Source: Pseudarthrobacter chlorophenolicus A6
GTDB lineage: Bacteria; Actinomycetota; Actinomycetes; Actinomycetales; Micrococcaceae
Direction: 5' to 3'
Assembly: GCF_000022025.1 (NCBI RefSeq)
Contig: NC_011879.1
Location: forward strand, 248,001-312,000
Length of the DNA stretch: 64,000 bases
This document shows, piece after piece, positions 1 through 64,000 of the stretch. The notes below the pieces were generated by a model. It was not told the DNA's origin. It searched no databases and worked only from the letters and a program-made list of their open reading frames with translations. A program made the translations under genes and the position numbers. How positions within the stretch are numbered: position 1 is the first letter of the stretch; each line of letters opens with the position of its first letter.

Positions 1-332
1 CCAAGGATCCGCTCGGCACGGGCGAACAGTGATGCTGCCAGTTCTTCCATGGCGGCCTGCGGTTCTGCCGATGATCCGGTGGGGTTGGGTACAGCGGAGC
101 GCCATTCACTGGGCGGCAATGACAGCAGCTCGGTCCAGGTCATGGCTGCGTGGTTGAGGACGCTGACGGAGGCGTGTGAGTTCTTGTCCAGGGCGGTGTT
201 GAGGATGCGCACCTGCAGAATAGTGTGCCGGGCCGGCATTCCCGGGTGGGGGATCTGGGCGTGCGCGGTCTGGGTGAGCCGGGCGGAGAGAGGGTCGCGG
301 CCGTAGCTGGTATCCACGATGTTCAGGTCCAT
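1..332 (-). CDS. hypothetical protein, 3' end beyond window
   Basis: Open frame from an ATG at 332 to the window edge with no stop, so the C terminus is missing (110 residues visible, starting MDLNIVDTSYGRDPLSARLT). A purine-rich GAAGGA lies just before the start, and the gene follows the 341-790 gene by 8 nt, so the two are probably co-transcribed. No domain recognised; the visible part is mixed helix with a P/A-rich stretch near residue 90. Confidence 0.7.
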   Translation of the reverse strand, partial: MDLNIVDTSYGRDPLSARLTQTAHAQIPHPGMPARHTILQVRILNTALDKNSHASVSVLNHAAMTWTELLSLPPSEWRSAVPNPTGSSAEPQAAMEELAASLFARAERIL

Positions 333-340
333 GATTCCTT

Positions 341-790
341 CTATGCAGTTTCGGCTTGCGTGGCTGGACGGTTCAAGAAGCGGATGCGCTCCGGAATGGA
401 GATGGTCCGCCATTTTGTGTTCCGGCCCATGACGACCGTGGTTCCGTCGGCGGCCAGGGCGGTGACGTCGGTGTAGCCGTCCGGGGCGACGATGGTGATG
501 CGGGCGATGGAGCCTTGTTCTCCACAGGTGAGCGCCTTCCTGTAGGCGTCCCGGTAGTGCAGGAAGTTCACCTCAGAGCGTTCGCCGATGCGGAACATTG
601 TGGTGTCCCAGACGTGAAAGTATTCACCGTCGTTGAGGACGAGCTCGACGTCATCCTTGCCGGTGCCCGGTCCGATGTCAGGGTGTACGGTTCCGTAGGC
701 GTCATTGAAAGGCTTGAAGAGCAGCTTTCCGTCAGGGTCGTAGGAGAAGAACATCTCAAGAGTCCTGACGTGGCCATAGAAAATTTCCAT
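341..790 (-). CDS. hypothetical protein, 149 aa
   Basis: Starts MEIFYGHVRT. The start is set by the promoter element at 798-827, whose CACACAT block lies exactly 7 nt before this ATG; an upstream in-frame extension would run through the promoter. The protein is aromatic-rich in its first half and ends in a beta-rich segment (ITIVAPDGYTDVTALAADG, then TKWRTISIPERIRFL). Family not recognised. First gene of a short operon with the gene at the window edge. Confidence 0.8.
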   Translation of the reverse strand: MEIFYGHVRTLEMFFSYDPDGKLLFKPFNDAYGTVHPDIGPGTGKDDVELVLNDGEYFHVWDTTMFRIGERSEVNFLHYRDAYRKALTCGEQGSIARITIVAPDGYTDVTALAADGTTVVMGRNTKWRTISIPERIRFLNRPATQAETA

Positions 791-797
791 GCCCCTG

Positions 798-827
798 ATG
801 TGTGCGGACCCCTGCATTTGGGTCCCC
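798..827 (-). promoter_or_regulatory. CACACAT-class promoter
   Basis: Coding strand: GGGGAC, 17-nt spacer, CACACAT, then 7 nt to the ATG at 790. Predicted leaderless start. Confidence 0.75.
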
Positions 828-873
828 AAGCCGCCTAACTTCGGAGGGGGTTGACCGCCGCGTCGCGGCGACG

Positions 874-1329
874 CTACTTCAGGGTCTGACCGCCGCCAGG
901 CCATTCGACCCTGGCCAGCGGTGTCGCCAGGATCAGCTTCCAGCACCCGTCGCACGGCTTCTTCGTGGTGGAGAGCGTCGAGCCCTCCATGTCCGCCCAG
1001 CTGGCACGGATGATGGCATTGGCCTCGGCGTGGATGCTGATGCAGGCGCCCGGACCTGTGTCGTAGGAGCTTCCGTAATCTTTGCCGACACTGGCCCGCG
1101 GGCAGGCACCGCTGGTGAGGCAACCGGCCATTCCCGAAGGGGCTCCGTTGTAGCCGGTCGCGACGATACGCATGTCAGCGGTCATGATGACGGCCCCGAC
1201 CTGTGCGCGGGAGCAGTCGGCGCGGGCAGCGACTGCTGTCGCGATGCTCATCGCCCAGTCGCTCCAGGTCGGTCGCGGATCCGAGGCGGGTGCGCCATTG
1301 TCTGCCAGAGTGGCTGGTTGTTCAGTCAT
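874..1329 (-). CDS. dCMP/cytidine deaminase-family enzyme
   Basis: 151 aa. Zinc-dependent deaminase fold: His100-Ala-Glu102 (HAEANAII) and PCDGC with Cys126/Cys129 are the metal ligands and proton-shuttle glutamate of the CDA superfamily. The N-terminal block (RAQVGAVIM, ATGYNGAPSG) is typical of deoxycytidylate deaminases, which feed dUMP to thymidylate synthesis and are common on phages and plasmids. I did not find the allosteric-site residues with certainty, so ComE-type or guanine-type activity is possible. The ATG at 1329 is preceded by GTGAG at about 7 nt; a GTG at 1338 overlapping the upstream stop is an alternative. Last gene of the operon that begins at 2642. Confidence 0.85.
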   Translation of the reverse strand: MTEQPATLADNGAPASDPRPTWSDWAMSIATAVAARADCSRAQVGAVIMTADMRIVATGYNGAPSGMAGCLTSGACPRASVGKDYGSSYDTGPGACISIHAEANAIIRASWADMEGSTLSTTKKPCDGCWKLILATPLARVEWPGGGQTLK

Positions 1330-1338
1330 GTGCAGCAC

Positions 1339-1671
1339 TCACAGGTTCCAGGACTTGTCGGGGTCCGCCAGGTCATCGAAAAGTTCGAGTTGTCCGGTGT
1401 AGCCGGTCAGCTCCCGGAAGTGGGCGATGACCGAGTCGTGGCTGCGGTGGGTAAAAACCTCGGCGCCGTCGGCGTAGAGGATGTGCACTTGCCGGTCGTC
1501 GTCCAGGCCGATGACGTAGTCGGGTTCGTGCCGGCGGTCGATGATTTCGCGCAGGACCGACTTGATGCTGGTCGCGTCGAGGTGGGTCAGGTGGCTGAAG
1601 TCGCCGTTCTCCCAGCCTTGAAGGGGAACAGTGTATTCAAGGGTCTCGCGGATAGTGACGTGGTCAGTCAT
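1339..1671 (-). CDS. hypothetical protein, paralog of 2277-2642
   Basis: 110 aa, start MTDHVTIRETLEYTVPL. It shares with the 2277-2642 product the N-terminal T-x-RET-x-E-(Y/F)TV pattern, an I-x-RRHE-x-DY block, and F-x-(S/H)RSHD near the C terminus, so the two are duplicated copies of one family. The ATG overlaps the upstream stop by 8 nt, which argues for translational coupling. Function unknown; acidic, no signal peptide or membrane segment. Confidence 0.8.
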   Translation of the reverse strand: MTDHVTIRETLEYTVPLQGWENGDFSHLTHLDATSIKSVLREIIDRRHEPDYVIGLDDDRQVHILYADGAEVFTHRSHDSVIAHFRELTGYTGQLELFDDLADPDKSWNL

Positions 1672-1945
1672 CGATGTTCTCCGGGCCGGTTCCAGCTGCG
1701 GCGGGGGCCGGGGCCTGGTCGAGCTTGGCCTGCCGTGCATCGTAGGTCTTCTTGAGGTCCGCGGTTATCCACTGGTGGCTCATTGCCTGGGTGTGGGCAT
1801 CCTTGTGTCCGGCCGCGTATGCCTGGGCGAGGGCTTCTCGGATGACGAAGACGGTGTTGCCGGCGTCGGCCTGGGGGCTGCTGATCTCCCGCACCACGGC
1901 CTGCAGTTGCTGGTCGAGGTGGGCGGGCATCGGGGTGTAGCTCAT
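1664..1945 (-). CDS. hypothetical protein, 93 aa
   Basis: Start MSYTPMPAHLDQQLQAVVRE with GAGGAA a few bases upstream; the ATG overlaps the previous stop as ATGA. Mostly helical, ending in an Ala/Pro-rich tail. No family recognised. Third gene of the five-gene 2642 to 874 operon. Confidence 0.8.
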   Translation of the reverse strand: MSYTPMPAHLDQQLQAVVREISSPQADAGNTVFVIREALAQAYAAGHKDAHTQAMSHQWITADLKKTYDARQAKLDQAPAPAAAGTGPENIDD

Positions 1946-2280
1946 GGGTTCCTCGTTCTCACGGGTGGGCCGGTGCGGAGTTCGTCGGCGCGGTGCTGGA
2001 GCCATCCCACATCGGTGGTCATGGCGTGGAGCGTGTCGTCGTTGTCGATGCCGGCGTTGTAGGAGCGGACCCGGATGATGTCCACTGACGCCTGCAGGTC
2101 GGTGGCAGCGTCAGTAAGTGCCTGGGCGGCGATGAAGGGTGCGGCCGCGGCGATCGCACCGGCGAACAGGGCCCAGGTGCCGTGCTCGGAGAGCCAGTCG
2201 GCCTTGCTGACCCCTGGCGGTGGGGTGACTTCCCGCATCGCTTCTTTCGCGGCTTCGAGTGCGTCGGCAGGAAGGCTCAT
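1942..2280 (-). CDS. hypothetical protein with hydrophobic segment, 112 aa
   Basis: Start MSLPADALEAAKEAMREV, ATGA overlap with the upstream gene. Residues 34-54 (ALFAGAIAAAAPFIAAQAL) form one hydrophobic stretch that could be a membrane segment or a buried helix. No family recognised. Confidence 0.8.
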   Translation of the reverse strand: MSLPADALEAAKEAMREVTPPPGVSKADWLSEHGTWALFAGAIAAAAPFIAAQALTDAATDLQASVDIIRVRSYNAGIDNDDTLHAMTTDVGWLQHRADELRTGPPVRTRNP

Positions 2281-2642
2281 GACTGCTCCTGTTTTGCGGC
2301 TTTGCTCTCGGCCTGGATTCGCCAAAACTTGTCCTGGTCGTCGAGGTCCCCGAACCGGAACACTTGGGACACGTCATCACCGAGGGAACCGCAGTGGTCA
2401 ACGACGGCATCATGGCTGCGGGACTCGAAGATCCGCTCTCCGTCCTTCAGGAGGTAGAACAGTTCGGCTTCCAGGTCGCAGTCCCAGGAGTAGTCGACCT
2501 CGTGCCGGCGGCCGATCTCCTCACGGGAGACCACCTTTACGTCCTGACGCTCTTCGCCGTAGGAGTGCTCGGCCTCGTAGTCGTCGCGTGGCAGCCGGAC
2601 GGTGAATTCCACGGTCTCGCGGTAGGTGATGAAATCGGTCAT
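2277..2642 (-). CDS. hypothetical protein, paralog of 1339-1671
   Basis: 121 aa, start MTDFITYRETVEFTVRL. First gene of the operon 2277, 1942, 1664, 1339, 874, all linked by 4-8 nt overlaps. Its ATG is 7 nt after the CACACAT block. Shares the EEIGRRHEVDY and SRSHDAVV blocks with its paralog and is slightly longer because of a charged insertion near residue 25. Function unknown. Confidence 0.8.
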   Translation of the reverse strand: MTDFITYRETVEFTVRLPRDDYEAEHSYGEERQDVKVVSREEIGRRHEVDYSWDCDLEAELFYLLKDGERIFESRSHDAVVDHCGSLGDDVSQVFRFGDLDDQDKFWRIQAESKAAKQEQS

Positions 2643-2649
2643 GCGGGTC

Positions 2650-2679
2650 ATGTGTGCGGCGCGGCGCTCAGGTCTCCCC
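2650..2679 (-). promoter_or_regulatory. CACACAT-class promoter
   Basis: GGGGAG, 17 nt, CACACAT, 7 nt to ATG 2642. Drives the five-gene deaminase operon. Confidence 0.8.
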
Positions 2680-2740
2680 GGATCTCGGAGCCGTACCTCT
2701 CCGGGAGCACCACGGATACCTCCCCGGTACGATGCGGGAC

Positions 2741-3199
2741 GTGTCGCTGCTGATTAGCGTGGTTGGCATGACAACCATCAAGCACTCCGATCGAGGATTT
2801 TCCTCGGATCGCATGCGCCGCGTCGTCGTGGCCCTGATGCTTCTTGAAGCCCTGTCCCTTGCGGTGATCTCGGGACTTCACCTCTCGGGCGTCATCGCCG
2901 GCGGCACGAAGCCCTACAACCCTCAGGCTGCCGGGATCGCAGAAGCAGTTATTGGCGTGGTCCTCGTGGCAGGCGCCGTGATGGCCATGCGCAGTCCGGC
3001 GCGCGGGCGCACGGCAGCGATGGCGGCCACCGCGTTCGCCATCGTTGGCTTCCTCGTCGGACTTGGTTTCACTATCAGTGGCGGCCAGCCCACTGACGTG
3101 GCCTATCACGCTACGGTGCTGCCCCTTCTGGTCTTGACCCTGGCGCTGTCAGTCCGTTGGACCGGAGCCCGCGGTCGCTCCGGGCATGCCCACGCCTAG
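2741..3199 (+). CDS. four-helix membrane protein
   Basis: 152 aa from a GTG at 2741, or 143 aa from ATG 2768. I prefer the GTG because TACGAT (2728-2733) ends exactly 7 nt before it, the same leaderless spacing used elsewhere here; no clear Shine-Dalgarno precedes either start. Four hydrophobic segments: VVVALMLLEALSLAVISGL, AEAVIGVVLVAGAVMAM, AATAFAIVGFLVGLGF and ATVLPLLVLTLALSV. Plus-strand gene, divergent from the deaminase operon and convergent with 3196-3780, sharing the palindromic CTAG of the two stops. Family unknown. Confidence 0.65.
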   Translation: MSLLISVVGMTTIKHSDRGFSSDRMRRVVVALMLLEALSLAVISGLHLSGVIAGGTKPYNPQAAGIAEAVIGVVLVAGAVMAMRSPARGRTAAMAATAFAIVGFLVGLGFTISGGQPTDVAYHATVLPLLVLTLALSVRWTGARGRSGHAHA

Positions 3200-3780
3200 C
3201 GGATCAGGGTGAACGCAGGCTCGGCACCGATCTTGGCGAAGTGGGCGAGCAGTTCGGCAGAGCTGTATTCGCCCTCGTACCCTGGCTCCTGCCAGTAGTT
3301 CACCCCGTCAGTTCGCGACGAGGCGGTGCGGAGCGGGCCGCCGTAAGGCATGATGCACAGCGCTGTGAAGGCTTCCTCAGAGTTCAGGTCGTCCTCGGTC
3401 CTCAGGACCCTGGGCCCCACCGGGAGCAGGTTCTCGGGCTCCCGCGTCACCAGCATGAAGCGCGCTTCATCGCCAAGGTTGGCGAAGTCGGCGAGCAACT
3501 CGGATGATGTGAAAAACTCGTCGGTGCCCATGGCGGTCCACTCGTTTTGGCCGTCCCTGCGGCTGTAGAAGCCGTAGGCGGCGGACCCATCCTCTGTGAC
3601 GAGGCACAGCGCGTTCGACGCCTCCTCGGAGTCCAGCTCCTCGACGGTGGTCAGAATCTTCGGCTCAGTCTTGGCCAGGATTTCCCGGACCTTCTCGGTG
3701 GCCGTGGACAGGGGAGCGCCGTCGTAGGCGAAGTGCTCGAATTCTTCGAGCATGGCAACAAGTTCGGAGCGTAGGTTCAT
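3196..3780 (-). CDS. hypothetical protein with internal duplication
   Basis: 194 aa, start MNLRSELVAMLEEF, 7 nt after a CACACAT block. Two tandem repeats of about 65 residues are visible, each opening with (D/N)SEEA-x(2)-ALC and closing with SSELLA-(D/H)-FA-x-(L/I)-G-x-EA/EP-x-F-x-L-(V/I). The duplication points to a small alpha/beta domain used twice, possibly as a pseudo-dimer. Monocistronic, convergent with the membrane protein. No family recognised. Confidence 0.8.
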   Translation of the reverse strand: MNLRSELVAMLEEFEHFAYDGAPLSTATEKVREILAKTEPKILTTVEELDSEEASNALCLVTEDGSAAYGFYSRRDGQNEWTAMGTDEFFTSSELLADFANLGDEARFMLVTREPENLLPVGPRVLRTEDDLNSEEAFTALCIMPYGGPLRTASSRTDGVNYWQEPGYEGEYSSAELLAHFAKIGAEPAFTLIR

Positions 3781-3787
3781 GCGGGCA

Positions 3788-3817
3788 ATGTGTGCGGACA
3801 GGTCGTTGCCGCTCATC
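3788..3817 (-). promoter_or_regulatory. CACACAT-class promoter
   Basis: Weaker -35 (GATGAG), 17 nt, CACACAT, 7 nt to ATG 3780. Overlaps the last codons of the upstream gene. Confidence 0.65.
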
Positions 3818-4703
3818 GGCGCCAGGCCCACACCCGTTCGGTCTCTTTGAGTGGCTTGCCTGCCGGGCCTTTCGTGTAGGAGGGCACCCAGGTGATGCGC
3901 CGCTGCGCGTGGTGCTTGCCGTAGGCCTGGTTCCGCCAGTGCCCACGGACAATCCACCGGTGCGTGTAGACCCGGCCCGTCTCGGACTTCTCCCCGGTTT
4001 CGACATGGTGCGGGGCGCGCAGGTCAACGACGGTCACCGTGGCTGACTGGCCTTTTTTGGCTGCCTTCCGCGCAGCAGGGGTCTTCGGGGCGGTCGTGGT
4101 CCGGGCCGCTACCGAGGGGTTGGCCATCAAGTGGGATGCAGCGGCCAGGAACTGCATCATCCGGTGCGAGTTCGCATCCACGCCCTCATCCTCGGCGGCA
4201 AAGAACCTGTCCGCGTGACCGCGGAAGTAGCAGACCGGTTCAAGGGCGGCTTCGTAGAGCCGGCCGGGCACCGCGTCCCGGCAGTAGGACTCGATGAAGA
4301 CCATCTCCTCGAGGATCGTCCAAGTCAGCACATCGACGGACAACTCCATCTCAACCTGACGGGCATCAGAAGTGACGATCCACGTCTTCAGCGGCGGCAG
4401 GGACTTCTCCAGCACCATGACACCGTGGGTGGCCGGCAGATCGGTTTCCGGGGTGAAGCCCGGCACGTCGCTGGCGGCGTCCACAGCCAGGGAGACCATG
4501 TCGGCGGAGACCCAGAACATTTCTCCGGCGGCCAGTTTGCGGGCGACCTTCCGGTCGTAGGAGATCTGGGTCCGGACATCCTCGGGCAGGTTTTCCGGCT
4601 TGCCTCCGAGGGAGAGCGCGAAGGAGGTCGGGACGTTGACCTTCTCGTGCATCAGCACCGCACGCACGTCGGGGACGCTGGAGACTCGCCAAGGGATGTC
4701 CAT
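3813..4703 (-). CDS. hypothetical protein with C-terminal basic domain
   Basis: 296 aa. N-terminal 190 residues are mixed alpha/beta and acidic; residues around 205-222 form an Ala/Lys/Thr linker (KTPAARKAAKKGQ); the last 70 residues are basic and aromatic with HRWIVRGHWRNQAYG and RRITWVPSYTKGPAG, a C-terminal pattern I associate with uncharacterised actinobacterial accessory proteins. The linker and basic tail suggest nucleic-acid binding, by inference only. Start overlaps the upstream stop as TGATG. Distal gene of the run from 7671. Confidence 0.75.
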   Translation of the reverse strand: MDIPWRVSSVPDVRAVLMHEKVNVPTSFALSLGGKPENLPEDVRTQISYDRKVARKLAAGEMFWVSADMVSLAVDAASDVPGFTPETDLPATHGVMVLEKSLPPLKTWIVTSDARQVEMELSVDVLTWTILEEMVFIESYCRDAVPGRLYEAALEPVCYFRGHADRFFAAEDEGVDANSHRMMQFLAAASHLMANPSVAARTTTAPKTPAARKAAKKGQSATVTVVDLRAPHHVETGEKSETGRVYTHRWIVRGHWRNQAYGKHHAQRRITWVPSYTKGPAGKPLKETERVWAWRR

Positions 4704-4975
4704 CAGATGTGCTCCTGCTCCTTGCCGGTCGGGTGGAACTCTGCCATGTAGTCGCGGTACCGCCGGTTGGCTTCCTCGATGCCGCCGTAGTTGTAGCTCG
4801 GGACCATCGAGGACACTACCTGGGCCAGCCGGCCGAGGCGCTGCTCAGTGTTTCGCGCATTGCGGGCCAGTGCGGCGACGTCCATAGGGTTACTGGGAAT
4901 GATGGCGGCCAGGGACGACATTTCACCGCTTACCCGCATGAGCAGCTCGTTGCGGGTCAGACGCTTCCTGCTCAT
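4703..4975 (-). CDS. hypothetical helical protein, 90 aa
   Basis: Start MSRKRLTRNELLMRV, ATGA overlap with the upstream gene. Almost entirely helical with a heptad-like centre (MDVAALARNARNTEQRLGRL), so a short coiled coil is likely. No family recognised. Confidence 0.75.
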   Translation of the reverse strand: MSRKRLTRNELLMRVSGEMSSLAAIIPSNPMDVAALARNARNTEQRLGRLAQVVSSMVPSYNYGGIEEANRRYRDYMAEFHPTGKEQEHI

Positions 4976-5277
4976 GCCCGGCCCTTGGCGGCCGTCGCCC
5001 GCTGCTCCGGGGTGCAGCAGTCGCAGTCGGCGTCCGCGAGACCGCAGCCGAAGCCTACCTGCGGGCACCCGTCGTAGGGGTCAAGGATGCGGCAGTGCGG
5101 GCACGGATTGTCCGTCTCGGCGCAATGCTTCAAGGCACCGCAGATGCAGTCGGCCGGGTTGGTGCTTGCGGGCATCTCCCGGATCTGGGCCAGCCTCCTC
5201 TCTTGGGAGGTAGGAAGGGCCAGTATCTTCTGGAACTCCCGGACCTGACGGAGGTCTTCCGGGCTGGCGTTATGCAT
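4972..5277 (-). CDS. cysteine-rich small protein
   Basis: 101 aa, start MHNASPEDLRQVREFQ. A helical N-terminal half is followed by a cysteine cluster (CICGALKHC, CPHC, GCGLADADCDCC) that could hold two zinc ions. Start overlaps the upstream stop by 8 nt. Function unknown; a nucleic-acid or protein-binding zinc ribbon is the simplest guess. Confidence 0.75.
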   Translation of the reverse strand: MHNASPEDLRQVREFQKILALPTSQERRLAQIREMPASTNPADCICGALKHCAETDNPCPHCRILDPYDGCPQVGFGCGLADADCDCCTPEQRATAAKGRA

Positions 5278-5767
5278 CGCTGGCCCCCGGCGTGGACTGC
5301 AGAACCGCCAGTGCTTCGCGGATCTTCTCCGCACCGCTGGGAAGGGGCCACAAAGGCTCGATCCACACGATGCCGTTGTGCCCGCCCCTGTTCACCAGGG
5401 CGCCGTTCTGCCACTGGTCCAGAACCCCGGCAATAGTCTTGATGGCTATGGACTCAGCTGACCCGCCATGTCTGGTGACCTGGGCTCGTGCAGCCAGCTC
5501 GGCGGCACCGCGGTAACCGGCAGCGATGCCCGAATCGATCAGGGCCTGATCCCGGTCCTCGGCCGTCCATTTGTCGGCGGCACTGTCGTGGGTCCCGGCG
5601 CGGGTCGTGAGTTGGGTGGCGAGAGCCTTCAGGTCACCCCAGCCCGCAGAGGCCAGGGCTTCGCGGATCCGGCCAGCCAAGTCGAGGTGTTCAGGGCCCG
5701 GTTCGTTTCCGCCGGCGGCGACCCGTCCAATGATGCCCAGGACCGGATCGGTTTCGGGTGTGGTCAT
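5270..5767 (-). CDS. hypothetical protein, 165 aa
   Basis: Start MTTPETDPVLGIIGRVAAGG, preceded by AAAGGAAA. Middle segment is helical (GIAAGYRGAAELAARAQV); C-terminal part carries EPLWPLPSG. Separated by 37 nt from the upstream 5805-6539 gene without a CACACAT block, so probably read through from it. No family recognised. Confidence 0.75.
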   Translation of the reverse strand: MTTPETDPVLGIIGRVAAGGNEPGPEHLDLAGRIREALASAGWGDLKALATQLTTRAGTHDSAADKWTAEDRDQALIDSGIAAGYRGAAELAARAQVTRHGGSAESIAIKTIAGVLDQWQNGALVNRGGHNGIVWIEPLWPLPSGAEKIREALAVLQSTPGASDA

Positions 5768-5804
5768 GGCTTTCCTTTCAGGAGGGTGACAACGGCGTTG
5801 ACGA

Positions 5805-6539
5805 TCATGGTTTGCTTGATGAAGGTGTCGGGTCGGGGGCGGCGATCTCGTCCCAAAGTTGGTGGGCCTCGTGAACCCGCGCAGGGTCCACATTGAGCTC
5901 CTCGCCGATCCAGTAAGCGAACTCCATGCTGTGCGCAAAGGCCGCTTGTTCGGCGGGCACCATCAGAAGTGTGGCGAACCAGTGGAGGTCCGGCCTGGTG
6001 TTGGGGGTGTCGCTGAAGTCGTAGTACTCCGTGCGCGGGAAGCCATCGAACTTCATGTCTGTGACACGCGCGGCGATGGTCAGAGCCAGGAGCTCCTGGC
6101 GGCGGTTCTCATCATCCTCTTCCCGCCACAGGACCTGGAAACCGGCCGGCGGTGGCAGCAGGCGTGCACGGGCGCCAGGGAACAAGTCCGGACCTGCCCT
6201 GGAGACCCAGCCGCCAAGTCGTTTCACCTGGGCCCGGAGGTTCACTGGTCGGGCCCCGTCGTGCACGTTCCAGCGCTCGATGAAGCCTTGCGCGGCTTGT
6301 GCGACGAAGTACCGTCGGGACCGCTTGACGAGAATGGCGATGACACCCTGAGCCGAATCCCCGTCTGGTTCGAGGATCTCCCAAAAGTCACCCACGTAGT
6401 CGCTGTCGTACAGCGGCTCGGCCAGTCTCCCGTCGCGCCACAGCTCGAGCTCGTCGTAGGGGTTGACGCACAGGCTGACCGGTGAGCCGTCCAGATCGAA
6501 GACCACTCCGTCCCGGACTGCGATCCGTTGATTGGTCAT
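5805..6539 (-). CDS. hypothetical protein, paralog of 6546-7307
   Basis: 244 aa. Aligns along its length with the neighbouring 253-aa product: (A/E)VRDGV-x-F at the N terminus, AVLVKRS/AILVKRSRRY in the middle, and FA(T/A)(L/M)LLVP followed by V(D/H)-x-AHQLW-(D/A)-EIA at the end. The FAxLLVP block resembles the part of ImmA/IrrE-type proteases after the zinc site, but I find no HExxH, so catalysis is not supported. Start is 6 nt after the upstream stop with GAGGCGAC as ribosome site. Confidence 0.75.
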   Translation of the reverse strand: MTNQRIAVRDGVVFDLDGSPVSLCVNPYDELELWRDGRLAEPLYDSDYVGDFWEILEPDGDSAQGVIAILVKRSRRYFVAQAAQGFIERWNVHDGARPVNLRAQVKRLGGWVSRAGPDLFPGARARLLPPPAGFQVLWREEDDENRRQELLALTIAARVTDMKFDGFPRTEYYDFSDTPNTRPDLHWFATLLMVPAEQAAFAHSMEFAYWIGEELNVDPARVHEAHQLWDEIAAPDPTPSSSKP

Positions 6540-6545
6540 GTCGCC

Positions 6546-7307
6546 TCAGACCCGTGGCAGTACCGGGCTGGCGATTTCAGCCCAGAGCTGGTGGGCATCC
6601 TGCACGGTGGCCGGATCCACCAGCAGTTGGGACCCGACCTCCTCGGCGCTGGCCAGATCCGCGGCACGCGCCGCGTCAGCCACAGGGACGAGGAGCATCG
6701 CGGCGAAGTAGTGTGCCTCCGGATGGGTGTACCGGGCGTCGCCGAGAGTCAGGTCGAGGGGTCCGCGGTTGTGGCCGTCCTCGTAGCTTTCCCACTCCAG
6801 GTCCGCGATGGTCAGGGCCATGAGTTCACGGTGACGAGCGTCGTCTTCGCCGAACTGCCGGAAGAGGGTGATGTCGCCGGGACCGTGGACGCGGGCGGTA
6901 CGCCCCGGGAAACGTGCCGCGTCCCGGTCAGAGAGACCGCCTGGTTGAATGACGGTGCCGCCCATGGAGCGGAACAGGGCCCGAAGGCTGACGTACCCGG
7001 CCTCCTCGTGCAGGTCCTTCTCCACGATGAAGTCGCGTGCCTTCAAGGCCGTCCGGTACCGTTTCGACCGCTTCACCAGGACGGCGACGACGGTCGGGTC
7101 AACCTCCTCGTGGAGAGCGTTCGTCGGATACGGGCGGACGACCTCCCAGTCTTTGCCAACGAATTCACCAAAAAGGATGCTGTCGGCGTGCCTGTTTCTG
7201 CCGGACTTGAGGTTGAGATCGGCAGCCCCGGTAGACCTGACGCTGACACGCTCTATGCCGTCGAGCAGGAAGCGGACGCCGTCGCGGACCTCGATGAACT
7301 CAGACAC
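6546..7307 (-). CDS. hypothetical protein, paralog of 5805-6539
   Basis: 253 aa, start MSEFIEVRDGVRFLLDG, overlapping the upstream stop by 8 nt. Tandem duplicate of the next gene. Central beta-rich part with VAVLVKRSKRY; C-terminal helical part with EAHYFAAMLLVPVADAAR and VQDAHQLWAEIAS. No catalytic motif identified. The pair may form a heterodimer, by inference from tandem duplication. Confidence 0.75.
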   Translation of the reverse strand: MSEFIEVRDGVRFLLDGIERVSVRSTGAADLNLKSGRNRHADSILFGEFVGKDWEVVRPYPTNALHEEVDPTVVAVLVKRSKRYRTALKARDFIVEKDLHEEAGYVSLRALFRSMGGTVIQPGGLSDRDAARFPGRTARVHGPGDITLFRQFGEDDARHRELMALTIADLEWESYEDGHNRGPLDLTLGDARYTHPEAHYFAAMLLVPVADAARAADLASAEEVGSQLLVDPATVQDAHQLWAEIASPVLPRV

Positions 7308-7671
7308 TGGCGCTCCTTGCCATGCGTTCGGCGTAGGACCGGCCGGCAGGAGCAGCGTCCAGGAGGTCGGTCAGCAGAGAGTACGTGAAGTCGGCGTCCA
7401 TCTTGTCCTCCGGAACACCGTCCTCTGAGAGGTCGATCTCACGGTCGAAGCGAAGCGTCGAGAGCAGGTCGTTGACCGCCACGATCGACTGATGGCGGTA
7501 GCGGTCGCCGAGGGTCAGGAGGACAAGGCCCTTGCTGGCGCAGAGAACATTGCGGCAGGTCCAGCCTGGTCCGTCTTCCCGCCGGACTGCCTGGTGGCTG
7601 CCGATGGACTCGGCGATGCGACGGACGGCATCCTGCTTCTGGACGTCCAGCTCACTCGGCTCGGAGGTCAT
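7300..7671 (-). CDS. hypothetical protein, 123 aa
   Basis: Start MTSEPSELDVQKQDAVRRIA with GAAAGGGA ahead. First gene of the operon running down to about 3813. Unlike most promoters here, the CACACAT block lies 43 nt upstream, leaving a short 5' leader with a normal ribosome site. Contains GWTCRNVLCASKGLVLLTLG, a possible small alpha/beta domain. Family unknown. Confidence 0.75.
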   Translation of the reverse strand: MTSEPSELDVQKQDAVRRIAESIGSHQAVRREDGPGWTCRNVLCASKGLVLLTLGDRYRHQSIVAVNDLLSTLRFDREIDLSEDGVPEDKMDADFTYSLLTDLLDAAPAGRSYAERMARSASV

Positions 7672-7713
7672 GGGGTCCCTTTCAAATGGAATTGGAAAGC
7701 TCTTTGACCTGTC

Positions 7714-7743
7714 ATGTGTGCGGAGCAGACCCTGTGCCTCCCC
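7714..7743 (-). promoter_or_regulatory. CACACAT-class promoter with leader
   Basis: GGGGAG, 17 nt, CACACAT; about 42 nt to ATG 7671, which has its own Shine-Dalgarno. Confidence 0.7.
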
Positions 7744-7744
7744 G

Positions 7745-8044
7745 CTACTCGTCGCAGCAGCCCGACGGGCCCACCGAGTACAAGCTCCTGCCAGTGGTGC
7801 TGTCCACGACGACGCTGCAGCGCCCGTTGGAACAGAGCCGGCTGACCGGGGAGGTCCGCGCCTGCCTTTCGGCGACGATCCTTTCCGCCTCGATGGACCG
7901 CGGGTCGCCCATCGGGATGTCCAGCATCGCGGAAAGCTCATCCCGGTAGTAGGGGCCGAGGATCCAGGGACGGCGGCCGGCCAGCTTGATCCGGCGCAGC
8001 TCGTTTGCATGGCGCCGCCGGGCATCGTGCTTGCGCCTGCTCAC
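7745..8044 (-). CDS. hypothetical protein downstream of GH65 gene
   Basis: 99 aa, GTG start overlapping the GH65 stop as GTGA, so translationally coupled to the phosphorylase. Very basic N terminus (RRKHDARRRHANELRR) and a Cys-containing C terminus (LCSNGRC, SGCCDE). No family recognised; probably unrelated to sugar metabolism despite the coupling. Confidence 0.7.
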   Translation of the reverse strand: MSRRKHDARRRHANELRRIKLAGRRPWILGPYYRDELSAMLDIPMGDPRSIEAERIVAERQARTSPVSRLCSNGRCSVVVDSTTGRSLYSVGPSGCCDE

Positions 8045-10344
8045 CGGACGCCAGCCATGGCGGCGGAAGCCGGAGCAGCGAGTTCCCGGACCGGCTCCAG
8101 CTTCACACGCAATGCCTCCCGGGCGACGCTGAACAGCTCCCCACGGACGGAAACTTGCAGTGGGAACCCGGAACGGACGCTGAGGCTAATAGACCCGGAC
8201 TCCAGCTCGACGAACAGCAGCCGGCCCTGGACTTTCAGGTGGAATGACAGGCCCTCCCATTCGGCGGGCAGGCGGGGGTCGAAGAACGGGACATCCCCCT
8301 GGTCGCGGAGTCCAGCGAAGCCGCTGACCAGAGAGCTCCACACCCCGCCTGCGGAGGCGATATGCACGCCGTCGACAGTGTTGCCATGCGTGTCGTCAAG
8401 GTCGATGAACAGGGCGTGGGTGAAGTGGTCCAGCGCCGCCTGCGCGTAGCCAACCTCGGCGGCCACGATGCCCTGGACACAGGCGGACAAGGTGGAGTCG
8501 CCGGTGGTGATGGGATCGTAGAAGTCGAAGGCGCGCCGTTTCTCCTCGGCCGTGAAGTCCTGCCACTGCAGGAACATGCCCAGAACCGCGTCCGCCTGCT
8601 TCAGGACCTGGTGCCGGTAGATCACCAGCGGGTGGAAGTGCAGCAGCAGCGGGTACTTGGAGCGCGGCGTTTCCCAGTCCCACGGCTTCAGGGTCATGAA
8701 GTCGTTGTCCTGCGAGTAGACCCGCAGGTCCTCGTCGTAGGGCAGGTGTATCCGGGCCGAGGCCTTCTCCCACAGCTCGCGTTCCGTGTCGGTGATCTGT
8801 GGATGGTCCAGGGCCGCCGCGGCGCGAAGATTGAAGCGCGCCATGACGTTGGTGTAGAGGTTGTCGTTCACGACCGCGGTGTACTCGTCAGGGCCGGTGA
8901 CGCCGTGGATGTGGAACTGGCCGTCCTTGCCGAAGAATCCGAGGGAGGCCCACATGCGCGCAGTCTCCACCAGAAGGTCGGCGCCCATTGCTGCGGTGAA
9001 TCCAGCGTCGCCGCTGGCCCACATGTAACGGTTGGTGGCGAAGGCGACGGCGGCAGCGATGTGGAACTGGGCGGTGCCGGCGGCGTAGTAGGCGCTGGCC
9101 TCCTGCCCGTTGATGGTGCGCCACGGGAACAGCGCGCCGTCGATGTTGAGCTCCTTGGCCCTGCTCCTGGCATCCGGAAGCATGTTGTGGCGGAACTCCA
9201 GCACCTGGCGGGCAGCTTCCGGGTTGGTGTACGTCAGGTAGGGGAGGAGGTACACCTCCTGGTCCCAGAAATAGTGGCCTTCGTACCCGGAGCCGCTGAC
9301 ACCCTTGGCCGGGATGCCGGCGACATCGGCGCGTGCGGTCGCCTGTGCCAGATGGAAGAGGTTCCAGCGGATCGCTTGCTGCAGGTCGGGCTGTCCGCCT
9401 ACCACGATGTCCGAGGTAGACCAGTAGTCCCGGTAGTGGGCCTCGCTCTCGGCGAGGATTTCGGTCACCGGCTTCAGGGCTTTAGCGGCGGCGTCGGCGA
9501 AGTCTCCGGGGCCCTCTCCGGTGGCGTAGCTGACGCTCTTCTCCAAATGGAACGGGGCGTTGGCGGCCAGGACCAGGACGTAGCGGACACTGCTGTCGTC
9601 CTGGTCTGCGACGGTATCGAAGGGCTGGACTTCGACCGACGTCCAGTGCTCCACGGCCATGCCCACCCGCTGCTTGGATTCAGCCGTTTCCCAGGCAAGC
9701 CGGAAAGAGCCTCCCTCGCCTTCGATCCGCAGGGGCAGCAGCACCCGGCCGGCGTGGCGCCCGGACCGGCGCGGGTCATGCTCGGAGTGGTCCTCCACCG
9801 GCTGGTCCTGGCGGTTGATCACGGAGGACGTGATGTCCGCGTAGACCTCGCGGTCCGCTGTGAGTCCCAGGGAGATACCCAGGCAGCCCCGGGACTCGAA
9901 TCCCACGGCCCGCCGTTCGGTGGTTGTCACCGTGGCCCCCGACCGGCATTGCCAGGTGATGCGGCATTCGTAGATCCCCGTGGTGAAATCCACGCAGCGG
10001 CTGTAGTCCAGGACGGTGGATTCAGCGAGGCTGAGGATTTCGCCGTCGATGATGACGGTGAAGTTGTTGGCATCGGGGACGTAGAGGATGCGCTGGCCGG
10101 TGCGGGCGAAGCCGTAGGCGTTCTCGGCGTGCTTGATGCCCCAGGTTTCGTGGAAGCCGTTGATGAAGCTGCCGGGCAGCTCGGCGTCGGTCGAGGCCCA
10201 GTGGGCGCCCCTGACTCCGAGGTGGCCGTTGCCAACGGCAAAGAGTGTTTCCAGGGTTCCTTCGCTGCCGGGCTCATGGCTGGTTTCCAAGAGCTTCCAC
10301 GGGTCGTTGGGGAAGCGGGTTCGATCGGCGGTGATGAGGGCCAT
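8041..10344 (-). CDS. glycoside hydrolase family 65 disaccharide phosphorylase
   Basis: 767 aa, the usual size for GH65 maltose, trehalose, kojibiose or nigerose phosphorylases, cytoplasmic enzymes that split an alpha-glucoside with phosphate to beta-glucose 1-phosphate plus glucose. Landmarks in order: N-terminal GNGHLGVRG, FWDQEVYLLPYL at the start of the (alpha/alpha)6 barrel, HGVTGPDEYTAVVNDN with the general acid Glu near residue 487, and DLDDTHGNTVDGVHIAS, which with the adjoining WS-x-LVSGFAGLR closes the phosphate/substrate site. No signal peptide. The HAD phosphoglucomutase gene lies 51 nt upstream in the same operon, the standard partner that turns the beta-glucose 1-phosphate into glucose 6-phosphate. 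Which disaccharide is used cannot be told from the sequence. AAGGAACC precedes the ATG. Confidence 0.95.
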   Translation of the reverse strand: MALITADRTRFPNDPWKLLETSHEPGSEGTLETLFAVGNGHLGVRGAHWASTDAELPGSFINGFHETWGIKHAENAYGFARTGQRILYVPDANNFTVIIDGEILSLAESTVLDYSRCVDFTTGIYECRITWQCRSGATVTTTERRAVGFESRGCLGISLGLTADREVYADITSSVINRQDQPVEDHSEHDPRRSGRHAGRVLLPLRIEGEGGSFRLAWETAESKQRVGMAVEHWTSVEVQPFDTVADQDDSSVRYVLVLAANAPFHLEKSVSYATGEGPGDFADAAAKALKPVTEILAESEAHYRDYWSTSDIVVGGQPDLQQAIRWNLFHLAQATARADVAGIPAKGVSGSGYEGHYFWDQEVYLLPYLTYTNPEAARQVLEFRHNMLPDARSRAKELNIDGALFPWRTINGQEASAYYAAGTAQFHIAAAVAFATNRYMWASGDAGFTAAMGADLLVETARMWASLGFFGKDGQFHIHGVTGPDEYTAVVNDNLYTNVMARFNLRAAAALDHPQITDTERELWEKASARIHLPYDEDLRVYSQDNDFMTLKPWDWETPRSKYPLLLHFHPLVIYRHQVLKQADAVLGMFLQWQDFTAEEKRRAFDFYDPITTGDSTLSACVQGIVAAEVGYAQAALDHFTHALFIDLDDTHGNTVDGVHIASAGGVWSSLVSGFAGLRDQGDVPFFDPRLPAEWEGLSFHLKVQGRLLFVELESGSISLSVRSGFPLQVSVRGELFSVAREALRVKLEPVRELAAPASAAMAGVR

Positions 10345-10395
10345 GACTGTTGAGGTTCCTTAGGTTTTGGTTCTGAGGCTGGGAAGCGGAGGGGG

Positions 10396-11172
10396 TTAGA
10401 GGAGCTCGTTGAGGTCTTCGACCACCAGGGTGGCGCCGGCGTCCAGCAGCGTCTGCCGTCCGGCTCCCCTGTCCACACCGATCACGGAATGGAAGCTGCC
10501 GGCACGGCCGGCCAGGACTCCGGAGACCGCGTCCTCGACCACGATGCACTCGTTGCTGGGCACGTTCAGCAGCTGCGCCGCGTAGGAGTACGTTGCTGGG
10601 CTTGGCTTGCCTGGCAGGTTCTGCGCCGCGCCGACGACGCCGTCAACGACTATCGGGAAATATTCGGCGAGCCCGGCAGCGAGCAGCACGGCCGGGGCAT
10701 TTCGGGAGGAGGAGACAACGGCGAGTTTGAGGCCATGCCCCCTCGCAGCTTCAATGAAGCGAACGGAGCCTTCGTAGGGCTGTACGCCGCCGGCCCTGAT
10801 GATGTCGTTGAACACATGGTTCTTTCGATTGCCCAGACCCTGGACCGTGTTGCTGGCTGGGTCGTCGTCGGCTGGACCCTCCGGCAGCACGATGTTGCGC
10901 GATGCAAGGAAGTCCCGGACGCCATCGAATCGGGGTTTACCGTCGATGTGGTCGAAGTAGTCGCTTTCGCGATAACGGGATGCCGCGGGAAGGTCCTGCA
11001 GGTAGCCGTCGAAGAGCTGCTTCCATGACTGCTCGTGGACAATTGCCGTCGGCGTAAGGACGCCGTCGAGGTCAAAGAGGATGGCGGAGGCGCCGGTCCA
11101 GCTCTGGCCCGTATCCCCGCCATTTGAGGGGGAGCTGGCGACACGCGCCTGGCGTGTAGAGTCGGCGGTCAT
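10396..11172 (-). CDS. pgmB: beta-phosphoglucomutase-type HAD enzyme
   Basis: 258 aa. HAD superfamily motifs in order: motif I DLDGVLT with nucleophile Asp34 and acid/base Asp36, motif II AVVSSSRN, motif III lysine in PGKPSP, motif IV VVEDAVSG. The cap carries DHIDGKPRFDGVRDFL, typical of the beta-phosphoglucomutase branch. It should interconvert beta-glucose 1-phosphate and glucose 6-phosphate with a bisphosphate intermediate. First gene of the operon with the GH65 phosphorylase and a small coupled gene. AAAGGACC lies before the ATG; the promoter block is 40 nt further upstream, giving a leadered mRNA. A sugar phosphatase of the same fold is the main alternative. Confidence 0.9.
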   Translation of the reverse strand: MTADSTRQARVASSPSNGGDTGQSWTGASAILFDLDGVLTPTAIVHEQSWKQLFDGYLQDLPAASRYRESDYFDHIDGKPRFDGVRDFLASRNIVLPEGPADDDPASNTVQGLGNRKNHVFNDIIRAGGVQPYEGSVRFIEAARGHGLKLAVVSSSRNAPAVLLAAGLAEYFPIVVDGVVGAAQNLPGKPSPATYSYAAQLLNVPSNECIVVEDAVSGVLAGRAGSFHSVIGVDRGAGRQTLLDAGATLVVEDLNELL

Positions 11173-11211
11173 CGGCGGTCCTTTACCTTGGGCTTGCAGC
11201 TGTCGGGCCTC

Positions 11212-11241
11212 ATGTGTGCGGAACCACAGAGACTACTCACC
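11212..11241 (-). promoter_or_regulatory. CACACAT-class promoter with leader
   Basis: GGTGAG, 17 nt, CACACAT; 39 nt to ATG 11172. Controls the disaccharide phosphorylase operon, tying metabolic cargo to the element-wide promoter class. Confidence 0.75.
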
Positions 11242-11255
11242 GGTCGTTGCCCCCG

Positions 11256-11981
11256 TCAGCTGCCGATGCCAACGTGCTCGGTCAGCTCTGAAGGCTTCGG
11301 GATGACGAAGTCGTGCTTGCCGGCCGGGGCGAGGATGGCCAGCTCGTGCAGGTACTTGGCCGCACGCTCGTTGAGGTTGATGTACCACCCGCCGACCATG
11401 AGCTGGTTCCTGTCCAGCCCGGTGCCGCCCTTGATGACGGTGCCCTCGATCGTGAAGAATCCGTAGCGCGGATGGTTGAAGCCGGCACTCACGCGGTCGC
11501 CCTTCTTGATCTCCGCGATCGTGGCCGTCAATGCCTTGGTGTCGCGACGGACCTTCGGTGCCGTTTGGTCGTCGGCGCGGGCGATTGCCGCCTCGGAGAG
11601 GGCTTGTTCCATGGTGTCTCCTGCTGGTTCGTGTTCAGTGGTGTGCTCGGGGCCGTCGGATACACTCTCGGCCAGTTCGGGATCATCCCCGCGGGCTTCT
11701 GACGCAGTGGTGTCCGATGCTTCGGACTCCTCGCCGGCGGTGTCTGCCGTCTCGGTGATGGCCGGTTTCGGAAGCTGCTCGGCTTGGTGGCGCGCGAACA
11801 CGGACACCGCACCGACGCCGGCCGGTCCGTCGGGGGCTTCCAGGATGGTGCCGCAGGTGTCCCCGTTGCACCGGATGCGGGTCCCGGCTTTGTTCCAGGT
11901 GTATGTGGAGTGTTCGGTCAGGACTGCCGTAGCGTCGTCGATGTACATGATGTTCTGGCAGATGGCTCCGAGGCTGATCAT
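11256..11981 (-). CDS. hypothetical protein with acidic linker
   Basis: 241 aa, start overlapping the upstream stop as ATGA, GAGGAG nearby. N-terminal 55 residues contain a short Cys pair (RCNGDTCGTIL). Residues about 75-150 are a low-complexity Glu/Thr/Ala/Asp linker. The C-terminal 85 residues form a beta-rich domain (GDRVSAGFNHPRYGFFTIEG) that may be an SH3-like fold. Family unknown. Last gene of the 13081 to 11256 operon. Confidence 0.75.
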   Translation of the reverse strand: MISLGAICQNIMYIDDATAVLTEHSTYTWNKAGTRIRCNGDTCGTILEAPDGPAGVGAVSVFARHQAEQLPKPAITETADTAGEESEASDTTASEARGDDPELAESVSDGPEHTTEHEPAGDTMEQALSEAAIARADDQTAPKVRRDTKALTATIAEIKKGDRVSAGFNHPRYGFFTIEGTVIKGGTGLDRNQLMVGGWYINLNERAAKYLHELAILAPAGKHDFVIPKPSELTEHVGIGS

Positions 11982-12421
11982 TGTGTCTCCTCTTCGACGG
12001 TCGCGAACTCCCCGACGATCAGGTGAGTGGTTGGTCCGGTGACGGCCGGGTCCCAGGCAAGTGGCCAGGGAAGTGTCAGGACGTTGGGGTCGTTGCCGTT
12101 AGGCGCGAAGAGGTTGTGGAACTGGCGTGCCGTCCAGTCGACATCGATGAGAGCACCGTCCCGGGACAGCCGCACCCAGGAGTGGTAGTCGGCGCGGGGC
12201 TCCACGGGATCCGAAGCGCGGAGCACGACGGCAATCCAACCCGATTCACGGGCGAAGGCGGCGAACTCGGCACTGACGGACTCGCAGGCCCAGCCGTCTG
12301 TATAGGAATCATCGTCGTCGCTTATGTAGGGGTAGCGAAGCCAGATACCCAAGCGGGGATCGGCGGCGATGTAGCTCCGGAACAGGTCGATGAGCTGCCC
12401 GGACAGGTCGGGCGCGGTCAT
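11978..12421 (-). CDS. possible papain/transglutaminase-fold protein
   Basis: 147 aa, ATGA overlap with the upstream gene. A Cys-His-Asp arrangement is visible: Cys in WACESVSAEFAAFARESG at the start of a helix, His in YHSWVRLSRDG, and Asp in ALIDVDWTARQF. This order and the IDVDWTARQF ending match the general pattern of papain-like/transglutaminase-like enzymes, but the family assignment is inference from these motifs only. Substrate unknown. Confidence 0.6.
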   Translation of the reverse strand: MTAPDLSGQLIDLFRSYIAADPRLGIWLRYPYISDDDDSYTDGWACESVSAEFAAFARESGWIAVVLRASDPVEPRADYHSWVRLSRDGALIDVDWTARQFHNLFAPNGNDPNVLTLPWPLAWDPAVTGPTTHLIVGEFATVEEETQ

Positions 12422-12774
12422 TGCTTGTTCTCCACAGCAGCCAAGACCCGACGGGTTGCCGCCTTGAGGGCTTCCTGCTCGGGTACGGACGCTGTCGCGT
12501 AGAAGATGCCGAGCAGCTCGTCGCCGATGTAGCGGGCACCGCGAACGATCGAGTCGTCATCGTGGATCGCTTCGTCCTCGGCCTGAAGTTCCCGCATGGC
12601 ATCCTGCAGGCGCCTGCTCAGGTCTCCTGCATAATCCAGAGGCTCGGATTCCTGCCGGATTCCCTCCAGTTGTTTCGCCCTGGCATAGCAACGGAGGTGG
12701 AACTGGCGGTCATGCTCAAAGCGGCGGACGGCGCGTTCCTCAAGCGGCGTGATTTCACGCAGGGCGTTTGTCAT
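12418..12774 (-). CDS. hypothetical helical protein, 118 aa
   Basis: Start MTNALREITPLEERAVRRFE with GGAGAAACC upstream; an in-frame GTG at 12822 would add 16 residues. Highly charged and almost wholly helical, with a likely coiled coil over residues 10-75. Coupled to the next gene by ATGA. Confidence 0.7.
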   Translation of the reverse strand: MTNALREITPLEERAVRRFEHDRQFHLRCYARAKQLEGIRQESEPLDYAGDLSRRLQDAMRELQAEDEAIHDDDSIVRGARYIGDELLGIFYATASVPEQEALKAATRRVLAAVENKQ

Positions 12775-12832
12775 CGGTTTCTCCGGCAGGTTGGGTGCTT
12801 TCGTGGGTTTCTGGTGAGGCACATGGGTTCCC

Positions 12833-13081
12833 CTAGTCCTCGACGATGCTGCGCAGGCCCGCTTCGCCGCCGGTGTCGACGGTCCGCAGGACGAAGGCCA
12901 CCAGCGGCCAGCCGGTGGCGATCAAGGCACGGTTTTCCTCGTCGGCTTTCGACCAGAGATCGAACAGACCGTAGGTGAAGCCGCTGGGCATCGTGCCTCC
13001 GGGCAGCCGGAGGTAGCCGAGCAGGTCCGCGGCAAGGGAGCGGACGACAGGGTCGTAAGGGTTGCGGCCGGAAGGGTTCAT
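12833..13081 (-). CDS. hypothetical protein, 82 aa
   Basis: Start MNPSGRNPYDPVVRSLAADL, 7 nt after a CACACAT block. Compact, mixed alpha/beta, with LPGGTMPSGFTYGLFDLWSK. Leads the four-gene operon 12833, 12418, 11978, 11256. Family unknown. Confidence 0.75.
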   Translation of the reverse strand: MNPSGRNPYDPVVRSLAADLLGYLRLPGGTMPSGFTYGLFDLWSKADEENRALIATGWPLVAFVLRTVDTGGEAGLRSIVED

Positions 13082-13088
13082 GCGCCTC

Positions 13089-13118
13089 ATGTGTGGGGCA
13101 TGAGGGTGATCCCTCACC
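13089..13118 (-). promoter_or_regulatory. CACACAT-class promoter
   Basis: GGTGAG, 17 nt, CACACAT preceded by CCC instead of CCG, 7 nt to ATG 13081. Confidence 0.8.
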
Positions 13119-13125
13119 GCGATCC

Positions 13126-13716
13126 TTAGACCGGCTCAGCCTCGAGGTACGGGAGTGCGGCGATCAACACGAATCTGGCCCGCTTGCGCATCAGGATGTC
13201 CGGAGAGGTGAAGTCGTTGATCTGGGACCGCAGCTGGTTCGCGCCGGCCTCGACTGCAGCCTCTGTCAGGGCGGGCCGGTACTCCGCCTTCGGGACATCC
13301 ACGGGTGCGCAGCCGGTGAGAATCTCCGCGACGTGTGCATGGTGGAGCTCCAGCGCGTCGGTGTACCCCTCGGACAGGAACTCTTCGAGTCCGGTCAGCC
13401 CCGGGTCTTTCTGTGTCCACTCGGCGTACTGAACCTTCCGGCAGGAGCAGTGATACCAGACGGCTCTCGGCTCGTTCCAGCCGTCGCCGTCCTCATCCTG
13501 GATGAAGTCGTGGACGGCGAGCCGGTCCTTGAGAGTGGAAGGGTCCGGACGGCTGTAGCCGAGGGATGAAAGTCCTTCAGCGGCAGTCTCCAGCGTCGCC
13601 TGCGACAGACCTGGAATCAGCCCGGCCAGATGGCCGGTCAGGATGTCCTGGGACGTGAAGCGACCGTCGGGTGGCACCGGGGCAAAGTCCTTCGTTGCGG
13701 GCTGTTGTTCGGTCAT
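13126..13716 (-). CDS. hypothetical protein, 196 aa
   Basis: Start MTEQQPATKDFAPVPPDG, 7 nt after a CACACAT block. A WYHCSCRKVQYAEW segment near residue 90 and HHAHV-x-EILTGCAP suggest a metal site, but no known zinc motif fits exactly. C terminus is hydrophobic (ARFVLIAALPYLE). Monocistronic. Family unknown. Confidence 0.75.
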   Translation of the reverse strand: MTEQQPATKDFAPVPPDGRFTSQDILTGHLAGLIPGLSQATLETAAEGLSSLGYSRPDPSTLKDRLAVHDFIQDEDGDGWNEPRAVWYHCSCRKVQYAEWTQKDPGLTGLEEFLSEGYTDALELHHAHVAEILTGCAPVDVPKAEYRPALTEAAVEAGANQLRSQINDFTSPDILMRKRARFVLIAALPYLEAEPV

Positions 13717-13723
13717 GGGCCTC

Positions 13724-13753
13724 ATGTGTGCGGCGCATGACTTTAGCCTGAGC
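13724..13753 (-). promoter_or_regulatory. CACACAT-class promoter, weak -35
   Basis: CACACAT with 7 nt to ATG 13716; the -35 position reads GCTCAG, off consensus. Confidence 0.6.
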
Positions 13754-13829
13754 ACAGGGCCGCTGCTCTTCCCGATGAACGGGCCTGGTCCAATAGACCA
13801 GGCAGGCCCTGTCAGGGGCCGGGCAAAGG

Positions 13830-13871
13830 GAAGACCGGAGATCAGATCAGATGACGTGATCTCCGGTCTTC
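13830..13871 (-). terminator. strong hairpin downstream of lipoprotein gene
   Basis: Perfect 15-bp stem, GAAGACCGGAGATCA paired with TGATCTCCGGTCTTC, 12-nt loop, 15 nt after the lipoprotein stop. Not followed by a T run, as is usual in high-GC actinobacteria. Confidence 0.8.
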
Positions 13872-13886
13872 CGCCCTCGACAGCAG

Positions 13887-14699
13887 TTACTTGGTGAGGA
13901 CGGCTTTAGTAGACCCACCGGTCTTAAGGAGGCTTGCGCCACCAATGAAGAACTTTTCACCGGGTCCGCTGTGGTCAAGGAAGACGTTCTGGTCCACAGT
14001 GGTGGTGAGCGTTCCGCCTTCCTTGCAGTGAACGGTCACCTCCACCTGACCAGCCGCGGTTGCATCCAGGTATGTTCCATCAGCGTAGGTTGCGCTCAGG
14101 GTGACGCCCAATGCGTTGAGCTCGTAAGGCTTCCCGGATGGGCTGCATACCTCGCCCTTGTCGGACTTCCATGTGTTAGTCAGCCCGTAGGTGGGGTAGC
14201 TGTCACCATCGAGGAGGTCAGGAGCGTTCGTCAGGATCGGGTTGCCGAAGAACTTCTCGGGACCGTTTGCGTCGATCTTTTTGTCGCCGGTCGGTGCCTT
14301 TTCCCAGCCCTTCTTCATGTCTTGAATGCCCTGCGGGGTTGAGATGGGCTGAAGTTTCGGGGCGACCTGACTGTTCCAGGTCTCGGCGGTGGGTTTGAAT
14401 CCTTCGACCGTGTACTCCGGGTGCTCCTCCAGCATGATCTGGAGCGCAGTCACTGCGGTCTTCTTGATGTCCGCGACCTCGGCAGGAGTGAAATGCTGAT
14501 TCTTGGGGACGTCGGTGGGGAAGAGGTCAGTGCCTTCGATCATCGGCGCATCTGCGATCTTGACCTTTGGGGCCTCCGGCTCGGCAACAGGTGACTTCTG
14601 AGCGGCGACCTCAGTAGGGCTAGTCGAGCAACCGGTCAATACCAATCCAGCCAGTAGGCCGGAGAGTACGAGCGTCTTAGTGCGTCCTGCAGTGTTCAT
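13887..14699 (-). CDS. secreted lipoprotein
   Basis: 270 aa. Signal sequence MNTAGRTKTLVLSGLLAGLV followed by lipobox LTGC with Cys23, so the mature protein is lipid-anchored outside the membrane. Pro/Glu-rich linker to about residue 50, then a globular part starting QHFTPAEVADIKKTAVTALQ. A Cys pair (EVCSPSGK and VTVHCKEGG) could form a disulphide. GGGGGAC precedes the ATG. Function unknown; the only clear exported protein in the window. Confidence 0.85.
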   Translation of the reverse strand: MNTAGRTKTLVLSGLLAGLVLTGCSTSPTEVAAQKSPVAEPEAPKVKIADAPMIEGTDLFPTDVPKNQHFTPAEVADIKKTAVTALQIMLEEHPEYTVEGFKPTAETWNSQVAPKLQPISTPQGIQDMKKGWEKAPTGDKKIDANGPEKFFGNPILTNAPDLLDGDSYPTYGLTNTWKSDKGEVCSPSGKPYELNALGVTLSATYADGTYLDATAAGQVEVTVHCKEGGTLTTTVDQNVFLDHSGPGEKFFIGGASLLKTGGSTKAVLTK

Positions 14700-14791
14700 T
14701 TGTCCCCCAATTGGTCTTTGGCATTACTGCGTTCTGGGTAAGAATAGCTTTGACCTGCACTTTTACAGGTGACCGGTCACCCGGCCGCCCC

Positions 14792-15097
14792 TCATGTGTG
14801 CGGCGCCACCGCTGTCGCTGGCCGTGCAGCCTCCCGCTTCGCGGCCCACAAAGTGCATGCTTCCTGCATGGTGATGGGCTGGGCGCCGAGACGGATTGCC
14901 AGCTCCCGCTTTGAGTCGGTGACGTCGAAGTGTTCCTTCCAGATGTGCCCTGGGTTCTGGATCCACGACGGCTTAAGGCCGAGCTTCGCTGCGAAGTCGA
15001 GCAGTTCCTCTGTACTGTCAGCGGTCAGGTGTGACCATCTGGCCTGGATACGGCCGACCCGTGCTGGCATTCGCATGCTGTCGACGTAGACGGTCAC
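14792..15097 (-). CDS. DUF4031 protein
   Basis: 101 aa from a GTG overlapping the upstream stop as GTGA. The pattern TVYVDSMRMPAR, WSHLTADSTEELLDFAAKLG, then HFDVTDSKRELAIRLGA matches DUF4031, a small family of unknown function common in actinobacteria and their phages. Full length for the family. Last gene of the four-gene operon from 15605. Confidence 0.85.
   Translation of the reverse strand: MTVYVDSMRMPARVGRIQARWSHLTADSTEELLDFAAKLGLKPSWIQNPGHIWKEHFDVTDSKRELAIRLGAQPITMQEACTLWAAKREAARPATAVAPHT
14794..14823 (-). promoter_or_regulatory. CACACAT-class promoter with leader
   Basis: CACACAT present, -35 position GGCCAG off consensus; 94 nt upstream of the lipoprotein ATG and overlapping the end of the DUF4031 gene. 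Confidence 0.5.
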
Positions 15098-15345
15098 CGG
15101 CCGCCCCCATTCCAGGCATCGTCGGAGCTGGGTTGGGCCGCAGGCACCTGGGGTTCGGTCTCGCCGGTGCGGCCAAACCCCGCAGCGCGCAGCATGTAGG
15201 CCGAGACCCGGGCCTTGTCCCAGTCGGAGCCGAACCCCTGCCACCAGGCCTGCCGATGGGCGTCTTCAATGACCCGGGCCATGGCAGTCAGCTCCTCATC
15301 ATCCCGGATCTGGAGAATGAGGTCGTTTGTGATCTGGACGGTCAT
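15094..15345 (-). CDS. hypothetical protein, 83 aa
   Basis: Start MTVQITNDLILQIRDDEELT, ATGA overlap with the upstream gene. Helical core with DAHRQAWWQGFGSDWDKARV. Function unknown. Confidence 0.75.
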   Translation of the reverse strand: MTVQITNDLILQIRDDEELTAMARVIEDAHRQAWWQGFGSDWDKARVSAYMLRAAGFGRTGETEPQVPAAQPSSDDAWNGGGR

Positions 15346-15605
15346 GGGTGCGCCTCCGGTTCGGCTGTTTCCTGGCCGGGAGTGACAAAGCCAGATGCGG
15401 TGAGGGCGGCGGCCATCTCGTCGGCGACGTGGCGGTGAAAATCGCCCCGTCTGCTGACCGTCGTTTCGATGAGGCCGCACTTGCATCGAAGGTTGAAGGA
15501 CGGCTGGGATTCGTGGCGTTCCAGTTCCGACAGGATGGCCGCCGCCAGGGCTCCGTCGACCTGGGAATCATGGATGACGCAGCGGGTGTCAGTGGAGTCG
15601 CTCAT
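15342..15605 (-). CDS. hypothetical protein, 87 aa
   Basis: Start MSDSTDTRCVIHDSQVDG, 7 nt after a CACACAT block. A FNLRCKCGLIETTVSRRGDF segment resembles half a zinc ribbon. First gene of an operon with 15094 and DUF4031. Confidence 0.75.
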   Translation of the reverse strand: MSDSTDTRCVIHDSQVDGALAAAILSELERHESQPSFNLRCKCGLIETTVSRRGDFHRHVADEMAAALTASGFVTPGQETAEPEAHP

Positions 15606-15612
15606 GGGTTCC

Positions 15613-15642
15613 ATGTGTGCGGAGCGGGTCCCTGTCGTCACC
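15613..15642 (-). promoter_or_regulatory. CACACAT-class promoter
   Basis: GGTGAC, 17 nt, CACACAT, 7 nt to ATG 15605; overlaps the end of the upstream gene. Confidence 0.8.
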
Positions 15643-16021
15643 GGTCCGTGTCGCTGGTTACCCGGCGCGGGTCCGGCAGGCCGGCGTCGATAGCTGTCTC
15701 GGTCCCGATCTGGTCCAGGATGGCATGGATGTGCATCGGCACGGAGTCGAAGTCGCGCATCTCGCGTTCAAGGTCGGCGATCTGTGCCACGACTCTGGTC
15801 AGGATCTCGGTGTGGTTGTTCCCGGCAGTTTCGATGATGCGCTCCTGCACATACCGTTCCAGCTCCTGGGCCCGGTGCGCTTCCAGTGACAGGTGCATTC
15901 CGAGAGGCATCCCGCATTGGCACGTTTCCTGGTGATAGACGCGCCCGTCAGCGTCACTGACGGAGATGTCCTCGCCGTAGCCGGAGTGGAGCTCGTCGAA
16001 CTGCTGGGCGGTGATGCTCAT
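15638..16021 (-). CDS. hypothetical protein with C-x-C site, 127 aa
   Basis: Start MSITAQQFDELHSGYGEDIS, ATGA overlap. Contains CQCGMPLGMHLSLEAH, a compact Cys/His cluster, then a long helix (QELERYVQERIIETAGN) likely to dimerise. Function unknown. Confidence 0.75.
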   Translation of the reverse strand: MSITAQQFDELHSGYGEDISVSDADGRVYHQETCQCGMPLGMHLSLEAHRAQELERYVQERIIETAGNNHTEILTRVVAQIADLEREMRDFDSVPMHIHAILDQIGTETAIDAGLPDPRRVTSDTDR

Positions 16022-16374
16022 CGGTTCACCGACACGGCGCGCTGGTGGACGGGGATGACCTTCCAGACTTTGATGCCGTGTTTCTCCAGCGGACTGAGGA
16101 TCTGGATGGCGTCGGGCGTGCCGACGCACCCGCTGTTCTTGGTGAACCACCAGGCGTCTCCCAGATCCTGGAAGTACCAGGTCTCGCCGTTCCCGCTGGT
16201 GGTGATGAAGAGCTCCTCGGGTCCGACGGCGACATCGACGTCGCTCAGTGGAAGCGGAAGGGAGTCTGGGTTCACCATCACTACGGTGCGGCGCCGCACG
16301 GAGTCGTCGATGACGCTGATGAAAGCGCGATAGGTGCGGGTGCCTGCCGGCTGGGTGTTCACGTAGTCGGTCAT
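16018..16374 (-). CDS. hypothetical protein, 118 aa
   Basis: Start MTDYVNTQPAGTRTYRAFIS, 7 nt after a CACACAT block. Mostly beta (TVVMVNPDSLPLPLSDVDVA, ETWYFQDLGDAWWFTK). First of two coupled genes. Family unknown. Confidence 0.75.
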   Translation of the reverse strand: MTDYVNTQPAGTRTYRAFISVIDDSVRRRTVVMVNPDSLPLPLSDVDVAVGPEELFITTSGNGETWYFQDLGDAWWFTKNSGCVGTPDAIQILSPLEKHGIKVWKVIPVHQRAVSVNR

Positions 16375-16381
16375 GGGCGTG

Positions 16382-16411
16382 ATGTGTGCGGACTTGTCAC
16401 CCGCGGTCATC
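16382..16411 (-). promoter_or_regulatory. CACACAT-class promoter
   Basis: GATGAC at the -35 position, 17 nt, CACACAT, 7 nt to ATG 16374. Confidence 0.7.
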
Positions 16412-16419
16412 ACCCGCCG

Positions 16420-16971
16420 CTATTGGCCCCGGTGACAGTCCGGTCCGCAGTCCTCGGCGGGGATCAAGTATGGGGCGAGGCTCTCCGGGTCGCCGTTTGT
16501 GTAATGCACGACCGTTCCGGCGTGCTCGCCGTCGGCCACTTCGAACGTGATGCTGAAGTCTGAGACTTTGAGGACTCTCCGGTGGCCGAGCCCGTACTTT
16601 TCCTGATCGTTCAGGCCGTCGGAGAAGTAGTGGAGCAGGGACCCGGGCACGACCTGCGCGGCGATTTCGGTGCCCATGGTGGCCAGGGCGGCCGTGTAAT
16701 CAGCAAGCCACCCTGCCGCCCAGCGCGCCAGTGTGTTGAAGGGTCCACGTGCTGGATCCCCGCCGCTGGCGACCAGTTTCAGAGCACGCCGGATTTCATC
16801 GTGCCGACGGTCCTCGCCGGGTGGAAGCGGAGGCATCGCAGCTAAGGCCATGTCGAAGTTTTCCATGACGTCTCGGACCGGCGGGAAGTCCGGTCCGGCG
16901 AGGGACTGCATGGATATGTGGCCTAGGGCCTTGGCGTAGTGGCGAAGCAACGGGTGTTGGCGTATCGGCAT
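16420..16971 (-). CDS. hypothetical protein, 183 aa
   Basis: Start MPIRQHPLLRHYAKALGHIS. Helical N-terminal two thirds with WAAGWLADYTAALATMG; the C-terminal part (DFSITFEVADGEHAGTVVHY) is beta-rich and ends with a CGPDCHRG Cys/His pair. No CACACAT block before it; transcription start not identified in the 64 nt to the DNA ligase gene. Family unknown. Confidence 0.7.
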   Translation of the reverse strand: MPIRQHPLLRHYAKALGHISMQSLAGPDFPPVRDVMENFDMALAAMPPLPPGEDRRHDEIRRALKLVASGGDPARGPFNTLARWAAGWLADYTAALATMGTEIAAQVVPGSLLHYFSDGLNDQEKYGLGHRRVLKVSDFSITFEVADGEHAGTVVHYTNGDPESLAPYLIPAEDCGPDCHRGQ

Positions 16972-17036
16972 GGTGCCCCTTCGGTTTCGGTCGGTGTGGA
17001 GGAACGTGCTCGGCAGCCCCGCTTGGCCTGGGAGTC

Positions 17037-18050
17037 TTATGCCCGGCCCAGGTGGGACGGCAGTTCGATCGTTTCTGGACTCAGTTCGGGCCTGGCGCGA
17101 AGGTATCGCAGCGGATGTCTGAAGGAGCGGCCGGACCAGGCGACATCGGCGGACACCTCCACGACGATGGGTTCGACCCGGGTGAGGTGGACCGTTTGTT
17201 TTTCCTTGCTGAACCGGTCAAGGATGCCAGAGCTGATTTCATCCGGCCAGGGATGGCCATCACGGGGGATATGCAGATGTGCGGCCAGGGCCTTGGATGC
17301 TGCGGCGCTGAGCGGGGATGTCCGGCCGACGATCCAGAGCCGGCCCTGGATCGGGAGTCCCGCAACCACCGCCGAGGGGCGGTCCCGGCGGCCGATGACG
17401 GCAGCGCAGACGACGTCTAAGACATCACGGTGCTTCACCTTCAGCCACTGCCTGACCCCGCCTTCATAGAGCTGCCCGGAGCCTTTGACGACCAGGCCCT
17501 CGATGCCGGTTGCTGGCATTTCCTCAAACCAGACCGCCGCCTCGTTGGGGTCAGCTGTGATGGGTGAGAGGTGGAGCGGGGGAGACCAGCCGCCAGCGAG
17601 TTCTTCAAGCAGCGTCCGGCGGTCCCGAAGCGGGATTGCGCGGGTGTCGTGGCCGGCGACGGCGAGCACGTCAAAGGCTGCGAAGGATGCGGGCCGCTCC
17701 CGGGCGAAGGCTGGCAATGCCGCTTTTGAGGTGATCATCCGCTGCTGGAGGGAGTTGAAGTCGAGCCGGTCATTCGTCCAGATGAGCGCCTCGCCATCCA
17801 CGATGCATCCGGGCGGTACTTGTTCCTCGGCGGCGGTGACCAGCTCGGGGAAGTAGCCGGTGAGGTTCTTGCCTTGCCTGGACCAGAGGGTGGCACCTGC
17901 ATCATCGAGGACCAGGGCCGCCCGGAAACCATCCCATTTGGGTTCGTACAGTGAGCCTCCGGGGAGGGCGCTGGCGGCGGGGATTTTGCTGACGGCCTTG
18001 GCTGCTGCCAGAAGTAGCGGGGGACGAAGGCCCGGCGGCAGGGCAGACAA
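17037..18050 (-). CDS. ATP-dependent DNA ligase, LigC type
   Basis: 337 aa, the size of actinobacterial LigC. Nucleotidyltransferase motifs in order: motif I EPKWDGFRA with the adenylated Lys38, DGEALIW (motif III region), motif IV EGLVVKG, motif V QWLKVKHRD; the OB-fold C-terminal half follows. No primase or nuclease domain, so this is a stand-alone ligase that seals nicks and, in mycobacteria, supports minor end-joining and repair paths. TTG start with GAGGCC ahead. A TATACT box (18116-18121) and a palindrome lie upstream, so this gene does not use the CACACAT promoter class. Confidence 0.9.
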   Translation of the reverse strand: MSALPPGLRPPLLLAAAKAVSKIPAASALPGGSLYEPKWDGFRAALVLDDAGATLWSRQGKNLTGYFPELVTAAEEQVPPGCIVDGEALIWTNDRLDFNSLQQRMITSKAALPAFARERPASFAAFDVLAVAGHDTRAIPLRDRRTLLEELAGGWSPPLHLSPITADPNEAAVWFEEMPATGIEGLVVKGSGQLYEGGVRQWLKVKHRDVLDVVCAAVIGRRDRPSAVVAGLPIQGRLWIVGRTSPLSAAASKALAAHLHIPRDGHPWPDEISSGILDRFSKEKQTVHLTRVEPIVVEVSADVAWSGRSFRHPLRYLRARPELSPETIELPSHLGRA

Positions 18051-18096
18051 AACTGGTTGGCCTCAGTCCTGGTTGAGAAGGAATGACTCGGGTGCG

Positions 18097-18115
18097 GAAT
18101 CCCGGCGCCGGATTC
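18097..18115. promoter_or_regulatory. palindrome beside the DNA ligase -10 box
   Basis: Dyad GAATCC-CGGCGCC-GGATTC directly next to TATACT (18116-18121, minus strand) and 47 nt before the ligase start. Position immediately downstream of the -10 fits a repressor operator. Confidence 0.45.
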
Positions 18116-18137
18116 AGTATAGGGTTCCGGTCGGCCG

Positions 18138-18168
18138 GGCCGCCGGCTGGTGCGTCCCGCCGGCGGCC
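18138..18168 (-). terminator. hairpin downstream of DUF2188 gene
   Basis: Perfect 10-bp stem GGCCGCCGGC / GCCGGCGGCC, 11-nt loop, 12 nt after the DUF2188 stop. Confidence 0.7.
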
Positions 18169-18179
18169 AGGGGAAGCTG

Positions 18180-18407
18180 CTAGCCGGGGACGTTTCGCGG
18201 ATCGTTGCCGTAGCTGTTTTTGGCGCCGATCGTGCCGTCCTGGTTCTTGATGACGTGCTCGACACTGTCGTTCTGGGCCGCTTCCCGACCGGCCGCTACA
18301 GCCTCATCCTTGGTGCTGTACCCGGCGCCGAATGCTCGGTCAGTGCCTTCCCGCTTGTTCTTCCACGTGCCGTCTTCGAAATACGTCTCGATGTCGCCCT
18401 GTGCCAC
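18180..18407 (-). CDS. DUF2188 protein
   Basis: 75 aa, full length for DUF2188. Conserved features: YFEDGTWKNKREGTDRA, TKDEAVAAGREAA, then DGTIGAKNSYGNDP. The fold is a small beta hairpin plus helix used widely in bacteria and phages; role unknown. Convergent with nothing; followed by a strong hairpin terminator. Confidence 0.9.
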   Translation of the reverse strand: MAQGDIETYFEDGTWKNKREGTDRAFGAGYSTKDEAVAAGREAAQNDSVEHVIKNQDGTIGAKNSYGNDPRNVPG

Positions 18408-18492
18408 GATGTGCCTTTCGGTCGGAAGCGCTTACGATCGCCACGATACACAAGGCCCGGTCGGCCGCCCCGGATTTACCCGGGACGACTCC

Positions 18493-18780
18493 TCATTCGC
18501 CGCCGTACTGGTCGTTGTCGTTGAGCATGTACTGAAGGTGGAACTGCTGGTGGTCAGCGAACACCCGGTCGGCGACCGGGGTCGTGCTCCGGAGGACGGG
18601 GATTTCCAGGGAGTCCCCGCAGCCGCGGCAGACGATCTCATCGGTCCACTTCCAGCTGTACGCCGGGTGAAGTTCCTTGATCCTGTCCATGCCGTCGCTG
18701 ACTGCCGCCGCGAGCGAGTCGAGTTCAGCCAGATCCGCTGCGCTGACCAGACTGCTGAGTTCCGTGTGTTCGAGTGTCAT
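18493..18780 (-). CDS. zinc-ribbon-like hypothetical protein
   Basis: 95 aa, start MTLEHTELSSLVSAADLAEL, preceded by GGAAGG. An in-frame ATG inside the CACACAT block at 18825 would add 15 residues, but it sits upstream of the predicted transcript start. A single VCRGCGDSLEI Cys pair and DHQQFHLQYM with two histidines could bind zinc. Family unknown. Confidence 0.7.
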   Translation of the reverse strand: MTLEHTELSSLVSAADLAELDSLAAAVSDGMDRIKELHPAYSWKWTDEIVCRGCGDSLEIPVLRSTTPVADRVFADHQQFHLQYMLNDNDQYGGE

Positions 18781-18823
18781 GGCCCCCCGGCCTTCCGTGA
18801 TGCTGATGGTGCTCTTGACACTC

Positions 18824-18853
18824 ATGTGTGCGGCATCACAGAAAGATCTTCAC
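18824..18853 (-). promoter_or_regulatory. CACACAT-class promoter, weak -35
   Basis: CACACAT present; -35 position GTGAAG off consensus. 44 nt to the ATG at 18780. Confidence 0.5.
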
Positions 18854-18883
18854 GGCGAAACCGGCCCGGGGGCCCGTTGACTC

Positions 18884-19174
18884 CTAAGCCCGGATGCCGA
18901 AACTGAAGAACGCCTTAGGGTCGTCGGTGCCGAGCAGGTCGCGGTGGAATTCGATGGCATCGACCGGTGTGGTGTCCACGAAGAGAACGGCAACCGACGA
19001 GGAATGCACCACCGTGTATCGGGTGACTCCTTCAAGCCAAGACAACACGCCGGTGTAGTCCTCCACGGCCAGCCCGTCACCCAGGAGCCCCCGCTTGGCG
19101 AGAAGCTCCTCGACCTGGTGCCAGGCCCAGTCCATGAGCTCGTTGATCGCTGCTTCCACGGTTGGAATGCTCAT
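18884..19174 (-). CDS. hypothetical protein, 96 aa
   Basis: Start MSIPTVEAAINELMDWAWHQ with only a weak GAG before it. Helical N-terminal half, then a beta hairpin (TRYTVVHSSSVAVLFVD). No CACACAT block nearby. Function unknown. Confidence 0.7.
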   Translation of the reverse strand: MSIPTVEAAINELMDWAWHQVEELLAKRGLLGDGLAVEDYTGVLSWLEGVTRYTVVHSSSVAVLFVDTTPVDAIEFHRDLLGTDDPKAFFSFGIRA

Positions 19175-19250
19175 ATCTCGATGGTGGCACCGGCCTCCGA
19201 CATTCAGGTGGAGACCATGAGGTGTGTCGCGAGACCGCTGCTGGGCCTGC

Positions 19251-19655
19251 TCAGTCCCGCTGCTTCTTCGCCCGGCGGCGGTCTTCGCGGGCGACGCGTC
19301 GGGCCACCGGGGCAACGATGTTCACGGCCGGAGCGACGTCGGGTTTCTTCGCTTCGAGCCTGCGAATGGCTTCCTGGTGCGCGGCTATTGTCCGGTCCGC
19401 TTCCTCCTGGGGACGTGGCGGAAGGTTGGTCTTACCGGCCTGGCGTTTCCGGATCCGGGCAATGATGTCTTTGCGGGACGCAATGGAATCTTTGACCGAC
19501 CGTTTGCGGCGGGCCAGATCGGAGGCGCCGTCGTCTTCCAGGCGGTACAACCGGGCCCGGACTGCGACCTGAGGGAATCGTTCAGCGAGCTGCTCGCCAG
19601 GTGCGATGCGGATGCCGAAGTAGTCCTCGGACCCGGGGCGCGGCTTTGCGGTCAC
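19251..19655 (-). CDS. basic helical protein, 134 aa
   Basis: GTG start just after the stop of the upstream gene, GGGAGC nearby. Very basic C-terminal half (RRVAREDRRRAKKQRD) and long predicted helices (ARRKRSVKDSIASRKDIIAR), suggesting a DNA- or RNA-associated coiled coil. Co-transcribed with the single-pass membrane protein at 19658. Confidence 0.7.
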   Translation of the reverse strand: MTAKPRPGSEDYFGIRIAPGEQLAERFPQVAVRARLYRLEDDGASDLARRKRSVKDSIASRKDIIARIRKRQAGKTNLPPRPQEEADRTIAAHQEAIRRLEAKKPDVAPAVNIVAPVARRVAREDRRRAKKQRD

Positions 19656-19657
19656 TG

Positions 19658-20200
19658 CTAGAAGCTCCCGCTGTCGCCGCCACCGAAGCTGCCGGAGTCG
19701 CTGTAGCTGGGGCTGCTGTCGTAGCTGGGCGTCGGATCTGGCGCGGTGTAGGAGACAGGCTCCTGGGCGCTGTAGGCGGGTTCGGGCGCCGAGTAGGACG
19801 GCTCAGAGGACGTGTAGGCGGGTTCCACATGATCTGCTGCCGGCGCCTCCTGAGGCTGCTCGTTGCGGTCCTCGTCGTGCGCCTCATGGTGGTGGCTGTG
19901 TCCGAAGTTGTTCAGTGCCTCCTGCATCAGGAGGAGATTGACCACGTCAGATCCGGAGGTGTCCTGCTGGGGCTGCTGTCCGTGGCGCGTCCCGTAAGGG
20001 CCAGGCACTGCCAGTGGCCTGTCAGTGCGTCGCGGGGCGTAGTACGCGCCCTGGTGGCTGTCTTCCTTCCGGGCTGTCTTTCGTGCGGCCTCCGCGGCAG
20101 CCTCCCGGCGGCGGTAGAAGCTGGCTGCGAGAAGGGCGGCGGCGATAGCGGTGGTGCAGGCAAGTGCGATCAGGATGATCAGAACTACGGGGTTGTCCAT
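19658..20200 (-). CDS. single-pass membrane protein with repeat tail
   Basis: 180 aa, start MDNPVVLIILIALACTTA with AGAAGG ahead. One N-terminal membrane helix (residues 4-27), a basic stretch RRREAAAEAARKTARK that would face the cytoplasm, a His-rich segment HSHHHEAHDED, then a disordered tail of Tyr/Ser/Pro/Glu repeats (YSAPEPAYSAQEP) ending in GGGDSGSF. Tail composition suggests a scaffold or phosphorylated linker. Family unknown. Confidence 0.75.
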   Translation of the reverse strand: MDNPVVLIILIALACTTAIAAALLAASFYRRREAAAEAARKTARKEDSHQGAYYAPRRTDRPLAVPGPYGTRHGQQPQQDTSGSDVVNLLLMQEALNNFGHSHHHEAHDEDRNEQPQEAPAADHVEPAYTSSEPSYSAPEPAYSAQEPVSYTAPDPTPSYDSSPSYSDSGSFGGGDSGSF

Positions 20201-20244
20201 GGAAAGCCTTCTGGTCGAGGCGGGCAGGGGTGCCCGCAGGGCCC

Positions 20245-20274
20245 ATGTGTAAGGCAAGCCGGCCATCGCTCCCC
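20245..20274 (-). promoter_or_regulatory. CACACAT-class promoter variant with leader
   Basis: GGGGAG, 17 nt, TACACAT (first base T); 44 nt to ATG 20200. Confidence 0.65.
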
Positions 20275-20358
20275 AGGTGAGGTCAGAGGCCGCTCAGCGT
20301 AAGTGGACGGGCATTCTCACATGCCTTGGTTAGCGGCCGGTGATCAAATCAGGGGCTG

Positions 20359-20976
20359 TCATGACGCGGCTTCGATGGTGATGGTCTCCGCAGCGGCGCG
20401 GGGTTGATGAATCCTGCAGGGGGAGGGCGTATTGCAGACCCCGCAGTGTGGAACCCACCGACGTCCATAGGTGATCGGCATGTCCCGCCGGAGCGGTTCC
20501 CGGTGGGCTGTCCGGGCTGCGGAGGCCATCAGGGAGATGATGAACGGCAGGGGCGGCGCTTCCGGGGTCAACCGCGGCGCGGCCTTCCTGGCCCGGAGTT
20601 TGCCGTTAGCGCCCGGGACCAGCAGACCCCAGTCGTCCGGGAGCTCTCCGGGCTTGACGATGGACGCGTCGGGAACGACCAGCCACCAACGATGCATGTA
20701 CCGTTTGATCGCATCAGCCTTGGTCGGGTCCCGAAGTTCGGTGAGCCAGTCGGCGCGGCTGACCTTTACTTCGTGGCCGTGCAGGGCGAGCTTATCCCCG
20801 TGCGCGTTACCACCGTATTTGTCCCCGGCGACGAAGTCCGCGATGCGTCGGCCGTCGGCGTACCCGGTGGAATCCTTGACGTGTTCCGCCCTCACCCAGC
20901 GGTCCGAGATGGTGCCTCTGCGGATGGCCGTGTAGCGGTCCAGCAGGAGGTCGAGCATGTCCCGTTCAGTCGCCAC
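20359..20976 (-). CDS. MmcB-like PD-(D/E)XK nuclease-fold protein
   Basis: 205 aa from a GTG that overlaps the upstream gene. HGHEVKVSRADWLTELRDP followed by RYMHRWWLVVPD matches the core of MmcB-like repair proteins (E-x-K of the PD-(D/E)XK site, then the conserved aromatic strand). ADFVAGDKYGGNAHGD supplies the upstream acidic residue. C-terminal CGVCNTPSPCRIH may bind zinc. Likely a structure-specific DNA nuclease in repair; activity is inferred from the motif. Last gene of the 22785 operon. Confidence 0.7.
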   Translation of the reverse strand: MATERDMLDLLLDRYTAIRRGTISDRWVRAEHVKDSTGYADGRRIADFVAGDKYGGNAHGDKLALHGHEVKVSRADWLTELRDPTKADAIKRYMHRWWLVVPDASIVKPGELPDDWGLLVPGANGKLRARKAAPRLTPEAPPLPFIISLMASAARTAHREPLRRDMPITYGRRWVPHCGVCNTPSPCRIHQPRAAAETITIEAAS

Positions 20977-21208
20977 GACCGCGGCTCCCCTTCGAGTGTC
21001 GGCTCTTTACCGCAACGGCCAGGGTCAGGCCGAGAACGATGAAGAGAACCGAACTCGCCAGCAGGGCCGCGATGACATTCTTGTCACCGTCAGCGGCCCC
21101 GGCAGCACTTGCGGCGAAACCCAGCGCCGAGGCGGTGCACATCATCGCTGCAATCACCCATGTCCAGATTTTCAGGAGTGCCGGACCTCTCCGGGACGTG
21201 TGCGTCAT
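20966..21208 (-). CDS. two-helix membrane protein, 80 aa
   Basis: ATGA overlap with the upstream gene. Two membrane segments: IWTWVIAAMMCTASALGFAA and VIAALLASSVLFIVLGLTLA; basic C terminus (KSRHSKGSRGRGD). Function unknown. Confidence 0.75.
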   Translation of the reverse strand: MTHTSRRGPALLKIWTWVIAAMMCTASALGFAASAAGAADGDKNVIAALLASSVLFIVLGLTLAVAVKSRHSKGSRGRGD

Positions 21209-21456
21209 GACTCCCCCTCAGGCCGGGCAAGAGCCTTTCGAAGCGCCGCGGCGACTCCTGACAGAGTGCGTCCGCGCATCGCATACCGATCCGCTACCAT
21301 GCTGGTCCCATGGACGCGGGTGTAGTCGGCGGTCTTTTGGAGGCTCGCTGCCTGTTCGTCCCAGTCGGCGGCCAGATCCAAAGCCGCATTGATGGCTTTT
21401 TGCTGCTCGAGGACGATCGGCGGCAGCAGTGTCTGTGCTTCGGCCGTAACCGTCAC
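21205..21456 (-). CDS. hypothetical helical protein, 83 aa
   Basis: GTG start overlapping the upstream stop as GTGA (MTVTAEAQTLLPPIVLEQQ). All-helical with a likely coiled coil to residue 50. Function unknown. Confidence 0.7.
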   Translation of the reverse strand: MTVTAEAQTLLPPIVLEQQKAINAALDLAADWDEQAASLQKTADYTRVHGTSMVADRYAMRGRTLSGVAAALRKALARPEGES

Positions 21457-21875
21457 GCCGTACCCCACAGAGCGTCGGCGTCCTGCTCGATCTTCCACGG
21501 CGCAAGGCGGTCAAGATCAGCGAGATGGTGCTCGACGGCCAGCTGTCCGCGCCTGTAGTGCATTTCCTCGCGGTTGACGTCCCACCACCATCTGAGGCGG
21601 CCAAAGAACCCGTACCCCTCCTCGGGGCTGGGAGGGCGAATGTACGCCAACTTGAGCTTGTCCTGGTGGACTCGGTCGGCATCAACGCGCCGTCCCGCGC
21701 ACAGGTAGACGATCTCCAGGCGGTTCAGAACCACCCACGTTTCCGCGTACCGGCCAGCGAACTCCCGCAACAGGCTCTTGAGCCGGAGTGCCTGGTGGGC
21801 GCAGACCAGCGGGTCCTCGGACGTGAAGGGCGGGTCGGTGATTCCGCCGGGCTGGGCGAAGGGCCAAGTGGTCAT
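21453..21875 (-). CDS. hypothetical protein, 140 aa
   Basis: Start overlaps the upstream stop as TAATG. Helical; LKSLLREFAGRYAETWVVLN resembles LLHQYAGRYADVLAVLG in the 22818-23225 product, hinting at a shared small domain. Ends KIEQDADALWGTA. Function unknown. Confidence 0.75.
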   Translation of the reverse strand: MTTWPFAQPGGITDPPFTSEDPLVCAHQALRLKSLLREFAGRYAETWVVLNRLEIVYLCAGRRVDADRVHQDKLKLAYIRPPSPEEGYGFFGRLRWWWDVNREEMHYRRGQLAVEHHLADLDRLAPWKIEQDADALWGTA

Positions 21876-22612
21876 TATTTCTCCCCGATGCTTTCGATAG
21901 CTGCCACCAAGTGATCCGTCATGATGAACGACGGTGAGCGCCGGTCTCCGACCGCGAGTGTTTTCGCTCTCTGGACGACGTCATGCAGGACGCGGAGGAG
22001 TGCAGTGTGGCGGTCCTCGTCGATGACTGCCCGGGTGTTGACGCGGTAGTACGGGGTGCGGGTTTCTTCGTCGAGTTCGTCCGCCCGGGTCCGCAGCCAG
22101 TCGGCGCAGCCTCGGATCATAATGCGTTTGAATCGCGGGGGAACGGCAGGATCGATGTCCATGTCGCCTGTGATGTCCGACAGGGATGCGGCATCGAAGT
22201 GTTCGGCCGTGGAGCGCAAGGCTGCCGCGGTCCGTTCGCGGACCAGCGACGCCATCGCCGCTTCATGATTGGCCGGCTCCAGGTAGTGGTCACCGAGGGC
22301 TGCGCGATACTGCTCGATGAAGTCGGGGACGCCAGCGGCCTGGGCGGCGGTACGGGATTCGACGTCCCAGCTTTGGTGCAGCGCGGAGCTCAGGTCGCCG
22401 ATAGCGTCAGCTTTGATGGCGTTGAATTCGGGCAACGTCAGTCGCACCCGGTCATCGGCAGCGTCGATGGCGGCCACGATAGCCGCGCCGCGGGCCAGTG
22501 ATTGTGCGCGGGTTGCACCGCCGATCTCGTCCCAGCCGGAATCGTCGGCTTCAAGACCACGGCTGAGGTTGAAGTCCGCACGGGCGGCAGCTTCGACGCG
22601 GGCCGCCGTCAT
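21875..22612 (-). CDS. hypothetical protein, 245 aa
   Basis: TGATG overlap with the upstream gene. Ala/Asp/Arg-rich and almost fully helical from MTAARVEAAARADFNLSRGL to VAAIESIGEK. No catalytic motif seen. Central gene of the six-gene run from 22785 to 20359, which ends with the MmcB-like gene. Confidence 0.75.
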   Translation of the reverse strand: MTAARVEAAARADFNLSRGLEADDSGWDEIGGATRAQSLARGAAIVAAIDAADDRVRLTLPEFNAIKADAIGDLSSALHQSWDVESRTAAQAAGVPDFIEQYRAALGDHYLEPANHEAAMASLVRERTAAALRSTAEHFDAASLSDITGDMDIDPAVPPRFKRIMIRGCADWLRTRADELDEETRTPYYRVNTRAVIDEDRHTALLRVLHDVVQRAKTLAVGDRRSPSFIMTDHLVAAIESIGEK

Positions 22613-22785
22613 CAGGCTGCCTTACCGGCCGGCACGGACTGAAGGCCGCCGGATTGGGTGGCGGGTGCGATGAGGCCTGTTGCCTCCGCGGCTTTCAGGA
22701 CGTCAGTGATAGTGCCGCGGCCAACGAACCGCAGTTGGGGATCTGCCTGGTAGATCGCGTCAATGCGCGAGTCAGTGGTTTCCAT
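22612..22785 (-). CDS. hypothetical protein, 57 aa
   Basis: Start METTDSRIDAIYQADPQLRF, 7 nt after a CACACAT block. Short, with a GRGTITDVLKAAEATGLIAP segment reminiscent of a winged-helix recognition element, though too short to assign. First gene of the operon ending at 20359. Confidence 0.7.
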   Translation of the reverse strand: METTDSRIDAIYQADPQLRFVGRGTITDVLKAAEATGLIAPATQSGGLQSVPAGKAA

Positions 22786-22792
22786 GGCCGCT

Positions 22793-22822
22793 ATGTGTGC
22801 GGACACGACGGCTGGCGTCACC
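22793..22822 (-). promoter_or_regulatory. CACACAT-class promoter
   Basis: GGTGAC, 17 nt, CACACAT, 7 nt to ATG 22785. Confidence 0.8.
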
Positions 22823-23225
22823 GGGCGGGCAGGATGGGCTCAAAGTCGTGGGCGATTTGGGCACGGAATGCTGTGGTCTCGTCGAGGATGAGGCGCAGTT
22901 GATCGTCTGCTTCCATGAACAGGGAGTCCGTAAAGGCGCTCTGCCATTGCTGCCGGGCGGCTGTTCCTGAGGAAAGGCGGCGCCGGAGAGGCCGCTTCGC
23001 CCAGGCAACCTTCGCGGCCCGGCCAACGAGGGTGCAGGAGCCACTGGCAATCGTGGCGTAGTAATCGGATTCCTTGGTGCGGCCCAGCACCGCCAGGACG
23101 TCGGCGTAGCGGCCTGCGTACTGGTGCAGCAATTCCGGCTCGCCCCAAGAACCAAGCACGAGCCCGCTGAGGAACCCGGTCTGGAATTCGAGGCACTCGA
23201 CGTCGAGCTGGGTCAGTGCCGCCAC
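22818..23225 (-). CDS. hypothetical protein, 135 aa
   Basis: GTG start overlapping the upstream gene by 13 nt. Helical; LLHQYAGRYADVLAVLGRTK resembles part of the 21453-21875 product. Basic patch KRPLRRRLSSGTAARQ in the middle. Function unknown. Confidence 0.65.
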   Translation of the reverse strand: MAALTQLDVECLEFQTGFLSGLVLGSWGEPELLHQYAGRYADVLAVLGRTKESDYYATIASGSCTLVGRAAKVAWAKRPLRRRLSSGTAARQQWQSAFTDSLFMEADDQLRLILDETTAFRAQIAHDFEPILPAR

Positions 23226-23509
23226 GTGGTGACGCTCCCGTCCGGATTGGTCATCCGGTGGGCGTGGACGTCCATGTGGTGGTCCTTCTCGCAGGTCAGG
23301 ATGACCGTTCCGGCCTCCGCCATGCCCGCGAAGAGGTCACGGACAGCGGTGCAGCTGGGGACCTGCTGCTTGGAGCGGAGCCGCTTCCGGACCTCGGCAT
23401 CCAGGCTCGCCTCGACTGTGAAGTAGTGCACGTCCCAGGAAGGCTCGGGTGCCCCTATGACATGCAGGCGGCTCGGCAGCTGGACGGGCGGGGCTTCGGC
23501 GCTACTCAT
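23213..23509 (-). CDS. hypothetical protein, 98 aa
   Basis: ATG overlaps the upstream gene by 8 nt. Contains WDVHYFTVEASLDAEVRKRL and TCEKDHHMDVHAHRMTNPDG; the Cys/His density suggests a metal site. Function unknown. Confidence 0.75.
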   Translation of the reverse strand: MSSAEAPPVQLPSRLHVIGAPEPSWDVHYFTVEASLDAEVRKRLRSKQQVPSCTAVRDLFAGMAEAGTVILTCEKDHHMDVHAHRMTNPDGSVTTWRH

Positions 23510-23693
23510 TGTCGGCGCCTCGCCAGTGCGTCTTCTGGCCCTTGTCGTTGATCATCAGGTGCGCACCGCGCTTGTCATGACCCGCGGGCTTGTGGCAGGT
23601 CCAGAGCATCTTGCCGGCGAATTCGGGCAGTTCACGGAGCGGGTCGCGGACCTTGTCGCAGGTGGCGGTGTCGGCGGGAGCTGTTGCTGTCAT
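23502..23693 (-). CDS. hypothetical protein, 63 aa
   Basis: Start MTATAPADTATCDKVRDPLR, 7 nt after a CACACAT block. Two cysteines and a WTCHKPAGHDKRGAHLMI segment; could be a minimal zinc knuckle with the histidines. First of three overlapping genes. Confidence 0.75.
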   Translation of the reverse strand: MTATAPADTATCDKVRDPLRELPEFAGKMLWTCHKPAGHDKRGAHLMINDKGQKTHWRGADNE

Positions 23694-23700
23694 GCCCGTT

Positions 23701-23730
23701 ATGTGTGCGGATCCACCGCGGAACGTCTCC
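23701..23730 (-). promoter_or_regulatory. CACACAT-class promoter
   Basis: GGAGAC, 17 nt, CACACAT, 7 nt to ATG 23693. Confidence 0.8.
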
Positions 23731-23732
23731 GC

Positions 23733-24443
23733 TCAGGCAGCCTCCTCGTAATCGAGGCTTTGGGCCATGCCCGGTGTCCAGCCGTTCGCTTCGGCTTTCC
23801 GGAGAGCCCTGCGGACGCGGATGCGCTGAAGAGGTTCGGCTTCCGGGGGCACCGTTCCGTGAAGCCTGTTGTAGAGGACGTTGATGCGTTGCCGCATCTC
23901 GTGGGTGGTACCGGAGCCCCGCATGAGCTTGTTGAATGTCTGGACGCTGATCCCGCTGCGGGAGGACAGGTCTTCCGAGCACCAGCCCGCTGCGTGCAGT
24001 GCCATGGTCTGCAGCCTGGGTACCGCTCCGTCGACGCGGGTGTCCTTGCTGATCGGCCGGCCGGCAACGTCCTTGTAGCTGATGGCATTCAGGGAATCCA
24101 GGGTGCTGGCCAGGATCCGCTGGACCGTCCTGCCGCCCGGACCGCTGAGGATGTAGTGCAGGTTGCTGACACGGACGCCGCAAAGATCGGCCATGGCGTC
24201 CATGGTCAGACCCGCAGCCCGCAGCTGGATGATGCGTTGGCGGGCCAGCTCGGCACTGGCCCACTTCTTCGTCCGGGTCAGGTGTGCAGTGGACCGGTAA
24301 TAGTCCCGGCTGGCGGCAGCGCACGGGGTGCAGCGGCACTTGTGGTAGCCGTACATGTCCCTGGTTCCGTGATCGTGACGGGCTTTGGGGCAGTCGCATT
24401 CGGCCAGATCGGTGGGACCGGCGGCGGTAGGGCTTGAAGGCAT
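23733..24443 (-). CDS. HTH protein, paralog of 24483-25208
   Basis: 236 aa, 7 nt after a CACACAT block. N-terminal Cys/His module (CDCPKARHDHG, then CRCTPCAAASRDYYR) followed by two helix-turn-helix-like segments: LRAAGLTMDAMADLCGVRVS and SEDLSSRSGISVQTFNKLM. Shares the whole layout with the next gene, including GRP-(I/V)-x-(K/G)-D and the ANGWT C terminus. Likely a sequence-specific DNA-binding regulator; target unknown. Confidence 0.8.
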   Translation of the reverse strand: MPSSPTAAGPTDLAECDCPKARHDHGTRDMYGYHKCRCTPCAAASRDYYRSTAHLTRTKKWASAELARQRIIQLRAAGLTMDAMADLCGVRVSNLHYILSGPGGRTVQRILASTLDSLNAISYKDVAGRPISKDTRVDGAVPRLQTMALHAAGWCSEDLSSRSGISVQTFNKLMRGSGTTHEMRQRINVLYNRLHGTVPPEAEPLQRIRVRRALRKAEANGWTPGMAQSLDYEEAA

Positions 24444-24450
24444 GGAAGCC

Positions 24451-24480
24451 ATGTGTGCGGACTCCGCCTTCACAATCACC
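24451..24480 (-). promoter_or_regulatory. CACACAT-class promoter
   Basis: GGTGAT, 17 nt, CACACAT, 7 nt to ATG 24443. Confidence 0.8.
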
Positions 24481-24482
24481 GC

Positions 24483-25208
24483 CTAGTGCGCTCGGGAGTA
24501 CCTGGCATATTCGTGGTCAGTGGCGGTGTCAGCTGTCCAGCCGTTGGCGATGGCGCGGTTCCTGGCAGCGGTGGATGCTGCGCGTTCGGACGGGGTGCTC
24601 AGCACTGGCTCTGTCCCCCGTACCTCAGCGTAGAAAGAATCAATGGCGGCGCGCGCGGCCTCGGTAATGTTCTGGCCGGCCAGGAGGGCTTTGATGCTGT
24701 GCCTGCTGACGCCGATCCGCTGCGCGATCATGGAGCTGGGCCAGCCGAAGCTGTAAAGGGACTGGACCTGGCTGCGGGAGACGTCCCCGTTCACAGGTCT
24801 GCCGCCGGGGCGGTCCAGTGATGCGATGTCTTTGAACCCGATGGCGTTCAGCGCCCGGAAGGTGCTGGCCTGTACCTTCTTTGGCTTCCTGCCGCCGCGT
24901 CCATTGACGGCGTAATTCAGCACTTTGGGACTCATGGCGCAGAGCTCTGCCATCTCGAGGACGGTGATCCCGGCTTCCCGAAGCTTGGCGACCCGGGCGC
25001 GGACCAGGTCAGCGTCCACCATCTCCCGTCGGGACCGGTGCTGTTTGGCCAGCCTGTTGTACTCCGCATTTGCCCATTTGCAGGGGGCACAGCGGCAGCG
25101 GTGGTACTTGTAGGTGCCGTATTCGCCGTGTTCATGGCGCTTCCTGGCCCGTTTGCAGTTGCAAATAGCGAGAGCAGTGGGGGCGGTGGCACAGGGGCTT
25201 GAAGGCAT
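24483..25208 (-). CDS. HTH protein, paralog of 23733-24443
   Basis: 241 aa. Same architecture as its neighbour: CNCKRARKRHEHG and CRCAPCKWANAEYNR near the N terminus, HTH-like LREAGITVLEMAELCAMSPK and GWPSSMIAQRIGVSRHSIKA, C-terminal ANGWTADTATDHEY. Each paralog has its own CACACAT promoter, so they are separate transcription units. They are the best visible candidates for regulators of the element. Confidence 0.8.
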   Translation of the reverse strand: MPSSPCATAPTALAICNCKRARKRHEHGEYGTYKYHRCRCAPCKWANAEYNRLAKQHRSRREMVDADLVRARVAKLREAGITVLEMAELCAMSPKVLNYAVNGRGGRKPKKVQASTFRALNAIGFKDIASLDRPGGRPVNGDVSRSQVQSLYSFGWPSSMIAQRIGVSRHSIKALLAGQNITEAARAAIDSFYAEVRGTEPVLSTPSERAASTAARNRAIANGWTADTATDHEYARYSRAH

Positions 25209-25215
25209 GGAGATC

Positions 25216-25245
25216 ATGTGTGCGGACGGCGGGGCAAGACTCACC
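25216..25245 (-). promoter_or_regulatory. CACACAT-class promoter
   Basis: GGTGAG, 17 nt, CACACAT, 7 nt to ATG 25208. A near-perfect copy. Confidence 0.85.
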
Positions 25246-25254
25246 GGACAAGAG

Positions 25255-25293
25255 TAATCCCCGACGAGAGGATCAGCTCCGCGCCGGGGATTA
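25255..25293 (-). terminator. hairpin downstream of 25308-25622
   Basis: Stem TAATCCCCG / CGGGGATTA (9 bp) with a 21-nt loop, 14 nt after the stop of the 25308 gene and just upstream of the next promoter. Confidence 0.65.
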
Positions 25294-25307
25294 TCGGGGC
25301 GTGATGT

Positions 25308-25622
25308 TCAGGCCGTCCGGGGTCCGTCGAAGTCGCGGGCGACCCGGGCCAGCTTCCTGACATCAGTGATGCGGGCATCCATATGCTGTCCGAGTTCCCT
25401 GGCCAGGCCGCCGACACCCATGACGATCTCGATGGCGTCCAGGACAGCCACGGAGACGGCGAGGTGGTGGCGGTGAGCGAGGGACCCGGCGGTGCGTGCT
25501 TCACCGGCCCGGTGGGCAACGACTGCCTTGCGGAGAAGTTCGTGCAGTACCGGGTCGGAAACGATGTTCACGGTGGCTGCCTGTGGTGTTGCTTTGAGAG
25601 GGAAGTCGATGATGACGGTCAC
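25308..25622 (-). CDS. hypothetical helical protein, 104 aa
   Basis: GTG start with AGGAG 7 nt ahead (MTVIIDFPLKATPQAATVNI); a GTG at 25652 would add 10 residues. Short beta start followed by helices (LHELLRKAVVAHRAGEARTA). Function unknown. Confidence 0.7.
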   Translation of the reverse strand: MTVIIDFPLKATPQAATVNIVSDPVLHELLRKAVVAHRAGEARTAGSLAHRHHLAVSVAVLDAIEIVMGVGGLARELGQHMDARITDVRKLARVARDFDGPRTA

Positions 25623-25663
25623 TGTCCGGCTCCTGTCTGGATCTAGATGCACCTGTGCCCGCT

Positions 25664-25693
25664 ATGTGTGCGGCCGGGACTGAACCCGTCATC
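25664..25693 (-). promoter_or_regulatory. CACACAT-class promoter
   Basis: GATGAC, 17 nt, CACACAT; 41 nt to the GTG at 25622, which has its own Shine-Dalgarno. Confidence 0.6.
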
Positions 25694-25699
25694 AACAGG

Positions 25700-26128
25700 T
25701 CAGTGCTCGTCGTGGAGCTGCCACCGTCCAGGGTCGATCCTGTGGGCGAGGACGGCGCTGGGATTGGCAGCCAGAGCCGCCGGCAGCTTCGCCCGGGCCG
25801 CGTCGAGTGTGTCGAAGGCGTCGATGTTGCCGTGGATGTCGAGCCACCCGTCATCACGGCGCGTTCCGATGCCGAACTGTTCCAGCGGCTTGTACAGCAG
25901 GATGATCGGTTCGTCCGTGGAGCCGAAGAGCTCGCCGTCTGTGGGCTGGGCACGCCATGAAGACGAGTGCCAGGACCGTGTTCCGTCGATGATGGACAAG
26001 GTCCATGCCGTGCGGAAGTTCGTCTGGATGGTGGATCGGACAAGGACAACCGAATATTGGGGCAGGGACGCCAGTTCCTCGAGGGACTCGATGGCGGGAA
26101 GCTTTTCGTGGAGCAGCACCTCAGTCAT
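25700..26128 (-). CDS. hypothetical protein, 142 aa
   Basis: Start MTEVLLHEKLPAIESLEELA, overlapping the upstream gene by 8 nt. Mixed alpha/beta with YSVVLVRSTIQTNFRTAWTL. Function unknown. Confidence 0.75.
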   Translation of the reverse strand: MTEVLLHEKLPAIESLEELASLPQYSVVLVRSTIQTNFRTAWTLSIIDGTRSWHSSSWRAQPTDGELFGSTDEPIILLYKPLEQFGIGTRRDDGWLDIHGNIDAFDTLDAARAKLPAALAANPSAVLAHRIDPGRWQLHDEH

Positions 26129-26654
26129 CCGTTCCTCCGTTGCTCGTCAGGAGACCGGCTGCCTCAACGGCTGTCTGGTTTTCGGCAACGGGAGTGATGC
26201 AGCCGGTGTGGATGTGCACCAGGTAGCTGGTGCTGTCGAAGGACTTCTCCTCGAAGTTCAGGACGGTGTGGGTGACGCATCGAAGGTCCGGGTAGCCGAA
26301 GATGGAGACGCTGCTCAGAATGGGCGCGGTCCCGTCGGGCCCGTTGGAGCCAAGTCCCAGATGGGTGCGGATGATCTCCGTTGCATCTTTGCGGTCGCTA
26401 TCACTCGTCATGTCAATGACGTCCCCGGCGAGGTCGCCCACGTAGAAGTCACCAAGGTTGTGGGTCATCTCGTCCGCGATACCGGCCAGCCGCGCAGCAA
26501 GCTGCTCGACAGCGCACGCCAGGTCCTCCACCGGGAAGTGGCTGGCAAGGACCAGCTCCATGTCACCGGACATGCGCCGGTGCTCGGTTACCTGGCTGGC
26601 GAGGTCCTGCCAGTTGATGCCGACGGAGTCAAGGATCGTGTCTATCGAGGTCAT
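26121..26654 (-). CDS. hypothetical protein, 177 aa
   Basis: Start MTSIDTILDSVGINWQDLAS, 7 nt after a variant block. Helical first half, C-terminal beta part (SSVSIFGYPDLRCVTHTVLN). First of two coupled genes. Function unknown. Confidence 0.75.
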   Translation of the reverse strand: MTSIDTILDSVGINWQDLASQVTEHRRMSGDMELVLASHFPVEDLACAVEQLAARLAGIADEMTHNLGDFYVGDLAGDVIDMTSDSDRKDATEIIRTHLGLGSNGPDGTAPILSSVSIFGYPDLRCVTHTVLNFEEKSFDSTSYLVHIHTGCITPVAENQTAVEAAGLLTSNGGTDD

Positions 26655-26661
26655 GCCGAAC

Positions 26662-26691
26662 ATGTGTACGGAGAGCTCCCGGACTCTCCCC
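26662..26691 (-). promoter_or_regulatory. CACACAT-class promoter, TACACAT variant
   Basis: GGGGAG, 17 nt, TACACAT, 7 nt to ATG 26654. Confidence 0.75.
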
Positions 26692-26710
26692 GCAGCAATT
26701 GACCACTTGT

Positions 26711-27124
26711 TTAGTCGCTGCTGTAGGTCTGCTCGGGCCACCTCCAGCGGCCGTCAGGTTCGATGCTGTAGCGCATCTGGCCGAACAGGATGTCACTCGT
26801 GCCGGCCGGGTTTCCCCCGCGAGCTGCGTAGAGGGCCTTGGCCTGGAGGCCGCGCCGTTTGAGGTCCCTCAGAGCGCACCACACTGCCGCTGCCGCACCG
26901 GCCAGGGGAATCCCAATCAGCGCCCACTGACGTAGTCCGAGCCAGTGAAGGATGAAGAGCGGTGCCACACCCGCAAGGGCAACGTAGATGGCCAGCCCGA
27001 TCGTCAGGTTGAGCCGGAGCTCCCAGTTGGGTGGGCGGTTGTCGATGTCGTAAAGCTCATCATCAGGTGAAATCACAATGCCCTTCCTATCAGGTCGGGG
27101 CGTGCCCTGGTCGCTGGGGGTCAT
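26711..27124 (-). CDS. two-helix membrane protein, 137 aa
   Basis: ATGA overlap with the frameshifted ATP-grasp-like gene. Two membrane segments: NLTIGLAIYVALAGVAPLFI and QWALIGIPLAGAAAAVWCAL; cytoplasmic or extracellular basic tail with RRGLQAKALYAARGGNPAGT. Last gene of the operon from 28741. Confidence 0.75.
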   Translation of the reverse strand: MTPSDQGTPRPDRKGIVISPDDELYDIDNRPPNWELRLNLTIGLAIYVALAGVAPLFILHWLGLRQWALIGIPLAGAAAAVWCALRDLKRRGLQAKALYAARGGNPAGTSDILFGQMRYSIEPDGRWRWPEQTYSSD

Positions 27125-27976
27125 ACCGCGGCCCGCCAAGCCCTGAAGATGCTGGACTGGAAGAGCTGGTCCGGGACCCATTTCCAGTGGTTGTAATCGG
27201 GGGCCTGCCCCGAGAGGATCGAGGCCACAACGCCCGAAGGATTGGCCAGGTGGTAGGCGGCGGCCCAGGACGGACCGGCGCTGATGAGCTGCCACGAGCC
27301 TTCCATGGTCAGCCCAACGTCAATGCTGAAGCCTGGGGGCCGGTGCCAGACGGTGCCATCCAGAACAACCTGGGCGAAGTGCATCGCGGCAGCGGTCCGG
27401 TCCTCGTCGGTGCCCTCGTAGGCGTCGTCCCGCTTGCCCGGCCTGGTTGAGGTGGCGATACGGGTAGAGGCGGACAATTCTCCATCGGCGATGAAGACCC
27501 GGTAGCGGTCGACGTAGTTGACCGGCGCTGAGGCAAATGACATGCGCGCCGGCCACCAGGTCCTGCAGACGGTACCGATACTTGCCGACCTCGGCAACGA
27601 AGGAAGCGGGGTCTCTGTAGGTCTTCTCTTCGCTGACAGTCCCGTGCTTCTGCTCGGCGAGACGGAACACGCCGGGGCCGTTCCAGTCGGTGAGGAGCCG
27701 GCCTGCGGTGGTGCACAAGACCTTGCGGCCGAGCAGGTGGCCCGGGGCGGTGGACAGCCATGACGGTCCCGGCGAGAGGAGTGGCAGTTCGACGCCTGCG
27801 TTGTGAAGACGGGTCGCACCCTCTGTGCCGACCCAGAGGGCGGTCCCCTCCATGGTGGCGGGGACGTGGTTGCTGGTGCTTGCCTGGACGGTCAGGACGC
27901 CCGAGGACGCCAGGTGAGCCGCGGCCGCCTCAGGCGCATGGGTTTGGCCGAGGACAAGAAGCCTGTCGTAGGTCAT
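27121..27976 (-). pseudogene. ATP-grasp-like gene, frameshifted
   Basis: Two overlapping frames together match the intact 286-aa product at 33983-34843. The N-terminal part (start MTYDRLLVLGQTHAPE at 27976) runs to DLVAGAHV; the C-terminal part continues in another frame from SFASAPVNYVDRYRVFI. The switch falls near 27535-27545, at GCGCATGTCATTT. Against the intact paralog (TLHV then YVREYRCFI) only a shift of one frame is needed. Explanations: a real frameshift mutation, a sequencing error, or translation restart at the internal ATG in CATGTC. Upstream and downstream genes still overlap it by ATGA, so the operon was assembled around a full-length gene. Confidence 0.8.
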
Positions 27977-28458
27977 GACGTTCCTTTCGGGAGCCAGAGC
28001 ACGGTGTATGTGGCGCCGTCGCGCAGCAGCCGTTCAGAGGATTCGGGCCAGTCAGTGTCGGTGGTGCAGAACCAGCGGGCCAGCTTCTGGCCGCCGATCA
28101 GACACCACCGCTTCTGGTAGGCGTGCGGGTTCCCGTCGGGGTTCATGATGATGGCTGTGATGGGCAGGGCGTCGAGGGCGTCGACAGTACCCAGAATGCC
28201 GTCGTCGACCATCTCCGGTGCTCCGGCGATGGGGTCCCATACCGTCAGCACCGAGTCAGGGCGAAGGTACGGATGGGAGCCGTTGACGAGGACCGCGCCG
28301 TTCTTCAGGTGATGGATCGTGTCGGCCTGGTACGTGTGCAGGTGGCGTCCCTCGCGGGCGGACTTGTTGGCGTTCGGGTAGGTCAGCGACCGGAAGTACT
28401 GTCCGCGGTGTTCGGAGGTGAGCTCACCGGCCAGGATGGTGCGCGGAATGCTAGGCAT
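27973..28458 (-). CDS. hypothetical protein, 161 aa
   Basis: Coupled on both sides (overlap with the upstream gene, ATGA with the ATP-grasp-like gene). Mixed alpha/beta, with AYQKRWCLIGGQKLARWFCT and a C-terminal TYTVLWLPKGTS. Placed directly before the ATP-grasp-like gene, so it may act with it. Family unknown. Confidence 0.75.
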   Translation of the reverse strand: MPSIPRTILAGELTSEHRGQYFRSLTYPNANKSAREGRHLHTYQADTIHHLKNGAVLVNGSHPYLRPDSVLTVWDPIAGAPEMVDDGILGTVDALDALPITAIIMNPDGNPHAYQKRWCLIGGQKLARWFCTTDTDWPESSERLLRDGATYTVLWLPKGTS

Positions 28459-28741
28459 CTTTGATCTCCCCGGTGTTCTGGCGTCCTTCGACGAAGGGGA
28501 GTACTTCGACGACGATGGCGCGGTGGGCGTCTACCCAGGAAGTCCTGGAATCGTCGCGGTTGGTGAAGCGGCGCCAGGAGCCGGTCCTGTTGAGGTGGTC
28601 CATGTTGGCCAGCTTCACCTTCACCTTGATGTCCAGAACCTCGGCGGTCATGATCTCCGGGTAGCGGCCGCCGGTGACGTAGGTGACGACGTCGCCGATG
28701 TTGATCGTCGCTCCGCGGGCGTCGGTTGCAGTGATAGCCAT
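28451..28741 (-). CDS. small beta-domain protein, 96 aa
   Basis: Start MAITATDARGATINIGDVVT, 7 nt after a CACACAT block. IGDVVTYVTGGRYPEI and KVKLANMDHLNRTGSWRRFT suggest a small SH3-like barrel. First gene of the operon 28451, 27973, 27121, 26711. Confidence 0.75.
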   Translation of the reverse strand: MAITATDARGATINIGDVVTYVTGGRYPEIMTAEVLDIKVKVKLANMDHLNRTGSWRRFTNRDDSRTSWVDAHRAIVVEVLPFVEGRQNTGEIKDA

Positions 28742-28748
28742 GGACATC

Positions 28749-28778
28749 ATGTGTGCGGCGGCGGACGGAGGTCTCTCC
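28749..28778 (-). promoter_or_regulatory. CACACAT-class promoter
   Basis: GGAGAG, 17 nt, CACACAT, 7 nt to ATG 28741. Confidence 0.8.
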
Positions 28779-28800
28779 GGAACGGAAGAGAGGCTGCGCG

Positions 28801-30375
28801 TCAGTGGCGGCCCGGCTCGATCAGGGCTCCCGGGACGTCCGCAAGGATCTTCAGCCAGCTGGGAGGCATCCGGCCTTCCCGGGCCTCAACGCGCAGGCGC
28901 GTTAGTAGATGAGCCAGTGCACTTTCCGGCGCGGGGGCACCCTGTCTGGGAAGTCTGCCTTCGGCAGCATAAAAGGCCGCAATTTTCGCAGGTCTGTCCG
29001 TGTTGCCCCGGCCCCACGAAGGGGCAGCCAGCAGGGCGTTGATGCGTGCCGTCTGGGATTCGGTGATGCTTGGGTTTGCTAGGAGCTTCCTCAGACGCAG
29101 GCGACTAAACATCGGTTCGGCTCCTCGTCCGGCCGACGGGAGGTGACCGTGACGTGCGACATACTCTTCGAGCTGTGCGACATACCCGGACGGGATGAAA
29201 CGACGCTTTCTTCCTGGAAACTTGGAGCCGGTCCGCGCGTGGGTCTTGCACGCCGGCGTGTACCCCTCTGTCAGGGCCTGAGCAGCGGTCCTGGCTCGGT
29301 CCGCTTCCTTAGGATTGGTGGACGCCGTGCCACGCACTGCCCTCGCAAGCCAACGGCTGAGTGCCGGCACATCCGAGGACGGGAGATGGCCGTTTTCGTC
29401 AATGTATTCGCGGAGCTGCTGTAGCCGTTGGTCCACGGAATGACGCTGCCTGGGCGCGGTTGTCGTGGCCGCGCCGGGGATGCCTTCGAGCACCGCCAAA
29501 GCCTCCTCGGAGGCCTCCCCGGCCCGAATGATCCCGCGGAGCCGGGTGAGGTAGCCGGCAGCTGCGTGCTCCCCCTCTTTCTTTTGCCGTGGAAGCCTCC
29601 CGTGTTCAGCATGGAAGGAGGCCAATCCCTTGGCGAGGTCGACGTCGCTCAGTCGCCGGGCGCGGGGTTCGAGGGCGCCGGGGACGGTGCGGAGCTTGTC
29701 TTCCCGGTCCTGACTGAGGGTGTTCTTGCGGGCATGTGTGCGCTGGATGTTCAGCCAGTTGGCGATGCGAAGTTCCTCGGCATTCTCGCTGCGGCGCCGC
29801 GGCAGGGACTGATGTCCCGTGAACCAGGCGTTGAGATCCTTGAACGAGGCTTCCCAGCGGGCTGGATCCACGGGCTGCTTCGCGCGGAAAGTGAGGGACT
29901 GCTCCTGTTCAGCGGTTGTCAGGCGCAGTGCCTCCAGCCTTTCCCTGGCTGCGGGCTGCTCACTGTCCAGCAGAGCTCCGGGGATCGTCAGCAGAGTCTC
30001 CAGGTCGCCAATCCGGGATATTCCATTGCGATAACGGCTACGCAACCTATCGAGCCGCCAGCAGAGGGAACGCTCAACCGGGTCCGGGTTCCTCGGATTG
30101 CGGGGCGGCCGGCCCTTGGCCTGGGCCCAGTCGATCAGGTCCTGGTTGTCCTTCGACCTATCGGTGATGATGGGTACTCCGAGGGACACAAGCCGGGCGA
30201 CGCGTGGAGCAGTAAGGATCCCAGTGCGAGCTTTTCGCTTCTGGTCCCGCAACCAGTCATGGAGACGTGTCTCCTCCTGGTTCGGGCCGCCTCTGCCCGG
30301 CAGGTGCCCATGGGCTTCCTTCCAGCGGACGACAGACGCAAAACTCTCGTCCCAGCGGTGGCTGTTCGATGGCAT
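28801..30375 (-). CDS. helicase-associated-domain repeat protein
   Basis: 524 aa built from about six degenerate copies of the helicase-associated (HA) domain. Hallmarks repeat: F-x-x-x-HG-(R/H)-LP (AHGHLPGRG, GHQSLPRRR, EHGRLPRQK, ENGHLPSSD, RHGHLPSAG, AEGRLPRQG), an E/A-x-x-L-x-x-WL-x-x-(Q/R) segment, and a closing (T/D/G)(V/I)PGA. No helicase core is attached, unlike the usual arrangement, where such repeats follow a DEAD-box helicase. HA repeats are thought to bind nucleic acid, so this may be a stand-alone adaptor. Paralog of 33117-33983. Confidence 0.85.
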   Translation of the reverse strand: MPSNSHRWDESFASVVRWKEAHGHLPGRGGPNQEETRLHDWLRDQKRKARTGILTAPRVARLVSLGVPIITDRSKDNQDLIDWAQAKGRPPRNPRNPDPVERSLCWRLDRLRSRYRNGISRIGDLETLLTIPGALLDSEQPAARERLEALRLTTAEQEQSLTFRAKQPVDPARWEASFKDLNAWFTGHQSLPRRRSENAEELRIANWLNIQRTHARKNTLSQDREDKLRTVPGALEPRARRLSDVDLAKGLASFHAEHGRLPRQKKEGEHAAAGYLTRLRGIIRAGEASEEALAVLEGIPGAATTTAPRQRHSVDQRLQQLREYIDENGHLPSSDVPALSRWLARAVRGTASTNPKEADRARTAAQALTEGYTPACKTHARTGSKFPGRKRRFIPSGYVAQLEEYVARHGHLPSAGRGAEPMFSRLRLRKLLANPSITESQTARINALLAAPSWGRGNTDRPAKIAAFYAAEGRLPRQGAPAPESALAHLLTRLRVEAREGRMPPSWLKILADVPGALIEPGRH

Positions 30376-30384
30376 GGCTTACTT

Positions 30385-30657
30385 CTACCCGTCCGTTCTT
30401 TTGCGGAGCGCTGGTTGGCGCCGGCGTTCCTCGGCGCGTTCCGCTGCCCGGTAGTACCGGCGCAGCTTCCTCAGGTTAGTCACCTTCTGCGGGGACCAAT
30501 GGAACTTACTTGCCAGCTCGGCCATGGCCGGGCCGTCCCAGCCGACAGCGATGCCGTAAATGCAGGCCGTGTCCTGAGAGGCGCCCCAGTCCATCGAGCT
30601 GAAAGTCATCGCGGCGTGCAGGGCGCCCAGCGGGTCGGTGCCCGGTGTCTTGGCCAT
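30385..30657 (-). CDS. hypothetical protein with HTH-like segment, 90 aa
   Basis: ATG directly after the upstream TAG. WDGPAMAELASKFHWSPQKV followed by TNLRKLRRYYRAAERAEERR looks like a helix-turn-helix with a basic C-terminal helix. Lies directly before the HA-repeat gene in the same operon. Confidence 0.65.
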   Translation of the reverse strand: MAKTPGTDPLGALHAAMTFSSMDWGASQDTACIYGIAVGWDGPAMAELASKFHWSPQKVTNLRKLRRYYRAAERAEERRRQPALRKRTDG

Positions 30658-30987
30658 CTAGCCCTCCTTCGGTTTTCGCGTTGCAGCCTCTTGGGCTTCC
30701 TGGGTCTGCTTGTCCTCCAGGCAGATGATCCGTTTCAGCTCATCCTGCACCGCGAGGGAATCCGGGAAGGTGCCCATCATGCCGTTGTCTTTCCATTGCT
30801 GGTTGAGGGCGCCGATGGCGTCGCTGACGGTCTCCATGAAGAACAGGACGTAGGCCTCGTGCAGCGGCACGGCACGGGTCCATTCCTCGTCACGCGCGTA
30901 GGCGTCGAAAACGTCCTTGGACGCGGCGAAGATGCGCTCCGAGTAGGGGACTTCGGGCCGGTCAGAGGTGTGGTCAATCGGAAACAC
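30658..30987 (-). CDS. hypothetical helical protein, 109 aa
   Basis: GTG start overlapping the upstream gene by 14 nt (MFPIDHTSDRPEVPYSERIF). All-helical, aromatic-rich centre (LHEAYVLFFMETVSDAIGAL), basic C terminus. Function unknown. Confidence 0.7.
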   Translation of the reverse strand: MFPIDHTSDRPEVPYSERIFAASKDVFDAYARDEEWTRAVPLHEAYVLFFMETVSDAIGALNQQWKDNGMMGTFPDSLAVQDELKRIICLEDKQTQEAQEAATRKPKEG

Positions 30988-31258
30988 TGGGTGCCTCCGT
31001 GACCGCTTCCCAATCCCCGGCGATCCGGCGGCGCTCGACAGTGTGGCCGTTCTTCAGCACGAGGGTGACCTGGTTTTCGTCCAGGTCCAGCCACGTGTTG
31101 TCCCAGCCGAGATGGTGCCGGTACTGGTAGGCGGCCGGCGTTACTTCGGCCCGCTCCAGAATGGTGTTCAGTCCGCCCAAGATGGACTGGACGTCAGGGT
31201 TGGGGGAGGTCGCGTGCCGGGCCGCGAGGGCTTTGAGCTCGGCGATAAGTTCTTCCAT
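30974..31258 (-). CDS. hypothetical protein, 94 aa
   Basis: Start MEELIAELKALAARHATSPN, 7 nt after a CACACAT block. Helical N terminus, then a beta part (NTWLDLDENQVTLVLKNGHT). First gene of the operon with 30658, 30385 and the HA-repeat protein. Confidence 0.75.
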   Translation of the reverse strand: MEELIAELKALAARHATSPNPDVQSILGGLNTILERAEVTPAAYQYRHHLGWDNTWLDLDENQVTLVLKNGHTVERRRIAGDWEAVTEAPSVSD

Positions 31259-31265
31259 GCCGGAC

Positions 31266-31295
31266 ATGTGTGCGGAGCAGCGTGATCGGCTCCCC
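31266..31295 (-). promoter_or_regulatory. CACACAT-class promoter
   Basis: GGGGAG, 17 nt, CACACAT, 7 nt to ATG 31258. Drives the HA-repeat operon. Confidence 0.8.
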
Positions 31296-31307
31296 GGCAT
31301 TGCCCCC

Positions 31308-31658
31308 CTAGCTTCTTGGGACAGAGGGCATGTGGGAGGACCTTCTCCGCATCGCGGCCCGGATGCTAAGACCCAAGAACACAACGGTCAGGATGGCGAG
31401 GATCGCCAGCACCGGGTTCACCCAGAAGGGGACTGTGTCGTATTCCGCGTTGCACTTGTTGTGCAGCGGGTACAGCTGACCGGGTTCTCGCCAGTTCAGG
31501 TGCCGGTATACGCGGTCGTAGGTCTGGCCGGCCGCCGCGCAGGTCTCATCGATGTCCTTTCCGGCGGCGAAAATCCCGACGAAAAAGACCGGCCCCAGGC
31601 AGAGGAACGAGAGGACGGCCAGGCCGAGCCAGGCCACCGGGCTCTTAGGCCATGCCAC
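31308..31658 (-). CDS. two-helix membrane protein, 116 aa
   Basis: GTG start 3 nt after the upstream stop. Membrane segments WLGLAVLSFLCLGPVFFVGI and NPVLAILAILTVVFLGLSIR flank an external loop with two cysteines (ETCAAAG, NKCNAEYD) that may pair. Function unknown. Confidence 0.75.
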   Translation of the reverse strand: MAWPKSPVAWLGLAVLSFLCLGPVFFVGIFAAGKDIDETCAAAGQTYDRVYRHLNWREPGQLYPLHNKCNAEYDTVPFWVNPVLAILAILTVVFLGLSIRAAMRRRSSHMPSVPRS

Positions 31659-31661
31659 GGG

Positions 31662-31979
31662 CTACATCTGCTGCCAGTGGACCTTGATGGCCTCGGCGAT
31701 CGGGCCCTTGGCGACATCGACAGTCAGGACGACCGGGGCTTCGCCGTCGTGCTCGATGTCCCAGTTGCGGTACACCCTGCCGCAGGACGGGCAGAGCGTG
31801 TGGATGTCATCGTCCTCAGGCCATGGAGCGAGGCCGGCGGGGACTTCGCCTTCTTCGATATGGACCGGGTAGCCGTCCGAGTTGGCCGCAATCAGGCCCT
31901 CATCAGAGGCGGAGTTGCCGCAGACGCAGGTCAGGCTGGCAACGTCGTTGTCGATGCATTCAGCGATTTCAGTGTCCAT
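31662..31979 (-). CDS. zinc-ribbon protein, 105 aa
   Basis: Start MDTEIAECIDNDVASLTCVC preceded by GGGGAAC. Four-cysteine ribbon: CVCG near residue 20 and CPSCGRVYRNWDIEHDG near residue 65. Promoter block 39 nt upstream, so the mRNA carries a leader. Coupled to the membrane protein below. Confidence 0.75.
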   Translation of the reverse strand: MDTEIAECIDNDVASLTCVCGNSASDEGLIAANSDGYPVHIEEGEVPAGLAPWPEDDDIHTLCPSCGRVYRNWDIEHDGEAPVVLTVDVAKGPIAEAIKVHWQQM

Positions 31980-32017
31980 GATGTTCCCCGTTCGAATCGG
32001 TGTTCGTGTCCACCCTA

Positions 32018-32047
32018 ATGTGTGCGGAGGCGCTGCCGGTGCTCCCC
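32018..32047 (-). promoter_or_regulatory. CACACAT-class promoter with leader
   Basis: GGGGAG, 17 nt, CACACAT; 38 nt to ATG 31979. Confidence 0.7.
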
Positions 32048-32094
32048 ACCCTGGAACGAGCAAGGCCGGACTGCTTTGATCCGTTGACCGAAAG

Positions 32095-33081
32095 CTAGAC
32101 AGGCGCCCGCTCTGTGACGTCACGAACCACTGGCCCGACGCCGTTCTCGGCGTTGACCGGCGTCGGCGGAATCCACCGGGTTTCATAGGCCCAGTCGACT
32201 CCCTCGATACCGCTCCTGGTCCCGGTGATCTTGCCGGCAGCATCCCGCATGGCGACGCGGACCCGCCTATAGTGGGCGCGCCGGATGTGGGGCGGCATGC
32301 GCCAGCCGCCGTCTGAGATGCCGGAGCTGGACGGGCTGCCCGAGATCTGGCGGAACGCCGATCCGACCCTCCATCCGAGGTGCCCGATCCTGGCGTCCTT
32401 CATATGGTGCGGGCGGGCGACACTGGCCGGCGGGAGCCAGTCAACATCAGGCTCAGCGGATGCCAGGTAAAGCATTAGCTGCAAGGAGAGGGTCGTTATG
32501 AGCGCTGCCGCGGCGGGGTCGCCGTCGAAATCCCGGCGCTGAGTTGCATCGGCGATGTAGTCCCCCAAGGTCTTCTCGCCGGTGACGATCTCGCCGCGGC
32601 TCAGAAACAGGACAGGAATGGCCCCGGGAGGGGGAAATCCATCGACGGTGACTATCCACGAGCAGGAGATGCCTTCGGCGTCCTGGAGGGGCTCGTGTGT
32701 TGTGCTGTCTGCCGTGACACTGATGCCTGTGGCGACCATCCCGATAAACCGGAAAGTGCGATTGTGGAGGGTCAGGACGATCGGGTCAGGTAGCGAAAAG
32801 CCGATCGCGCCGTATGGCATCCTGTCCAGCCAGTCCTCGGCGACCGTGATGTCGGGGTTGGTGTCGGCCAGCGCCAGTGCGAAGTCAAGGTCGACGCGGA
32901 GCATCACCGGGCTTTGCTCCCATTGCTCGAGCTTGCCAATGGCGTGCGCGGCCGACTCCTTGCCTTGCTGCCCCAGCATTTGCGACGTTGAATAGAACGC
33001 GTCGATGACGGAGGAGGCATCCTGGATCTTGATGCTGCGCGCGTTCCCGGCGCCCTTCTTGCGGCGGCTGGCTTTTCCCAT
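32095..33081 (-). CDS. protein with AcrVA2-like C terminus
   Basis: 328 aa. N terminus basic (MGKASRRKKGAGNARSIK), central mixed alpha/beta part, and a C-terminal block with LGWRVGSAFRQI, PHIRRAHYRRVRVAMRD and ETRWIPPTPVN. The PH-(I/V)-RRAH-(W/Y) ... RWIPP-x-x-VN signature resembles the AcrVA2-like family, whose founding member is an anti-CRISPR but whose many relatives on plasmids and chromosomes are uncharacterised. Assignment is from this motif only. A TACTGT box sits 6 nt before the ATG, suggesting a leaderless start from a standard promoter. Confidence 0.6.
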   Translation of the reverse strand: MGKASRRKKGAGNARSIKIQDASSVIDAFYSTSQMLGQQGKESAAHAIGKLEQWEQSPVMLRVDLDFALALADTNPDITVAEDWLDRMPYGAIGFSLPDPIVLTLHNRTFRFIGMVATGISVTADSTTHEPLQDAEGISCSWIVTVDGFPPPGAIPVLFLSRGEIVTGEKTLGDYIADATQRRDFDGDPAAAALITTLSLQLMLYLASAEPDVDWLPPASVARPHHMKDARIGHLGWRVGSAFRQISGSPSSSGISDGGWRMPPHIRRAHYRRVRVAMRDAAGKITGTRSGIEGVDWAYETRWIPPTPVNAENGVGPVVRDVTERAPV

Positions 33082-33087
33082 CCCGCA

Positions 33088-33093
33088 ACAGTA
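33088..33093 (-). promoter_or_regulatory. -10 element TACTGT, leaderless spacing
   Basis: TACTGT ends 6 nt before ATG 33081. No TTGACA-like -35 seen. Confidence 0.4.
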
Positions 33094-33116
33094 GCCAATC
33101 TGTCGGTGCCGGCGCC

Positions 33117-33983
33117 TCAGGCGGCCTGTTCGAGACTCTGTACCTCGGGGAGGACTCCGGGCAGCGTGCGGAGGGTGCTTACGCGCTCCGGGCTCAGCCT
33201 GCCCCGCCGGTACTGGCGGCGCTGGACGGTCAGCCAGCTGAACAACGGATGGCTCCAGTTCCCCGGCAGCGCGCCGTCGTGGCGGGAGGCATAGTCCTTG
33301 AGTTGGTCGAAGTTCCGGTTCCAGCTGTACTCGACGATGCTCGGATAGGCCAGGATCGCTTTGATCCGTGCGGCGCGGATGTCGTTGAGCCGCGACCCTG
33401 TGCCGAACGGACCATCCAGATGGTAGGTCCCATGGACGTAGTCCTTCAGCCAGGACATGGCTCGGCTGGAAGGTCGGTAGCCGTTCTCCCGGACGAATTC
33501 CTCGGCGAGGGCGATGCGGTCATCAAGGTCCTTTTCGGCATAGGACGGCGCGGTGGCGAGTAGCGCGGATATGGCCTCATGCCGGGCCCGCAGCCGTGGC
33601 GACTTCCTGGCCGGATCCAGATACAGGTTGTTGCTGACCCAGGCCCGGAGCTGGACCTCGCGGGCCGGCACCCCTTTGCGGGAGTGTCGCGGGGCGTAGC
33701 CGTTGACCTGGATAAAATCCCTCAGCTCGTCGAGGAGGGCATCCTGGTCGGGGTGGGTGTCCAGCTTCAGGGCTCCGGGGATTCCCGCCGCCCGTTCCCG
33801 GAGCTCGGGCTTGAGGGTGCCGCGCCGTTCTTTCTGGCGGAGCGTGGTGAACAGGAAGTTGGCCAGGTACTTCTCGGCAGGGTCGGTGGCGTTCGATTTG
33901 GGCAGCCTGCCGTGAGCCTGCTGGAACCGATCCAGCTCTTCGAGGGTCTCGGCCGCGGTACGCCGCCTGGTTGTCGGGCTCAT
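33117..33983 (-). CDS. helicase-associated-domain repeat protein
   Basis: 288 aa, start MSPTTRRRTAAETLEELDRF overlapping the ATP-grasp stop as TGATG. Contains three to four HA-type units: QQAHGRLPKSN, VNGYAPRHSRKG, ENGYRPSSRA and RHDGALPGNWS, with closing (G/T)(I/L)PG-(A/V)-L at two of them. No helicase core. Shorter paralog of 28801-30375. Its coupling to the ATP-grasp-like gene suggests the two products work together. Confidence 0.8.
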   Translation of the reverse strand: MSPTTRRRTAAETLEELDRFQQAHGRLPKSNATDPAEKYLANFLFTTLRQKERRGTLKPELRERAAGIPGALKLDTHPDQDALLDELRDFIQVNGYAPRHSRKGVPAREVQLRAWVSNNLYLDPARKSPRLRARHEAISALLATAPSYAEKDLDDRIALAEEFVRENGYRPSSRAMSWLKDYVHGTYHLDGPFGTGSRLNDIRAARIKAILAYPSIVEYSWNRNFDQLKDYASRHDGALPGNWSHPLFSWLTVQRRQYRRGRLSPERVSTLRTLPGVLPEVQSLEQAA

Positions 33984-34843
33984 CAAAGCGGGGTTCCCGC
34001 AGGCAGCGGGCGGGCGCGGGACAGGAAGAGCCCGTCGGGCCGCCACGCCCAATGGTCGTTACCCGGCTCCTGGGCGGCGAGGACCGATTCGATGACCCCG
34101 GCCACCGGCGCGTGGTAGATGTTCGAGGACCAGGCGGCATTGGCTTCAATGACGGACCAGTTGCCGTCCTTGTCCTCTCCGACGTCGAGGCTGTATCCGG
34201 GTGGCTGGTCTGCGCCCATGGCGTGGACGACGCGCTGGGCGAAGGTGGCAGCGGCGGAAGCGTCAGGGGAGCGGGCTGGCTCGTAGGCGTCCCAGGTGAT
34301 GGTCACGGTGCTGTCGTGGATGCCGGGAACGGTGGCCAGGTAGAAGGAAGCTGCGGTCACCTTGCCGCGGGCGATGAAGCACCTGTATTCACGGACGTAC
34401 TCCATCGGGTCGGAGCCGATGACGTGCAGCGTTTCATATCCGGTGGCGAAGTCGAAGGCGGCGCCTGCAGTCCGTTGGAAGATGCCCCGGCCGATGCGCA
34501 GTCCCGCGGGGATGCCGGCGTGCTTGTGCTCGGCCAGCTTGTAGAACTTCGGGTCGGTGCCCCGGTACGGCAGGTCACCCAGTTCGCAGGCCCACACGTC
34601 GCGGCCGAGGAACTCTTTAGGGATCCGGGTCAGCCAGTCGGGACCGGCGGACAGGAAGGAATGATCCGAGCCGCTCTTCAGCAGCCTGGTTGCCCAGGCG
34701 CCGGAGCACCACAGGGCGGTGGTGCCGTCCAGTGTCGGAGCGTCCAGCCCGAGGCTGTGCTCAACGTCGACGGTGCCGGCGGAACGCAGGTCATCTGCAA
34801 GCCAGCGGGCGCTGGTGACGACAAGGAGTTTGTCGTAGGTCAT
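33983..34843 (-). CDS. ATP-grasp-like protein, 286 aa
   Basis: Start MTYDKLLVVTSARWLADDLR, GAGGACC ahead. C-terminal pattern resembles ATP-grasp ligases: RCFIARGKVTAASFYLATVP, PPGYSLDVGEDKDGNWSVIE then ANAAWSSN (the D-V-G ... V-I-E-x-N-A metal-binding end). The N-terminal half is less clear. Such proteins usually join a carboxylate to an amine or modify peptides; several unassigned bacterial versions exist. Intact copy of the frameshifted 27121-27976 gene. Fourth gene of the 35437 operon. Confidence 0.7.
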   Translation of the reverse strand: MTYDKLLVVTSARWLADDLRSAGTVDVEHSLGLDAPTLDGTTALWCSGAWATRLLKSGSDHSFLSAGPDWLTRIPKEFLGRDVWACELGDLPYRGTDPKFYKLAEHKHAGIPAGLRIGRGIFQRTAGAAFDFATGYETLHVIGSDPMEYVREYRCFIARGKVTAASFYLATVPGIHDSTVTITWDAYEPARSPDASAAATFAQRVVHAMGADQPPGYSLDVGEDKDGNWSVIEANAAWSSNIYHAPVAGVIESVLAAQEPGNDHWAWRPDGLFLSRARPLPAGTPL

Positions 34844-35010
34844 GAGCGGTCCTCGTTCCGGACGGCACGCTTGCCAGCGCGGCGGGCCCGGCGGCGAAGG
34901 GAAGGCTTCTGGTCCCCTGTGTGGCAGTAGACGCAGCCGCCGTTAGCAGACTCCGGGCAGGACTTGTCGGAGTGGGGCCTGCCGCGCCGGTCCCGGTCGC
35001 TGCTGCTCAC
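34840..35010 (-). CDS. small basic Cys protein, 56 aa
   Basis: GTG start overlapping the upstream stop as GTGA; ATGA overlap with the ATP-grasp-like gene. SCPESANGGCVYCHTGD is a compact Cys/His cluster, followed by a strongly basic tail RRRARRAGKRAVRNED. A short basic peptide directly upstream of an ATP-grasp gene could be its substrate; this is speculation. Confidence 0.65.
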   Translation of the reverse strand: MSSSDRDRRGRPHSDKSCPESANGGCVYCHTGDQKPSLRRRARRAGKRAVRNEDRS

Positions 35011-35159
35011 CGAAAAGATTCCTGTGCTGGCTGGTCGTGTGGTGCATCGAAAGAGACAGCAGAGCCGGCCAGTGAGATGACTCCGACGAGTAGGGCTCCG
35101 AGCAGCATGCGGGACGCTACCCCGGCGGCATCCTCTCGCTGCAGGAGGCTCCGGATCAC
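35007..35159 (-). CDS. single-pass membrane peptide, 50 aa
   Basis: GTG start overlapping the upstream stop as GTGA (MIRSLLQREDAAGVASRMLL). One membrane helix, MLLGALLVGVISLAGSAVSF, then a short polar tail. GTGA overlaps on both sides support translation. Confidence 0.6.
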   Translation of the reverse strand: MIRSLLQREDAAGVASRMLLGALLVGVISLAGSAVSFDAPHDQPAQESFR

Positions 35160-35437
35160 GCGGACCACCGGAGGGCGATGACCTCGCGGATGCTGAGGCT
35201 GCCGTCGACGGATCGCCAGGGCCCATTGCCCTCGCAGGTCATCAGTTCGAACTCGATGCCGGGCTGGGCGGCCAGGACCCGCTCGGCGTACCGCAGCGCA
35301 CCGTCCTCCGTGGACCAGACGGAGATGCCGCCGGTGTCCTCGGAATACGAGGAGAGAAGAGCACCCCACACCTGGGCCGTGTCAACGGTCAGGGGGAGCG
35401 CAGCTGAACGGCGGGGGCGGGTCAGTGTGGTGGTCAT
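35156..35437 (-). CDS. hypothetical protein, 93 aa
   Basis: Start MTTTLTRPRRSAALPLTVDT, 7 nt after a CACACAT block. Contains GISVWSTEDGALRYAERVLA. First gene of the operon 35156, 35007, 34840, 33983, 33117. Confidence 0.75.
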   Translation of the reverse strand: MTTTLTRPRRSAALPLTVDTAQVWGALLSSYSEDTGGISVWSTEDGALRYAERVLAAQPGIEFELMTCEGNGPWRSVDGSLSIREVIALRWSA

Positions 35438-35444
35438 GGCGGTC

Positions 35445-35474
35445 ATGTGTGCGGAGATTCCGGCTCCGCTCACC
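35445..35474 (-). promoter_or_regulatory. CACACAT-class promoter
   Basis: GGTGAG, 17 nt, CACACAT, 7 nt to ATG 35437. Confidence 0.85.
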
Positions 35475-35483
35475 GCATCGGGG

Positions 35484-35690
35484 TCAGGCGGCGTGGGTCA
35501 GCGGGACGCGCGGTTTCCGGATCGGACGGGCGGGGATGTTGAGGGAGGGGGTCGGAGCTGCGACCCCCTCCGGGGACTGCTCAGTACCGAAGGTGTTGCG
35601 GGTCGTCCGGTACAGGACGGAGCCCAGCCAGATGAACATGACGGCGGCGAAAAGCCACGCGGCGTAAAGGTGCAGGAGGTCGAGGATCAT
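35484..35690 (-). CDS. single-pass membrane protein, 68 aa
   Basis: Start MILDLLHLYAAWLFAAVMFI, 7 nt after a variant block. Membrane helix at residues 8-27, then a polar, Pro-rich tail with PARPIRKPRVP. Function unknown. Confidence 0.75.
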   Translation of the reverse strand: MILDLLHLYAAWLFAAVMFIWLGSVLYRTTRNTFGTEQSPEGVAAPTPSLNIPARPIRKPRVPLTHAA

Positions 35691-35697
35691 GAGCCTC

Positions 35698-35727
35698 ATG
35701 TGTAGGGATGGCGGCCGAACGCTCATC
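35698..35727 (-). promoter_or_regulatory. CACACAT-class promoter, TACACAT variant
   Basis: GATGAG, 17 nt, TACACAT, 7 nt to ATG 35690. Confidence 0.7.
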
Positions 35728-35735
35728 ACAAGAGA

Positions 35736-35768
35736 GCAGCCCCGCCGGTCGGTGACTGGCGGGGCTGC
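35736..35768 (-). terminator. hairpin downstream of 35788-36072
   Basis: Perfect 11-bp stem GCAGCCCCGCC / GGCGGGGCTGC, 11-nt loop, 19 nt after the stop. Confidence 0.75.
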
Positions 35769-35787
35769 AGGGATGGGTGAGTGACGG

Positions 35788-36072
35788 TCAGCGCTGCACC
35801 GGCAGGTGGTCGGTATGGCCGGTCAGGTAGTCCAGCTCGGCGAGCCTCTGTTCGAGGCGCGGGATGGTATCGGCGGCACCGCGGGCCTTGGCCAGCAGGT
35901 CCTCGGTTACGGCGCGGTCCTTGGACCACTTGCCGACGATGTGGGCTTTCTGGCTTTCGTCCAAGGCGGTGGCCGGAGCAGTGCCGAGGTGTTCGGACAG
36001 GATGGCCTGGCGGTCCCAGGCGATGTCGAGCAGGGCGTGGGCGCCGACGGGCGCGATCAATGTTGCTGTCAT
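35788..36072 (-). CDS. hypothetical helical protein, 94 aa
   Basis: Start MTATLIAPVGAHALLDIAWD, 7 nt after a CACACAT block. Long C-terminal helix (VTEDLLAKARGAADTIPRLE) likely to form a coiled coil. Divergent from umuD. Confidence 0.75.
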   Translation of the reverse strand: MTATLIAPVGAHALLDIAWDRQAILSEHLGTAPATALDESQKAHIVGKWSKDRAVTEDLLAKARGAADTIPRLEQRLAELDYLTGHTDHLPVQR

Positions 36073-36079
36073 GCCCGGA

Positions 36080-36109
36080 ATGTGTGCGGCTGCGAGCCGA
36101 TACGTCTTC
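36080..36109 (-). promoter_or_regulatory. CACACAT-class promoter
   Basis: GAAGAC at the -35 position, 17 nt, CACACAT, 7 nt to ATG 36072. Confidence 0.65.
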
Positions 36110-36238
36110 GGCCACACCGGGTCAGGCGTTGGTGGTGCGTGCGATTTCTGGAGCGGGACTGAAAGGCCCCGGCTCTCTAAGCGTGTATCGGCCGTATAAT
36201 TTCTTCGAAGAGATGTTCACATGTGGATAAAGCTGTGT

Positions 36239-36253
36239 AGAACACATGTTTGA
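36239..36253 (+). promoter_or_regulatory. SOS (LexA) box before umuDC
   Basis: AGAAC-ACAT-GTTTGA, one mismatch class away from the actinobacterial LexA consensus CGAAC-N4-GTTYG, 21 nt before the umuD start. A TATAAT box lies further upstream at 36195-36200. DNA damage should induce umuDC. Confidence 0.8.
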
Positions 36254-36273
36254 ATGTGGAAAGGTGGTGGACG

Positions 36274-36705
36274 ATGCGGGCCGTCATCGTATCCGCCCTC
36301 ACCGTGGTCGGTCTGGACGACACAGGCCCCTTGTATTGTCCCGTGGCTGTTCCGGCAGGCTTCCCCAGCCCCGCCCAGGACTACTTCACCGGCCGGATCG
36401 ATCTGAATGCCCACCTGATCAGGGACATCACCTCCACCTTCCTGGTACGGGTGTCGGGGCACTCCATGGAAGGCGCAGGCATCTCCGACGGCGACGAGCT
36501 GGTCGTGGACCGGGCGATCACGCCGGTTGACGGCAATGTCGTTGTCGCCATCGTCGACGGTGAGCTGACCATCAAGCGACTCCGGCTCGAGCACGGGCGC
36601 GTGAGGCTGGCCGCCGAGAACCCGGACTACCCGGACCTCGTCGTCCCGGAACTGGCCGAGCTTTCCATTTGGGGGACCGTTACCCGGTGCCTGCACCATG
36701 TCTAA
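36274..36705 (+). CDS. umuD: UmuD-type autocleaving polymerase V subunit
   Basis: 143 aa. Peptidase S24 fold. Probable self-cleavage bond Ala28-Gly29 in VPAGFPSP; catalytic dyad Ser64 (VSGHSM, where most relatives have Asp for His63) and Lys101 (GELTIKRL); [23 protein letters not shown] and [12 protein letters not shown] are typical. After RecA-stimulated cleavage it would form UmuD'2C, the error-prone polymerase V. GGAAAGG precedes the ATG. Overlaps umuC by 8 nt and carries an SOS box upstream. Confidence 0.95.
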
Positions 36706-37984
36706 GGGGCCGCAGCGGATCGCCCTGGTGGACGTGAACTCGATGTACGTGTCCTGTGAGCGCGCCTTCGATCCCACCTTGGAAGGCAAGCCCGTCGTCG
36801 TGCTGTCCAACAACGACGGCTGCGTGGTTGCCAGGTCCAATGAGGCCAAGTCCCTGGGCATCGAAAACGGCGACCCCTGGTTCAAGCTCGCAGCCGACGC
36901 CAAACGCACCGGCTTGATCCACCGCAGCTCCAATTACGAGCTCTACGGCGACCTTTCGAGCAGGGTCATGGAGCTCCTGGGCCGCTTCTCCTATGACCTT
37001 GAGATCTACAGTATTGATGAAGCATTCGTGGCGCTCAGGGGGAGCGCCGAAGAGCTGCACCGGGTCGGCCGCGAGATGAAATCCGCCGTCGCAAGGCACG
37101 TGGGACTGCCCGTCTGCGTCGGCATCGCGGCCACGAAAACGCTGGCCAAATTCTCCAACCGCCTGGCCAAGCAAAACCCGCACATGGACGGCGTCTGCAG
37201 CTATGACCTGCTGCCTCCCGACACCGCGCAGGCCGTGATGTCCAAGGTCCCGGTGACCGGCATCTGGGGGATCGCCGGCAGGCTCGGCAAGAAGCTGAAC
37301 GCCATGGGGATCTTCACGATCGCCGACTTGAAAGCCACCGACCCGGTGGTGATGCGCAAGAAGTTCTCGGTCCTGATGCAGCGGACCATCATGGAGCTCA
37401 ACGGGATCCCCTGCATCCCGATGGAGCATGAGGTCGCGGCAAAGCAGCAGCTCATCTTTTCCCGGTCGTTCTCGAAGCCGGTGACCTCCGCGGCCAGGAT
37501 GCATGAGGTGATGGCGATCTACGCCCAGCAGGCCGCTATCCGCCTGGCCAAGGACCATCAGCAGACCAAGCTGATGTCCTGCTTCGCCGGCACTTCCCAC
37601 TTCAACCAGACAGCCGCCTCGTTCCCTTCTGCGACCGTCAAACTCCCGGCGCCCACCGCTGACCCGGTTCTGCTTACGAAGGCCGCCACGGGGGCGCTGG
37701 AGGGCCGCATCGTGGACGGCGTTCCCTACGCGCGGGCCGGGGTGATGCTGATGGACCTCTCACCGGCCGGCGCCGCGCCTCAGCTGCCCGCATTCGCCAC
37801 CGCACACGAGGAAAAACACATCGGGGCGCTCCTTGGGGACATCATGGAACGGTTCGGAACAGGCTCCATCGGTCTCGGCCGCGCCGGAATGGTGGAAGCC
37901 CCTGATTGGGGAATGCAGAGGAAGGCCCTGTCCCCGCGCTACACCACAGAATGGGATGAACTGCTGGTCGTGAAAGCTGCTTAG
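36698..37984 (+). CDS. umuC: UmuC, Y-family DNA polymerase V catalytic subunit
   Basis: 428 aa, full length. Active-site motifs: [18 protein letters not shown] (first metal Asp), [18 protein letters not shown], and [10 protein letters not shown] (Asp-Glu pair); helix-hairpin-helix and little-finger domains follow, ending in the DUF4113-like RRKALSP-x-YTT region ([16 protein letters not shown]). Translesion synthesis and SOS mutagenesis. Such umuDC pairs are common on actinobacterial plasmids. Convergent with 38001-38390. Confidence 0.95.
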
Positions 37985-38000
37985 AGGAGACCGTCTGGGC

Positions 38001-38390
38001 TCAAAGTTCTGGCGGGCCGGACTCGACGGTCCACGCCGCCTCAGTCCCCGCTGCTGCGACGTGCGCTACCCAGCGCTGGTGGTCCGCCTCAATAGCAGCG
38101 GTCAACCCGGCGAGGTAGCTGTCAAAGGGTCCGCCGGGAGCCTCTCGTTCGAGAAAGGCAATGGTTTCGCCCACCGGGTACATCATGGAACCAATCCGCT
38201 CATCGTCATTGAGGAAAGGCTCCAGTGCAACGACGAGCCGACCACAGATCGGATGACTGGTGTCGAGCGACCGGAGATGATCCTCGAGGTCGTAGAACCA
38301 GTCCTCCGCGTCGGGGTGGTCCTCCGCCTCCTGGTTGAGGTAATCGCCGAGGTAGTCGCGGGCCTCCGCCGGGGTGATCGTGGTCGTCAT
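38001..38390 (-). CDS. hypothetical acidic protein, 129 aa
   Basis: Start MTTTITPAEARDYLGDYLNQ. Very acidic and helical (EAEDHPDAEDWFYDLEDHLR). A TAGAAT box ends exactly 7 nt before the ATG, so a leaderless mRNA from a standard promoter is likely. Convergent with umuC. Family unknown. Confidence 0.75.
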   Translation of the reverse strand: MTTTITPAEARDYLGDYLNQEAEDHPDAEDWFYDLEDHLRSLDTSHPICGRLVVALEPFLNDDERIGSMMYPVGETIAFLEREAPGGPFDSYLAGLTAAIEADHQRWVAHVAAAGTEAAWTVESGPPEL

Positions 38391-38397
38391 GCACCTG

Positions 38398-38403
38398 ATT
38401 CTA
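38398..38403 (-). promoter_or_regulatory. -10 element TAGAAT, leaderless spacing
   Basis: TAGAAT, 7 nt, ATG 38390: a standard -10 with the same start spacing as the CACACAT class. Confidence 0.6.
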
Positions 38404-38453
38404 GGTCTGTCCGCCGGCTGGCTTTCGGTCCCACCGTCGCAATCGCGTAATGG

Positions 38454-38759
38454 TCAGGCCGCTTCGAGGGATGGGAGCAGTCCGCTCCCTTCAGGAATAT
38501 GGAAGGCTGTGCGCCAGGGCCGCCCGAGGGGGTCGTTGCCGGAAGGCACGGTGGCACCGTCCAGGACATGCTCGCCGTTCAGGTAGCGGGTCAGGGTGAT
38601 GGCGATACGGCCGTCGTCCAGAGGCCTGGCCGACTGGAGGTTGCCGGACACCAGCCGACCCTTGATGTCGGTGAAGTCGGTCTGGACGTGAAGTCCGTTC
38701 AACTGGGCTGCGAGGGCGACGATGGTGTCGTTGGGGATGCGGCGGATCTGGATGTTCAT
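38454..38759 (-). CDS. hypothetical protein, 101 aa
   Basis: Start MNIQIRRIPNDTIVALAAQL, 8 nt after a CACACAT block. Mixed alpha/beta with IAITLTRYLNGEHVLDGATV. Divergent from the plus-strand gene at 38871. Confidence 0.75.
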   Translation of the reverse strand: MNIQIRRIPNDTIVALAAQLNGLHVQTDFTDIKGRLVSGNLQSARPLDDGRIAITLTRYLNGEHVLDGATVPSGNDPLGRPWRTAFHIPEGSGLLPSLEAA

Positions 38760-38767
38760 GTCACGCC

Positions 38768-38797
38768 ATGTGTGCGGAGGCTCGTGCATGGGTCACC
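38768..38797 (-). promoter_or_regulatory. CACACAT-class promoter, 8-nt spacing
   Basis: GGTGAC, 17 nt, CACACAT, 8 nt to ATG 38759. Confidence 0.75.
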
Positions 38798-38870
38798 GCG
38801 ATGCTCCGGCGGGTCGTCGTGCCTGGCGGTCAGTCCCGGCCGGTATCGTTCATGGCGGGGGTAGGGGACT

Positions 38871-39383
38871 ATGGAAAACGACGTGACGGACCGTCTCTGG
38901 GACAAGTCGGTGCAGGAATTCATCCAGGCGTGCAAGCACGAGCAACTCCGGGACGTGAGGCTGGGCTACACCGTGCTCGACGACACCCGGAAAATCCTCA
39001 ACGTCACCGCTACCTACGCCTCACGAAAACGCGGCCCGGTTTCCGTAGGCTACCGCTGGGCCGAGACGAAGCAGGGATGGCTGCCTGAGGTTTTCGTTGA
39101 CCTCCACACGGCGCCGGCCGGACTGCCCGCAGCGCCCAGGATTCTTGCGTGGAAGTCCCGGCTGTGGCGGGAGCGGGCGGGCGTTCGAACAGCCCTTGAG
39201 GCGGTCTCTTTGATCTTCTTCAAGGCCACGGCTGTGCGCAACGACCTCGGCACGATGCTCACGTCCCGATCTCCGGAAAGCAGCGAGGTGGTCCTGGAAC
39301 AGGGGCATCTGCTGACCCTGCAGACACTGAACGATCTCGCCTTCATCTACAGCGGGGACCAGGCAGCTTCGCAGCGGCCTTAG
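38871..39383 (+). CDS. hypothetical protein, 170 aa
   Basis: Plus-strand, start MENDVTDRLWDKSVQEFIQA with GTAGGGG ahead. Central beta part (GPVSVGYRWAETKQGWLPEV), helical C terminus. Convergent with 39380-39892, sharing 4 nt at the stops. Lacks the CACACAT promoter. Function unknown. Confidence 0.7.
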   Translation: MENDVTDRLWDKSVQEFIQACKHEQLRDVRLGYTVLDDTRKILNVTATYASRKRGPVSVGYRWAETKQGWLPEVFVDLHTAPAGLPAAPRILAWKSRLWRERAGVRTALEAVSLIFFKATAVRNDLGTMLTSRSPESSEVVLEQGHLLTLQTLNDLAFIYSGDQAASQRP

Positions 39384-39892
39384 CCGTTGACCGGGCGGGG
39401 GATGAGCCGGACGTCTGCGATCCAGCCGAAGTAGTCCCGAAGCGGGATGTAGCGGGGTGGCAGGTACCGAATGCTGTCGTAGTCGCCCTGCAACTCGGCA
39501 ATCTCCGTGAGCGGGATGCCGGCGGCGATACGGTCGTGAACGTCCTGCGGGTACGTCTCGGCGCCGGTCAGCAGTCCAGTGAAGTGCAACCGGCCACCGC
39601 TAGACGATTCCAGATTCACTGAGAGGAATTCGAGGGTGGCCAAGATGCAGCGGTCACCGTCGGATTCGACGACACCCCGCGGGGCATAGGCGTTGAGCTC
39701 GAACGAACTCCGGCCGTCGCGCATGCCACCTTCAAGGTCCGCGCCTTTCAGGGTCACCGCGGCGTGGATCCGGTCGTGGTGGTCATGTCGAGGGAAGCGC
39801 AGGTGGGGTCCGGGCTCCAGCGCAAGGTAGGCGTCGTAGAAGCCGTCGCCGGCGACAGCCAGGGGAGCGAAAGTGTTCTCGTCAGCGTGCAT
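39380..39892 (-). CDS. hypothetical protein, 170 aa
   Basis: Start MHADENTFAPLAVAGDGFYD overlapping the upstream gene by 11 nt. HLRFPRHDHHDRIHAAVTLK is strikingly His-rich; PRGVVESDGDRCILATLEFL and PPRYIPLRDYFGWIADVRLI follow. Possibly metal binding. Family unknown. Confidence 0.75.
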   Translation of the reverse strand: MHADENTFAPLAVAGDGFYDAYLALEPGPHLRFPRHDHHDRIHAAVTLKGADLEGGMRDGRSSFELNAYAPRGVVESDGDRCILATLEFLSVNLESSSGGRLHFTGLLTGAETYPQDVHDRIAAGIPLTEIAELQGDYDSIRYLPPRYIPLRDYFGWIADVRLIPRPVNG

Positions 39893-40595
39893 GCTCTTGC
39901 CTCTCAAGTGTGTTGCCGGGCAGGTCATCGCGGATCCCAAGCAGGTAGTCGTTGCGGACGGCCTCCTGTTCGAGCTTGGTGACCAGGTCCTTCTTCGCCT
40001 GGAGACTTTTCTCGAACGAGGCAAGGTCTTCGCGCGCCTCGTCGAGACGGTGCAGGAGATCACTGCGGTCCTTGATGACGAATCGGAGGAGTTGCCGTTC
40101 GACGGCCGGCGCGAAGACGGTGTCCTCACCTGTGCGCTGCAGGTGCTCAACCCGCATCCGGTTGATGGCTTCCTCGTCAGAGATGCGCTGGATGGAGGGA
40201 CCCTGGACGGGGGCCACGTTGGTGGTGCGGATGACGGCGAAGCCCTTGACCATCTCGACTCCGGTGACGGCGTTGAAGCTCAGCTGATGGCGGGTGGAAA
40301 CCCAGACGGGTGTATCCCAGCCGGTGAGGAATTCATCTGCCCGGCCATCTGTGAACCGGTAGGCCACGCCGAATGCGACCCGGCGGAGGTATTCGACGTA
40401 CGCCCCTACCGTGGCGGAGCCGTCGTGTTCCCGCAGCGACGGGACGAGGGCGAGGCCGTCGGCGAAGGGGCGGTGGCGGAAAAGTCCGTTGAGCCGGTTG
40501 GCGCTGCCGAAAGCGGACACGTAAAGGTGGGCATCGCCGGGGACAGCGTCGAGTGCCTCCACGAGGCCGCCAAGGGTGAGTTGCTGGGATTCCAT
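39882..40595 (-). CDS. hypothetical protein with C-terminal coiled coil
   Basis: 237 aa, start MESQQLTLGGLVEALDAVPG, 7 nt after a CACACAT block. N-terminal 150 residues mixed alpha/beta; residues about 175-225 form a long charged coiled coil (LDEAREDLASFEKSLQAKKD). Function unknown; coupled to 39380. Confidence 0.75.
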   Translation of the reverse strand: MESQQLTLGGLVEALDAVPGDAHLYVSAFGSANRLNGLFRHRPFADGLALVPSLREHDGSATVGAYVEYLRRVAFGVAYRFTDGRADEFLTGWDTPVWVSTRHQLSFNAVTGVEMVKGFAVIRTTNVAPVQGPSIQRISDEEAINRMRVEHLQRTGEDTVFAPAVERQLLRFVIKDRSDLLHRLDEAREDLASFEKSLQAKKDLVTKLEQEAVRNDYLLGIRDDLPGNTLERQEHAR

Positions 40596-40602
40596 GGACC
40601 CC

Positions 40603-40632
40603 ATGTGTGCGGAAGGGCCGCCCTGGCTCACC
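40603..40632 (-). promoter_or_regulatory. CACACAT-class promoter overlapping a hairpin
   Basis: GGTGAG, 17 nt, CACACAT, 7 nt to ATG 40595. The -35 and spacer lie inside the hairpin at 40613-40645. Confidence 0.8.
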
Positions 40633-40645
40633 GGGACGGCCCTTC
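40613..40645. terminator. hairpin overlapping the 40603 promoter
   Basis: 8-bp stem AAGGGCCG / CGGCCCTT extended by a few pairs after one mismatch. Lies just after the 3' end of the tRNA-like locus on the minus strand, so it may end that transcript while its loop carries the next -35. Confidence 0.55.
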
Positions 40646-40650
40646 TTATT

Positions 40651-40784
40651 GTCGGCTGGGAGGATTTGAACCTCATCTCCGGGACCATTCCCGGTGCTCT
40701 GGAGCTGGCATGTCGGCGGTGCCTGGAGGATCTAGAATCCGGCCCTTTGCCCTGCTTCGCCCTCACCTGATTGAGCTACCAGAC
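40651..40784 (-). tRNA. tRNA-like sequence, atypical or decayed, possible CUA anticodon
   Basis: Minus strand. D-arm-like TAGCTCAATCAGGTGAG at the 5' side and T-arm GAGGTTCAAATCCTC at the 3' side are clear. Acceptor ends GTC-TGG and CCA-GCC-GAC pair only in part. The best anticodon arm is GGA-TTCTAGA-TCC (loop at 40731-40737), giving CUA, which would read UAG. A CCGGGA/TCCCGG hairpin resembles a long variable arm. At 134 nt it is about 40-50 nt too long for a normal tRNA, with excess on both sides of the anticodon arm. No CCA encoded. Could be an inserted or degraded tRNA, or an RNA that mimics one. Confidence 0.4.
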
Positions 40785-40818
40785 GTCGGGGCCGCCGGGC
40801 CGAAGCCGGCAGCTGGTC

Positions 40819-41418
40819 TTACTGCGGTGCGAGCAGGTGCATTCCTGCCCGGTAGTAGCGCAGTTCGTTGACGCCTGCGCGGATGTCGGTGAGCGCGGTG
40901 TGGTCGCTGAGCTTCGGCGGCATGGCCTTCCAGTAGTCATAGCTCCAGCGGCGGACGAGCTCGCCCAGGCCGGAGATGTCGATGACGCGGTAGTCCATGT
41001 TCTTGCGGGTCTGCGGGAAGAACTTCTCGGTGACATCGAAGTCGAACTTCACGGAGTTGCCGCCGATCACCATGCCCCGGTACTTGGTGCCGTCAGCGAG
41101 TTCTTCACCCTTGGTGGGGAAGTACGGGGCAGCAAAGCTTGCCAGTGCATTGTCGAACTGGTCGCGAGTGACCGTGGAGGCCCGGACCTTGTCGAGCAAG
41201 CCGGTCTTGGTGTGCATATCGCGGACGAAGTCGCCCATGTAAGCGAGCTCCTCCTCGGTGGCGTGAATGGTGATGCCTTCGAGGACGGCCAGTTCGTTGA
41301 GTTGGCCGTCGGTGATGATGGCGGCACCCTCCAGCGGGACGGTAAACGGATCGCTCATCAGGCCGGTGGCCTCATAATCGACCCAGAGGATGTTGTCCGG
41401 GTTCGCGGTGATGGTCAT
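40819..41418 (-). CDS. orn: oligoribonuclease
   Basis: 199 aa. DEDDh 3'-5' exonuclease: WVDYEATGL (Asp and Glu of motif I), GNSVKFDFDVTEKFFPQ in motif II, DYRVIDISGL, and the C-terminal LSDHTALTDIRAGVNELRYY with the His and Asp of motif III. Degrades short RNAs and pGpG to nucleotides. Size and order are normal for Orn. Usually a chromosomal housekeeping gene, so a second copy on an accessory element is notable. Third gene of the 41903 operon. Confidence 0.9.
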   Translation of the reverse strand: MTITANPDNILWVDYEATGLMSDPFTVPLEGAAIITDGQLNELAVLEGITIHATEEELAYMGDFVRDMHTKTGLLDKVRASTVTRDQFDNALASFAAPYFPTKGEELADGTKYRGMVIGGNSVKFDFDVTEKFFPQTRKNMDYRVIDISGLGELVRRWSYDYWKAMPPKLSDHTALTDIRAGVNELRYYRAGMHLLAPQ

Positions 41419-41425
41419 GGTGTCC

Positions 41426-41620
41426 TCAGTCGTTGTAGGGGTTCGCGGCAAGGTCGGCGCGGCCGTCCCAGTCGCGGAGGGTTTCGGTGCCATCGCGCCA
41501 GGCGGCAGCAAGGTCGGGGTCATCGTAGGGGCAATCCGAGGAGTCCACATCCCCGAAGATGTCGGCGGGAACCTCTGCCCCGGCAACCCACGCCGCGGAC
41601 AGTTCCTTGCGCTCAGGCAC
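41426..41620 (-). CDS. hypothetical protein, 64 aa
   Basis: GTG start inside the end of the upstream gene (8-nt overlap), MPERKELSAAWVAGAEVPAD. Ends with DGTETLRDWDGRADL; DGTE-x-LRDWDG recurs in the 43617-44009 product. Acidic, function unknown. Confidence 0.65.
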   Translation of the reverse strand: MPERKELSAAWVAGAEVPADIFGDVDSSDCPYDDPDLAAAWRDGTETLRDWDGRADLAANPYND

Positions 41621-41903
41621 GGTAGCCGCTCCGCTCCAGCGCAAGGCTAATGTCCAGCAGCGGCTCCAGCCCGCAGTGATGTTCGTGGGTGCAGCCTTCG
41701 GGGGCGTCCCAGGCCGAGGCGGCGCAGGTGCATTCGCGGCGGTCCACGGAAAGAATTCCATTCCGGATCACCAGGTCATTCTCCGCCGGGGCCTCGGGTT
41801 CCGGGAACCTCTTCAGCAGGGCAACAAGCTGAGACTTGGTGACGACGCCGGGCGCGTGGATCGCTGCCCGGAGGGCACTGTGCAGGTCCGTGGAGGTTTC
41901 CAT
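41613..41903 (-). CDS. hypothetical protein, 96 aa
   Basis: Start METSTDLHSALRAAIHAPGV, 7 nt after a CACACAT block. Cys/His segment RRECTCAASAWDAPEGCTHE then HHCGLEP may bind zinc. First gene of the orn operon. Confidence 0.75.
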   Translation of the reverse strand: METSTDLHSALRAAIHAPGVVTKSQLVALLKRFPEPEAPAENDLVIRNGILSVDRRECTCAASAWDAPEGCTHEHHCGLEPLLDISLALERSGYRA

Positions 41904-41910
41904 AGTCCTC

Positions 41911-41940
41911 ATGTGTGCGGAGGAAATACTCGGTCTCCCC
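41911..41940 (-). promoter_or_regulatory. CACACAT-class promoter
   Basis: GGGGAG, 17 nt, CACACAT, 7 nt to ATG 41903. Divergent from the 41944-41971 promoter. Confidence 0.85.
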
Positions 41941-41943
41941 GTG

Positions 41944-41971
41944 TTGCCAGTGGGTCCAGTGTTGTTAGAGT
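41944..41971 (+). promoter_or_regulatory. standard promoter, leaderless GTG
   Basis: TTGCCA, 16 nt, TAGAGT, then 6 nt to GTG 41978. A housekeeping-type promoter that also predicts a leaderless start. Confidence 0.7.
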
Positions 41972-41977
41972 CAGCGC

Positions 41978-42838
41978 GTGAGCAAACAGCAGAGTATCCA
42001 GTGGGTTCTTCAAGCAACCCCGGCAGCGGCAACGGAACACATCCTCGCGGCGGCCCAGGCCTTGAAGTTCAAAGCCAACCCTGGGTCGGAAAACCAGATC
42101 CTGGTGGAGTCGCCCTTCTCCTTCCGGAGCAATACTTTCGCCGGAAAATACACTGGAACGGTTCTCGCTGACGGCGATGGAGCCGTGGTTGTCTGGGACA
42201 TCGAAGGCCAGGGGAGCAACCAGCCGAAGAACCTCCAGAAGCTGGCCGAGAAGCTTCCCGCCGGACTCCTGGTGAGCTCCGGACCTGTCATTGCCGCGGT
42301 CGCCGGTGCCAAGGGTGGAGGTGATGCCGAGTACCGGGCGAAGCACGGGATCCCGGCAGAGTCGTTTCTTGCCGTCGGAGTCGGTGGCTACTGCGCCTTT
42401 GATGGCCAGTTCCTGACCATCCAGCACGTAGGGGCGCTGGGTCGGCTCTCCGTCGGAAAGGGAGTGAAGAGGGTCCCGCTGGCCTCCATCTCGGCCGTGC
42501 AGATCAAGCCTGCAGGGGCCGTGATGAGCGGGTTCATCCAGTTCACGTTGCCGGGAAGCAATGAACGGCGCAGCGAGTTCGGCAAGCAGACCTTCGACGC
42601 TGCCGGCGATGAGAACTCCATCGTCTTCATCCGGGACCAGGAGCCTGCCTTCCTGGCCTTCCGTGATGTGCTTGAGCAGGCTATTGCGGCACGGCACAGC
42701 CCGGTTGCCGCAGCGGCCCCGGCCCCGGCTCCGACCGTTCTGGACCAGATCGCCCAGCTCGCCGGACTCCGGGACGCGGGAGTCCTTACCGCTGAGGAGT
42801 TCGACGCCAAGAAGGCCGAGCTGCTGAGCCGCCTCTAG
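41978..42838 (+). CDS. DUF4429 protein with C-terminal SHOCT domain
   Basis: 286 aa, GTG start. Residues about 125-230 match DUF4429 (GYCAFDGQFLTIQHVGALGR, VPLASISAVQIKPAG, GFIQFTLPG), a PH-like domain; residues 30-95 are a beta-rich N-terminal module. A Pro/Ala linker leads to a SHOCT motif (LAGLRDAGVLTAEEFDAKKA) at the C terminus, often an oligomerisation segment. Cytoplasmic, role unknown. Convergent with 42835-43149, stops overlapping. Confidence 0.85.
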   Translation: MSKQQSIQWVLQATPAAATEHILAAAQALKFKANPGSENQILVESPFSFRSNTFAGKYTGTVLADGDGAVVVWDIEGQGSNQPKNLQKLAEKLPAGLLVSSGPVIAAVAGAKGGGDAEYRAKHGIPAESFLAVGVGGYCAFDGQFLTIQHVGALGRLSVGKGVKRVPLASISAVQIKPAGAVMSGFIQFTLPGSNERRSEFGKQTFDAAGDENSIVFIRDQEPAFLAFRDVLEQAIAARHSPVAAAAPAPAPTVLDQIAQLAGLRDAGVLTAEEFDAKKAELLSRL

Positions 42839-43149
42839 GAGACGGCGGGGCGCCGGTAGAACCGCTCCAGCACGGTTGCCTCGTCAACGAGTTTTCCTTC
42901 GGTGTCGACGTGCTTTCCCTGGCCCTTCATCCGCAAGTAGCGGGCGTGCCAGTACATGGCAGCCAGCTCCTCGTCGGTGAGGGTTCGGAGCCGCGGTCGG
43001 CCAACGCAGATGTGGCCCCAGTTCCCGGCCGGCTTCTCGGCGAGTGTCCCGGGCAGGAAGTACAGGCCGGTGCGATCTTCCCGGTCGTAGATGACGACGT
43101 CGAAGGGCTTGTAGGCGGGCGCCTCAGTGGCTGCCGGTGACGCTGTCAT
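42835..43149 (-). CDS. hypothetical protein, 104 aa
   Basis: Start MTASPAATEAPAYKPFDVVI, with AAAGGAAAA upstream. Contains DRTGLYFLPGTLAEKPAGNW and a basic-aromatic YWHARYLRMKGQGKH. Last gene of the 44458 operon. Confidence 0.75.
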   Translation of the reverse strand: MTASPAATEAPAYKPFDVVIYDREDRTGLYFLPGTLAEKPAGNWGHICVGRPRLRTLTDEELAAMYWHARYLRMKGQGKHVDTEGKLVDEATVLERFYRRPAVS

Positions 43150-43164
43150 AGCGGTTTTCCTTTG

Positions 43165-43620
43165 TTATTTGGTGGCCGTTGGGTGGCGAAGGTGGTTGGC
43201 TGCCTGGGTCCAGCCGAGATTTGTCTCATCACTCCACCTGAACCTTCCGGCGGTCCGCCGGTGGGCGACTTCTTCGTCGAGCTTGTCCGCCAGGCGCAGG
43301 CGCTCAGCGTCTGCAACACCGGCTGTCTCGGCGACGCCGGCTGCCTCCAGCAGGTCAGCGACATGGTAGGCGTGCTCGGCCCAGATGGCGTCGTCTCCGA
43401 CCAGGTCGACGTGGCTGGACTGGAAGCCGCAACCCGTGCCCATGCAGTCGATAACGACAGTGCGGCCATCGGCGACTGCCGGCCGCGGCCAGTGGGTCAC
43501 CAGCGTCTGGGCGATGATGTCCTTGCCAGTGGCGCAGGCGGGCCGGTGTGGGGTCTCGGCGGGCGGCTTCCATGGCTGGGGGCGGTCGCTCGGGCGGCCG
43601 GTGGTGTTGGTCTGCATCAT
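43165..43620 (-). CDS. hypothetical protein, 151 aa
   Basis: ATGA overlap with the upstream gene. Middle has VVIDCMGTGCGFQSSHVDLV then AIWAEHAYHVADLLEAAGVA; the paired cysteines and nearby histidines could hold zinc. N-terminal 35 residues are Pro-rich and probably disordered. Function unknown. Confidence 0.75.
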   Translation of the reverse strand: MMQTNTTGRPSDRPQPWKPPAETPHRPACATGKDIIAQTLVTHWPRPAVADGRTVVIDCMGTGCGFQSSHVDLVGDDAIWAEHAYHVADLLEAAGVAETAGVADAERLRLADKLDEEVAHRRTAGRFRWSDETNLGWTQAANHLRHPTATK

Positions 43621-44009
43621 GCCTCCGTTGCGGCGGTCAGGTCGGTGAACTTGTACACGTCCGAGGGGCGCCCGGCGTAGGTGACGGCGGGATCGACGGT
43701 AGACGCGGTCTCGGCGCGGCGGCCGTCCGCGGTCTTCCAGGATCCGGGGCGGTCGTTGACCCAGCCGTCCCAGTCACGGAGCCACTCGGTGCCGTCCGCG
43801 TCGACGGCACGGAATGCCGGGAGGCTCGGGGGTTGCGGGCCGGTGCTGCCCCACCCTTCACTGAACAGGTCCCGGACCTTCTTTTCTTCGACGATGGTGA
43901 TGGAGCGGCGGGTGACCGGGGTGACGGCGTGGGGACAGCCGAGGTTGCAGACCTCGGCGTACTTGGCCCCTTTTTCGTCGATGGCAGCTACTGATCCGGC
44001 ACGCAGCAT
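43617..44009 (-). CDS. hypothetical protein, 130 aa
   Basis: TAATG overlap with the upstream gene. N-terminal beta part with CNLGCPHAVTPVTRRSITIV; central DADGTEWLRDWDGWVNDRPG shares DGTE-x-LRDWDG with the 41426-41620 product, suggesting a small shared module. Function unknown. Confidence 0.75.
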   Translation of the reverse strand: MLRAGSVAAIDEKGAKYAEVCNLGCPHAVTPVTRRSITIVEEKKVRDLFSEGWGSTGPQPPSLPAFRAVDADGTEWLRDWDGWVNDRPGSWKTADGRRAETASTVDPAVTYAGRPSDVYKFTDLTAATEA

Positions 44010-44458
44010 TATGCCCTCCGAGCGATGAAGGCCAGGTTTTCAATGGCGGTGACGAGTTCGGTGTGGGAGGCGCCCTCGGTCTGGATGCCGAGTCGTTCCG
44101 CGGCGCCGTAGACGGCGTGCTGGAGCTTGACCAGGCGGGCCCGGTCGCCGACATGATCCTGCGGCGGGGTTGCGTGGATGCGGACTTCCAAGGCGGTGCG
44201 GACTGCCGTGGAGCCAGGGGTGCGCTGCTGGGTGGCGGCGTTCATGGCTTCGATGTCTGTCAGGTAGGCCCAGCTGAATGTGTCGTAGGGGATGTTGCCG
44301 GCGCTGGAGGTCCATCCCGCAGCGGTGTGCAGCATGATGCCTGTCGAGGTGCCGCCGCCGGATGCGAAGCGGTAGTGGAAGGACGCCACGGTGCCGATCG
44401 GGGGCTCCGTCTCAGGAATGGAGGGGAGGATCGGCTGGGTGGCTGCTTCTGTGCTCAT
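44009..44458 (-). CDS. hypothetical protein, 149 aa
   Basis: Start MSTEAATQPILPSIPETEPP, 7 nt after a CACACAT block. N-terminal beta-rich domain (GTVASFHYRFASGGGTSTGI), C-terminal helices. First gene of the operon 44009, 43617, 43165, 42835. Confidence 0.75.
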   Translation of the reverse strand: MSTEAATQPILPSIPETEPPIGTVASFHYRFASGGGTSTGIMLHTAAGWTSSAGNIPYDTFSWAYLTDIEAMNAATQQRTPGSTAVRTALEVRIHATPPQDHVGDRARLVKLQHAVYGAAERLGIQTEGASHTELVTAIENLAFIARRA

Positions 44459-44465
44459 GGCTCTC

Positions 44466-44495
44466 ATGTGTGCGGAGGAGGAGAGAGCCCTTCCC
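44466..44495 (-). promoter_or_regulatory. CACACAT-class promoter, weak -35
   Basis: GGGAAG, 17 nt, CACACAT, 7 nt to ATG 44458. Confidence 0.65.
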
Positions 44496-44500
44496 GACAG

Positions 44501-44695
44501 CTATCTACGGAAGCGCTCGGCGATCACTCGCCCTGCGATGGCGGCAGGCACCAGGACGATGCTCGCGATCGCTACAGGTATCGCGAACAGTGCGGTGCCG
44601 ATCAGGAGCGCGGCCGCAACTGGTGCTGGCGGAAGCTGGTCGTAGTCTTCGGATTCGCTGTCGAGAATCGACAGTCCGACGGTGGTTGATTCCAT
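44501..44695 (-). CDS. small membrane protein, 64 aa
   Basis: Start MESTTVGLSILDSESEDYDQ. Acidic N terminus, then a hydrophobic stretch VAAALLIGTALFAIPVAIAS that may form a helix or hairpin, basic end. ATG follows the upstream stop by 2 nt. Confidence 0.7.
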   Translation of the reverse strand: MESTTVGLSILDSESEDYDQLPPAPVAAALLIGTALFAIPVAIASIVLVPAAIAGRVIAERFRR

Positions 44696-44697
44696 GG

Positions 44698-44958
44698 TTA
44701 GTCCTTTGCCGCTGGTGTCCGGACGATGCGGACGATCTTGTCGAGCGGGACGCCGAGGGGCATGCCCTGGGCGGTGCCGCGGGAGGAGACCGGCACGGAA
44801 ACGAGAAGATCCCCGGTGCGGCCATGTTTGCGCATGTTGGTGGTGTCGGCGTCGGCCAGCGCGGTCCAGTGCTTCCCGCCCTTGCCGTGCACGAAGGTCT
44901 GGCCGGCCTTGATGTCCTGGGCCAGGACGAACTGCCGGGGAGCCAGCGGGTCACGCAT
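44698..44958 (-). CDS. hypothetical beta-rich protein, 86 aa
   Basis: Start MRDPLAPRQFVLAQDIKAGQ overlapping the upstream gene by 8 nt. VLAQDIKAGQTFVHGKGGKH and DLLVSVPVSSRGTAQGMPLG suggest a small beta barrel. Function unknown. Confidence 0.75.
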   Translation of the reverse strand: MRDPLAPRQFVLAQDIKAGQTFVHGKGGKHWTALADADTTNMRKHGRTGDLLVSVPVSSRGTAQGMPLGVPLDKIVRIVRTPAAKD

Positions 44959-45199
44959 GCTGGGCCTGCTTCTCGTCGCCGGGGTATGGGTTGGCGCGGT
45001 TGGGACCGACCTTGCCGTAGCCGTCGTGGCTGAAGTCGACCAACGCCGCGTACTCCTGGTCGGAGACACCGGCAAGGTAGCCTTCACGCCAGACAGCAGC
45101 GAAGTAGCCCGCGGCATCGGCTGCCTGCCTGCGGCCGGTGAGGCACCAGGTGAGCAGCGACGCGATGATGGCTGTGGCGAAGATGAGGGCGATGTCCAT
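44951..45199 (-). CDS. single-pass membrane protein, 82 aa
   Basis: Start MDIALIFATAIIASLLTWCL, 7 nt after a CACACAT block. N-terminal membrane helix, then WREGYLAGVSDQEYAALVDF and a polar tail. First of three linked genes. Confidence 0.75.
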   Translation of the reverse strand: MDIALIFATAIIASLLTWCLTGRRQAADAAGYFAAVWREGYLAGVSDQEYAALVDFSHDGYGKVGPNRANPYPGDEKQAQHA

Positions 45200-45206
45200 A
45201 CCTGCA

Positions 45207-45236
45207 ATGTGTGCGGAGGAATCGGCCAACCTCTCC
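45207..45236 (-). promoter_or_regulatory. CACACAT-class promoter
   Basis: GGAGAG, 17 nt, CACACAT, 7 nt to ATG 45199. Confidence 0.8.
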
Positions 45237-45241
45237 GGAGG

Positions 45242-45640
45242 CTATCCTTTCGTGGTCTCCGCCTCATCCTGGGACCTGGCAGCCTCTTCGAGTGCTGAGT
45301 CGAGGGCGCGGCGGATGATCTTGGCTCGCTCGATGTCGGTTTTTCCGGCGCTGACAAACAGGACAGCGATGCGCGGCGTCAGGCGGAAGCGGAACCCGCG
45401 GCCGCCGGCGAGGAGCATGGAAAGGTATCCGCCACGATTGCCGCTGTGGGCGGCAGTCCATGTCTGAAAGCCTCCATTGCGGCCGACCTTTTCCGGAACC
45501 CGAATCTCCTGAAGCCTTGCCCATCTTCCGGCGGACCATTTCTCGTAGAGCAGCCACGCCCCAAAGAAGGCCGAAGCGGCTACTGCAAGCATCACTACGA
45601 CGATGGGCAGCGCCAGGACTCCCCACCAAAAGTCGCTCAT
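45242..45640 (-). CDS. single-pass membrane protein, 132 aa
   Basis: ATGA overlap with the upstream gene. Membrane helix WGVLALPIVVVMLAVAASAF at residues 6-25, basic junction, then a soluble domain with GFRFRLTPRIAVLFVSAGKT and a charged C-terminal helix. Function unknown. Confidence 0.75.
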   Translation of the reverse strand: MSDFWWGVLALPIVVVMLAVAASAFFGAWLLYEKWSAGRWARLQEIRVPEKVGRNGGFQTWTAAHSGNRGGYLSMLLAGGRGFRFRLTPRIAVLFVSAGKTDIERAKIIRRALDSALEEAARSQDEAETTKG

Positions 45641-45849
45641 GCTGGGATAGCCATTTCAGCGCCGAACTGTGCGGAGTCGGCTTCGGGCCGGACGATGTAC
45701 TGCAAGCCGCTCCGCTCCACCTCGACGTGCTTGCCGGCGAGGTTGATCTGCACGGAACCGTCTTCAAGGATGGTCAGCTGCATCAGGCCTTCGATAGTCG
45801 CCTGGGTGGAGCCGCCGACGGTTTCGACGGTGAACTGGGGGTGTGCCAT
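45637..45849 (-). CDS. small protein, paralog of 46158-46397
   Basis: 70 aa, start MAHPQFTVETVGGSTQATIE; an in-frame GTG at 45882 would add 11 residues. Shares with its paralog the layout (H)-x-(F/V)T-x-ET-x-G-(G/D)S-x-(A/V), a central DG(S/H)(V/I)-x-I-x-LA strand, and VEVERSG / VYVERDE. Coupled to 45242. Confidence 0.7.
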   Translation of the reverse strand: MAHPQFTVETVGGSTQATIEGLMQLTILEDGSVQINLAGKHVEVERSGLQYIVRPEADSAQFGAEMAIPA

Positions 45850-45885
45850 GGTGCTGCCTTCCGGGCCGGGAGTGTTCTCCACGCC

Positions 45886-45915
45886 ATGTGTGCGGAAGAC
45901 GCGGGCTAGCTCCCC
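45886..45915 (-). promoter_or_regulatory. CACACAT-class promoter
   Basis: GGGGAG, 17 nt, CACACAT; 36 nt to ATG 45849 (or 3 nt to the alternative GTG). Confidence 0.7.
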
Positions 45916-45918
45916 GGG

Positions 45919-46161
45919 CTACTTGACTTCGGCCAGGACCCTGAGCACCGCGGCGAGATTTTCGGACGGGGTTCCATTTGGCTCCCAGCGACCAAGGGAC
46001 GCCGAGGCGATTTCGCCGTGCTCGGTGTAGGCCAGCTGGAGCAGCCAGCCTTGGCTGTGCCGGAAGTCATCGTGCAGCGGTCCTGCCCCACCGAGAGGTG
46101 TCCATGCCTTCGATCCGGCAGCAGCGGCGCGTATCCGGTGACGGGCACTGGAACCCCTCAC
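45919..46161 (-). CDS. hypothetical protein, 80 aa
   Basis: GTG start overlapping the upstream stop as GTGA. C-terminal half (SQGWLLQLAYTEHGEIASAS, then LAAVLRVLAEVK) looks like a normal small domain; the first 25 residues are Arg/Ala-rich and the true start could lie later. Confidence 0.55.
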   Translation of the reverse strand: MRGSSARHRIRAAAAGSKAWTPLGGAGPLHDDFRHSQGWLLQLAYTEHGEIASASLGRWEPNGTPSENLAAVLRVLAEVK

Positions 46162-46397
46162 TGCAGACCCAATTCGGCGCGCATCTGGTCCCGGAGTTCC
46201 GGGGCCACATAAGCGAGCCTCGGGTGGTAGGGCGCGATAGTGATGCCGTTGACCTCCTCATCGCGTTCCACGTACACGCCGTCGTTGGCCAGGCGGATGG
46301 TGATGTGGCCGTCGGAGATGCTCATCCAGAGGACTCCATCGACGGTGACCCGGGCGGAGTCGCCAGCGGTTTCGGTGGTGACTTTGTGATTGGCCAT
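46158..46397 (-). CDS. small protein, paralog of 45637-45849
   Basis: 79 aa, start MANHKVTTETAGDSARVTVD with GAAAGGCTCC ahead. Same beta-rich N-terminal module as its paralog, with an added basic/acidic C-terminal helix (ELRDQMRAELGLQ). Follows the RNA ligase gene by 14 nt. Confidence 0.75.
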   Translation of the reverse strand: MANHKVTTETAGDSARVTVDGVLWMSISDGHITIRLANDGVYVERDEEVNGITIAPYHPRLAYVAPELRDQMRAELGLQ

Positions 46398-47148
46398 CGG
46401 GGAGCCTTTCGCTAGGAGTGCTTGACGAGCCACTTGTTGTTGATGGCCTTCATTCCGGTCCGGCCCTGGAGCTCGGGGATGCGGGTGCCGGCGGTGTTGT
46501 GCCAGACGATGCCTTCAGCCATGACCGCGGGATTCAGGGCGGACTTCATGCCTTCCACCTGCGCGAGGGCCTCATCGACGGTGGCGGGCAGTTCCAGGTC
46601 CAGGACCGGTGTGCCGATCTCTTCGATGGCAGCAGGCCATTCCGACCGGGGCACGAACACGCCATCGCGCAGGAGGTTGAAGGCGAGGAACTTCTTGCCG
46701 GCTTCCTTGAGAGTGTTCTTGGCGAGGACGCCGGCGCCGTACAGTTCACCCTGGACGGTGTACCCGACCGGGAGCCGGTCAAGGATGCTGTACTCTGCGG
46801 CGATCTTCCACGGCACAGTGGCCTCAGCCGGGCTGGCCGGCGCGGAGAACTCCCACTCGCGGCCGGCAACGCGCAAGACTCCGCCGTCGTTGATAAAGGT
46901 GGTGGACTCACCGTCCACCTTCTCGGTGGCAATCCAGTCGTAGTCGGCGCGGAGTTCGGTGAAAACATCGGTCAGGTTCTGGACGCGCTCGGCACCGGTC
47001 CTGGGTGCGAACCGGGTAGGAAACTCGCCGGACACCGTTCCGGCGATCTCAGCGGGGATTGGCTTCTCGTACTTCGTCACTCCGAGCACGGTGGCGAGGT
47101 CTTCGCCCTCGGCCAGGGATTCCAGTTCCGGGAACAGGCTGGCCGGCC

Positions 47149-47199
47149 GTCGGGGACAGGGTCGTCTACTTTGAGATCGACAGTCACTTGCCCATGGCC
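47149..47199 (+). other. RNA ligase block B (inverted)
   Basis: Plus-strand reading VGDRVVYFEIDSHLPMA, the conserved segment that follows the N-terminal strand in DRB0094-type RNA ligases. It belongs between blocks A and C but lies next to the C-terminal body, on the opposite strand. Confidence 0.8.
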
Positions 47200-47228
47200 A
47201 GGCCCTGGGAGTAGATGCCGCGCATGCG
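47196..47228 (-). other. RNA ligase block D (correct strand, displaced)
   Basis: Minus-strand reading RMRGIYSQGLA, matching the family's RLRG-x-x-SQGL motif. Overlaps block B by four bases (GGCC palindrome). Confidence 0.8.
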
Positions 47229-47231
47229 GTG

Positions 47232-47313
47232 GCCGATCCCCGCTTCGCTTTCCTGGAACCACGCGGCGCCAAGACCTTCAACGGCCTCCACGGCCACGTC
47301 CTCAAGACCGCCC
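47232..47313 (+). other. RNA ligase block C (inverted)
   Basis: Plus-strand reading ADPRFAFLEPRGAKTFNG followed by LHGHVLKTAR. Should join block B through the shared TGGCC and block D through ACCGC. Confidence 0.8.
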
Positions 47314-47320
47314 GAGGGGC

Positions 47321-47455
47321 ATGGAAACCCTCGAAGCCGTGCGCCCTCTCGCCACCGTTGAAACTGTCACTGCGATGCTCCCGATCGAAAACGCTGACTT
47401 TATCGCAGCGGCCAAGGTCCGCGGCTGGAACCTGGTCGTGAAAAAGGACGAGGTC
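47321..47455 (+). other. RNA ligase block A (inverted start region)
   Basis: Plus-strand ATG and 45 codons, METLEAVRPLATVETVTAML to GWNLVVKKDEV, the N terminus of the ligase. Bounded by the 7-bp inverted repeat GAGGGGC (47314-47320) and GCCCCTC (47456-47462). Confidence 0.85.
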
Positions 47456-47462
47456 GCCCCTC

Positions 47463-47492
47463 ATGTGTGGGGCGGCGGCCGTAACGCTCACC
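47463..47492 (-). promoter_or_regulatory. CACACAT-class promoter of the rearranged RNA ligase
   Basis: GGTGAG, 17 nt, CACACAT, then GAGGGGC with no start codon after it. In the unrearranged orientation the 7-nt gap ends at the ligase ATG. Confidence 0.85.
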
Positions 47493-47500
47493 GGCAGGGG

Positions 47501-47695
47501 CTACTCGAAGTGCAGCTGCCATTCCTCGCGCGCTTCATCTGCGGACTCCGGCCAGTTCTGGATCCAGGCGCTGGCTTGGGCACCACAGCTGCATTTCCAG
47601 TGCCACCCGGCGTAGTCGTCGTCCGGCAGGGATGCGGTCGCGTAGCGGGGGCCGATCAGGGTGTGCCCTGTTGTCTCGGCCGCCGGCGCCGTCAT
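47501..47695 (-). CDS. hypothetical protein, 64 aa
   Basis: ATGA overlap with the Panacea-domain gene. WHWKCSCGAQASAWIQNWPE is a typical small surface module with a Cys-x-Cys; function unknown. Last gene of the 49068 operon. Confidence 0.75.
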   Translation of the reverse strand: MTAPAAETTGHTLIGPRYATASLPDDDYAGWHWKCSCGAQASAWIQNWPESADEAREEWQLHFE

Positions 47696-48207
47696 GGCCA
47701 GACCCGCAGGGCTTCGTCAGTGTACCGGGCCATGAACCTGTTGGCGTACGCGGTCTGGTCGTCAGGCGCGTCGTCGAGTGCCTTAAAGAAAGCCTTCATG
47801 TCGGCCAGGTCGAGGACCGGCTCTGGATCCTCGGCGGTTTTTCGTGCCATCGCCAAGATGCAGGGGGCCTCCCTGCCGGCCAGTTCGCCCATGCTGATCC
47901 CGGACATGTGACCGTAGGAGTTGAAGACGTAGCTGACTATCTCCGCGGAGTGACCAGTGATGGCGTGGGCGTTGCCGGCGGGCCACGAATCCTCCGTGCA
48001 CCCGTCCTTCTGGAGTGGGAACAGTGCGTGCGCTACTGGCCCGGTCTTCCGGATGCGGATCTCCTCGGCGAACAGGGGAGTGCCGGCGGAGGCCAGGTGC
48101 CAGCCCTGCGCGTAGTAGGTCATGCGGTGGATCGCAGACGTGCTCAGGTGCCCGCGTGCCTGGGCGAGCAGGAAGGCGACGACGTCATGGACGGAAACAG
48201 AGGTCAT
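47692..48207 (-). CDS. Panacea (DUF4065/SocA-like) domain protein
   Basis: 171 aa, start MTSVSVHDVVAFLLAQARGH. HRMTYYAQGWHLASAGTPLF and EEIRIRKTGPVAHALF match the Panacea/DUF4065 core (Y-x-Q-W-x-L ... F-x-(E/D)-x-I-x-(R/A)-(W/R)-x-x-GPV). Members often act as antitoxins, or as adaptors delivering toxins or other proteins to proteases. No clear partner toxin adjoins, though the HicA-like gene at 48838 is two genes upstream in the same operon. ATGA overlaps on both sides. Confidence 0.85.
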   Translation of the reverse strand: MTSVSVHDVVAFLLAQARGHLSTSAIHRMTYYAQGWHLASAGTPLFAEEIRIRKTGPVAHALFPLQKDGCTEDSWPAGNAHAITGHSAEIVSYVFNSYGHMSGISMGELAGREAPCILAMARKTAEDPEPVLDLADMKAFFKALDDAPDDQTAYANRFMARYTDEALRVWP

Positions 48208-48809
48208 GGGGTTTCTTTCCGGGGTGCGCGGGTCATGTCGAGGTTGGCATATGCCCATTCCAGGGCGTCAGGATCCTCGGGGGCTCCGTAGTTGGCGACC
48301 TTGTTGAGCCGGGTGTACATGGCCCGGGAGGTCTCGTCCTGCCGCCGGGTGGGTGAGGCCTGCAGGTAGCCGACGAAGTATGGCCATTTCGGGTCGTGAG
48401 CCTCGCAGCGGGTATCTTCGCTCATCTCATCCCCGGTCATTGTATGGAAGGTCGGAATTCCGCAGACGGTGCAGCGGATGTCCAGCTGCTCGGCGGTGAA
48501 GACTCTGGCCCCGAACTGGCCGCAGAGTTTGCAGAAGCCTCCGCCGTTCCTGTAGCCACGGGCTTCCCACAGGTGCTGGGTACATTCCAGGAAAGCCTGG
48601 AGCTTGGCCCAGCAGGCGTCATCGGCCTCGGCCAGGGTGAGGCCTTCTCCGCGGATGAAGGAGTTGCCGGTGGCACACTCCACGAAGGCCGTTCTGTAGT
48701 TCTTGCCGCCGGGCACGATGACGAGACCTTCGGTGCCGCCCTGGACGAAGACGTTGCCGTAGTCGTGGGGCGATTCGAAAAACCCGGGGTCGAGCGGGAT
48801 GTTGGTCAT
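48204..48809 (-). CDS. hypothetical zinc-binding protein, 201 aa
   Basis: Start MTNIPLDPGFFESPHDYGNV. Two Cys-x-x-Cys pairs, FCKLCGQFGARVF and RCTVCGIPTFHTM, form a ribbon in the middle; N-terminal part is beta-rich. Function unknown. Lies between the HicA-like and Panacea genes. Confidence 0.75.
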   Translation of the reverse strand: MTNIPLDPGFFESPHDYGNVFVQGGTEGLVIVPGGKNYRTAFVECATGNSFIRGEGLTLAEADDACWAKLQAFLECTQHLWEARGYRNGGGFCKLCGQFGARVFTAEQLDIRCTVCGIPTFHTMTGDEMSEDTRCEAHDPKWPYFVGYLQASPTRRQDETSRAMYTRLNKVANYGAPEDPDALEWAYANLDMTRAPRKETP

Positions 48810-48837
48810 ATCGGCCTTCGGCTTGAGCCGTCCGCCT

Positions 48838-49068
48838 TCAGGAGGCGAACGAGCGGGGGATGTCGAGTCCGGCGCGGCGGAGCTTGGCCAGTAGGTTGCT
48901 GTGGGCGCGGCGGTCGCCGGGGGTTCCGGAATAAAAGACCGGCGGGGTTTCCCGGTACGGCGAGCAGAACTTCACATGTCCGGAGTTGGTGCGGTCGAAT
49001 TCCCAGCCCTGGGATTCAGCTAATTTGACGAGGTTGCGGAGGTCTTTGGGAGTGCTGATCTTTGCCAT
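48838..49068 (-). CDS. HicA-like toxin-fold protein
   Basis: 76 aa, start MAKISTPKDLRNLVKLAESQ, 7 nt after a CACACAT block. Matches the HicA/YcfA dsRBD-like fold: helix, then WEFDRTNSGHVKFCSPY with the catalytic-type His (GH-x-K), and a last helix with LLAKLRRAGL. HicA toxins cleave mRNA. No HicB antitoxin is visible next to it, so it may be neutral, or rely on another partner. Confidence 0.7.
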   Translation of the reverse strand: MAKISTPKDLRNLVKLAESQGWEFDRTNSGHVKFCSPYRETPPVFYSGTPGDRRAHSNLLAKLRRAGLDIPRSFAS

Positions 49069-49075
49069 GCACGTC

Positions 49076-49105
49076 ATGTGTGCGGCGGATGCGGGCTTCC
49101 TCACC
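49076..49105 (-). promoter_or_regulatory. CACACAT-class promoter
   Basis: GGTGAG, 17 nt, CACACAT, 7 nt to ATG 49068. Confidence 0.85.
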
Positions 49106-49167
49106 ATTCCAGACACACGTGAGGACACGCCGCCCATAGAAGGCCAAACGGGTCCTCGGCGGTGGCG

Positions 49168-49722
49168 TCAGGAGACGACCAGGACCTCATTGCTTCCTGC
49201 GTACTCGTCGTCGTCTTCAGTCTCAGGGCAGAAGGAAATCGCGATGTCGGTAAGCACGTGGGGCCTGGTCATGGACCTCAAAGCCTGCGCGGCGCTGATC
49301 ATGTTCGGGGCGGTCAGCTTCAGCTGTCCACTAACCTCGGAGACTACTTCGTCATCGGCCTCGGTCTGCAGGGAAAGGGACAGCGTGAAGGTGCGGAACG
49401 GGGTGACAATTTCCGCGGCGGCGTGGCGCATGACGGGGGCCGCTTCTTCGAGTGAGCCGAACCCCTCCAGCTTCTCCTCGTCGATGTTCTCGAGGAGGAT
49501 GGCCATGACGTTGTCGTGAACTTCCTCATCGTGGACGTAGCTGAGCAGCCCGAGCAGGTTCGCGTAGGTGTCGGAGACCGCGTCAACGGTGATCCTCGGG
49601 CGGGTGCCGTCAGGGTTGTTGGGCACCTCCATGGAAGAGGGGATGTCAATGGTGACGCTGAACTTGGCGGGCTCGTCGCCGGCGGGGTGGGCGGCCAGGT
49701 AATTACGGTCAAGGGTTCTCAT
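49168..49722 (-). CDS. hypothetical protein, 184 aa
   Basis: Start MRTLDRNYLAAHPAGDEPAK, 8 nt after a CACACAT block. Beta-rich halves (AKFSVTIDIPSSMEVPNNPD; FTLSLSLQTEADDEVVSEV) flank a helical centre; strongly acidic. Monocistronic. Family unknown. Confidence 0.75.
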   Translation of the reverse strand: MRTLDRNYLAAHPAGDEPAKFSVTIDIPSSMEVPNNPDGTRPRITVDAVSDTYANLLGLLSYVHDEEVHDNVMAILLENIDEEKLEGFGSLEEAAPVMRHAAAEIVTPFRTFTLSLSLQTEADDEVVSEVSGQLKLTAPNMISAAQALRSMTRPHVLTDIAISFCPETEDDDEYAGSNEVLVVS

Positions 49723-49730
49723 AAGCCCTC

Positions 49731-49760
49731 ATGTGTGCGGAACCTGGCCGGCCCCTCCCC
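49731..49760 (-). promoter_or_regulatory. CACACAT-class promoter, 8-nt spacing
   Basis: GGGGAG, 17 nt, CACACAT, 8 nt to ATG 49722. Confidence 0.75.
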
Positions 49761-49778
49761 GTGCCGGCGTGCTCTGTC

Positions 49779-51566
49779 TCAGATGTCCATATCGTCATGC
49801 AGTCCGACGGTCGCGAAGACGATCCTGCCGTCGGTTCCGCGCCAAAAGTGCATGCGCCGGGCGGAGGCGGTCTTCACCTGCAATGCCACCCGCCAGGCGG
49901 TGCCCAGTTCCGGGTCCTCGACGAACGATGACGTTCCGGAGATGCCGCCGCGCAGGCGGTGCATGTCCCGGCCCGGCAGCGCGTCGGCCAGCCCTGTGAG
50001 CACCTCGACGGCAACGGCTACGATCTTGGACCGGTCAATGCCCTGGATCTCCTCGACCGAGGCCAGGAACCCCTCAGCGAATCCGTAGTCCGCCAGGGGA
50101 GAGTCAGACTTGGAGCCGGCCGGGATGCGGGTTGCCCATTCGAGATAGATCTCGTGGCGGAACTGGTCCTCGGGGTCGCTGAAGAGGGGACCGGTGTCGG
50201 CGACGTCATCGATGTCCCTGGCCATCTGCCTGGCGCGGTCGGCGCGGGCGCGTTCCTTGCGGACGTCTTCCCGCAGCCGCTCGATCGTGTGGGCCATGCG
50301 GGCGTTCTCGGCGGCAAGCTCATCAGCATCGGACATCGCCCGACGGTGGTCGCGCAGCATGTCCACGCGCTCACGGGTCAGCAGCGCGACCTGGGAGCGG
50401 AGGCGCTCCAGCTCGGCACCGCCCAGCGCTGGTGAGGGCAGTGGCGCGGCGTCCGTCTCTGCGACGGAGTCCAGCAGGAGGGCTTCGAGTTCGCCGCTCA
50501 GGCGCGCGTTTTCCGCGGACAGATGTTCAAGCCGGGACCGGACGGCGTCGAGGGCGGTGAACGGGTCGATGTCGGCTGGGTCAACAGCGTCCTGCCGCTC
50601 TGCGGTATCGGGTGCCTGTATGCCGGCGGCACCCGTGGGTTCGGCTGCCGGCGGCGCAGAAGGTGATGGCTCCCAGCGGATCCAGGGGTCCCCGCCGATC
50701 ACGAAGGGAAGGGCGTCCGTTATCTCGTCCGGGTCGGTGACGGTGCCGAGTTTCCACGCCTTGCCGTCGGCGCGGCCGGAGAGTTCGATATGGACGGCGA
50801 TCACCGAACCGACCGGCTCGTCGTTCGCGTGGCGCACGGACAGGCCCGGGAACAGTGCGACGGTCTTGTGGGATGTGACCAGGGCCGGCTGCACGGTTCC
50901 ACGGGCAGCGTGGTCGGCGGCGTCCCCGGGTGTATGCAGTCCCTCGGTGATGGTGAAGATCCCGTCGCGAACAGTGCCAGTGACCTTCTGGGAGGGGCTG
51001 AACAGACGCTGCGGGCTGATTCCCGGCGCCAACAGCGAGGTGTCGATGCGGGCAATGCCGTCCTCGAGTTTGATAAGCACACCGTCCGGTTCCAGGATGA
51101 CGGAGACGGTCCCTTCGACGGCGGCAGAGACGGTCGGCCGTGGAGCGCTGGTGGTAGTTACCTTCACCGGAACGAGGGCTTCCATGGCTGCCACATCATC
51201 GGCCAGCAAGGAGATGGCTGCCCGACCTTCCTCTTCGGTGTAGGCCAGGCGGACCATGGACTTGGCCGTATTGTTCGCCCAGGAGTTGCCCGGTGGGTAG
51301 CACCGTGCCGCGCCGCCGTACACGGAAGTGTCCCAGGGCATCGCGTCCTGAAAGTCGTAGGCGAGGCTGGCTGAGCCCAGCAGATAGACGTCGGCGTCGG
51401 GGCCGAGTCGCTTCGCCAGGTCGGCGGGCCTGATTAGCGGACCGTTCTTCGTGGTGGACACGACCACAGCCGGGCGTTCCCGTTCCGGGTGGAGCAGCAT
51501 CGCGGCCAGCTCTTTCGCGTCGCGGGTGGTGTTGATGGAGCGGTACAGGCTGGAGATGTCGTTCAT
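49779..51566 (-). CDS. large multidomain protein with coiled coil, 595 aa
   Basis: Start MNDISSLYRSINTTRDAKEL with GGAGGACC upstream; a TTG at 51575 is possible. N-terminal domain (to about 150) has VVVSTTKNGPLIRPADLAKR and YGGAARCYPPGNSW; the middle holds beta-rich repeats with S1/OB-like spacing (EGTVSVILEPDGVLIKLEDG, then KVTGTVRDGIFTITEG). After a Pro/Ala linker, a long coiled coil spans about 370-470. The C-terminal 120 residues begin FRHEIYLEWATRIPAGSKSD. This three-part layout recurs in actinobacterial accessory proteins of unknown role. Longest unassigned gene here. Confidence 0.75.
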   Translation of the reverse strand: MNDISSLYRSINTTRDAKELAAMLLHPERERPAVVVSTTKNGPLIRPADLAKRLGPDADVYLLGSASLAYDFQDAMPWDTSVYGGAARCYPPGNSWANNTAKSMVRLAYTEEEGRAAISLLADDVAAMEALVPVKVTTTSAPRPTVSAAVEGTVSVILEPDGVLIKLEDGIARIDTSLLAPGISPQRLFSPSQKVTGTVRDGIFTITEGLHTPGDAADHAARGTVQPALVTSHKTVALFPGLSVRHANDEPVGSVIAVHIELSGRADGKAWKLGTVTDPDEITDALPFVIGGDPWIRWEPSPSAPPAAEPTGAAGIQAPDTAERQDAVDPADIDPFTALDAVRSRLEHLSAENARLSGELEALLLDSVAETDAAPLPSPALGGAELERLRSQVALLTRERVDMLRDHRRAMSDADELAAENARMAHTIERLREDVRKERARADRARQMARDIDDVADTGPLFSDPEDQFRHEIYLEWATRIPAGSKSDSPLADYGFAEGFLASVEEIQGIDRSKIVAVAVEVLTGLADALPGRDMHRLRGGISGTSSFVEDPELGTAWRVALQVKTASARRMHFWRGTDGRIVFATVGLHDDMDI

Positions 51567-51609
51567 GGCGATGCTCAAAGGTCCTCCGTCGGGGTGTGCA
51601 TTTGTCACC

Positions 51610-51639
51610 ATGTGGGCGGGCTCCTCAATCAGCCTACCC
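51610..51639 (-). promoter_or_regulatory. CACACAT-class promoter, divergent copy
   Basis: GGGTAG, 17 nt, CCCACAT (third base changed); 43 nt to ATG 51566. Confidence 0.45.
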
Positions 51640-51659
51640 ACGGGTAGCTAGGAATCTGG

Positions 51660-52130
51660 TTAGGCGGGCGGGTGCGGTATCAGAGACATGCCAAGGCACG
51701 TCGGGCAGGTTTCCCACTCGTACTTGGGGGACAGGAGGTACGCGAGCCCCTTCGACGTGTTCACACCCAGCACGCGGCCGGAACAACGGCACGTCGGGCA
51801 CGGCCGTCCGCGCTCCTGACGGGCCCATTCCTCCACGGCCTCGTAAACACAGTCGCTTCCAGGGCCGTCCAGGAGCCCTGCCTCCTCATCGAACGCCAGA
51901 CCGTATGGGGTCCAGTCGCCTGGGCTTCGGTCGAGTTCGTAGTCGCCGTCCCAGGAGTTGATGACCCACCAGAGCGCACAGGTGGCGCCGTTGGGCATCG
52001 TGATCTTGTAGGCGTTCCGTGTCTCGTCGTCGACCTTCTCTATGGAGTGGACAGCAGCCGGCTGGGGCAAGTGCTCGGGCCAGTTCTTCCAGGGACTTGG
52101 CTGGGACTTGTCGGGGTGAGGAAGTGTCAT
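51660..52130 (-). CDS. zinc-ribbon protein, 156 aa
   Basis: ATGA overlap with the upstream gene. C-terminal DnaJ-type zinc repeats: RPCPTCRCSGRVLGVNTS and WETCPTCLGMSLI. N-terminal part has ATCALWWVINSWDGDYELD. Function unknown. Last gene of the 53217 operon. Confidence 0.75.
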   Translation of the reverse strand: MTLPHPDKSQPSPWKNWPEHLPQPAAVHSIEKVDDETRNAYKITMPNGATCALWWVINSWDGDYELDRSPGDWTPYGLAFDEEAGLLDGPGSDCVYEAVEEWARQERGRPCPTCRCSGRVLGVNTSKGLAYLLSPKYEWETCPTCLGMSLIPHPPA

Positions 52131-52789
52131 GCGGCATTCCGCTCCGCCGTGGAGGCCATCGCGTATGCGGCCAGCTCCTCGTGCTGGGCATCAACCAGGT
52201 CGCCGACCCACTCCGGGAGGTCAGGATCGTGCCGGAGGCGGGTTCCGCCCCACTGTGCAGTGGAGCGGTCGCTGCGGCCGGCCGAGTGTGAATAGACGTT
52301 GTACCGGTGGTCCCGTTCGGGCCGGTCCGGGTAAAAGCTCCACCAAATGTCCAGGTCGACCGGGGTGAATGGGCGGCCGCGCCTGTCACCGACAGGGGAA
52401 CCGTCCTCGATCGTCCAACGGCGGCTAAGGCCGTAGCCCCAGAAGTCGGAAGCCCCGGTGTCCGCGGAAGTCTTGTTGTTGTGAAGGTCGGCGCGGACCA
52501 CGTCCGCCAGTTCCCGCACCCACTGCGGCATGGCAGCCGGGTACCGGCCGCCGTCAGCATCCCAGGCAGCGAAATTGCGGTCCCGGTCCTCTCTCTTGGC
52601 CGGCCAGGCATGACTCCGGCAAGATTCCGGCCTCCGGCCCCCGCTGAGCTGCCACCAGATGCGCAGGTCCGCAGGGACGAACTCCACCGTGGGGTACAGC
52701 GGGTGGGTGAGGACCGGCTCGGCGTCGGTGAGGTTCCAGCGGCGTTCCAGCGAACGGTCCCAGGTGGTATCCACCATGGTCAGTTTCAT
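52127..52789 (-). CDS. hypothetical protein with internal repeat, 220 aa
   Basis: Start overlaps the upstream stop as ATGA (MKLTMVDTTWDRSLERRWNL). Two similar halves: RRWNLTDAEPV ... ADLRIWWQL ... PQWVRELADVVRADLHN, and RRWTIEDGSPV ... VDLDIWWSF ... PEWVGDLVDAQHEELAA. The duplication suggests a two-lobed binding protein. Family unknown. Confidence 0.75.
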   Translation of the reverse strand: MKLTMVDTTWDRSLERRWNLTDAEPVLTHPLYPTVEFVPADLRIWWQLSGGRRPESCRSHAWPAKREDRDRNFAAWDADGGRYPAAMPQWVRELADVVRADLHNNKTSADTGASDFWGYGLSRRWTIEDGSPVGDRRGRPFTPVDLDIWWSFYPDRPERDHRYNVYSHSAGRSDRSTAQWGGTRLRHDPDLPEWVGDLVDAQHEELAAYAMASTAERNAA

Positions 52790-53217
52790 TCCGGCTTCCC
52801 CAGGTCGTTGAACTGGACAATTGTGGGCATGTGGAAGAACTCGTCGTCGGTCACCCAGAGGGCCACGTTGTGCCCAAGCAGGCGGCTGAGCGCCGTGCTC
52901 ATGACTGTCGGTTCCAATGAATCGCTCGGGGGCGTGAAGGCGCTGCCACCGTGCACGGCGTCGCCGTCCCCGCTGGTTACGTAGCTGACCCGGTCGCAAT
53001 AGCCGTGGCCTACCGGTTCGCAGGAGATGTGCCGGATAGTGGCGTTTATCCGGCGGACTTTCGGCTGATGGGCCGGGCCGGCAGCCTCGTCGGCGCATTC
53101 CATGACCATCTTCACGATGTCTTTGATGTGGTCGCGCGGGACTTCGACGAGTTGGCGCTTCATGACCAGGTCGGTGACGACTTCGAGGTTGGTTGCTGAG
53201 GCGGTTGAGGTTTCCAT
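52786..53217 (-). CDS. hypothetical protein, 143 aa
   Basis: Start METSTASATNLEVVTDLVMK, 7 nt after a CACACAT block. Helical N terminus, then ATIRHISCEPVGHGYCDRVS and a C-terminal beta part with VALWVTDDEFFHMPTIVQFN. First of three coupled genes. Confidence 0.75.
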   Translation of the reverse strand: METSTASATNLEVVTDLVMKRQLVEVPRDHIKDIVKMVMECADEAAGPAHQPKVRRINATIRHISCEPVGHGYCDRVSYVTSGDGDAVHGGSAFTPPSDSLEPTVMSTALSRLLGHNVALWVTDDEFFHMPTIVQFNDLGKPE

Positions 53218-53224
53218 GCACCAC

Positions 53225-53254
53225 ATGTGTGCGGAGGAAACGGAGTCGCTGCCC
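53225..53254 (-). promoter_or_regulatory. CACACAT-class promoter
   Basis: GGGCAG, 17 nt, CACACAT, 7 nt to ATG 53217. Confidence 0.65.
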
Positions 53255-53312
53255 GTCCACCGGCGAGGTGAAAGTGGGTGAATCTGGTGAATTTGGTGAA
53301 TCCGAGAGCGGC

Positions 53313-53864
53313 TTACCAGTCGCGCTCTTCGGTTGCAATGACCACAACGCCGCCGTCCACGCGGATGCCGGCGACGTGCTGATGACTCGACTCGCCATAG
53401 TAGGCAACCCAAAGGCCGGTGCTGTCGGTGACCGGATAGTCCCCGCCTTTGTATCCGGTGATGCCGTTCTTGCGGAAGCGACGCAGGTCTTTGAGGACAT
53501 CGGCCACAGTTTTGGGCTCGCGGCCTTGTGGACCGATCCTCAGCTCATCGTGATAGCCGCGGTACGAACTGATCTCCCCTGGATGGGACTTGCTGCCGTA
53601 GTACTCGACCAGAACAGCGGCGTTGCGGGGCTGCTTGGCGAGGGCGGCAATTACGGCGACGACAGTAGACGCCTCGACCTGCTCGCCTATGGCCGGCTGT
53701 TTGAGCTTGGCCGGGGAAATCAGGTAAGTCAGGCGTTCCACTTCCGCGAGGAGAGCTTCTTGGGAGGCCTCCAGCATGTGCTGGTGGGCGCGACCCTCTT
53801 TGGCTTTCTGGGCAACGTAGCGGTGGTGGTTGATGTCGAAGGCGGGGAGCTTTTGGGTTTCCAT
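53313..53864 (-). CDS. hypothetical protein, paralog of 53911-54435
   Basis: 183 aa, 7 nt after a CACACAT block. Shares with its neighbour the C-terminal domain: (Y/D)YG-x-(S/T), HDEL/HNDLAL, G-x-(E/D)PKT(V/A)A, (D/N)GITGYKGG, TG(L/V)WVA-(Y/K)-Y-(G/R)E, (V/I)-(A/V)-GIR-(V/N)-DG and a final TEER. N-terminal helical region differs. Function unknown; small alpha/beta domain. Confidence 0.8.
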   Translation of the reverse strand: METQKLPAFDINHHRYVAQKAKEGRAHQHMLEASQEALLAEVERLTYLISPAKLKQPAIGEQVEASTVVAVIAALAKQPRNAAVLVEYYGSKSHPGEISSYRGYHDELRIGPQGREPKTVADVLKDLRRFRKNGITGYKGGDYPVTDSTGLWVAYYGESSHQHVAGIRVDGGVVVIATEERDW

Positions 53865-53871
53865 GGACTCA

Positions 53872-53901
53872 ATGTGTGCGGAGGAAGGCCCGGGACTACC
53901 C
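53872..53901 (-). promoter_or_regulatory. CACACAT-class promoter overlapping a hairpin
   Basis: GGGTAG, 17 nt, CACACAT, 7 nt to ATG 53864. The -35 lies inside the 53890-53909 hairpin loop. Confidence 0.65.
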
Positions 53902-53909
53902 AGTCCCGG
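53890..53909 (-). terminator. hairpin after 53911-54435
   Basis: 8-bp stem CCGGGACT / AGTCCCGG, 4-nt loop, 1 nt after the stop codon of the upstream gene. Confidence 0.65.
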
Positions 53910-53910
53910 A

Positions 53911-54435
53911 TCAGGGGCGCTCTTCGGTCAGGACGACAACAGAGGGTCCATCATTGCGGATCCCAACGATGTGCAGATTGCTGGGCTCGCGGTATTTGGC
54001 TACCCATACTCCGGTCCCGTCATGAGCCGAGCGTTCTACGCCTGGGCGGGTGAAGCCGTTGGCGCGGATGTCGCGAAGGATGTCGAGCAGCTGGGCCGCG
54101 GTCTTGGGATCGGTGCCGTCAGGGGTGAGTGCCAGGTCGTTGTGCCAGCTGCGGCAGTATGTGGCTTTGCCGAATTGCGCCAGCGTTCCGCCGTAGTCGA
54201 GGAGCACTTCGGCAGCCGGATCGCAGGCAGCCAGAGCTTCAATGAGCGTCCCGAGATCGGTGGCTGCGGTAATGCTGTGGTCGTACTCCTTGAGTGCGGC
54301 CACTATCCGGGAGGCGCTGGCCGAGTGGCAGTATGCGACGACCCCGCCCGCGGCCTGGTCCACGATCTGATAGGTGGCGTCTCCGTAAGGGCGCGAGGCG
54401 GTGTTGTCTGCCGCGGGTTCGGCGTAGATGTCCAT
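53911..54435 (-). CDS. hypothetical protein, paralog of 53313-53864
   Basis: 174 aa, start MDIYAEPAADNTASRPYGDA, 7 nt after a variant block. C-terminal half shared with the next gene (LLDYGGTLAQFGKATYCRSW; GVWVAKYREPSNLHIVGI; VVVLTEERP). N-terminal half has AYCHSASASRIVAALKEYDH. Each copy has its own promoter. Function unknown. Confidence 0.8.
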   Translation of the reverse strand: MDIYAEPAADNTASRPYGDATYQIVDQAAGGVVAYCHSASASRIVAALKEYDHSITAATDLGTLIEALAACDPAAEVLLDYGGTLAQFGKATYCRSWHNDLALTPDGTDPKTAAQLLDILRDIRANGFTRPGVERSAHDGTGVWVAKYREPSNLHIVGIRNDGPSVVVLTEERP

Positions 54436-54442
54436 GGCCCTC

Positions 54443-54472
54443 ATGTGTACGGATCCGTAAGAATCCATGCTC
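54443..54472 (-). promoter_or_regulatory. CACACAT-class promoter, TACACAT variant
   Basis: TACACAT with 7 nt to ATG 54435; the -35 position (GAGCAT) is off consensus. Confidence 0.55.
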
Positions 54473-54491
54473 AACAGCACTGCGACAAAGG

Positions 54492-55133
54492 TCAGGTCAG
54501 CCAGGTGATCGTAGACGGATCCAGGGAATTTCGGCGGGACCGCTTTGGCGGACCCACGAGTCGCCTCCGTCGTTCCGCGCGCAGGCGTGACTCCGCCTGG
54601 CGCCAGTCCTGACCGTCACACAGCCGTGCCGGCTCGTCTGGCGCGACACGCTCCAGGAAGAGCACCTGCACGAAATCCATCTGCTCGGTGCTGGCCGGAA
54701 CCAGGCTCTCGGCCGTCTTGCCGTGGTGGCAGTCCTTGCAGAGCAGCTGGAGGTTCTCGGGGTCGTTCGAGTCGCCGTCGATGTGGTCGATCTCCTCGCC
54801 GGGACCACCGCAACTGACGCATACCTTGTCGCGCTCTTTGACCAGAGTGCGGGTCTCGGCAGGGATGGTCCGGGCCTGACCGTGATACCCGCCGGCCAGC
54901 AGGTGGGCGATCTGGATCTGGACGGCGTAGCGGACCTCCGGGTCCGTCTCGAAGCGGCCGTCCCGCACTGCGGACCGCCAGTAGCGGACAAGAGCGGCGG
55001 TGTCCCTGCACAGCTCCGAGCAAAAGAGGTGGGGCCGGTGGTTGGGGTCGCCAGGCAACTGCTCGAAGCAGTTCGCACAATGGTCCGGTTGGAAGCCCTC
55101 GACATGTTCTGCAGTCACAGCTGATTCTGACAT
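54492..55133 (-). CDS. HNH endonuclease
   Basis: 213 aa, start MSESAVTAEHVEGFQPDHCA; an in-frame GTG at 55145 adds 4 residues. N-terminal zinc ribbon CANCFEQL ... FCSELCRD; central HNH core KVCVSCGGPGEEIDHIDGDS then NLQLLCKDCHHGKT (paired Cys, catalytic D-H, Asn, final His). Basic C terminus (RAERRRRLVGPPKRSRRNSL). HNH proteins of this type act as homing, restriction or repair nucleases; which one is unclear. A hairpin terminator of ligA lies just upstream, and no CACACAT block is present. Confidence 0.85.
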   Translation of the reverse strand: MSESAVTAEHVEGFQPDHCANCFEQLPGDPNHRPHLFCSELCRDTAALVRYWRSAVRDGRFETDPEVRYAVQIQIAHLLAGGYHGQARTIPAETRTLVKERDKVCVSCGGPGEEIDHIDGDSNDPENLQLLCKDCHHGKTAESLVPASTEQMDFVQVLFLERVAPDEPARLCDGQDWRQAESRLRAERRRRLVGPPKRSRRNSLDPSTITWLT

Positions 55134-55161
55134 GGGGACCGGCACCCACGGTGCGGAAATG

Positions 55162-55199
55162 GAAGAGGGCCTTCCCGTCGTTCCGGAAAGACCCTCTTC
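55162..55199 (-). terminator. hairpin downstream of ligA
   Basis: Stem GAAGAGGG / CCCTCTTC continued by CTTCC / GGAAG after a mismatch, 14 nt past the ligA stop. Confidence 0.7.
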
Positions 55200-55212
55200 T
55201 TGTGCGTTGCGG

Positions 55213-57318
55213 CTAGACCTCGCCGTCCTCGACCATCTGAGCGAACTCGTCCGGGGTAACGATGCGGATGCCGAGCTCCTGTGCTTTGAGGAATTTGCTG
55301 GAACCGGGTTCTCCGCAAACCAGCAGGTCGGTGGTCTTGGAGACGGAGCCGGAGGCCTTGCCGCCCTTGGCCTCGATCAGCTCCTGCACCCCGGACCTGG
55401 AGAGGGACCCGAGCGGGCTGCCCTTCACCGAGCCGGTGACGACCACGTTCATGGGCTTGCCGTCCGGCTTGGTCAGCTTCGGGGCCTTGGCGCCCGCGGC
55501 CGGGGCTGCCTTCGGGGCACCCATGTTGACGCCAGCTTCCCGGAGCTTTGCGATGACAGGTGCGTTCTTCTTCAGCTGCTCGTGGATGACCTCGGCCTTC
55601 TTCTGGCCGATGCCTTCGACGTTCGCCAGCTGCGAGACCGTGGCGGCCTGGAGGGCCTCCATCGTGCCGAACTCGGCGGCCAGGCGGCGGCCGAAGGTGC
55701 GTCCCGTGAACCGCATCGACAAGGCGGTGATGACCCGGTTCAGCGGCTGAGACTTGGCCTTCTCGATCTCGGCCATGATCTTGGCGGCGTTCTTCTGCCC
55801 CAGGGTGCGGGTGCCGCCGGTGGAGGTTTCACCGAGTTCTACCTCGGCGAGTTGATCTTCGCCGAGGTAGAACAGGTCGGAGACGTCCTTGACCAGGTCC
55901 TTCTCGATCAGCGCGTCACCGATGGAACCACCCAGGCCCTCGATGTCCAGGCCGGCGTCGCGGGATGCAGCATACGAGATGCGGCCTGACACGGAGCATT
56001 CCGGGGTGTGGCAGCGCCAGAGCTCGGTGCTCTTGTCGAACGGCTCGGAGCACTGCGGGCAGACCGACGGCGGCTGCCACGGCTGGGAGCTTTCATCTCG
56101 GAGATCGGCACGGGGCAGGTGGACCTGGGGGATGATGTCGTTCGCCTTGTAGGCAGATACAGTGTCGCCGATGCGCATGTCCGCGGCCTGGAGATGGCCG
56201 ACGTTGTGCAGGGAGGCGTACTCGACGACGGAACCGTCCACCTCGACCGGGGTCAGCCGGGCACGGATGGACAGGCGGCCGGTCTTGCCGATGTTGTATT
56301 CGATGTCCTCGATGACCGTGGGCTCTTCCACGGCCGGGTACTTGTACGCCACGGCCCACTTGGGAGCCCGGGAGCCTTCACCCAGTTCTGCACGCTCCGC
56401 TGCCGTGTTCACCTTGAGGACCGCTCCATCCATGAGGAAGTTCAACCCCTTGCGTTCGGCACCGAGGGCGGCGATGGCGGCCATCGGGTCTTCGGCGTCC
56501 AGGACCGACTGCGGCAGCAGGGACCGGGCGGTCGTGAAGCCCATGCCTTCCAGCTGCTGCATCGAGTCGAGGTGGTCTGCTTTCTCATCGATCGTTGTGG
56601 AGTACGCGGCGAAGGAGAACAGGCCGGCATAGGAGCCGTCCTGCTTGTTCAGCATCCCGGCGACGCCGTTGCGGGCGTTGGCGAAGGGCGCCTTGCCGGC
56701 GGCCTGGCGGATGGCGTTGGCCTTGGCCTTGTTCTCGTCATTCAGGTACAGCTCGCCGCGGACCTCGTAGTCGCCGTCCCCTGCCATCTCGGGAAGACCA
56801 TCAACACCGCGGACACGGTCGGTGACGTCCTCGCCGGTGTAACCGTCACCGCGGCGGGCGGCTCGGACCATCTTGCCGTTCTCGTAGCGGACACTAATCG
56901 CCAGACCGTCGATCTTGGGTTCGATGACAGCCTTCGGGTGCTTGGCCGCGAACTCGATGACAGCGTCCTCGCCCGGCTTCTCCAGCGACTTCATCGGGGT
57001 GGCGTGCTCGACGTCTCCGCCGCCGGCGCCGCCGTGGCCGATCGTGTCGTGCAGGTCGTGCTCCGGCTCGATGCCGTTCGCTGCCTCGTGGGAGGCGATC
57101 TTGGCGAGCAGCCTGTCGAACTCGGCGTCGTTCATTTCTTCGACGTCGGTCGTCTCGTAGGCCTTGGCAGCGGAGAGCGCGGTCGTGACGGCTGCCTGGT
57201 ACTCCTCCTCGCTGCCGAATGTGGCGAGGCCGATGCCCGGTTCTGCGTGGTTCGTGGCGGCGAACTGGCCGCCGACGGGGACGCCGGATGGTTGCCGGTT
57301 CTGGGGTGCTGGGCTCAT
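55213..57318 (-). CDS. ligA: NAD-dependent DNA ligase LigA with N-terminal tag
   Basis: 701 aa, about 30 longer than typical. Domains: domain Ia remnant (MNDAEFDRLLAKI), ATPMKSLEK, adenylation motif EPKIDGLAISVRYENG with Lys135, RRGDGYTGEDVT, OB fold, Cys4 zinc finger (CPQCSEPF ... CHTPEC), helix-hairpin-helix (VEGIGQKKAEVIHEQL), and a C-terminal BRCT domain (NVVVTGSVKGSPL, DLLVCGEPGSSKFLKA). Seals nicks in replication and repair. The first 30 residues include SGVPVGGQFAATNHAEP, also found at the N terminus of the unrelated 62416-62907 protein. GAAGGAAAA precedes the ATG. Accessory copy: the chromosome must have its own. Confidence 0.95.
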   Translation of the reverse strand: MSPAPQNRQPSGVPVGGQFAATNHAEPGIGLATFGSEEEYQAAVTTALSAAKAYETTDVEEMNDAEFDRLLAKIASHEAANGIEPEHDLHDTIGHGGAGGGDVEHATPMKSLEKPGEDAVIEFAAKHPKAVIEPKIDGLAISVRYENGKMVRAARRGDGYTGEDVTDRVRGVDGLPEMAGDGDYEVRGELYLNDENKAKANAIRQAAGKAPFANARNGVAGMLNKQDGSYAGLFSFAAYSTTIDEKADHLDSMQQLEGMGFTTARSLLPQSVLDAEDPMAAIAALGAERKGLNFLMDGAVLKVNTAAERAELGEGSRAPKWAVAYKYPAVEEPTVIEDIEYNIGKTGRLSIRARLTPVEVDGSVVEYASLHNVGHLQAADMRIGDTVSAYKANDIIPQVHLPRADLRDESSQPWQPPSVCPQCSEPFDKSTELWRCHTPECSVSGRISYAASRDAGLDIEGLGGSIGDALIEKDLVKDVSDLFYLGEDQLAEVELGETSTGGTRTLGQKNAAKIMAEIEKAKSQPLNRVITALSMRFTGRTFGRRLAAEFGTMEALQAATVSQLANVEGIGQKKAEVIHEQLKKNAPVIAKLREAGVNMGAPKAAPAAGAKAPKLTKPDGKPMNVVVTGSVKGSPLGSLSRSGVQELIEAKGGKASGSVSKTTDLLVCGEPGSSKFLKAQELGIRIVTPDEFAQMVEDGEV

Positions 57319-57357
57319 GGTTTTCCTTCGCTGTTGAGCGCTGTTTCGACACTCTAT

Positions 57358-57387
57358 ATGTGTGCGGCAGCGGGCCGGGTAGTGCCC
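57358..57387 (-). promoter_or_regulatory. CACACAT-class promoter with leader (ligA)
   Basis: GGGCAC, 17 nt, CACACAT; 39 nt to ATG 57318. Confidence 0.65.
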
Positions 57388-57427
57388 AATTCCCGGTGGG
57401 CTAACAGCCCGAGCGGGCTGGTCCAGG

Positions 57428-57817
57428 CTACGCGGCGGGGAAGTCTAGGTTGTCCGGCCAATGGCCGATCACGGAGTGCTCCGGGGGCCCGTCGACGAGG
57501 CGCGCCAGCACCAGGGGGCCTGCACTGAGCCGCGGCGCGTAGACCAGTTCCCCAACAGCCGGGACTCCCGCCCTATCGAGGGCCCCCGTGAGCTGATTGG
57601 CCAGCACTCTGGTTCCCGAGGGTGTTCGAAGATCGCCCGGGCTGGTGTCGGTCTGTCCGAAGGAGCGGAGGGTCGACATTGCCTCTTTGCGGTTGGCCGC
57701 CCGGACATAGACCTCCCACACTCGCGGTTCTGAAGGGTCGCCGTAGAAACGGCGGATAACGTCTTTCGGCGGTTCGGCGTAGATCGTCTGGAACAGCTTT
57801 GGCCGCCGGCCGCTCAT
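57428..57817 (-). CDS. hypothetical protein, 129 aa
   Basis: Start MSGRRPKLFQTIYAEPPKDV, ATGA overlap with the upstream gene. RVWEVYVRAANRKEAMSTLR and GVPAVGELVYAPRLSAGPLV suggest a mixed alpha/beta fold. Function unknown. Second gene of the 58647 operon. Confidence 0.75.
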   Translation of the reverse strand: MSGRRPKLFQTIYAEPPKDVIRRFYGDPSEPRVWEVYVRAANRKEAMSTLRSFGQTDTSPGDLRTPSGTRVLANQLTGALDRAGVPAVGELVYAPRLSAGPLVLARLVDGPPEHSVIGHWPDNLDFPAA

Positions 57818-58647
57818 GTGTTCGCTCCTGCGGCTGCGACTTCGTCCAGCCCGTGCTGGTACATGAGGCTGTCGGCTTCTTCGATCAGCTTCTTGGCCGA
57901 CCACAGGCTGTCATGGGTAGTGGCTCCTGCGAGGAAGCCGGCGGCCTTCACGACCAGTGCCCGCGCCTGTTCCTCTGCATTGGCTAGCCGCTGGGCTTGG
58001 GTAGGTATCTTGAACGCAGATGGATCCAAGATGGTGGCCCGTGGCGTCTCCCTGATCATCTTGATGGAGTTCGTATCACCGCGCTTGTTGGCGAACTCGA
58101 TCGCCGACGCCACTGCGTGCTCGTATTCGGTGAGGGGAAACTGCCGGCCAGGGTTGCCGCGGTCCAAGAAAGAAACTTCCAGGAGTGTGCCCCCGTGGTT
58201 TCCACCCATTCCCAGCGTCTCGATCTTGTAGGACGGCTCTGATGTCGTCTTCCAGACCTGCCCGTCGACAACGAGGATGCCCTCAAACTTCCGGCCTGCC
58301 TCTTGGATCGCCTCGAATTCCATGGGAGACCACGACTCGTACGCGGCCGTGGAGGGGAACCTGTCGGACCCTGCGGCGGCGATGTCGGTGCGGCCTCCCA
58401 TCACTGCTGTGTAGAGCTGGCCGTTGTAGGAGCGCAGCGGGGCGTCGTCCCCATCGGAGGAGCCGAGGTAGCCGCGGTCATCTGGCACGAGGGCAACAAC
58501 CGGGGCTTCCTCAGACGTGACGCGGGGGATGCGGAACTCGTGGGTGAAGGTCTCCTGAACGGGCCGGGCTTTTCGGCACCGGGGCGGGACGCGATACGGG
58601 CGGAACCCGATAGTGCTGGTGACAGTGAAGAACTCGTGGTTTTCCAT
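57814..58647 (-). CDS. hypothetical protein, 277 aa
   Basis: Start MENHEFFTVTSTIGFRPYRV, 7 nt after a CACACAT block. Beta-rich first 180 residues (VVDGQVWKTTSEPSYKIETL), then an Ala-rich helical C terminus (LANAEEQARALVVKAAGFLA). No motif recognised. First of two genes. Confidence 0.75.
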   Translation of the reverse strand: MENHEFFTVTSTIGFRPYRVPPRCRKARPVQETFTHEFRIPRVTSEEAPVVALVPDDRGYLGSSDGDDAPLRSYNGQLYTAVMGGRTDIAAAGSDRFPSTAAYESWSPMEFEAIQEAGRKFEGILVVDGQVWKTTSEPSYKIETLGMGGNHGGTLLEVSFLDRGNPGRQFPLTEYEHAVASAIEFANKRGDTNSIKMIRETPRATILDPSAFKIPTQAQRLANAEEQARALVVKAAGFLAGATTHDSLWSAKKLIEEADSLMYQHGLDEVAAAGANT

Positions 58648-58654
58648 ACGCCCA

Positions 58655-58684
58655 ATGTGTGCGGAGCCTCTGACAGTTCTTCTC
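58655..58684 (-). promoter_or_regulatory. CACACAT-class promoter
   Basis: GAGAAG at the -35 position, 17 nt, CACACAT, 7 nt to ATG 58647. Confidence 0.6.
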
Positions 58685-58801
58685 GCTACAGGTCTTTCAG
58701 TGTCATGGCGATCAGGAGCCGGGCATCGGACCGCGGTGAGCTTCAACCGGGCCACCGCACACATATGGTGGGAAAAGCACCCTCAACCTCAGGAGTAGCC
58801 A

Positions 58802-59740
58802 TTGTCAGCCCCGTCCGGCAGTAAGGCGATTATCGCCGCGCTGTCAGCCAACCTGTCCATCGCCGTGATGAAATTCATCGCGTTCGCCCTCACCGGAGCC
58901 TCTTCGATGCTGGCCGAGGCTATTCACTCGGTCGCTGACTCCGGCAACCAGGTGCTGCTGCTCGTCGGCGGGAAACAGTCCCGGAAGGAGGCGACCAAGC
59001 TGCACCCCTTCGGTTACGGCCGCGAACGCTACATCTACGCGTTCATCGTCTCGATCGTCCTCTTCACCGTCGGTGGCCTGTTCGCACTCTACGAGGCATA
59101 CGAGAAGTTCCTGGACCCGCACGGCATCGAAGGCGCCTGGTGGTGGGTGCCCCTCGCAGTTCTGATTGGCGCCATCATTGCCGAGGGAACCTCGTTCCGC
59201 ACAGCGATCCGCGAATCCAACCTCACCCGCGGCAAGGCATCCTGGGCAAAGTTCATCCGGACTGCAAAGTCCCCGGAGCTGCCGGTCATTCTCCTCGAAG
59301 ACTTCGCAGCGTTGATCGGTCTGGCCTTCGCCCTCCTCGGTGTCTCCATGACGCTCATCACCGGCAACGGCCTCTGGGACGCCGCCGGCACCGCGCTGAT
59401 CGGCATCCTGCTGGTCTTCGTCGCCGCCGTCCTGGCGATCGAAACCAAGTCCCTGCTGTTGGGTGAATCCGCCACCGCCGCCGATGTCGAGAAGATCGAG
59501 CAGGCACTCGTGGGAGACGGGATCAGCCAGGTCATCCACTTGCGCACCGTACACCTCGGCCCGGAAGAGCTCCTCGTGGCCGCCAAGATCGCCGTCGAGG
59601 AAACCGCCACAGGTGTCAGCATTGCCGAGGCGATCAACGCCGCTGAAGTCAGGGTGCGTTCCGCCGTGCCGATCGCGCGGGTGATTTACCTGGAGCCGGA
59701 CATCTTCTCCGGCGCCGCCCCTGCAGAGACCCCTGCCTGA
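58802..59740 (+). CDS. cation diffusion facilitator (CDF) transporter
   Basis: 312 aa, TTG start with AGGAG 7 nt ahead. Six membrane segments, the second carrying the metal site EAIHSVADSGNQ (H-x3-D); HPFGYGRERYIYAF is the family loop; a second site lies in LLEDFAALIGL (here E-D rather than H-x3-D); the cytoplasmic C-terminal domain (DVEKIEQALVGDGISQVIHL) follows. Exports zinc, manganese, iron or cobalt by proton antiport; the D-rich second site suggests a Mn/Fe branch, by inference only. Plus strand, own terminator, so an independent cargo unit. Confidence 0.9.
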   Translation: MSAPSGSKAIIAALSANLSIAVMKFIAFALTGASSMLAEAIHSVADSGNQVLLLVGGKQSRKEATKLHPFGYGRERYIYAFIVSIVLFTVGGLFALYEAYEKFLDPHGIEGAWWWVPLAVLIGAIIAEGTSFRTAIRESNLTRGKASWAKFIRTAKSPELPVILLEDFAALIGLAFALLGVSMTLITGNGLWDAAGTALIGILLVFVAAVLAIETKSLLLGESATAADVEKIEQALVGDGISQVIHLRTVHLGPEELLVAAKIAVEETATGVSIAEAINAAEVRVRSAVPIARVIYLEPDIFSGAAPAETPA

Positions 59741-59748
59741 CCCATGAC

Positions 59749-59786
59749 AGCAAAAAGGCCGCCTCAGCCGGGGCGGCCTTTCTGCT
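59749..59786 (+). terminator. strong terminator after the CDF gene
   Basis: Long stem AAAAGGCCGCC / GGCGGCCTTT with outer AGC/GCT pairs and a 7-nt loop, then TTTCTGCTG. Probably bidirectional, serving 59802-60023 too. Confidence 0.85.
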
Positions 59787-59801
59787 GTGTCTACGGATGG
59801 G

Positions 59802-60023
59802 CTAACTGCGGCGGGGATAAGCGGCCGGGTCCAGCCTGAGATAGGCCCCGTAGAGGACAACGCCGACGGGGATCGAGGCAACGAACCCGATTGTCGCACC
59901 GCCGGCTCCGGCGAGGAGTGCCCCGATCACGGCAAAGGGCAGCCAGCCGACGATGACCCATCCTATGAACAGCAGGAGACCGCGGCCGATGTAGTCCCCA
60001 TCCTTTGGCCTAAGAATCGACAT
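59802..60023 (-). CDS. two-helix membrane protein, 73 aa
   Basis: Start MSILRPKDGDYIGRGLLLFI, overlapping the upstream gene by 14 nt. Two segments: GRGLLLFIGWVIVGWLPFAV and ATIGFVASIPVGVVLYGAYL. Function unknown. Confidence 0.75.
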   Translation of the reverse strand: MSILRPKDGDYIGRGLLLFIGWVIVGWLPFAVIGALLAGAGGATIGFVASIPVGVVLYGAYLRLDPAAYPRRS

Positions 60024-60360
60024 GAGCCTGCCTTTCCTGCAGGGCGTGGATGGTCTTGAAGTCGGCCCAGGTCTTGCCGTTGACGGTCAGCGTGTCCGGC
60101 ATGCACCGGGCGATCCGCACGGCTTCGTCGAAGGGCAGCCGGCACTCGGCAAGGAACTTCTTGCTGCGGTCCCGGGGCTCGTACTCCCAGTCCTGCGTGA
60201 CGTGGTTCCAGCACTGGTTCAGCCACAGCACTGCCCAGAGGTTGTTAGAGCGCCGGGCGACCTTGACCGCGAAGTAGAAGACCTCCCGGTCATCGAAGCC
60301 GGCGCCCTCGGGGTAGAACTCGAACTCTGTGGCAAACGGGAGCAGGTCGCTATCCTTCAT
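60010..60360 (-). CDS. hypothetical protein, 116 aa
   Basis: Start MKDSDLLPFATEFEFYPEGA with GAAAGAAGGA ahead. YFAVKVARRSNNLWAVLWLN and a Cys/Trp-rich centre; C terminus DTLTVNGKTWADFKTIHALQ. Function unknown. Confidence 0.75.
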   Translation of the reverse strand: MKDSDLLPFATEFEFYPEGAGFDDREVFYFAVKVARRSNNLWAVLWLNQCWNHVTQDWEYEPRDRSKKFLAECRLPFDEAVRIARCMPDTLTVNGKTWADFKTIHALQERQAHVDS

Positions 60361-60466
60361 GATCCTTCTTTCGGGGTTCGGGTGTTCCGGTCGCCGTCCG
60401 TTCCGGCGGTGAGCAGATTCGAGGTGGAGAGGTTGCCGTGGATGGCATCGACTCCGCTGCAATCAC
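60350..60466 (-). CDS. possible 38-residue coupled ORF
   Basis: GTG overlapping the upstream stop as GTGA; reads MIAAESMPSTATSPPRICSP and ends KKDHEG. It fills the only gap in this operon, but composition is Pro/Ser/Thr-rich, so it may be chance. Confidence 0.3.
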   Translation of the reverse strand: MIAAESMPSTATSPPRICSPPERTATGTPEPRKKDHEG

Positions 60467-60747
60467 GCGGAACGCTCCTTGACGGGGACGATGACGATCT
60501 CTTCGCCGAACCGCATGAGGTCTTTCCAGTAGATGTCCCGGTCCTCAGCCATGGCGCGGTAGGAGTGGGCGTAGTCGCCGAAGAGGTCGTTCAGGAGGGC
60601 ATCGTCTTCCTCGATGACCGACATGATCCGGGCCGCGAAGTCGCCGTCTGCCAGATTGATTCCAGCCAGTTTCTCCAACGGAACGTGGATGCTGCGGACG
60701 ATGTCTTTGTGGTACCGGAGGACGAAACTGAATTTGAGGGCGAACAT
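60463..60747 (-). CDS. hypothetical protein, 94 aa
   Basis: Start MFALKFSFVLRYHKDIVRSI with AAGGAGCC ahead, so leadered despite the CACACAT block 48 nt upstream. Helical after a beta start. First gene of the 60747 operon. Confidence 0.75.
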   Translation of the reverse strand: MFALKFSFVLRYHKDIVRSIHVPLEKLAGINLADGDFAARIMSVIEEDDALLNDLFGDYAHSYRAMAEDRDIYWKDLMRFGEEIVIVPVKERSA

Positions 60748-60795
60748 GGCGAGGCTCCTTGGGGTATCGAAGTGCTGCGCGGCTGCGCCCCTCCC

Positions 60796-60825
60796 ATGTG
60801 TGCGGACGCTGGAGCGCGGCTCTCC
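60796..60825 (-). promoter_or_regulatory. CACACAT-class promoter with leader
   Basis: GGAGAG, 17 nt, CACACAT; 48 nt to ATG 60747. Confidence 0.75.
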
Positions 60826-60827
60826 GG

Positions 60828-61535
60828 TCAGCTCCAGTACGTGTAGAGGATCGGCCGAAGGGACGTCCAGGTGCCTTGGTCGGTGAACAGGTTGCCCAGC
60901 AGGGCCAGTTCGCGGATTTCGGCGGGGACCAGGCGGGTCAGCCGCTCGGCGGCGATCGCGGCGTCGGCGAAAAGTGGTTCCTCAGGCCGGGGCCGGCCGG
61001 CAAAGGAGATGCGCCGGGCGGCGATGTCGTGCTGCTCGACGTCGCTGTTGAGGGCGAGGGCCCGGCGGTAGCCACGGACGTAGTTGTAGTTGAGCTCCAG
61101 CCCGGTTGCCTTGTCCATCCAACGACCGTCGTAGGGGTCGATGCCGGGGACGTCGTGGAGGGCAGGGCTGGTGTCGGCTTCGCCGCCAAGGTGCGCTTCC
61201 ACGTAGTCGAAGATGTTGTCATCCTGGATCCAGGTGGACGCATAGGACGGCGGGACGAGGGCCATGACGCTGGGCAGCCCGTAGTCGAAGGAATGCACAA
61301 CGCAGGAGCCGAGGCGGTAGGAGAGTTGGTTGCCGATCCCGGCCCGCACCATGTCCACGTCCTCCAACTCGGGGTCTTCGAACGGGCCGGCCGCTTCCAA
61401 ATGGTGCATGAAGTCGCCGAACGTCGGCTTGACCCCCACCAGGTCGAGCAAGGGCGAATCCCAGTTGATGCGTTGGTCAGCTGGTACGACGTCGGTCAGT
61501 GCGTAGCCCAGGACTTTTCGGATGCGAAGTGACAT
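60828..61535 (-). CDS. hypothetical protein, 235 aa
   Basis: Start MSLRIRKVLGYALTDVVPAD, 7 nt after a CACACAT block. GNQLSYRLGSCVVHSFDYGL and NYNYVRGYRRALALNSDVEQ are notable; Asp/Pro-rich loops. Monocistronic. Similar large cytosolic proteins occur in actinobacterial phages, but I cannot name a family. Confidence 0.75.
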   Translation of the reverse strand: MSLRIRKVLGYALTDVVPADQRINWDSPLLDLVGVKPTFGDFMHHLEAAGPFEDPELEDVDMVRAGIGNQLSYRLGSCVVHSFDYGLPSVMALVPPSYASTWIQDDNIFDYVEAHLGGEADTSPALHDVPGIDPYDGRWMDKATGLELNYNYVRGYRRALALNSDVEQHDIAARRISFAGRPRPEEPLFADAAIAAERLTRLVPAEIRELALLGNLFTDQGTWTSLRPILYTYWS

Positions 61536-61542
61536 GCCATGT

Positions 61543-61572
61543 ATGTGTGCGGAGGGGTTGCGGGCGCTCTAC
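61543..61572 (-). promoter_or_regulatory. CACACAT-class promoter
   Basis: GTAGAG at the -35 position, 17 nt, CACACAT, 7 nt to ATG 61535. Confidence 0.65.
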
Positions 61573-61622
61573 GGGGACCGTCAGCTACTCTCGCAGAAAC
61601 ACCAGCATTGGAAGGGCAGCCG

Positions 61623-61769
61623 ATGAATCATTTCCTGAACCGACTCGCCGCGGAACGTCAAAAGACAGACCACGAGAAGATTTGGTGGGACTGGAGTAAA
61701 GCACATGTAGCGGCCGGCCACGAAGTGTGGGATCCGAGCGGCTCTCCGTGTGTGCGGAGAGCCCGTTAG
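61623..61769 (+). CDS. small plus-strand protein, 48 aa
   Basis: Start MNHFLNRLAAERQKTDHEKI with GGAAGGG ahead and a TACTCT box at 61586-61591. The 3' end runs through the hairpin at 61740-61763. Convergent with 61766-62059 (4-nt overlap) and divergent from 60828-61535. Helical, Trp-rich (IWWDWSKAHV). Function unknown. Confidence 0.55.
   Translation: MNHFLNRLAAERQKTDHEKIWWDWSKAHVAAGHEVWDPSGSPCVRRAR
61740..61763. terminator. hairpin at convergent gene ends
   Basis: Perfect 9-bp stem GGCTCTCCG / CGGAGAGCC with loop TGTGTG. The loop and right arm resemble a CACACAT block, but no gene starts at the right distance. Confidence 0.6.
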
Positions 61770-62059
61770 CCCTGCCCGGAGTCGACCTTCTCGGCCGCGA
61801 TGCGCTTCGCGATGCTCTTGGCGACCCGGGTGCATCCCGGGCAAGTGATGCCGAACAGGGTACGGATCGGGTTGCTGGAGGTCGACCCGACGTCCCGGCC
61901 GCAGAAACCCACGTGGACGAAGATGCCAGGGGTCAGGTGCTGGACGAAACGCCCTTCGGCAAACCAGGGATCGCCGCCCGGCTCGTTTTCCTTGCCCCAG
62001 CCTTCGACGAGGAGCTTCTGCCACTCGCGGCGAGAGACGTTCAGCTTCCTGCTACGCAC
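61766..62059 (-). CDS. hypothetical protein, 97 aa
   Basis: GTG start 1 nt after the upstream stop (MRSRKLNVSRREWQKLLVEG). FVHVGFCGRDVGSTSSNP then FGITCPGCTRVAKSIAKRIA, a possible zinc or redox CxxC. Function unknown. Confidence 0.7.
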   Translation of the reverse strand: MRSRKLNVSRREWQKLLVEGWGKENEPGGDPWFAEGRFVQHLTPGIFVHVGFCGRDVGSTSSNPIRTLFGITCPGCTRVAKSIAKRIAAEKVDSGQG

Positions 62060-62060
62060 G

Positions 62061-62375
62061 TCAGGCCTCCACGGCGATGAGCTCGCGAACGTCGCAGTTG
62101 AGCTCGGCGCCCCAGAGTTTCGGGATGAACCGCCGGATGTCGTCGGCCTCAGGACCTCCGTCCATGCACTCCCCGCTGTTGCGTCGCCGCAGGTAGTCAG
62201 CGATGAGTTCCCGGTCTGCATCCTCCCCGTCGACGTCTGGGTCATAGCGGAAATCGCTGAGATGTTGGCGGGACACCAGGTACTCAAAGGCGCGCAGCAC
62301 CTGCCGGTCGGTGTCGAAGGGCAGCGCTACTTCGACCTGGCCGACTGAGCGGCGGTTGATGTTGAGGATCTTCAT
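62061..62375 (-). CDS. hypothetical protein, 104 aa
   Basis: Start MKILNINRRSVGQVEVALPF, 7 nt after a variant block. Acidic middle (YDPDVDGEDADRELIADYLR). First of two genes. Function unknown. Confidence 0.75.
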   Translation of the reverse strand: MKILNINRRSVGQVEVALPFDTDRQVLRAFEYLVSRQHLSDFRYDPDVDGEDADRELIADYLRRRNSGECMDGGPEADDIRRFIPKLWGAELNCDVRELIAVEA

Positions 62376-62382
62376 GTGCCCC

Positions 62383-62412
62383 ATGTGTACGGCGGGGCTG
62401 GTACGACTCCCC
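62383..62412 (-). promoter_or_regulatory. CACACAT-class promoter, TACACAT variant
   Basis: GGGGAG, 17 nt, TACACAT, 7 nt to ATG 62375. Confidence 0.75.
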
Positions 62413-62415
62413 GTG

Positions 62416-62907
62416 TCAGGCCGACGCGAGCTGCTCGATCTCGTGTTTGAGTGCCTTGCGGGTGACGTCCAGTTCCGTGGCGTCGAAAAGACCGCCGTTG
62501 CCGACCGTACCCAGCGACTTGCGGTATTCGGCTTCGACCATCTCCAGGGCCGCCGGCAGGTGCTTCTCGTATCGGTCCATCCCCCGGTCGCGGAATTCGT
62601 ACATGTCCGGGTAGAGCCTTGCCTTTTCGACCTCCCTCAGTCCGGCCTGGTCTACGGCGCGCCAGGCCGTGATGCACAGCTGGGTGCGATCGAAGCTGCC
62701 GCGGCCCATCAAACCGTCCGAAGCCTCTTCCTTCCACCGGTTGGAGGCCATTGTGTGGAAAGCGATCTGCTGGACGGCGGCCTCGAAGGTGTCATCTGGC
62801 AGCCCTATCAGGTGGACGTGGTCGGGTTCGGCATGAGCGGTTGCGGCGAATTGTCCGCCGGAGGGGACACCGGGCTGAATGCGGGGCTGGGACGAGGTCA
62901 TACTCAT
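62416..62907 (-). CDS. hypothetical protein with LigA-like N-terminal tag
   Basis: 163 aa. Residues 9-28 (RIQPGVPSGGQFAATAHAEP) nearly repeat the N-terminal tag of LigA in this window, while the rest (helical, DRTQLCITAWRAVDQAGLRE, EVEKARLYPDMYEFRDRG) is unrelated. The tag is Gly/Ala/Pro-rich and probably exposed. A degenerate GCACACA lies just before the start. Function unknown; the tag may direct localisation or a shared partner. Confidence 0.8.
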   Translation of the reverse strand: MSMTSSQPRIQPGVPSGGQFAATAHAEPDHVHLIGLPDDTFEAAVQQIAFHTMASNRWKEEASDGLMGRGSFDRTQLCITAWRAVDQAGLREVEKARLYPDMYEFRDRGMDRYEKHLPAALEMVEAEYRKSLGTVGNGGLFDATELDVTRKALKHEIEQLASA

Positions 62908-62922
62908 CTGTGTGCGGGCCTT

Positions 62923-63129
62923 TCAGGAGTTGATGAGCTGGTCACGGAGGGCAACGGCCCTTGCGGTGGGGCGGAACGGCGCCTCAGCGGCCCGGGAAGC
63001 CCTGCCGAGGCGGCCGGGGATGTGGCCCATGCACTTCTCGCAGCACGCCCGCCTCATGCGCTCACGGTGCTGGCGTCGGAGGGCCTTCTTGCGGGCGCCG
63101 ACGGCAGTGGAGCGGAGATTTCGCTTCAC
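62923..63129 (-). CDS. basic Cys protein, 68 aa
   Basis: GTG start overlapping the upstream stop as GTGA. Highly basic (ARKKALRRQHRERMRRACCE) with CCEKC; ends RALVALRDQLINS-like helix. Nucleic-acid binding is plausible from charge alone. Confidence 0.65.
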   Translation of the reverse strand: MKRNLRSTAVGARKKALRRQHRERMRRACCEKCMGHIPGRLGRASRAAEAPFRPTARAVALRDQLINS

Positions 63130-63482
63130 CGAGCCTCCTTCTCGAAACTGAACAGCTGCAGCGACGGCGCCTGGGAAGGGGCAGCTTCGGCGGGACGGGT
63201 GCAGGTGGATGCGAGTTCCTCGGGTGTCCACTGGGCCAGACGAATCCCGGACTCGATCAGCTCCTCGCGGAGGCTCTCATGCCAGCCGGATGGCATGTCG
63301 TGGGTGACCAGTTCGGCCTCGCCGGGTTCGAGGTACGTGTATTCCTGGGGGATCTCCCAGGATTCGCTTTCGGTGACAGCGTGGATCGGGATGCGGATCG
63401 TGACGTAGCCAAGCGGCTGGTCGGTGTTGCTGCTCAAGGGGGCTTCCTCCTGCTCGGGCCGGCGGGCGGCCGGCTGCTTCAC
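63126..63482 (-). CDS. hypothetical protein, 118 aa
   Basis: GTG start overlapping the upstream stop as GTGA; a TTG 45 nt later with AGGAGGAAG 7 nt ahead is a good alternative (MSSNTDQPLG). Beta-rich first half (LGYVTIRIPIHAVTESESWE), acidic. Function unknown. Confidence 0.7.
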   Translation of the reverse strand: MKQPAARRPEQEEAPLSSNTDQPLGYVTIRIPIHAVTESESWEIPQEYTYLEPGEAELVTHDMPSGWHESLREELIESGIRLAQWTPEELASTCTRPAEAAPSQAPSLQLFSFEKEAR

Positions 63483-63862
63483 TGCATGTGTGCGGCAGGA
63501 GCCAGCGCAGTGCCCGCCTCCAACTGCCGGACGTAGTGGTCCAGGAACACGGGAGGGAACGCTGCAGCGTCGGCAGTGACTGACCATTGCAGCCAGAAGG
63601 CGGCGGCCATTCGCGCCCAGCCCTCGGTCATTGGTTCGGGCCGGATCAGTTCACGCGGGTACCCCTGGCGGACGGAACGATCGCCCAGATACCGGCTGAT
63701 CTTGATCCGGTCGATCCGGGCCGTCCCCGGGGGTGTCGCCCAGAGGTGCTTGCCGTCGGTTTCGAAGGCGTGCCCGTTGAGTGTGAAGTGCACCGGTTCG
63801 GGCAGCGCCGGCCGGGTGCGGTGGTAGCCGCGGCGCCGCTCCTGCGCAATCGGACTACCCAT
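63479..63862 (-). CDS. hypothetical protein, 127 aa
   Basis: Start MGSPIAQERRRGYHRTRPAL, overlapping the upstream small gene by 8 nt. PVHFTLNGHAFETDGKHLWA and ARMAAAFWLQWSVTADAAAF; its last codons contain the CACACAT block at 63486. Function unknown. Confidence 0.75.
   Translation of the reverse strand: MGSPIAQERRRGYHRTRPALPEPVHFTLNGHAFETDGKHLWATPPGTARIDRIKISRYLGDRSVRQGYPRELIRPEPMTEGWARMAAAFWLQWSVTADAAAFPPVFLDHYVRQLEAGTALAPAAHMQ
63486..63515 (-). promoter_or_regulatory. CACACAT-class block inside a coding end
   Basis: GGGCAC, 17 nt, CACACAT, 3 nt to GTG 63482. Spacing off; may serve the TTG start 45 nt further down. Confidence 0.5.
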
Positions 63863-63992
63863 CGCGGCGGCCCCTTGCCGGCTTGACCCGCTCGGAGTGG
63901 CGGACGGCGGCGAAGACGGCCCCCACGATCAGGAGCAGCAGCATGGAACCGAGATGGTCCATGGCGAGGCAGAAATCCAGCAGTTCAAGCAT
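63855..63992 (-). CDS. single-pass membrane peptide, 45 aa or longer
   Basis: Start MLELLDFCLAMDHLGSMLLL at 63992, close to the window edge, so the real start could lie outside. One membrane helix (LGSMLLLLIVGAVFAAV) and a basic tail. Stop overlaps the next gene's start by 8 nt, supporting translation. Confidence 0.6.
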   Translation of the reverse strand: MLELLDFCLAMDHLGSMLLLLIVGAVFAAVRHSERVKPARGRRDG

Positions 63993-64000
63993 CGGAGCGG

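What the first reader, a model, noticed from the sequence alone, without database searches (positions are those of the whole stretch)
798..63515. Element-wide promoter class: GGNGAS, 17 nt, CACACAT, 7 nt, ATG
Seen directly: at least 43 copies, all on the minus strand and all in front of minus-strand genes or operons. The CACACAT (or TACACAT) block is near invariant, usually preceded by CCG. The 17-nt spacer to a GGNGA(G/C/T) hexamer is exact in 26 copies, and five more have GANGA. In about 30 copies the gap to the start codon is exactly 7 nt. Two blocks at bacterial promoter spacing imply sigma-type recognition, but CACACAT lacks the T-12 and A-11 of TANNNT and GGTGAG is not TTGACA. I know of no sigma consensus that fits. 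This points to a dedicated sigma factor, activator or altered polymerase encoded by or for this element, coordinating most of its genes.
Basis: partly seen in the sequence, partly recalled or inferred. Interest (0 to 1): 0.95.

Follow-up and report, generated by a model that had tools for sequence, protein, structure and literature searches.

The report
A plasmid family's private promoter class
Large plasmids of Arthrobacter-like bacteria carry 75 to 84 strict copies each of a promoter-like sequence that occurs only once in the rest of this genome, likely read by a hidden plasmid-encoded sigma factor that would switch the plasmid's genes on as a set.

Summary
The window is part of a 426,858-base contig whose relatives are circular 375-440 kb plasmids of Micrococcaceae. 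The two-block sequence occurs 81 times on this contig and once on the other 4.55 Mb, and 75-84 times on each of four related plasmids, with no hit for the reversed pattern. Over five plasmids, 710 of 719 CCGYACACAT sites are intergenic. About half have a start codon exactly 7 nt downstream. The other half keep a pyrimidine-purine step there (232 of 341), which suggests a transcription start at that base, and so leaderless mRNAs in the first half. Orthologous genes keep the motif. A second class, GCCGCACACA(A/G), lies beside it. The likeliest reader is a cryptic 295-aa protein (SigX), annotated as 'HTH domain' or hypothetical, whose predicted fold best matches sigma factors. Distant SigX relatives sit on Curtobacterium megaplasmids with a shifted motif, CCGCGCATAG-7 nt-ATG, and no RpoD-like sigma. 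No transcript has been mapped, and SigX scores below curated sigma cut-offs. A plasmid RpoD-like sigma, here fused to a helicase, is the main rival; a few motif copies occur in genomes that have such a fusion but no SigX.

The parts
798..827 (-). class I site, ATG at +7
2650..2679 (-). class I site, ATG at +7
3788..3817 (-). class I site (GATGAG), ATG at +7
7714..7743 (-). class I site, leadered (gene 42 nt on)
11212..11241 (-). class I site, leadered (gene 39 nt on)
13089..13118 (-). class I site (CCC variant), ATG at +7
13724..13753 (-). class I site, weak upstream block, ATG at +7
14794..14823 (-). class I site, weak upstream block; next predicted gene 250 nt on
15613..15642 (-). class I site, ATG at +7
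16382..16411 (-). class I site (GATGAC), ATG at +7
18824..18853 (-). class I site, weak upstream block; predicted start overlaps
20245..20274 (-). class I site (CCT variant), leadered (44 nt)
22793..22822 (-). class I site, ATG at +7
23701..23730 (-). class I site, ATG at +7
24451..24480 (-). class I site, ATG at +7
25216..25245 (-). class I site, ATG at +7 (the gene caller chose a later start)
25664..25693 (-). class I site (GATGAC), leadered (41 nt)
26662..26691 (-). class I site, ATG at +7
28749..28778 (-). class I site, ATG at +7
31266..31295 (-). class I site, ATG at +7
32018..32047 (-). class I site, leadered (38 nt)
35445..35474 (-). class I site, ATG at +7
35698..35727 (-). class I site (GATGAG, CCC variant), ATG at +7
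36080..36109 (-). class I site (GAAGAC), ATG at +7
38768..38797 (-). class I site, start at +8
40603..40632 (-). class I site, ATG at +7
41911..41940 (-). class I site, ATG at +7
44466..44495 (-). class I site, weak upstream block, ATG at +7
45207..45236 (-). class I site, ATG at +7
45886..45915 (-). class I site, leadered (36 nt)
47463..47492 (-). class I site (CCC variant); next predicted gene start 382 nt on
49076..49105 (-). class I site, ATG at +7
49731..49760 (-). class I site, start at +8
53225..53254 (-). class I site (GGGCAG), ATG at +7
53872..53901 (-). class I site (GGGTAG), ATG at +7
54443..54472 (-). class I site, weak upstream block, ATG at +7
57358..57387 (-). class I site (GGGCAC), leadered (39 nt), before the predicted 701-aa gene 55213-57318 (NAD-dependent DNA ligase in relatives)
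58655..58684 (-). class I site (GAGAAG), ATG at +7
58735..58764 (+). class I site on the plus strand, leadered (37 nt), before plus-strand gene 58802-59740
60796..60825 (-). class I site, leadered (48 nt)
61543..61572 (-). class I site (GTAGAG), ATG at +7
62383..62412 (-). class I site, ATG at +7
63486..63515 (-). class I site (GGGCAC); predicted start 3 nt on
62908..62917 (-). possible class II site CCGCACACAG with ATG 6 nt on

Best explanation
The repeated sequence is likely a promoter class private to one family of large Micrococcaceae plasmids, predicted to be read by SigX, a divergent plasmid-encoded sigma factor acting with the host's RNA polymerase core. Anatomy (shown by the sequence): a -35-like block (c/t)GG(G/T)GA(G/C), then 13-14 nt, then (G/T)CCG(C/T)ACACAT; 7 nt after its T stands either a start codon or, mostly, a Y-R step. 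Inferred: transcription starts at that purine, so about half of the mRNAs begin at their start codon (leaderless) and the rest have a short leader with its own ribosome-binding site. The operon that holds parA and sigX (from contig position 327 kb) has no such site in front. SigX would then be made from another, probably host-type promoter and in turn fire the ~160 sites, including the one before the plasmid's own RpoD-like helicase-sigma fusion. A sister class, GCCGCACACA(A/G), would be read either by SigX with different helpers or by another of the plasmid's sigma-like proteins.
For: Plasmid-restricted: 81 of 82 genome hits on the 0.43-Mb contig; 75-84 hits on each of four related plasmids, 0 reversed-pattern hits; of 295 Micrococcaceae genomes only two reach 80 or more hits, most have 0-4, and the reversed pattern reaches at most 4. 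Sharp geometry: the commonest GGNGA gap and the +7 start codon stand far above other distances. 710 of 719 sites intergenic by my gene calls. Start-site signature at the same base in leadered sites: 232 of 341, against 28-58 at offsets 7-12 and 14-15. Orthologues keep their class: C1-W01 both class I 82, expected 31.7; class swaps 7, expected 16. SigX: in all five plasmids, 61-90% identical to that of C1; of 295 genomes, 90% or better only in the two motif-rich ones. AlphaFold2 model (mean pLDDT 77): the 36 Foldseek matches with E <= 0.001 are, by entry title and chain, sigma factors. Profile comparison with seven pooled sigmas 82% over 216 collinear columns; the best of 80 control families reaches 72.5% over 28 columns only. 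Curtobacterium megaplasmids with SigX relatives lack the exact motif but carry CCGCGCATAG-7-ATG, 117 of 140 copies intergenic (resampled expectation 1-2 copies per plasmid), with no RpoD-like sigma.
Against: No transcript data. SigX scores below every curated sigma-70 cut-off, its profile finds no sigma among solved structures, and comparison with the RpoD-like alignment alone gives about 2% and with two group-3 sigmas alone 60%. The model is helical with pTM 0.42, and whole-chain superpositions have rmsd near 20 A; only single domains fit closely. Some genomes have motif copies but no SigX: G038, G035 and G105 (12, 11 and 7 strict hits), and G123 and G252 (4 each). They also lack the neighbouring core gene, so they may hold remnants, but this is not a clean positive; G123 has a helicase-sigma fusion. 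SigX and the RpoD-like sigma occur together on all five plasmids, so co-occurrence there cannot tell them apart. The two Curtobacterium plasmids also carry one and two other sigma-70 proteins over the Pfam cut-off (40-45 bits), which could read their motif. Genomes with 33-36% SigX relatives (G133, G102, G082, G148) showed no matching motif in about 35 kb examined.
Confidence: 0.55

Rival explanations
1. The plasmid's RpoD-like sigma reads the motif. On this element it is one 990-aa protein: an XPB/ResIII-type helicase, sigma regions 2, 3 and 4, and a helicase-associated (HA) domain. The helicase might help to open a promoter with little A+T.
For: Present in all five plasmids and in G115; sigma regions clear Pfam cut-offs; the gene has a motif copy 8 nt before its own start. 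G123 has such a fusion, no SigX, and four class I sites with full anatomy on another contig; G009 has one, no SigX, and one class I-like copy on the same 721-kb contig.
Against: The residues that in known primary sigmas contact -10 and -35 DNA (recalled; helices WWIRQA and RERIRQIE) are the same as in the host SigA, so an altered specificity is not explained. The fusions of G009 and G123, 52-55% identical, have no CCGYACACAT within the 20 kb fetched around each. Curtobacterium plasmids show the same architecture with no RpoD-like sigma. The helicase and HA domains are missing in two relatives that have the motif.
Confidence: 0.25
2. A plasmid-encoded DNA-binding activator reads one or both blocks and recruits host SigA-polymerase; no special sigma is involved.
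For: Two-block motifs can be activator sites. The upstream block is looser than the downstream one. A WhiB-family gene lies beside sigX in two Curtobacterium plasmids.
Against: The downstream block takes the place of the -10 element itself, is nearly invariant and keeps a fixed distance to the start signature; the upstream block keeps one main distance.
Confidence: 0.13
3. The motif is a translation or mRNA-end signal rather than a promoter.
For: Half of the sites sit exactly 7 nt before a start codon.
Against: The other half have no start codon there and yet keep the same upstream block and, mostly, the Y-R step.
Confidence: 0.04

Closest known systems
SigN (ZpdN) of Bacillus subtilis plasmid pBS32 (PMC6751061; passages read)
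   Same: A plasmid-encoded, sequence-divergent sigma factor that transcribes a large set of that plasmid's own genes.
   Different: The two SigN promoters shown in the passage are A+T-rich and of unlike sequence; the host is a Firmicute; the regulon was mapped experimentally. No relationship between SigN and SigX was tested.
FliA/WhiG group sigma factors (-35 TAAA, -10 GCCGATAA; PMC8325347, passages read)
   Same: A CCG just upstream of the -10 core, as in (G/T)CCGCACACAT and TCCGCGCATAG; SigX gives weak matches to FliA and FliA_WhiG models in their region 3.
   Different: The remaining -10 letters and the whole -35 block differ; SigX is far below those models' cut-offs.
Leaderless transcripts of actinobacteria (TSS mapping in Mycobacterium tuberculosis, PMC3898074; passages read)
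   Same: Start of transcription at or near the start codon, downstream of a conserved -10 element.
   Different: There the -10 is TANNNT, found across the chromosome; no conserved -35 consensus is reported in the passage read.

Membership tests
sigma-70 family (claimed for SigX, as a prediction) | sequence score over the curated cut-off of a sigma-70 model | tested here: not met
   Best sigma matches in SigX: Sigma70_r3 22.5 bits (cut-off 25.3), Sigma70_r4 13.3 bits (24.1), TIGR02937 14.9 bits (42.9).
sigma-70 family (claimed for SigX, as a prediction) | sigma2-sigma3-sigma4 fold in that order | tested here: inconclusive
sigma-70 family (claimed for SigX, as a prediction) | binds core RNA polymerase and directs initiation | not testable with these tools
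   needs purified protein
FliA/WhiG promoters | -35 TAAA and -10 GCCGATAA | tested here: not met
   Logo over 719 sites: (C/T)GGNGAG and (G/T)CCGYACACAT; only CCG is shared.
SigA (RpoD) promoters | -35 TTGACA, -10 TATAAT | tested here: not met
   Logo (consensus recalled).
plasmid-encoded sigma regulon (works like SigN/pBS32) | a sigma-like gene on the same replicon as a large set of like promoter-like sites | tested here: met
leaderless transcripts | 5' end at the start codon | not testable with these tools
   Inferred from fixed spacing and the Y-R step.

The most novel reading that the evidence does not exclude
These megaplasmids run a private transcription programme with several sigma-like proteins of their own. 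A cryptic sigma family (SigX), unrecognised by current models, reads a CCG-plus-seven-letter element whose letters have diverged together with SigX between Arthrobacter (CACACAT) and Curtobacterium (CGCATAG) plasmids. A second promoter class drives a separate regulon of proteins that share an N-terminal tag and include a further sigma-like protein, which might be shipped to recipient cells.
Probability: 0.35. Interest if true: 0.9.

Novelty: new variant of a known kind. Interest (0 to 1): 0.8.

Why it matters
If right, a family of large plasmids keeps its genes under its own sigma factor and promoter code, apart from the host's, and current sigma models miss the factor. The promoter is compact and highly conserved, with 719 natural examples in five plasmids, and the class offers about 380 predicted leaderless starts in one system. 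The parallel shift of SigX and motif between Arthrobacter and Curtobacterium plasmids would make sigma-promoter co-evolution directly testable.

Tried and rejected
RNA polymerase on the element: DxDGD (motif recalled, not from a call) occurs in a number of predicted proteins of the five plasmids, none in a polymerase-like context by eye, and no polymerase is named in the annotation of one relative, of which about 3 kb was not seen; a very divergent enzyme is not excluded. Phage origin: no DNA match among phage records for the 24 kb of window searched; no SigX match in phages or in the viral contigs at that sensitivity; the strict motif is single-copy in nine viral stretches. Strict motif over the genome contigs: 97 stretches, 80 rows listed; more than one hit per listed stretch only in Arthrobacter terrae, A. 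mobilis and Arthrobacter sp. H14. Host SigA as reader: rejected on motif distribution. RpoD-like plasmid sigma: kept as a rival. SigX relatives in another genus (G133, G102, G082, G148): no word before ATG stood out in about 35 kb, partly overlapping. Literature: searches for Arthrobacter with megaplasmid, sigma factor and leaderless, plasmid-encoded sigma factor, Arthrobacter plasmid CACACAT (two listed papers hold that string, not opened), GGQFA, helicase/sigma/megaplasmid terms and Curtobacterium megaplasmid showed no title on this motif among the rows listed; the library holds open-licence papers only. In the polyvalent-protein paper PMC5512222 the terms 'sigma' and 'GGQ' do not occur.

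Cautions on method. Genes were called by a script of mine. In one search it gave a bonus to starts 5-9 nt after YACACAT, so gene-distance tallies there lean towards +7; the start offsets, and the caller used, do not use that bonus. Class II was found in upstream regions that lacked class I, then collected by pattern. SigX was first noticed by eye and tested afterwards. Chromosomes of the related plasmids' hosts were not searched, and CCGYACACAT alone was not counted on this genome's chromosome. Labels such as C1, W01-W06, SigX and SigY are mine.
Full report
What the window is. The window is G000:C1:248001-312000, part of a 426,858-base contig in a three-contig genome of 4,980,870 bases. Its relatives in the plasmid collection are NZ_CP061722 (417,721 bases), NZ_CP053545 (440,465) and NZ_CP099467 (374,851) by DNA, and NZ_CP104273 (400,603) by protein. 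All four are circular plasmid records of Micrococcaceae. The annotated relative NZ_CP061722 carries its own DnaE, LigA, ribonucleotide reductase, thymidylate synthase, ParA, FtsK-like and a type IV secretion-like gene. I call the contig C1 and the relatives W01 (NZ_CP061722), W02 (NZ_CP053545), W03 (NZ_CP104273) and W04 (NZ_CP099467).

The observation. Shuffles give 0.21 for CCGYACACAT (39 seen) and 0.06 for the two-block pattern (27 seen). The plus-strand copy precedes a plus-strand gene; one minus-strand copy is inside a gene and looks accidental.

Beyond the window. The two-block pattern hits C1 81 times and the rest of the genome once. W01, W02, W03 and W04 have 75, 77, 82 and 84 hits, with none for the reversed pattern. 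Of 295 Micrococcaceae genomes sampled, G000 has 82 and G115 has 99; next come G038 with 12, G035 with 11, G105 with 7, and G029 and G231 with 6 each; the reversed pattern reaches at most 4. Over the five plasmids there are 160, 142, 139, 143 and 135 CCGYACACAT sites (C1, W01-W04), 719 in all. Of these, 710 are intergenic although only 15-22% of the sequence is intergenic by my gene calls, and 622 have a same-strand gene start within 150 nt downstream, against 121 with a gene start on the other side.

Anatomy. The GGNGA gap is sharp: in C1, 81 sites at one gap length and at most 6 at any other tabulated; a second gap, two bases shorter, reaches 13 in W03 and 19 in W04. Strict GGNGA is present at the main place in 377 of 719 sites, but the first G is kept in 692 and the A in 634. 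A start codon stands exactly 7 nt after the T in 378 of 719. The other 341 have none there, yet keep a Y-R step at that position in 232 of 341, against 28-58 at offsets 7-12 and 14-15; offset 16 has 135. I infer that transcription starts at this purine in both groups, which makes the first group leaderless. About a quarter of genes with a primary start in M. tuberculosis, another actinobacterium, are leaderless (PMC3898074, passages read).

Conservation. For orthologous genes of C1 and W01 (321 pairs), both have a class I site in 82 pairs, expected 31.7; spacer identity is 0.37, against 0.80 for five upstream-block positions. For W03 and W04 (359 pairs) it is 93, expected 29.2. All ten plasmid pairs show the same excess.

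A second class. Regions lacking class I led to CCGYACACA(A/G/C), mostly GCCGCACACA(G/A), with a start codon 6-7 nt on: 32, 41, 24, 53 and 46 pattern matches in C1 and W01-W04, 176 of 196 intergenic. Its upstream block is weak and different. Orthologues keep this class too (C1-W01: 16, expected 1.8), and class swaps are rarer than expected (7, expected 16). Class II genes are rich in a shared N-terminal sequence of the type RQPxGIPxGGQFAxxxHxEP: GG(Q/R/K/H)(F/Y) within 60 residues occurs in 16 of 24, 14 of 38, 12 of 17, 25 of 45 and 19 of 39 class II genes of C1 and W01-W04, against 10 of 142, 5 of 122, 10 of 116, 2 of 124 and 3 of 116 class I genes.

Candidate readers. Sigma-70 region 2 by Pfam gives a single hit on C1, inside a 990-aa protein made of a helicase, sigma regions 2, 3 and 4 and an HA domain; a class I copy lies 8 nt before its start. 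W02 has the same fusion, W01 sigma plus HA, W03 and W04 sigma alone. Its presumed DNA-contact helices equal those of host SigA (which residues make contact is recalled). Among 141 proteins with reciprocal best matches in all five plasmids, a 295-aa protein at C1:330755-331642 looked sigma-like. I call it SigX. Sequence models hit it weakly but collinearly: sigma70-ECF over residues 54-278, FliA over 131-231. Profile comparison with seven pooled sigma sequences gives 82% over 216 columns; with two group-3 sigmas alone 60%, with the RpoD-like ones alone 2%; the best of 80 control families gives 72.5% over 28 columns. The AlphaFold2 model has mean pLDDT 77 and pTM 0.42, and the 36 Foldseek matches with E <= 0.001 are, by title and chain, sigma factors. 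A domain fit reaches 2.2 A over 80 residues (sigma28) in the VIA comparison. SigX at 90% or better occurs in only G000 and G115 of 295 genomes, the two motif-rich ones; six more have 25-36% relatives and 0-2 motif hits. The sigX operon has no class I site in front; one copy lies further down, inside a later gene.

A natural comparison. Three Curtobacterium megaplasmids carry SigX relatives at 31-34%, two places each. In the two examined there is no two-block hit. A scan for words at a fixed distance before ATG, which recovers ACACAT in C1, instead finds GCATAG at 7 nt (50 cases in 400 kb of W05 = NZ_CP126255, 24 in 400 kb of W06 = NZ_CP126274), as (T)CCGCGCATAG: 140 copies, 117 intergenic, against resampled means of 0.95 and 1.8 per plasmid. 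A smaller CCGCACACA set is present as well (32 intergenic). No RpoD-like sigma lies on these two plasmids; they do carry one and two other sigma-70 region 2 proteins of 40-45 bits, which could also be readers. C1 and these plasmids share other genes: 73 C1 proteins match in the 800 kb inspected. A parA-like or AAA ATPase lies a few genes before sigX in both.

Judgement. That this is a real, plasmid-specific promoter class I hold at about 0.9. That SigX is a sigma factor, about 0.85. That SigX reads class I, about 0.55: SigX and the RpoD-like sigma are present together on all five plasmids, and mainly the Curtobacterium comparison separates them. When I checked this report against the calls I lowered this from 0.6 and raised the RpoD-like rival from 0.2 to 0.25, because G123 (four class I sites on contig C7, a helicase-sigma fusion on C38) and G009 (one class I-like copy and the fusion on C15) have the fusion and no SigX. 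G038, G105, G035 and G252 have motif copies and no SigX either. These, G123 included, lack the neighbouring core gene (G009 was not in that search), so they may hold remnants or incomplete elements; I count them against SigX only mildly.

Noticed in passing
contig C1 377249-380221 (outside the window); L043:2249-5218 +: A 990-aa fusion of an XPB/ResIII-type helicase, sigma regions 2-4 and an HA domain; same fusion in NZ_CP053545 and G115, and 52-55% identical fusions in G009 and G123, with no CCGYACACAT within the 20 kb fetched around each.
   Followed up: partly
27 predicted proteins of contig C1, e.g. within C1:200180-228197 -, and many in the relatives: A shared N-terminal sequence RQPxGIPxGGQFAxxxHxEP on otherwise different proteins, concentrated behind class II promoters; perhaps a delivery or packaging signal.
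   Followed up: partly
contig C1 357317-358354 (outside the window): A third sigma-like protein (345 aa) that carries the N-terminal tag and a class II site; weak sigma70-ECF match (E 0.001), AlphaFold2 pLDDT 80, Foldseek top 18 all sigma chains by title but none with E below 0.05.
   Followed up: partly
NZ_CP061722 292.6-321.9 kb: A flagellar gene island with its own sigma-70 gene is annotated on this relative of the element.
   Followed up: no
NZ_CP061722 and contig C1 347642-348550: Several helicase-associated (HA) domain proteins are annotated on the relative, and C1 has the orthologue of one of them; their role is unknown.
   Followed up: no
contig C1 about 32650 +: A class I-like CCGCACACAT directly follows a sequence that looks by eye like a tRNA T-arm; the window itself has no tRNA.
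   Followed up: no
L279:10264-12867 and L280:4189-6801: In two Curtobacterium plasmids a WhiB-family gene and two hypothetical genes lie between the ATPase gene and sigX.
   Followed up: no
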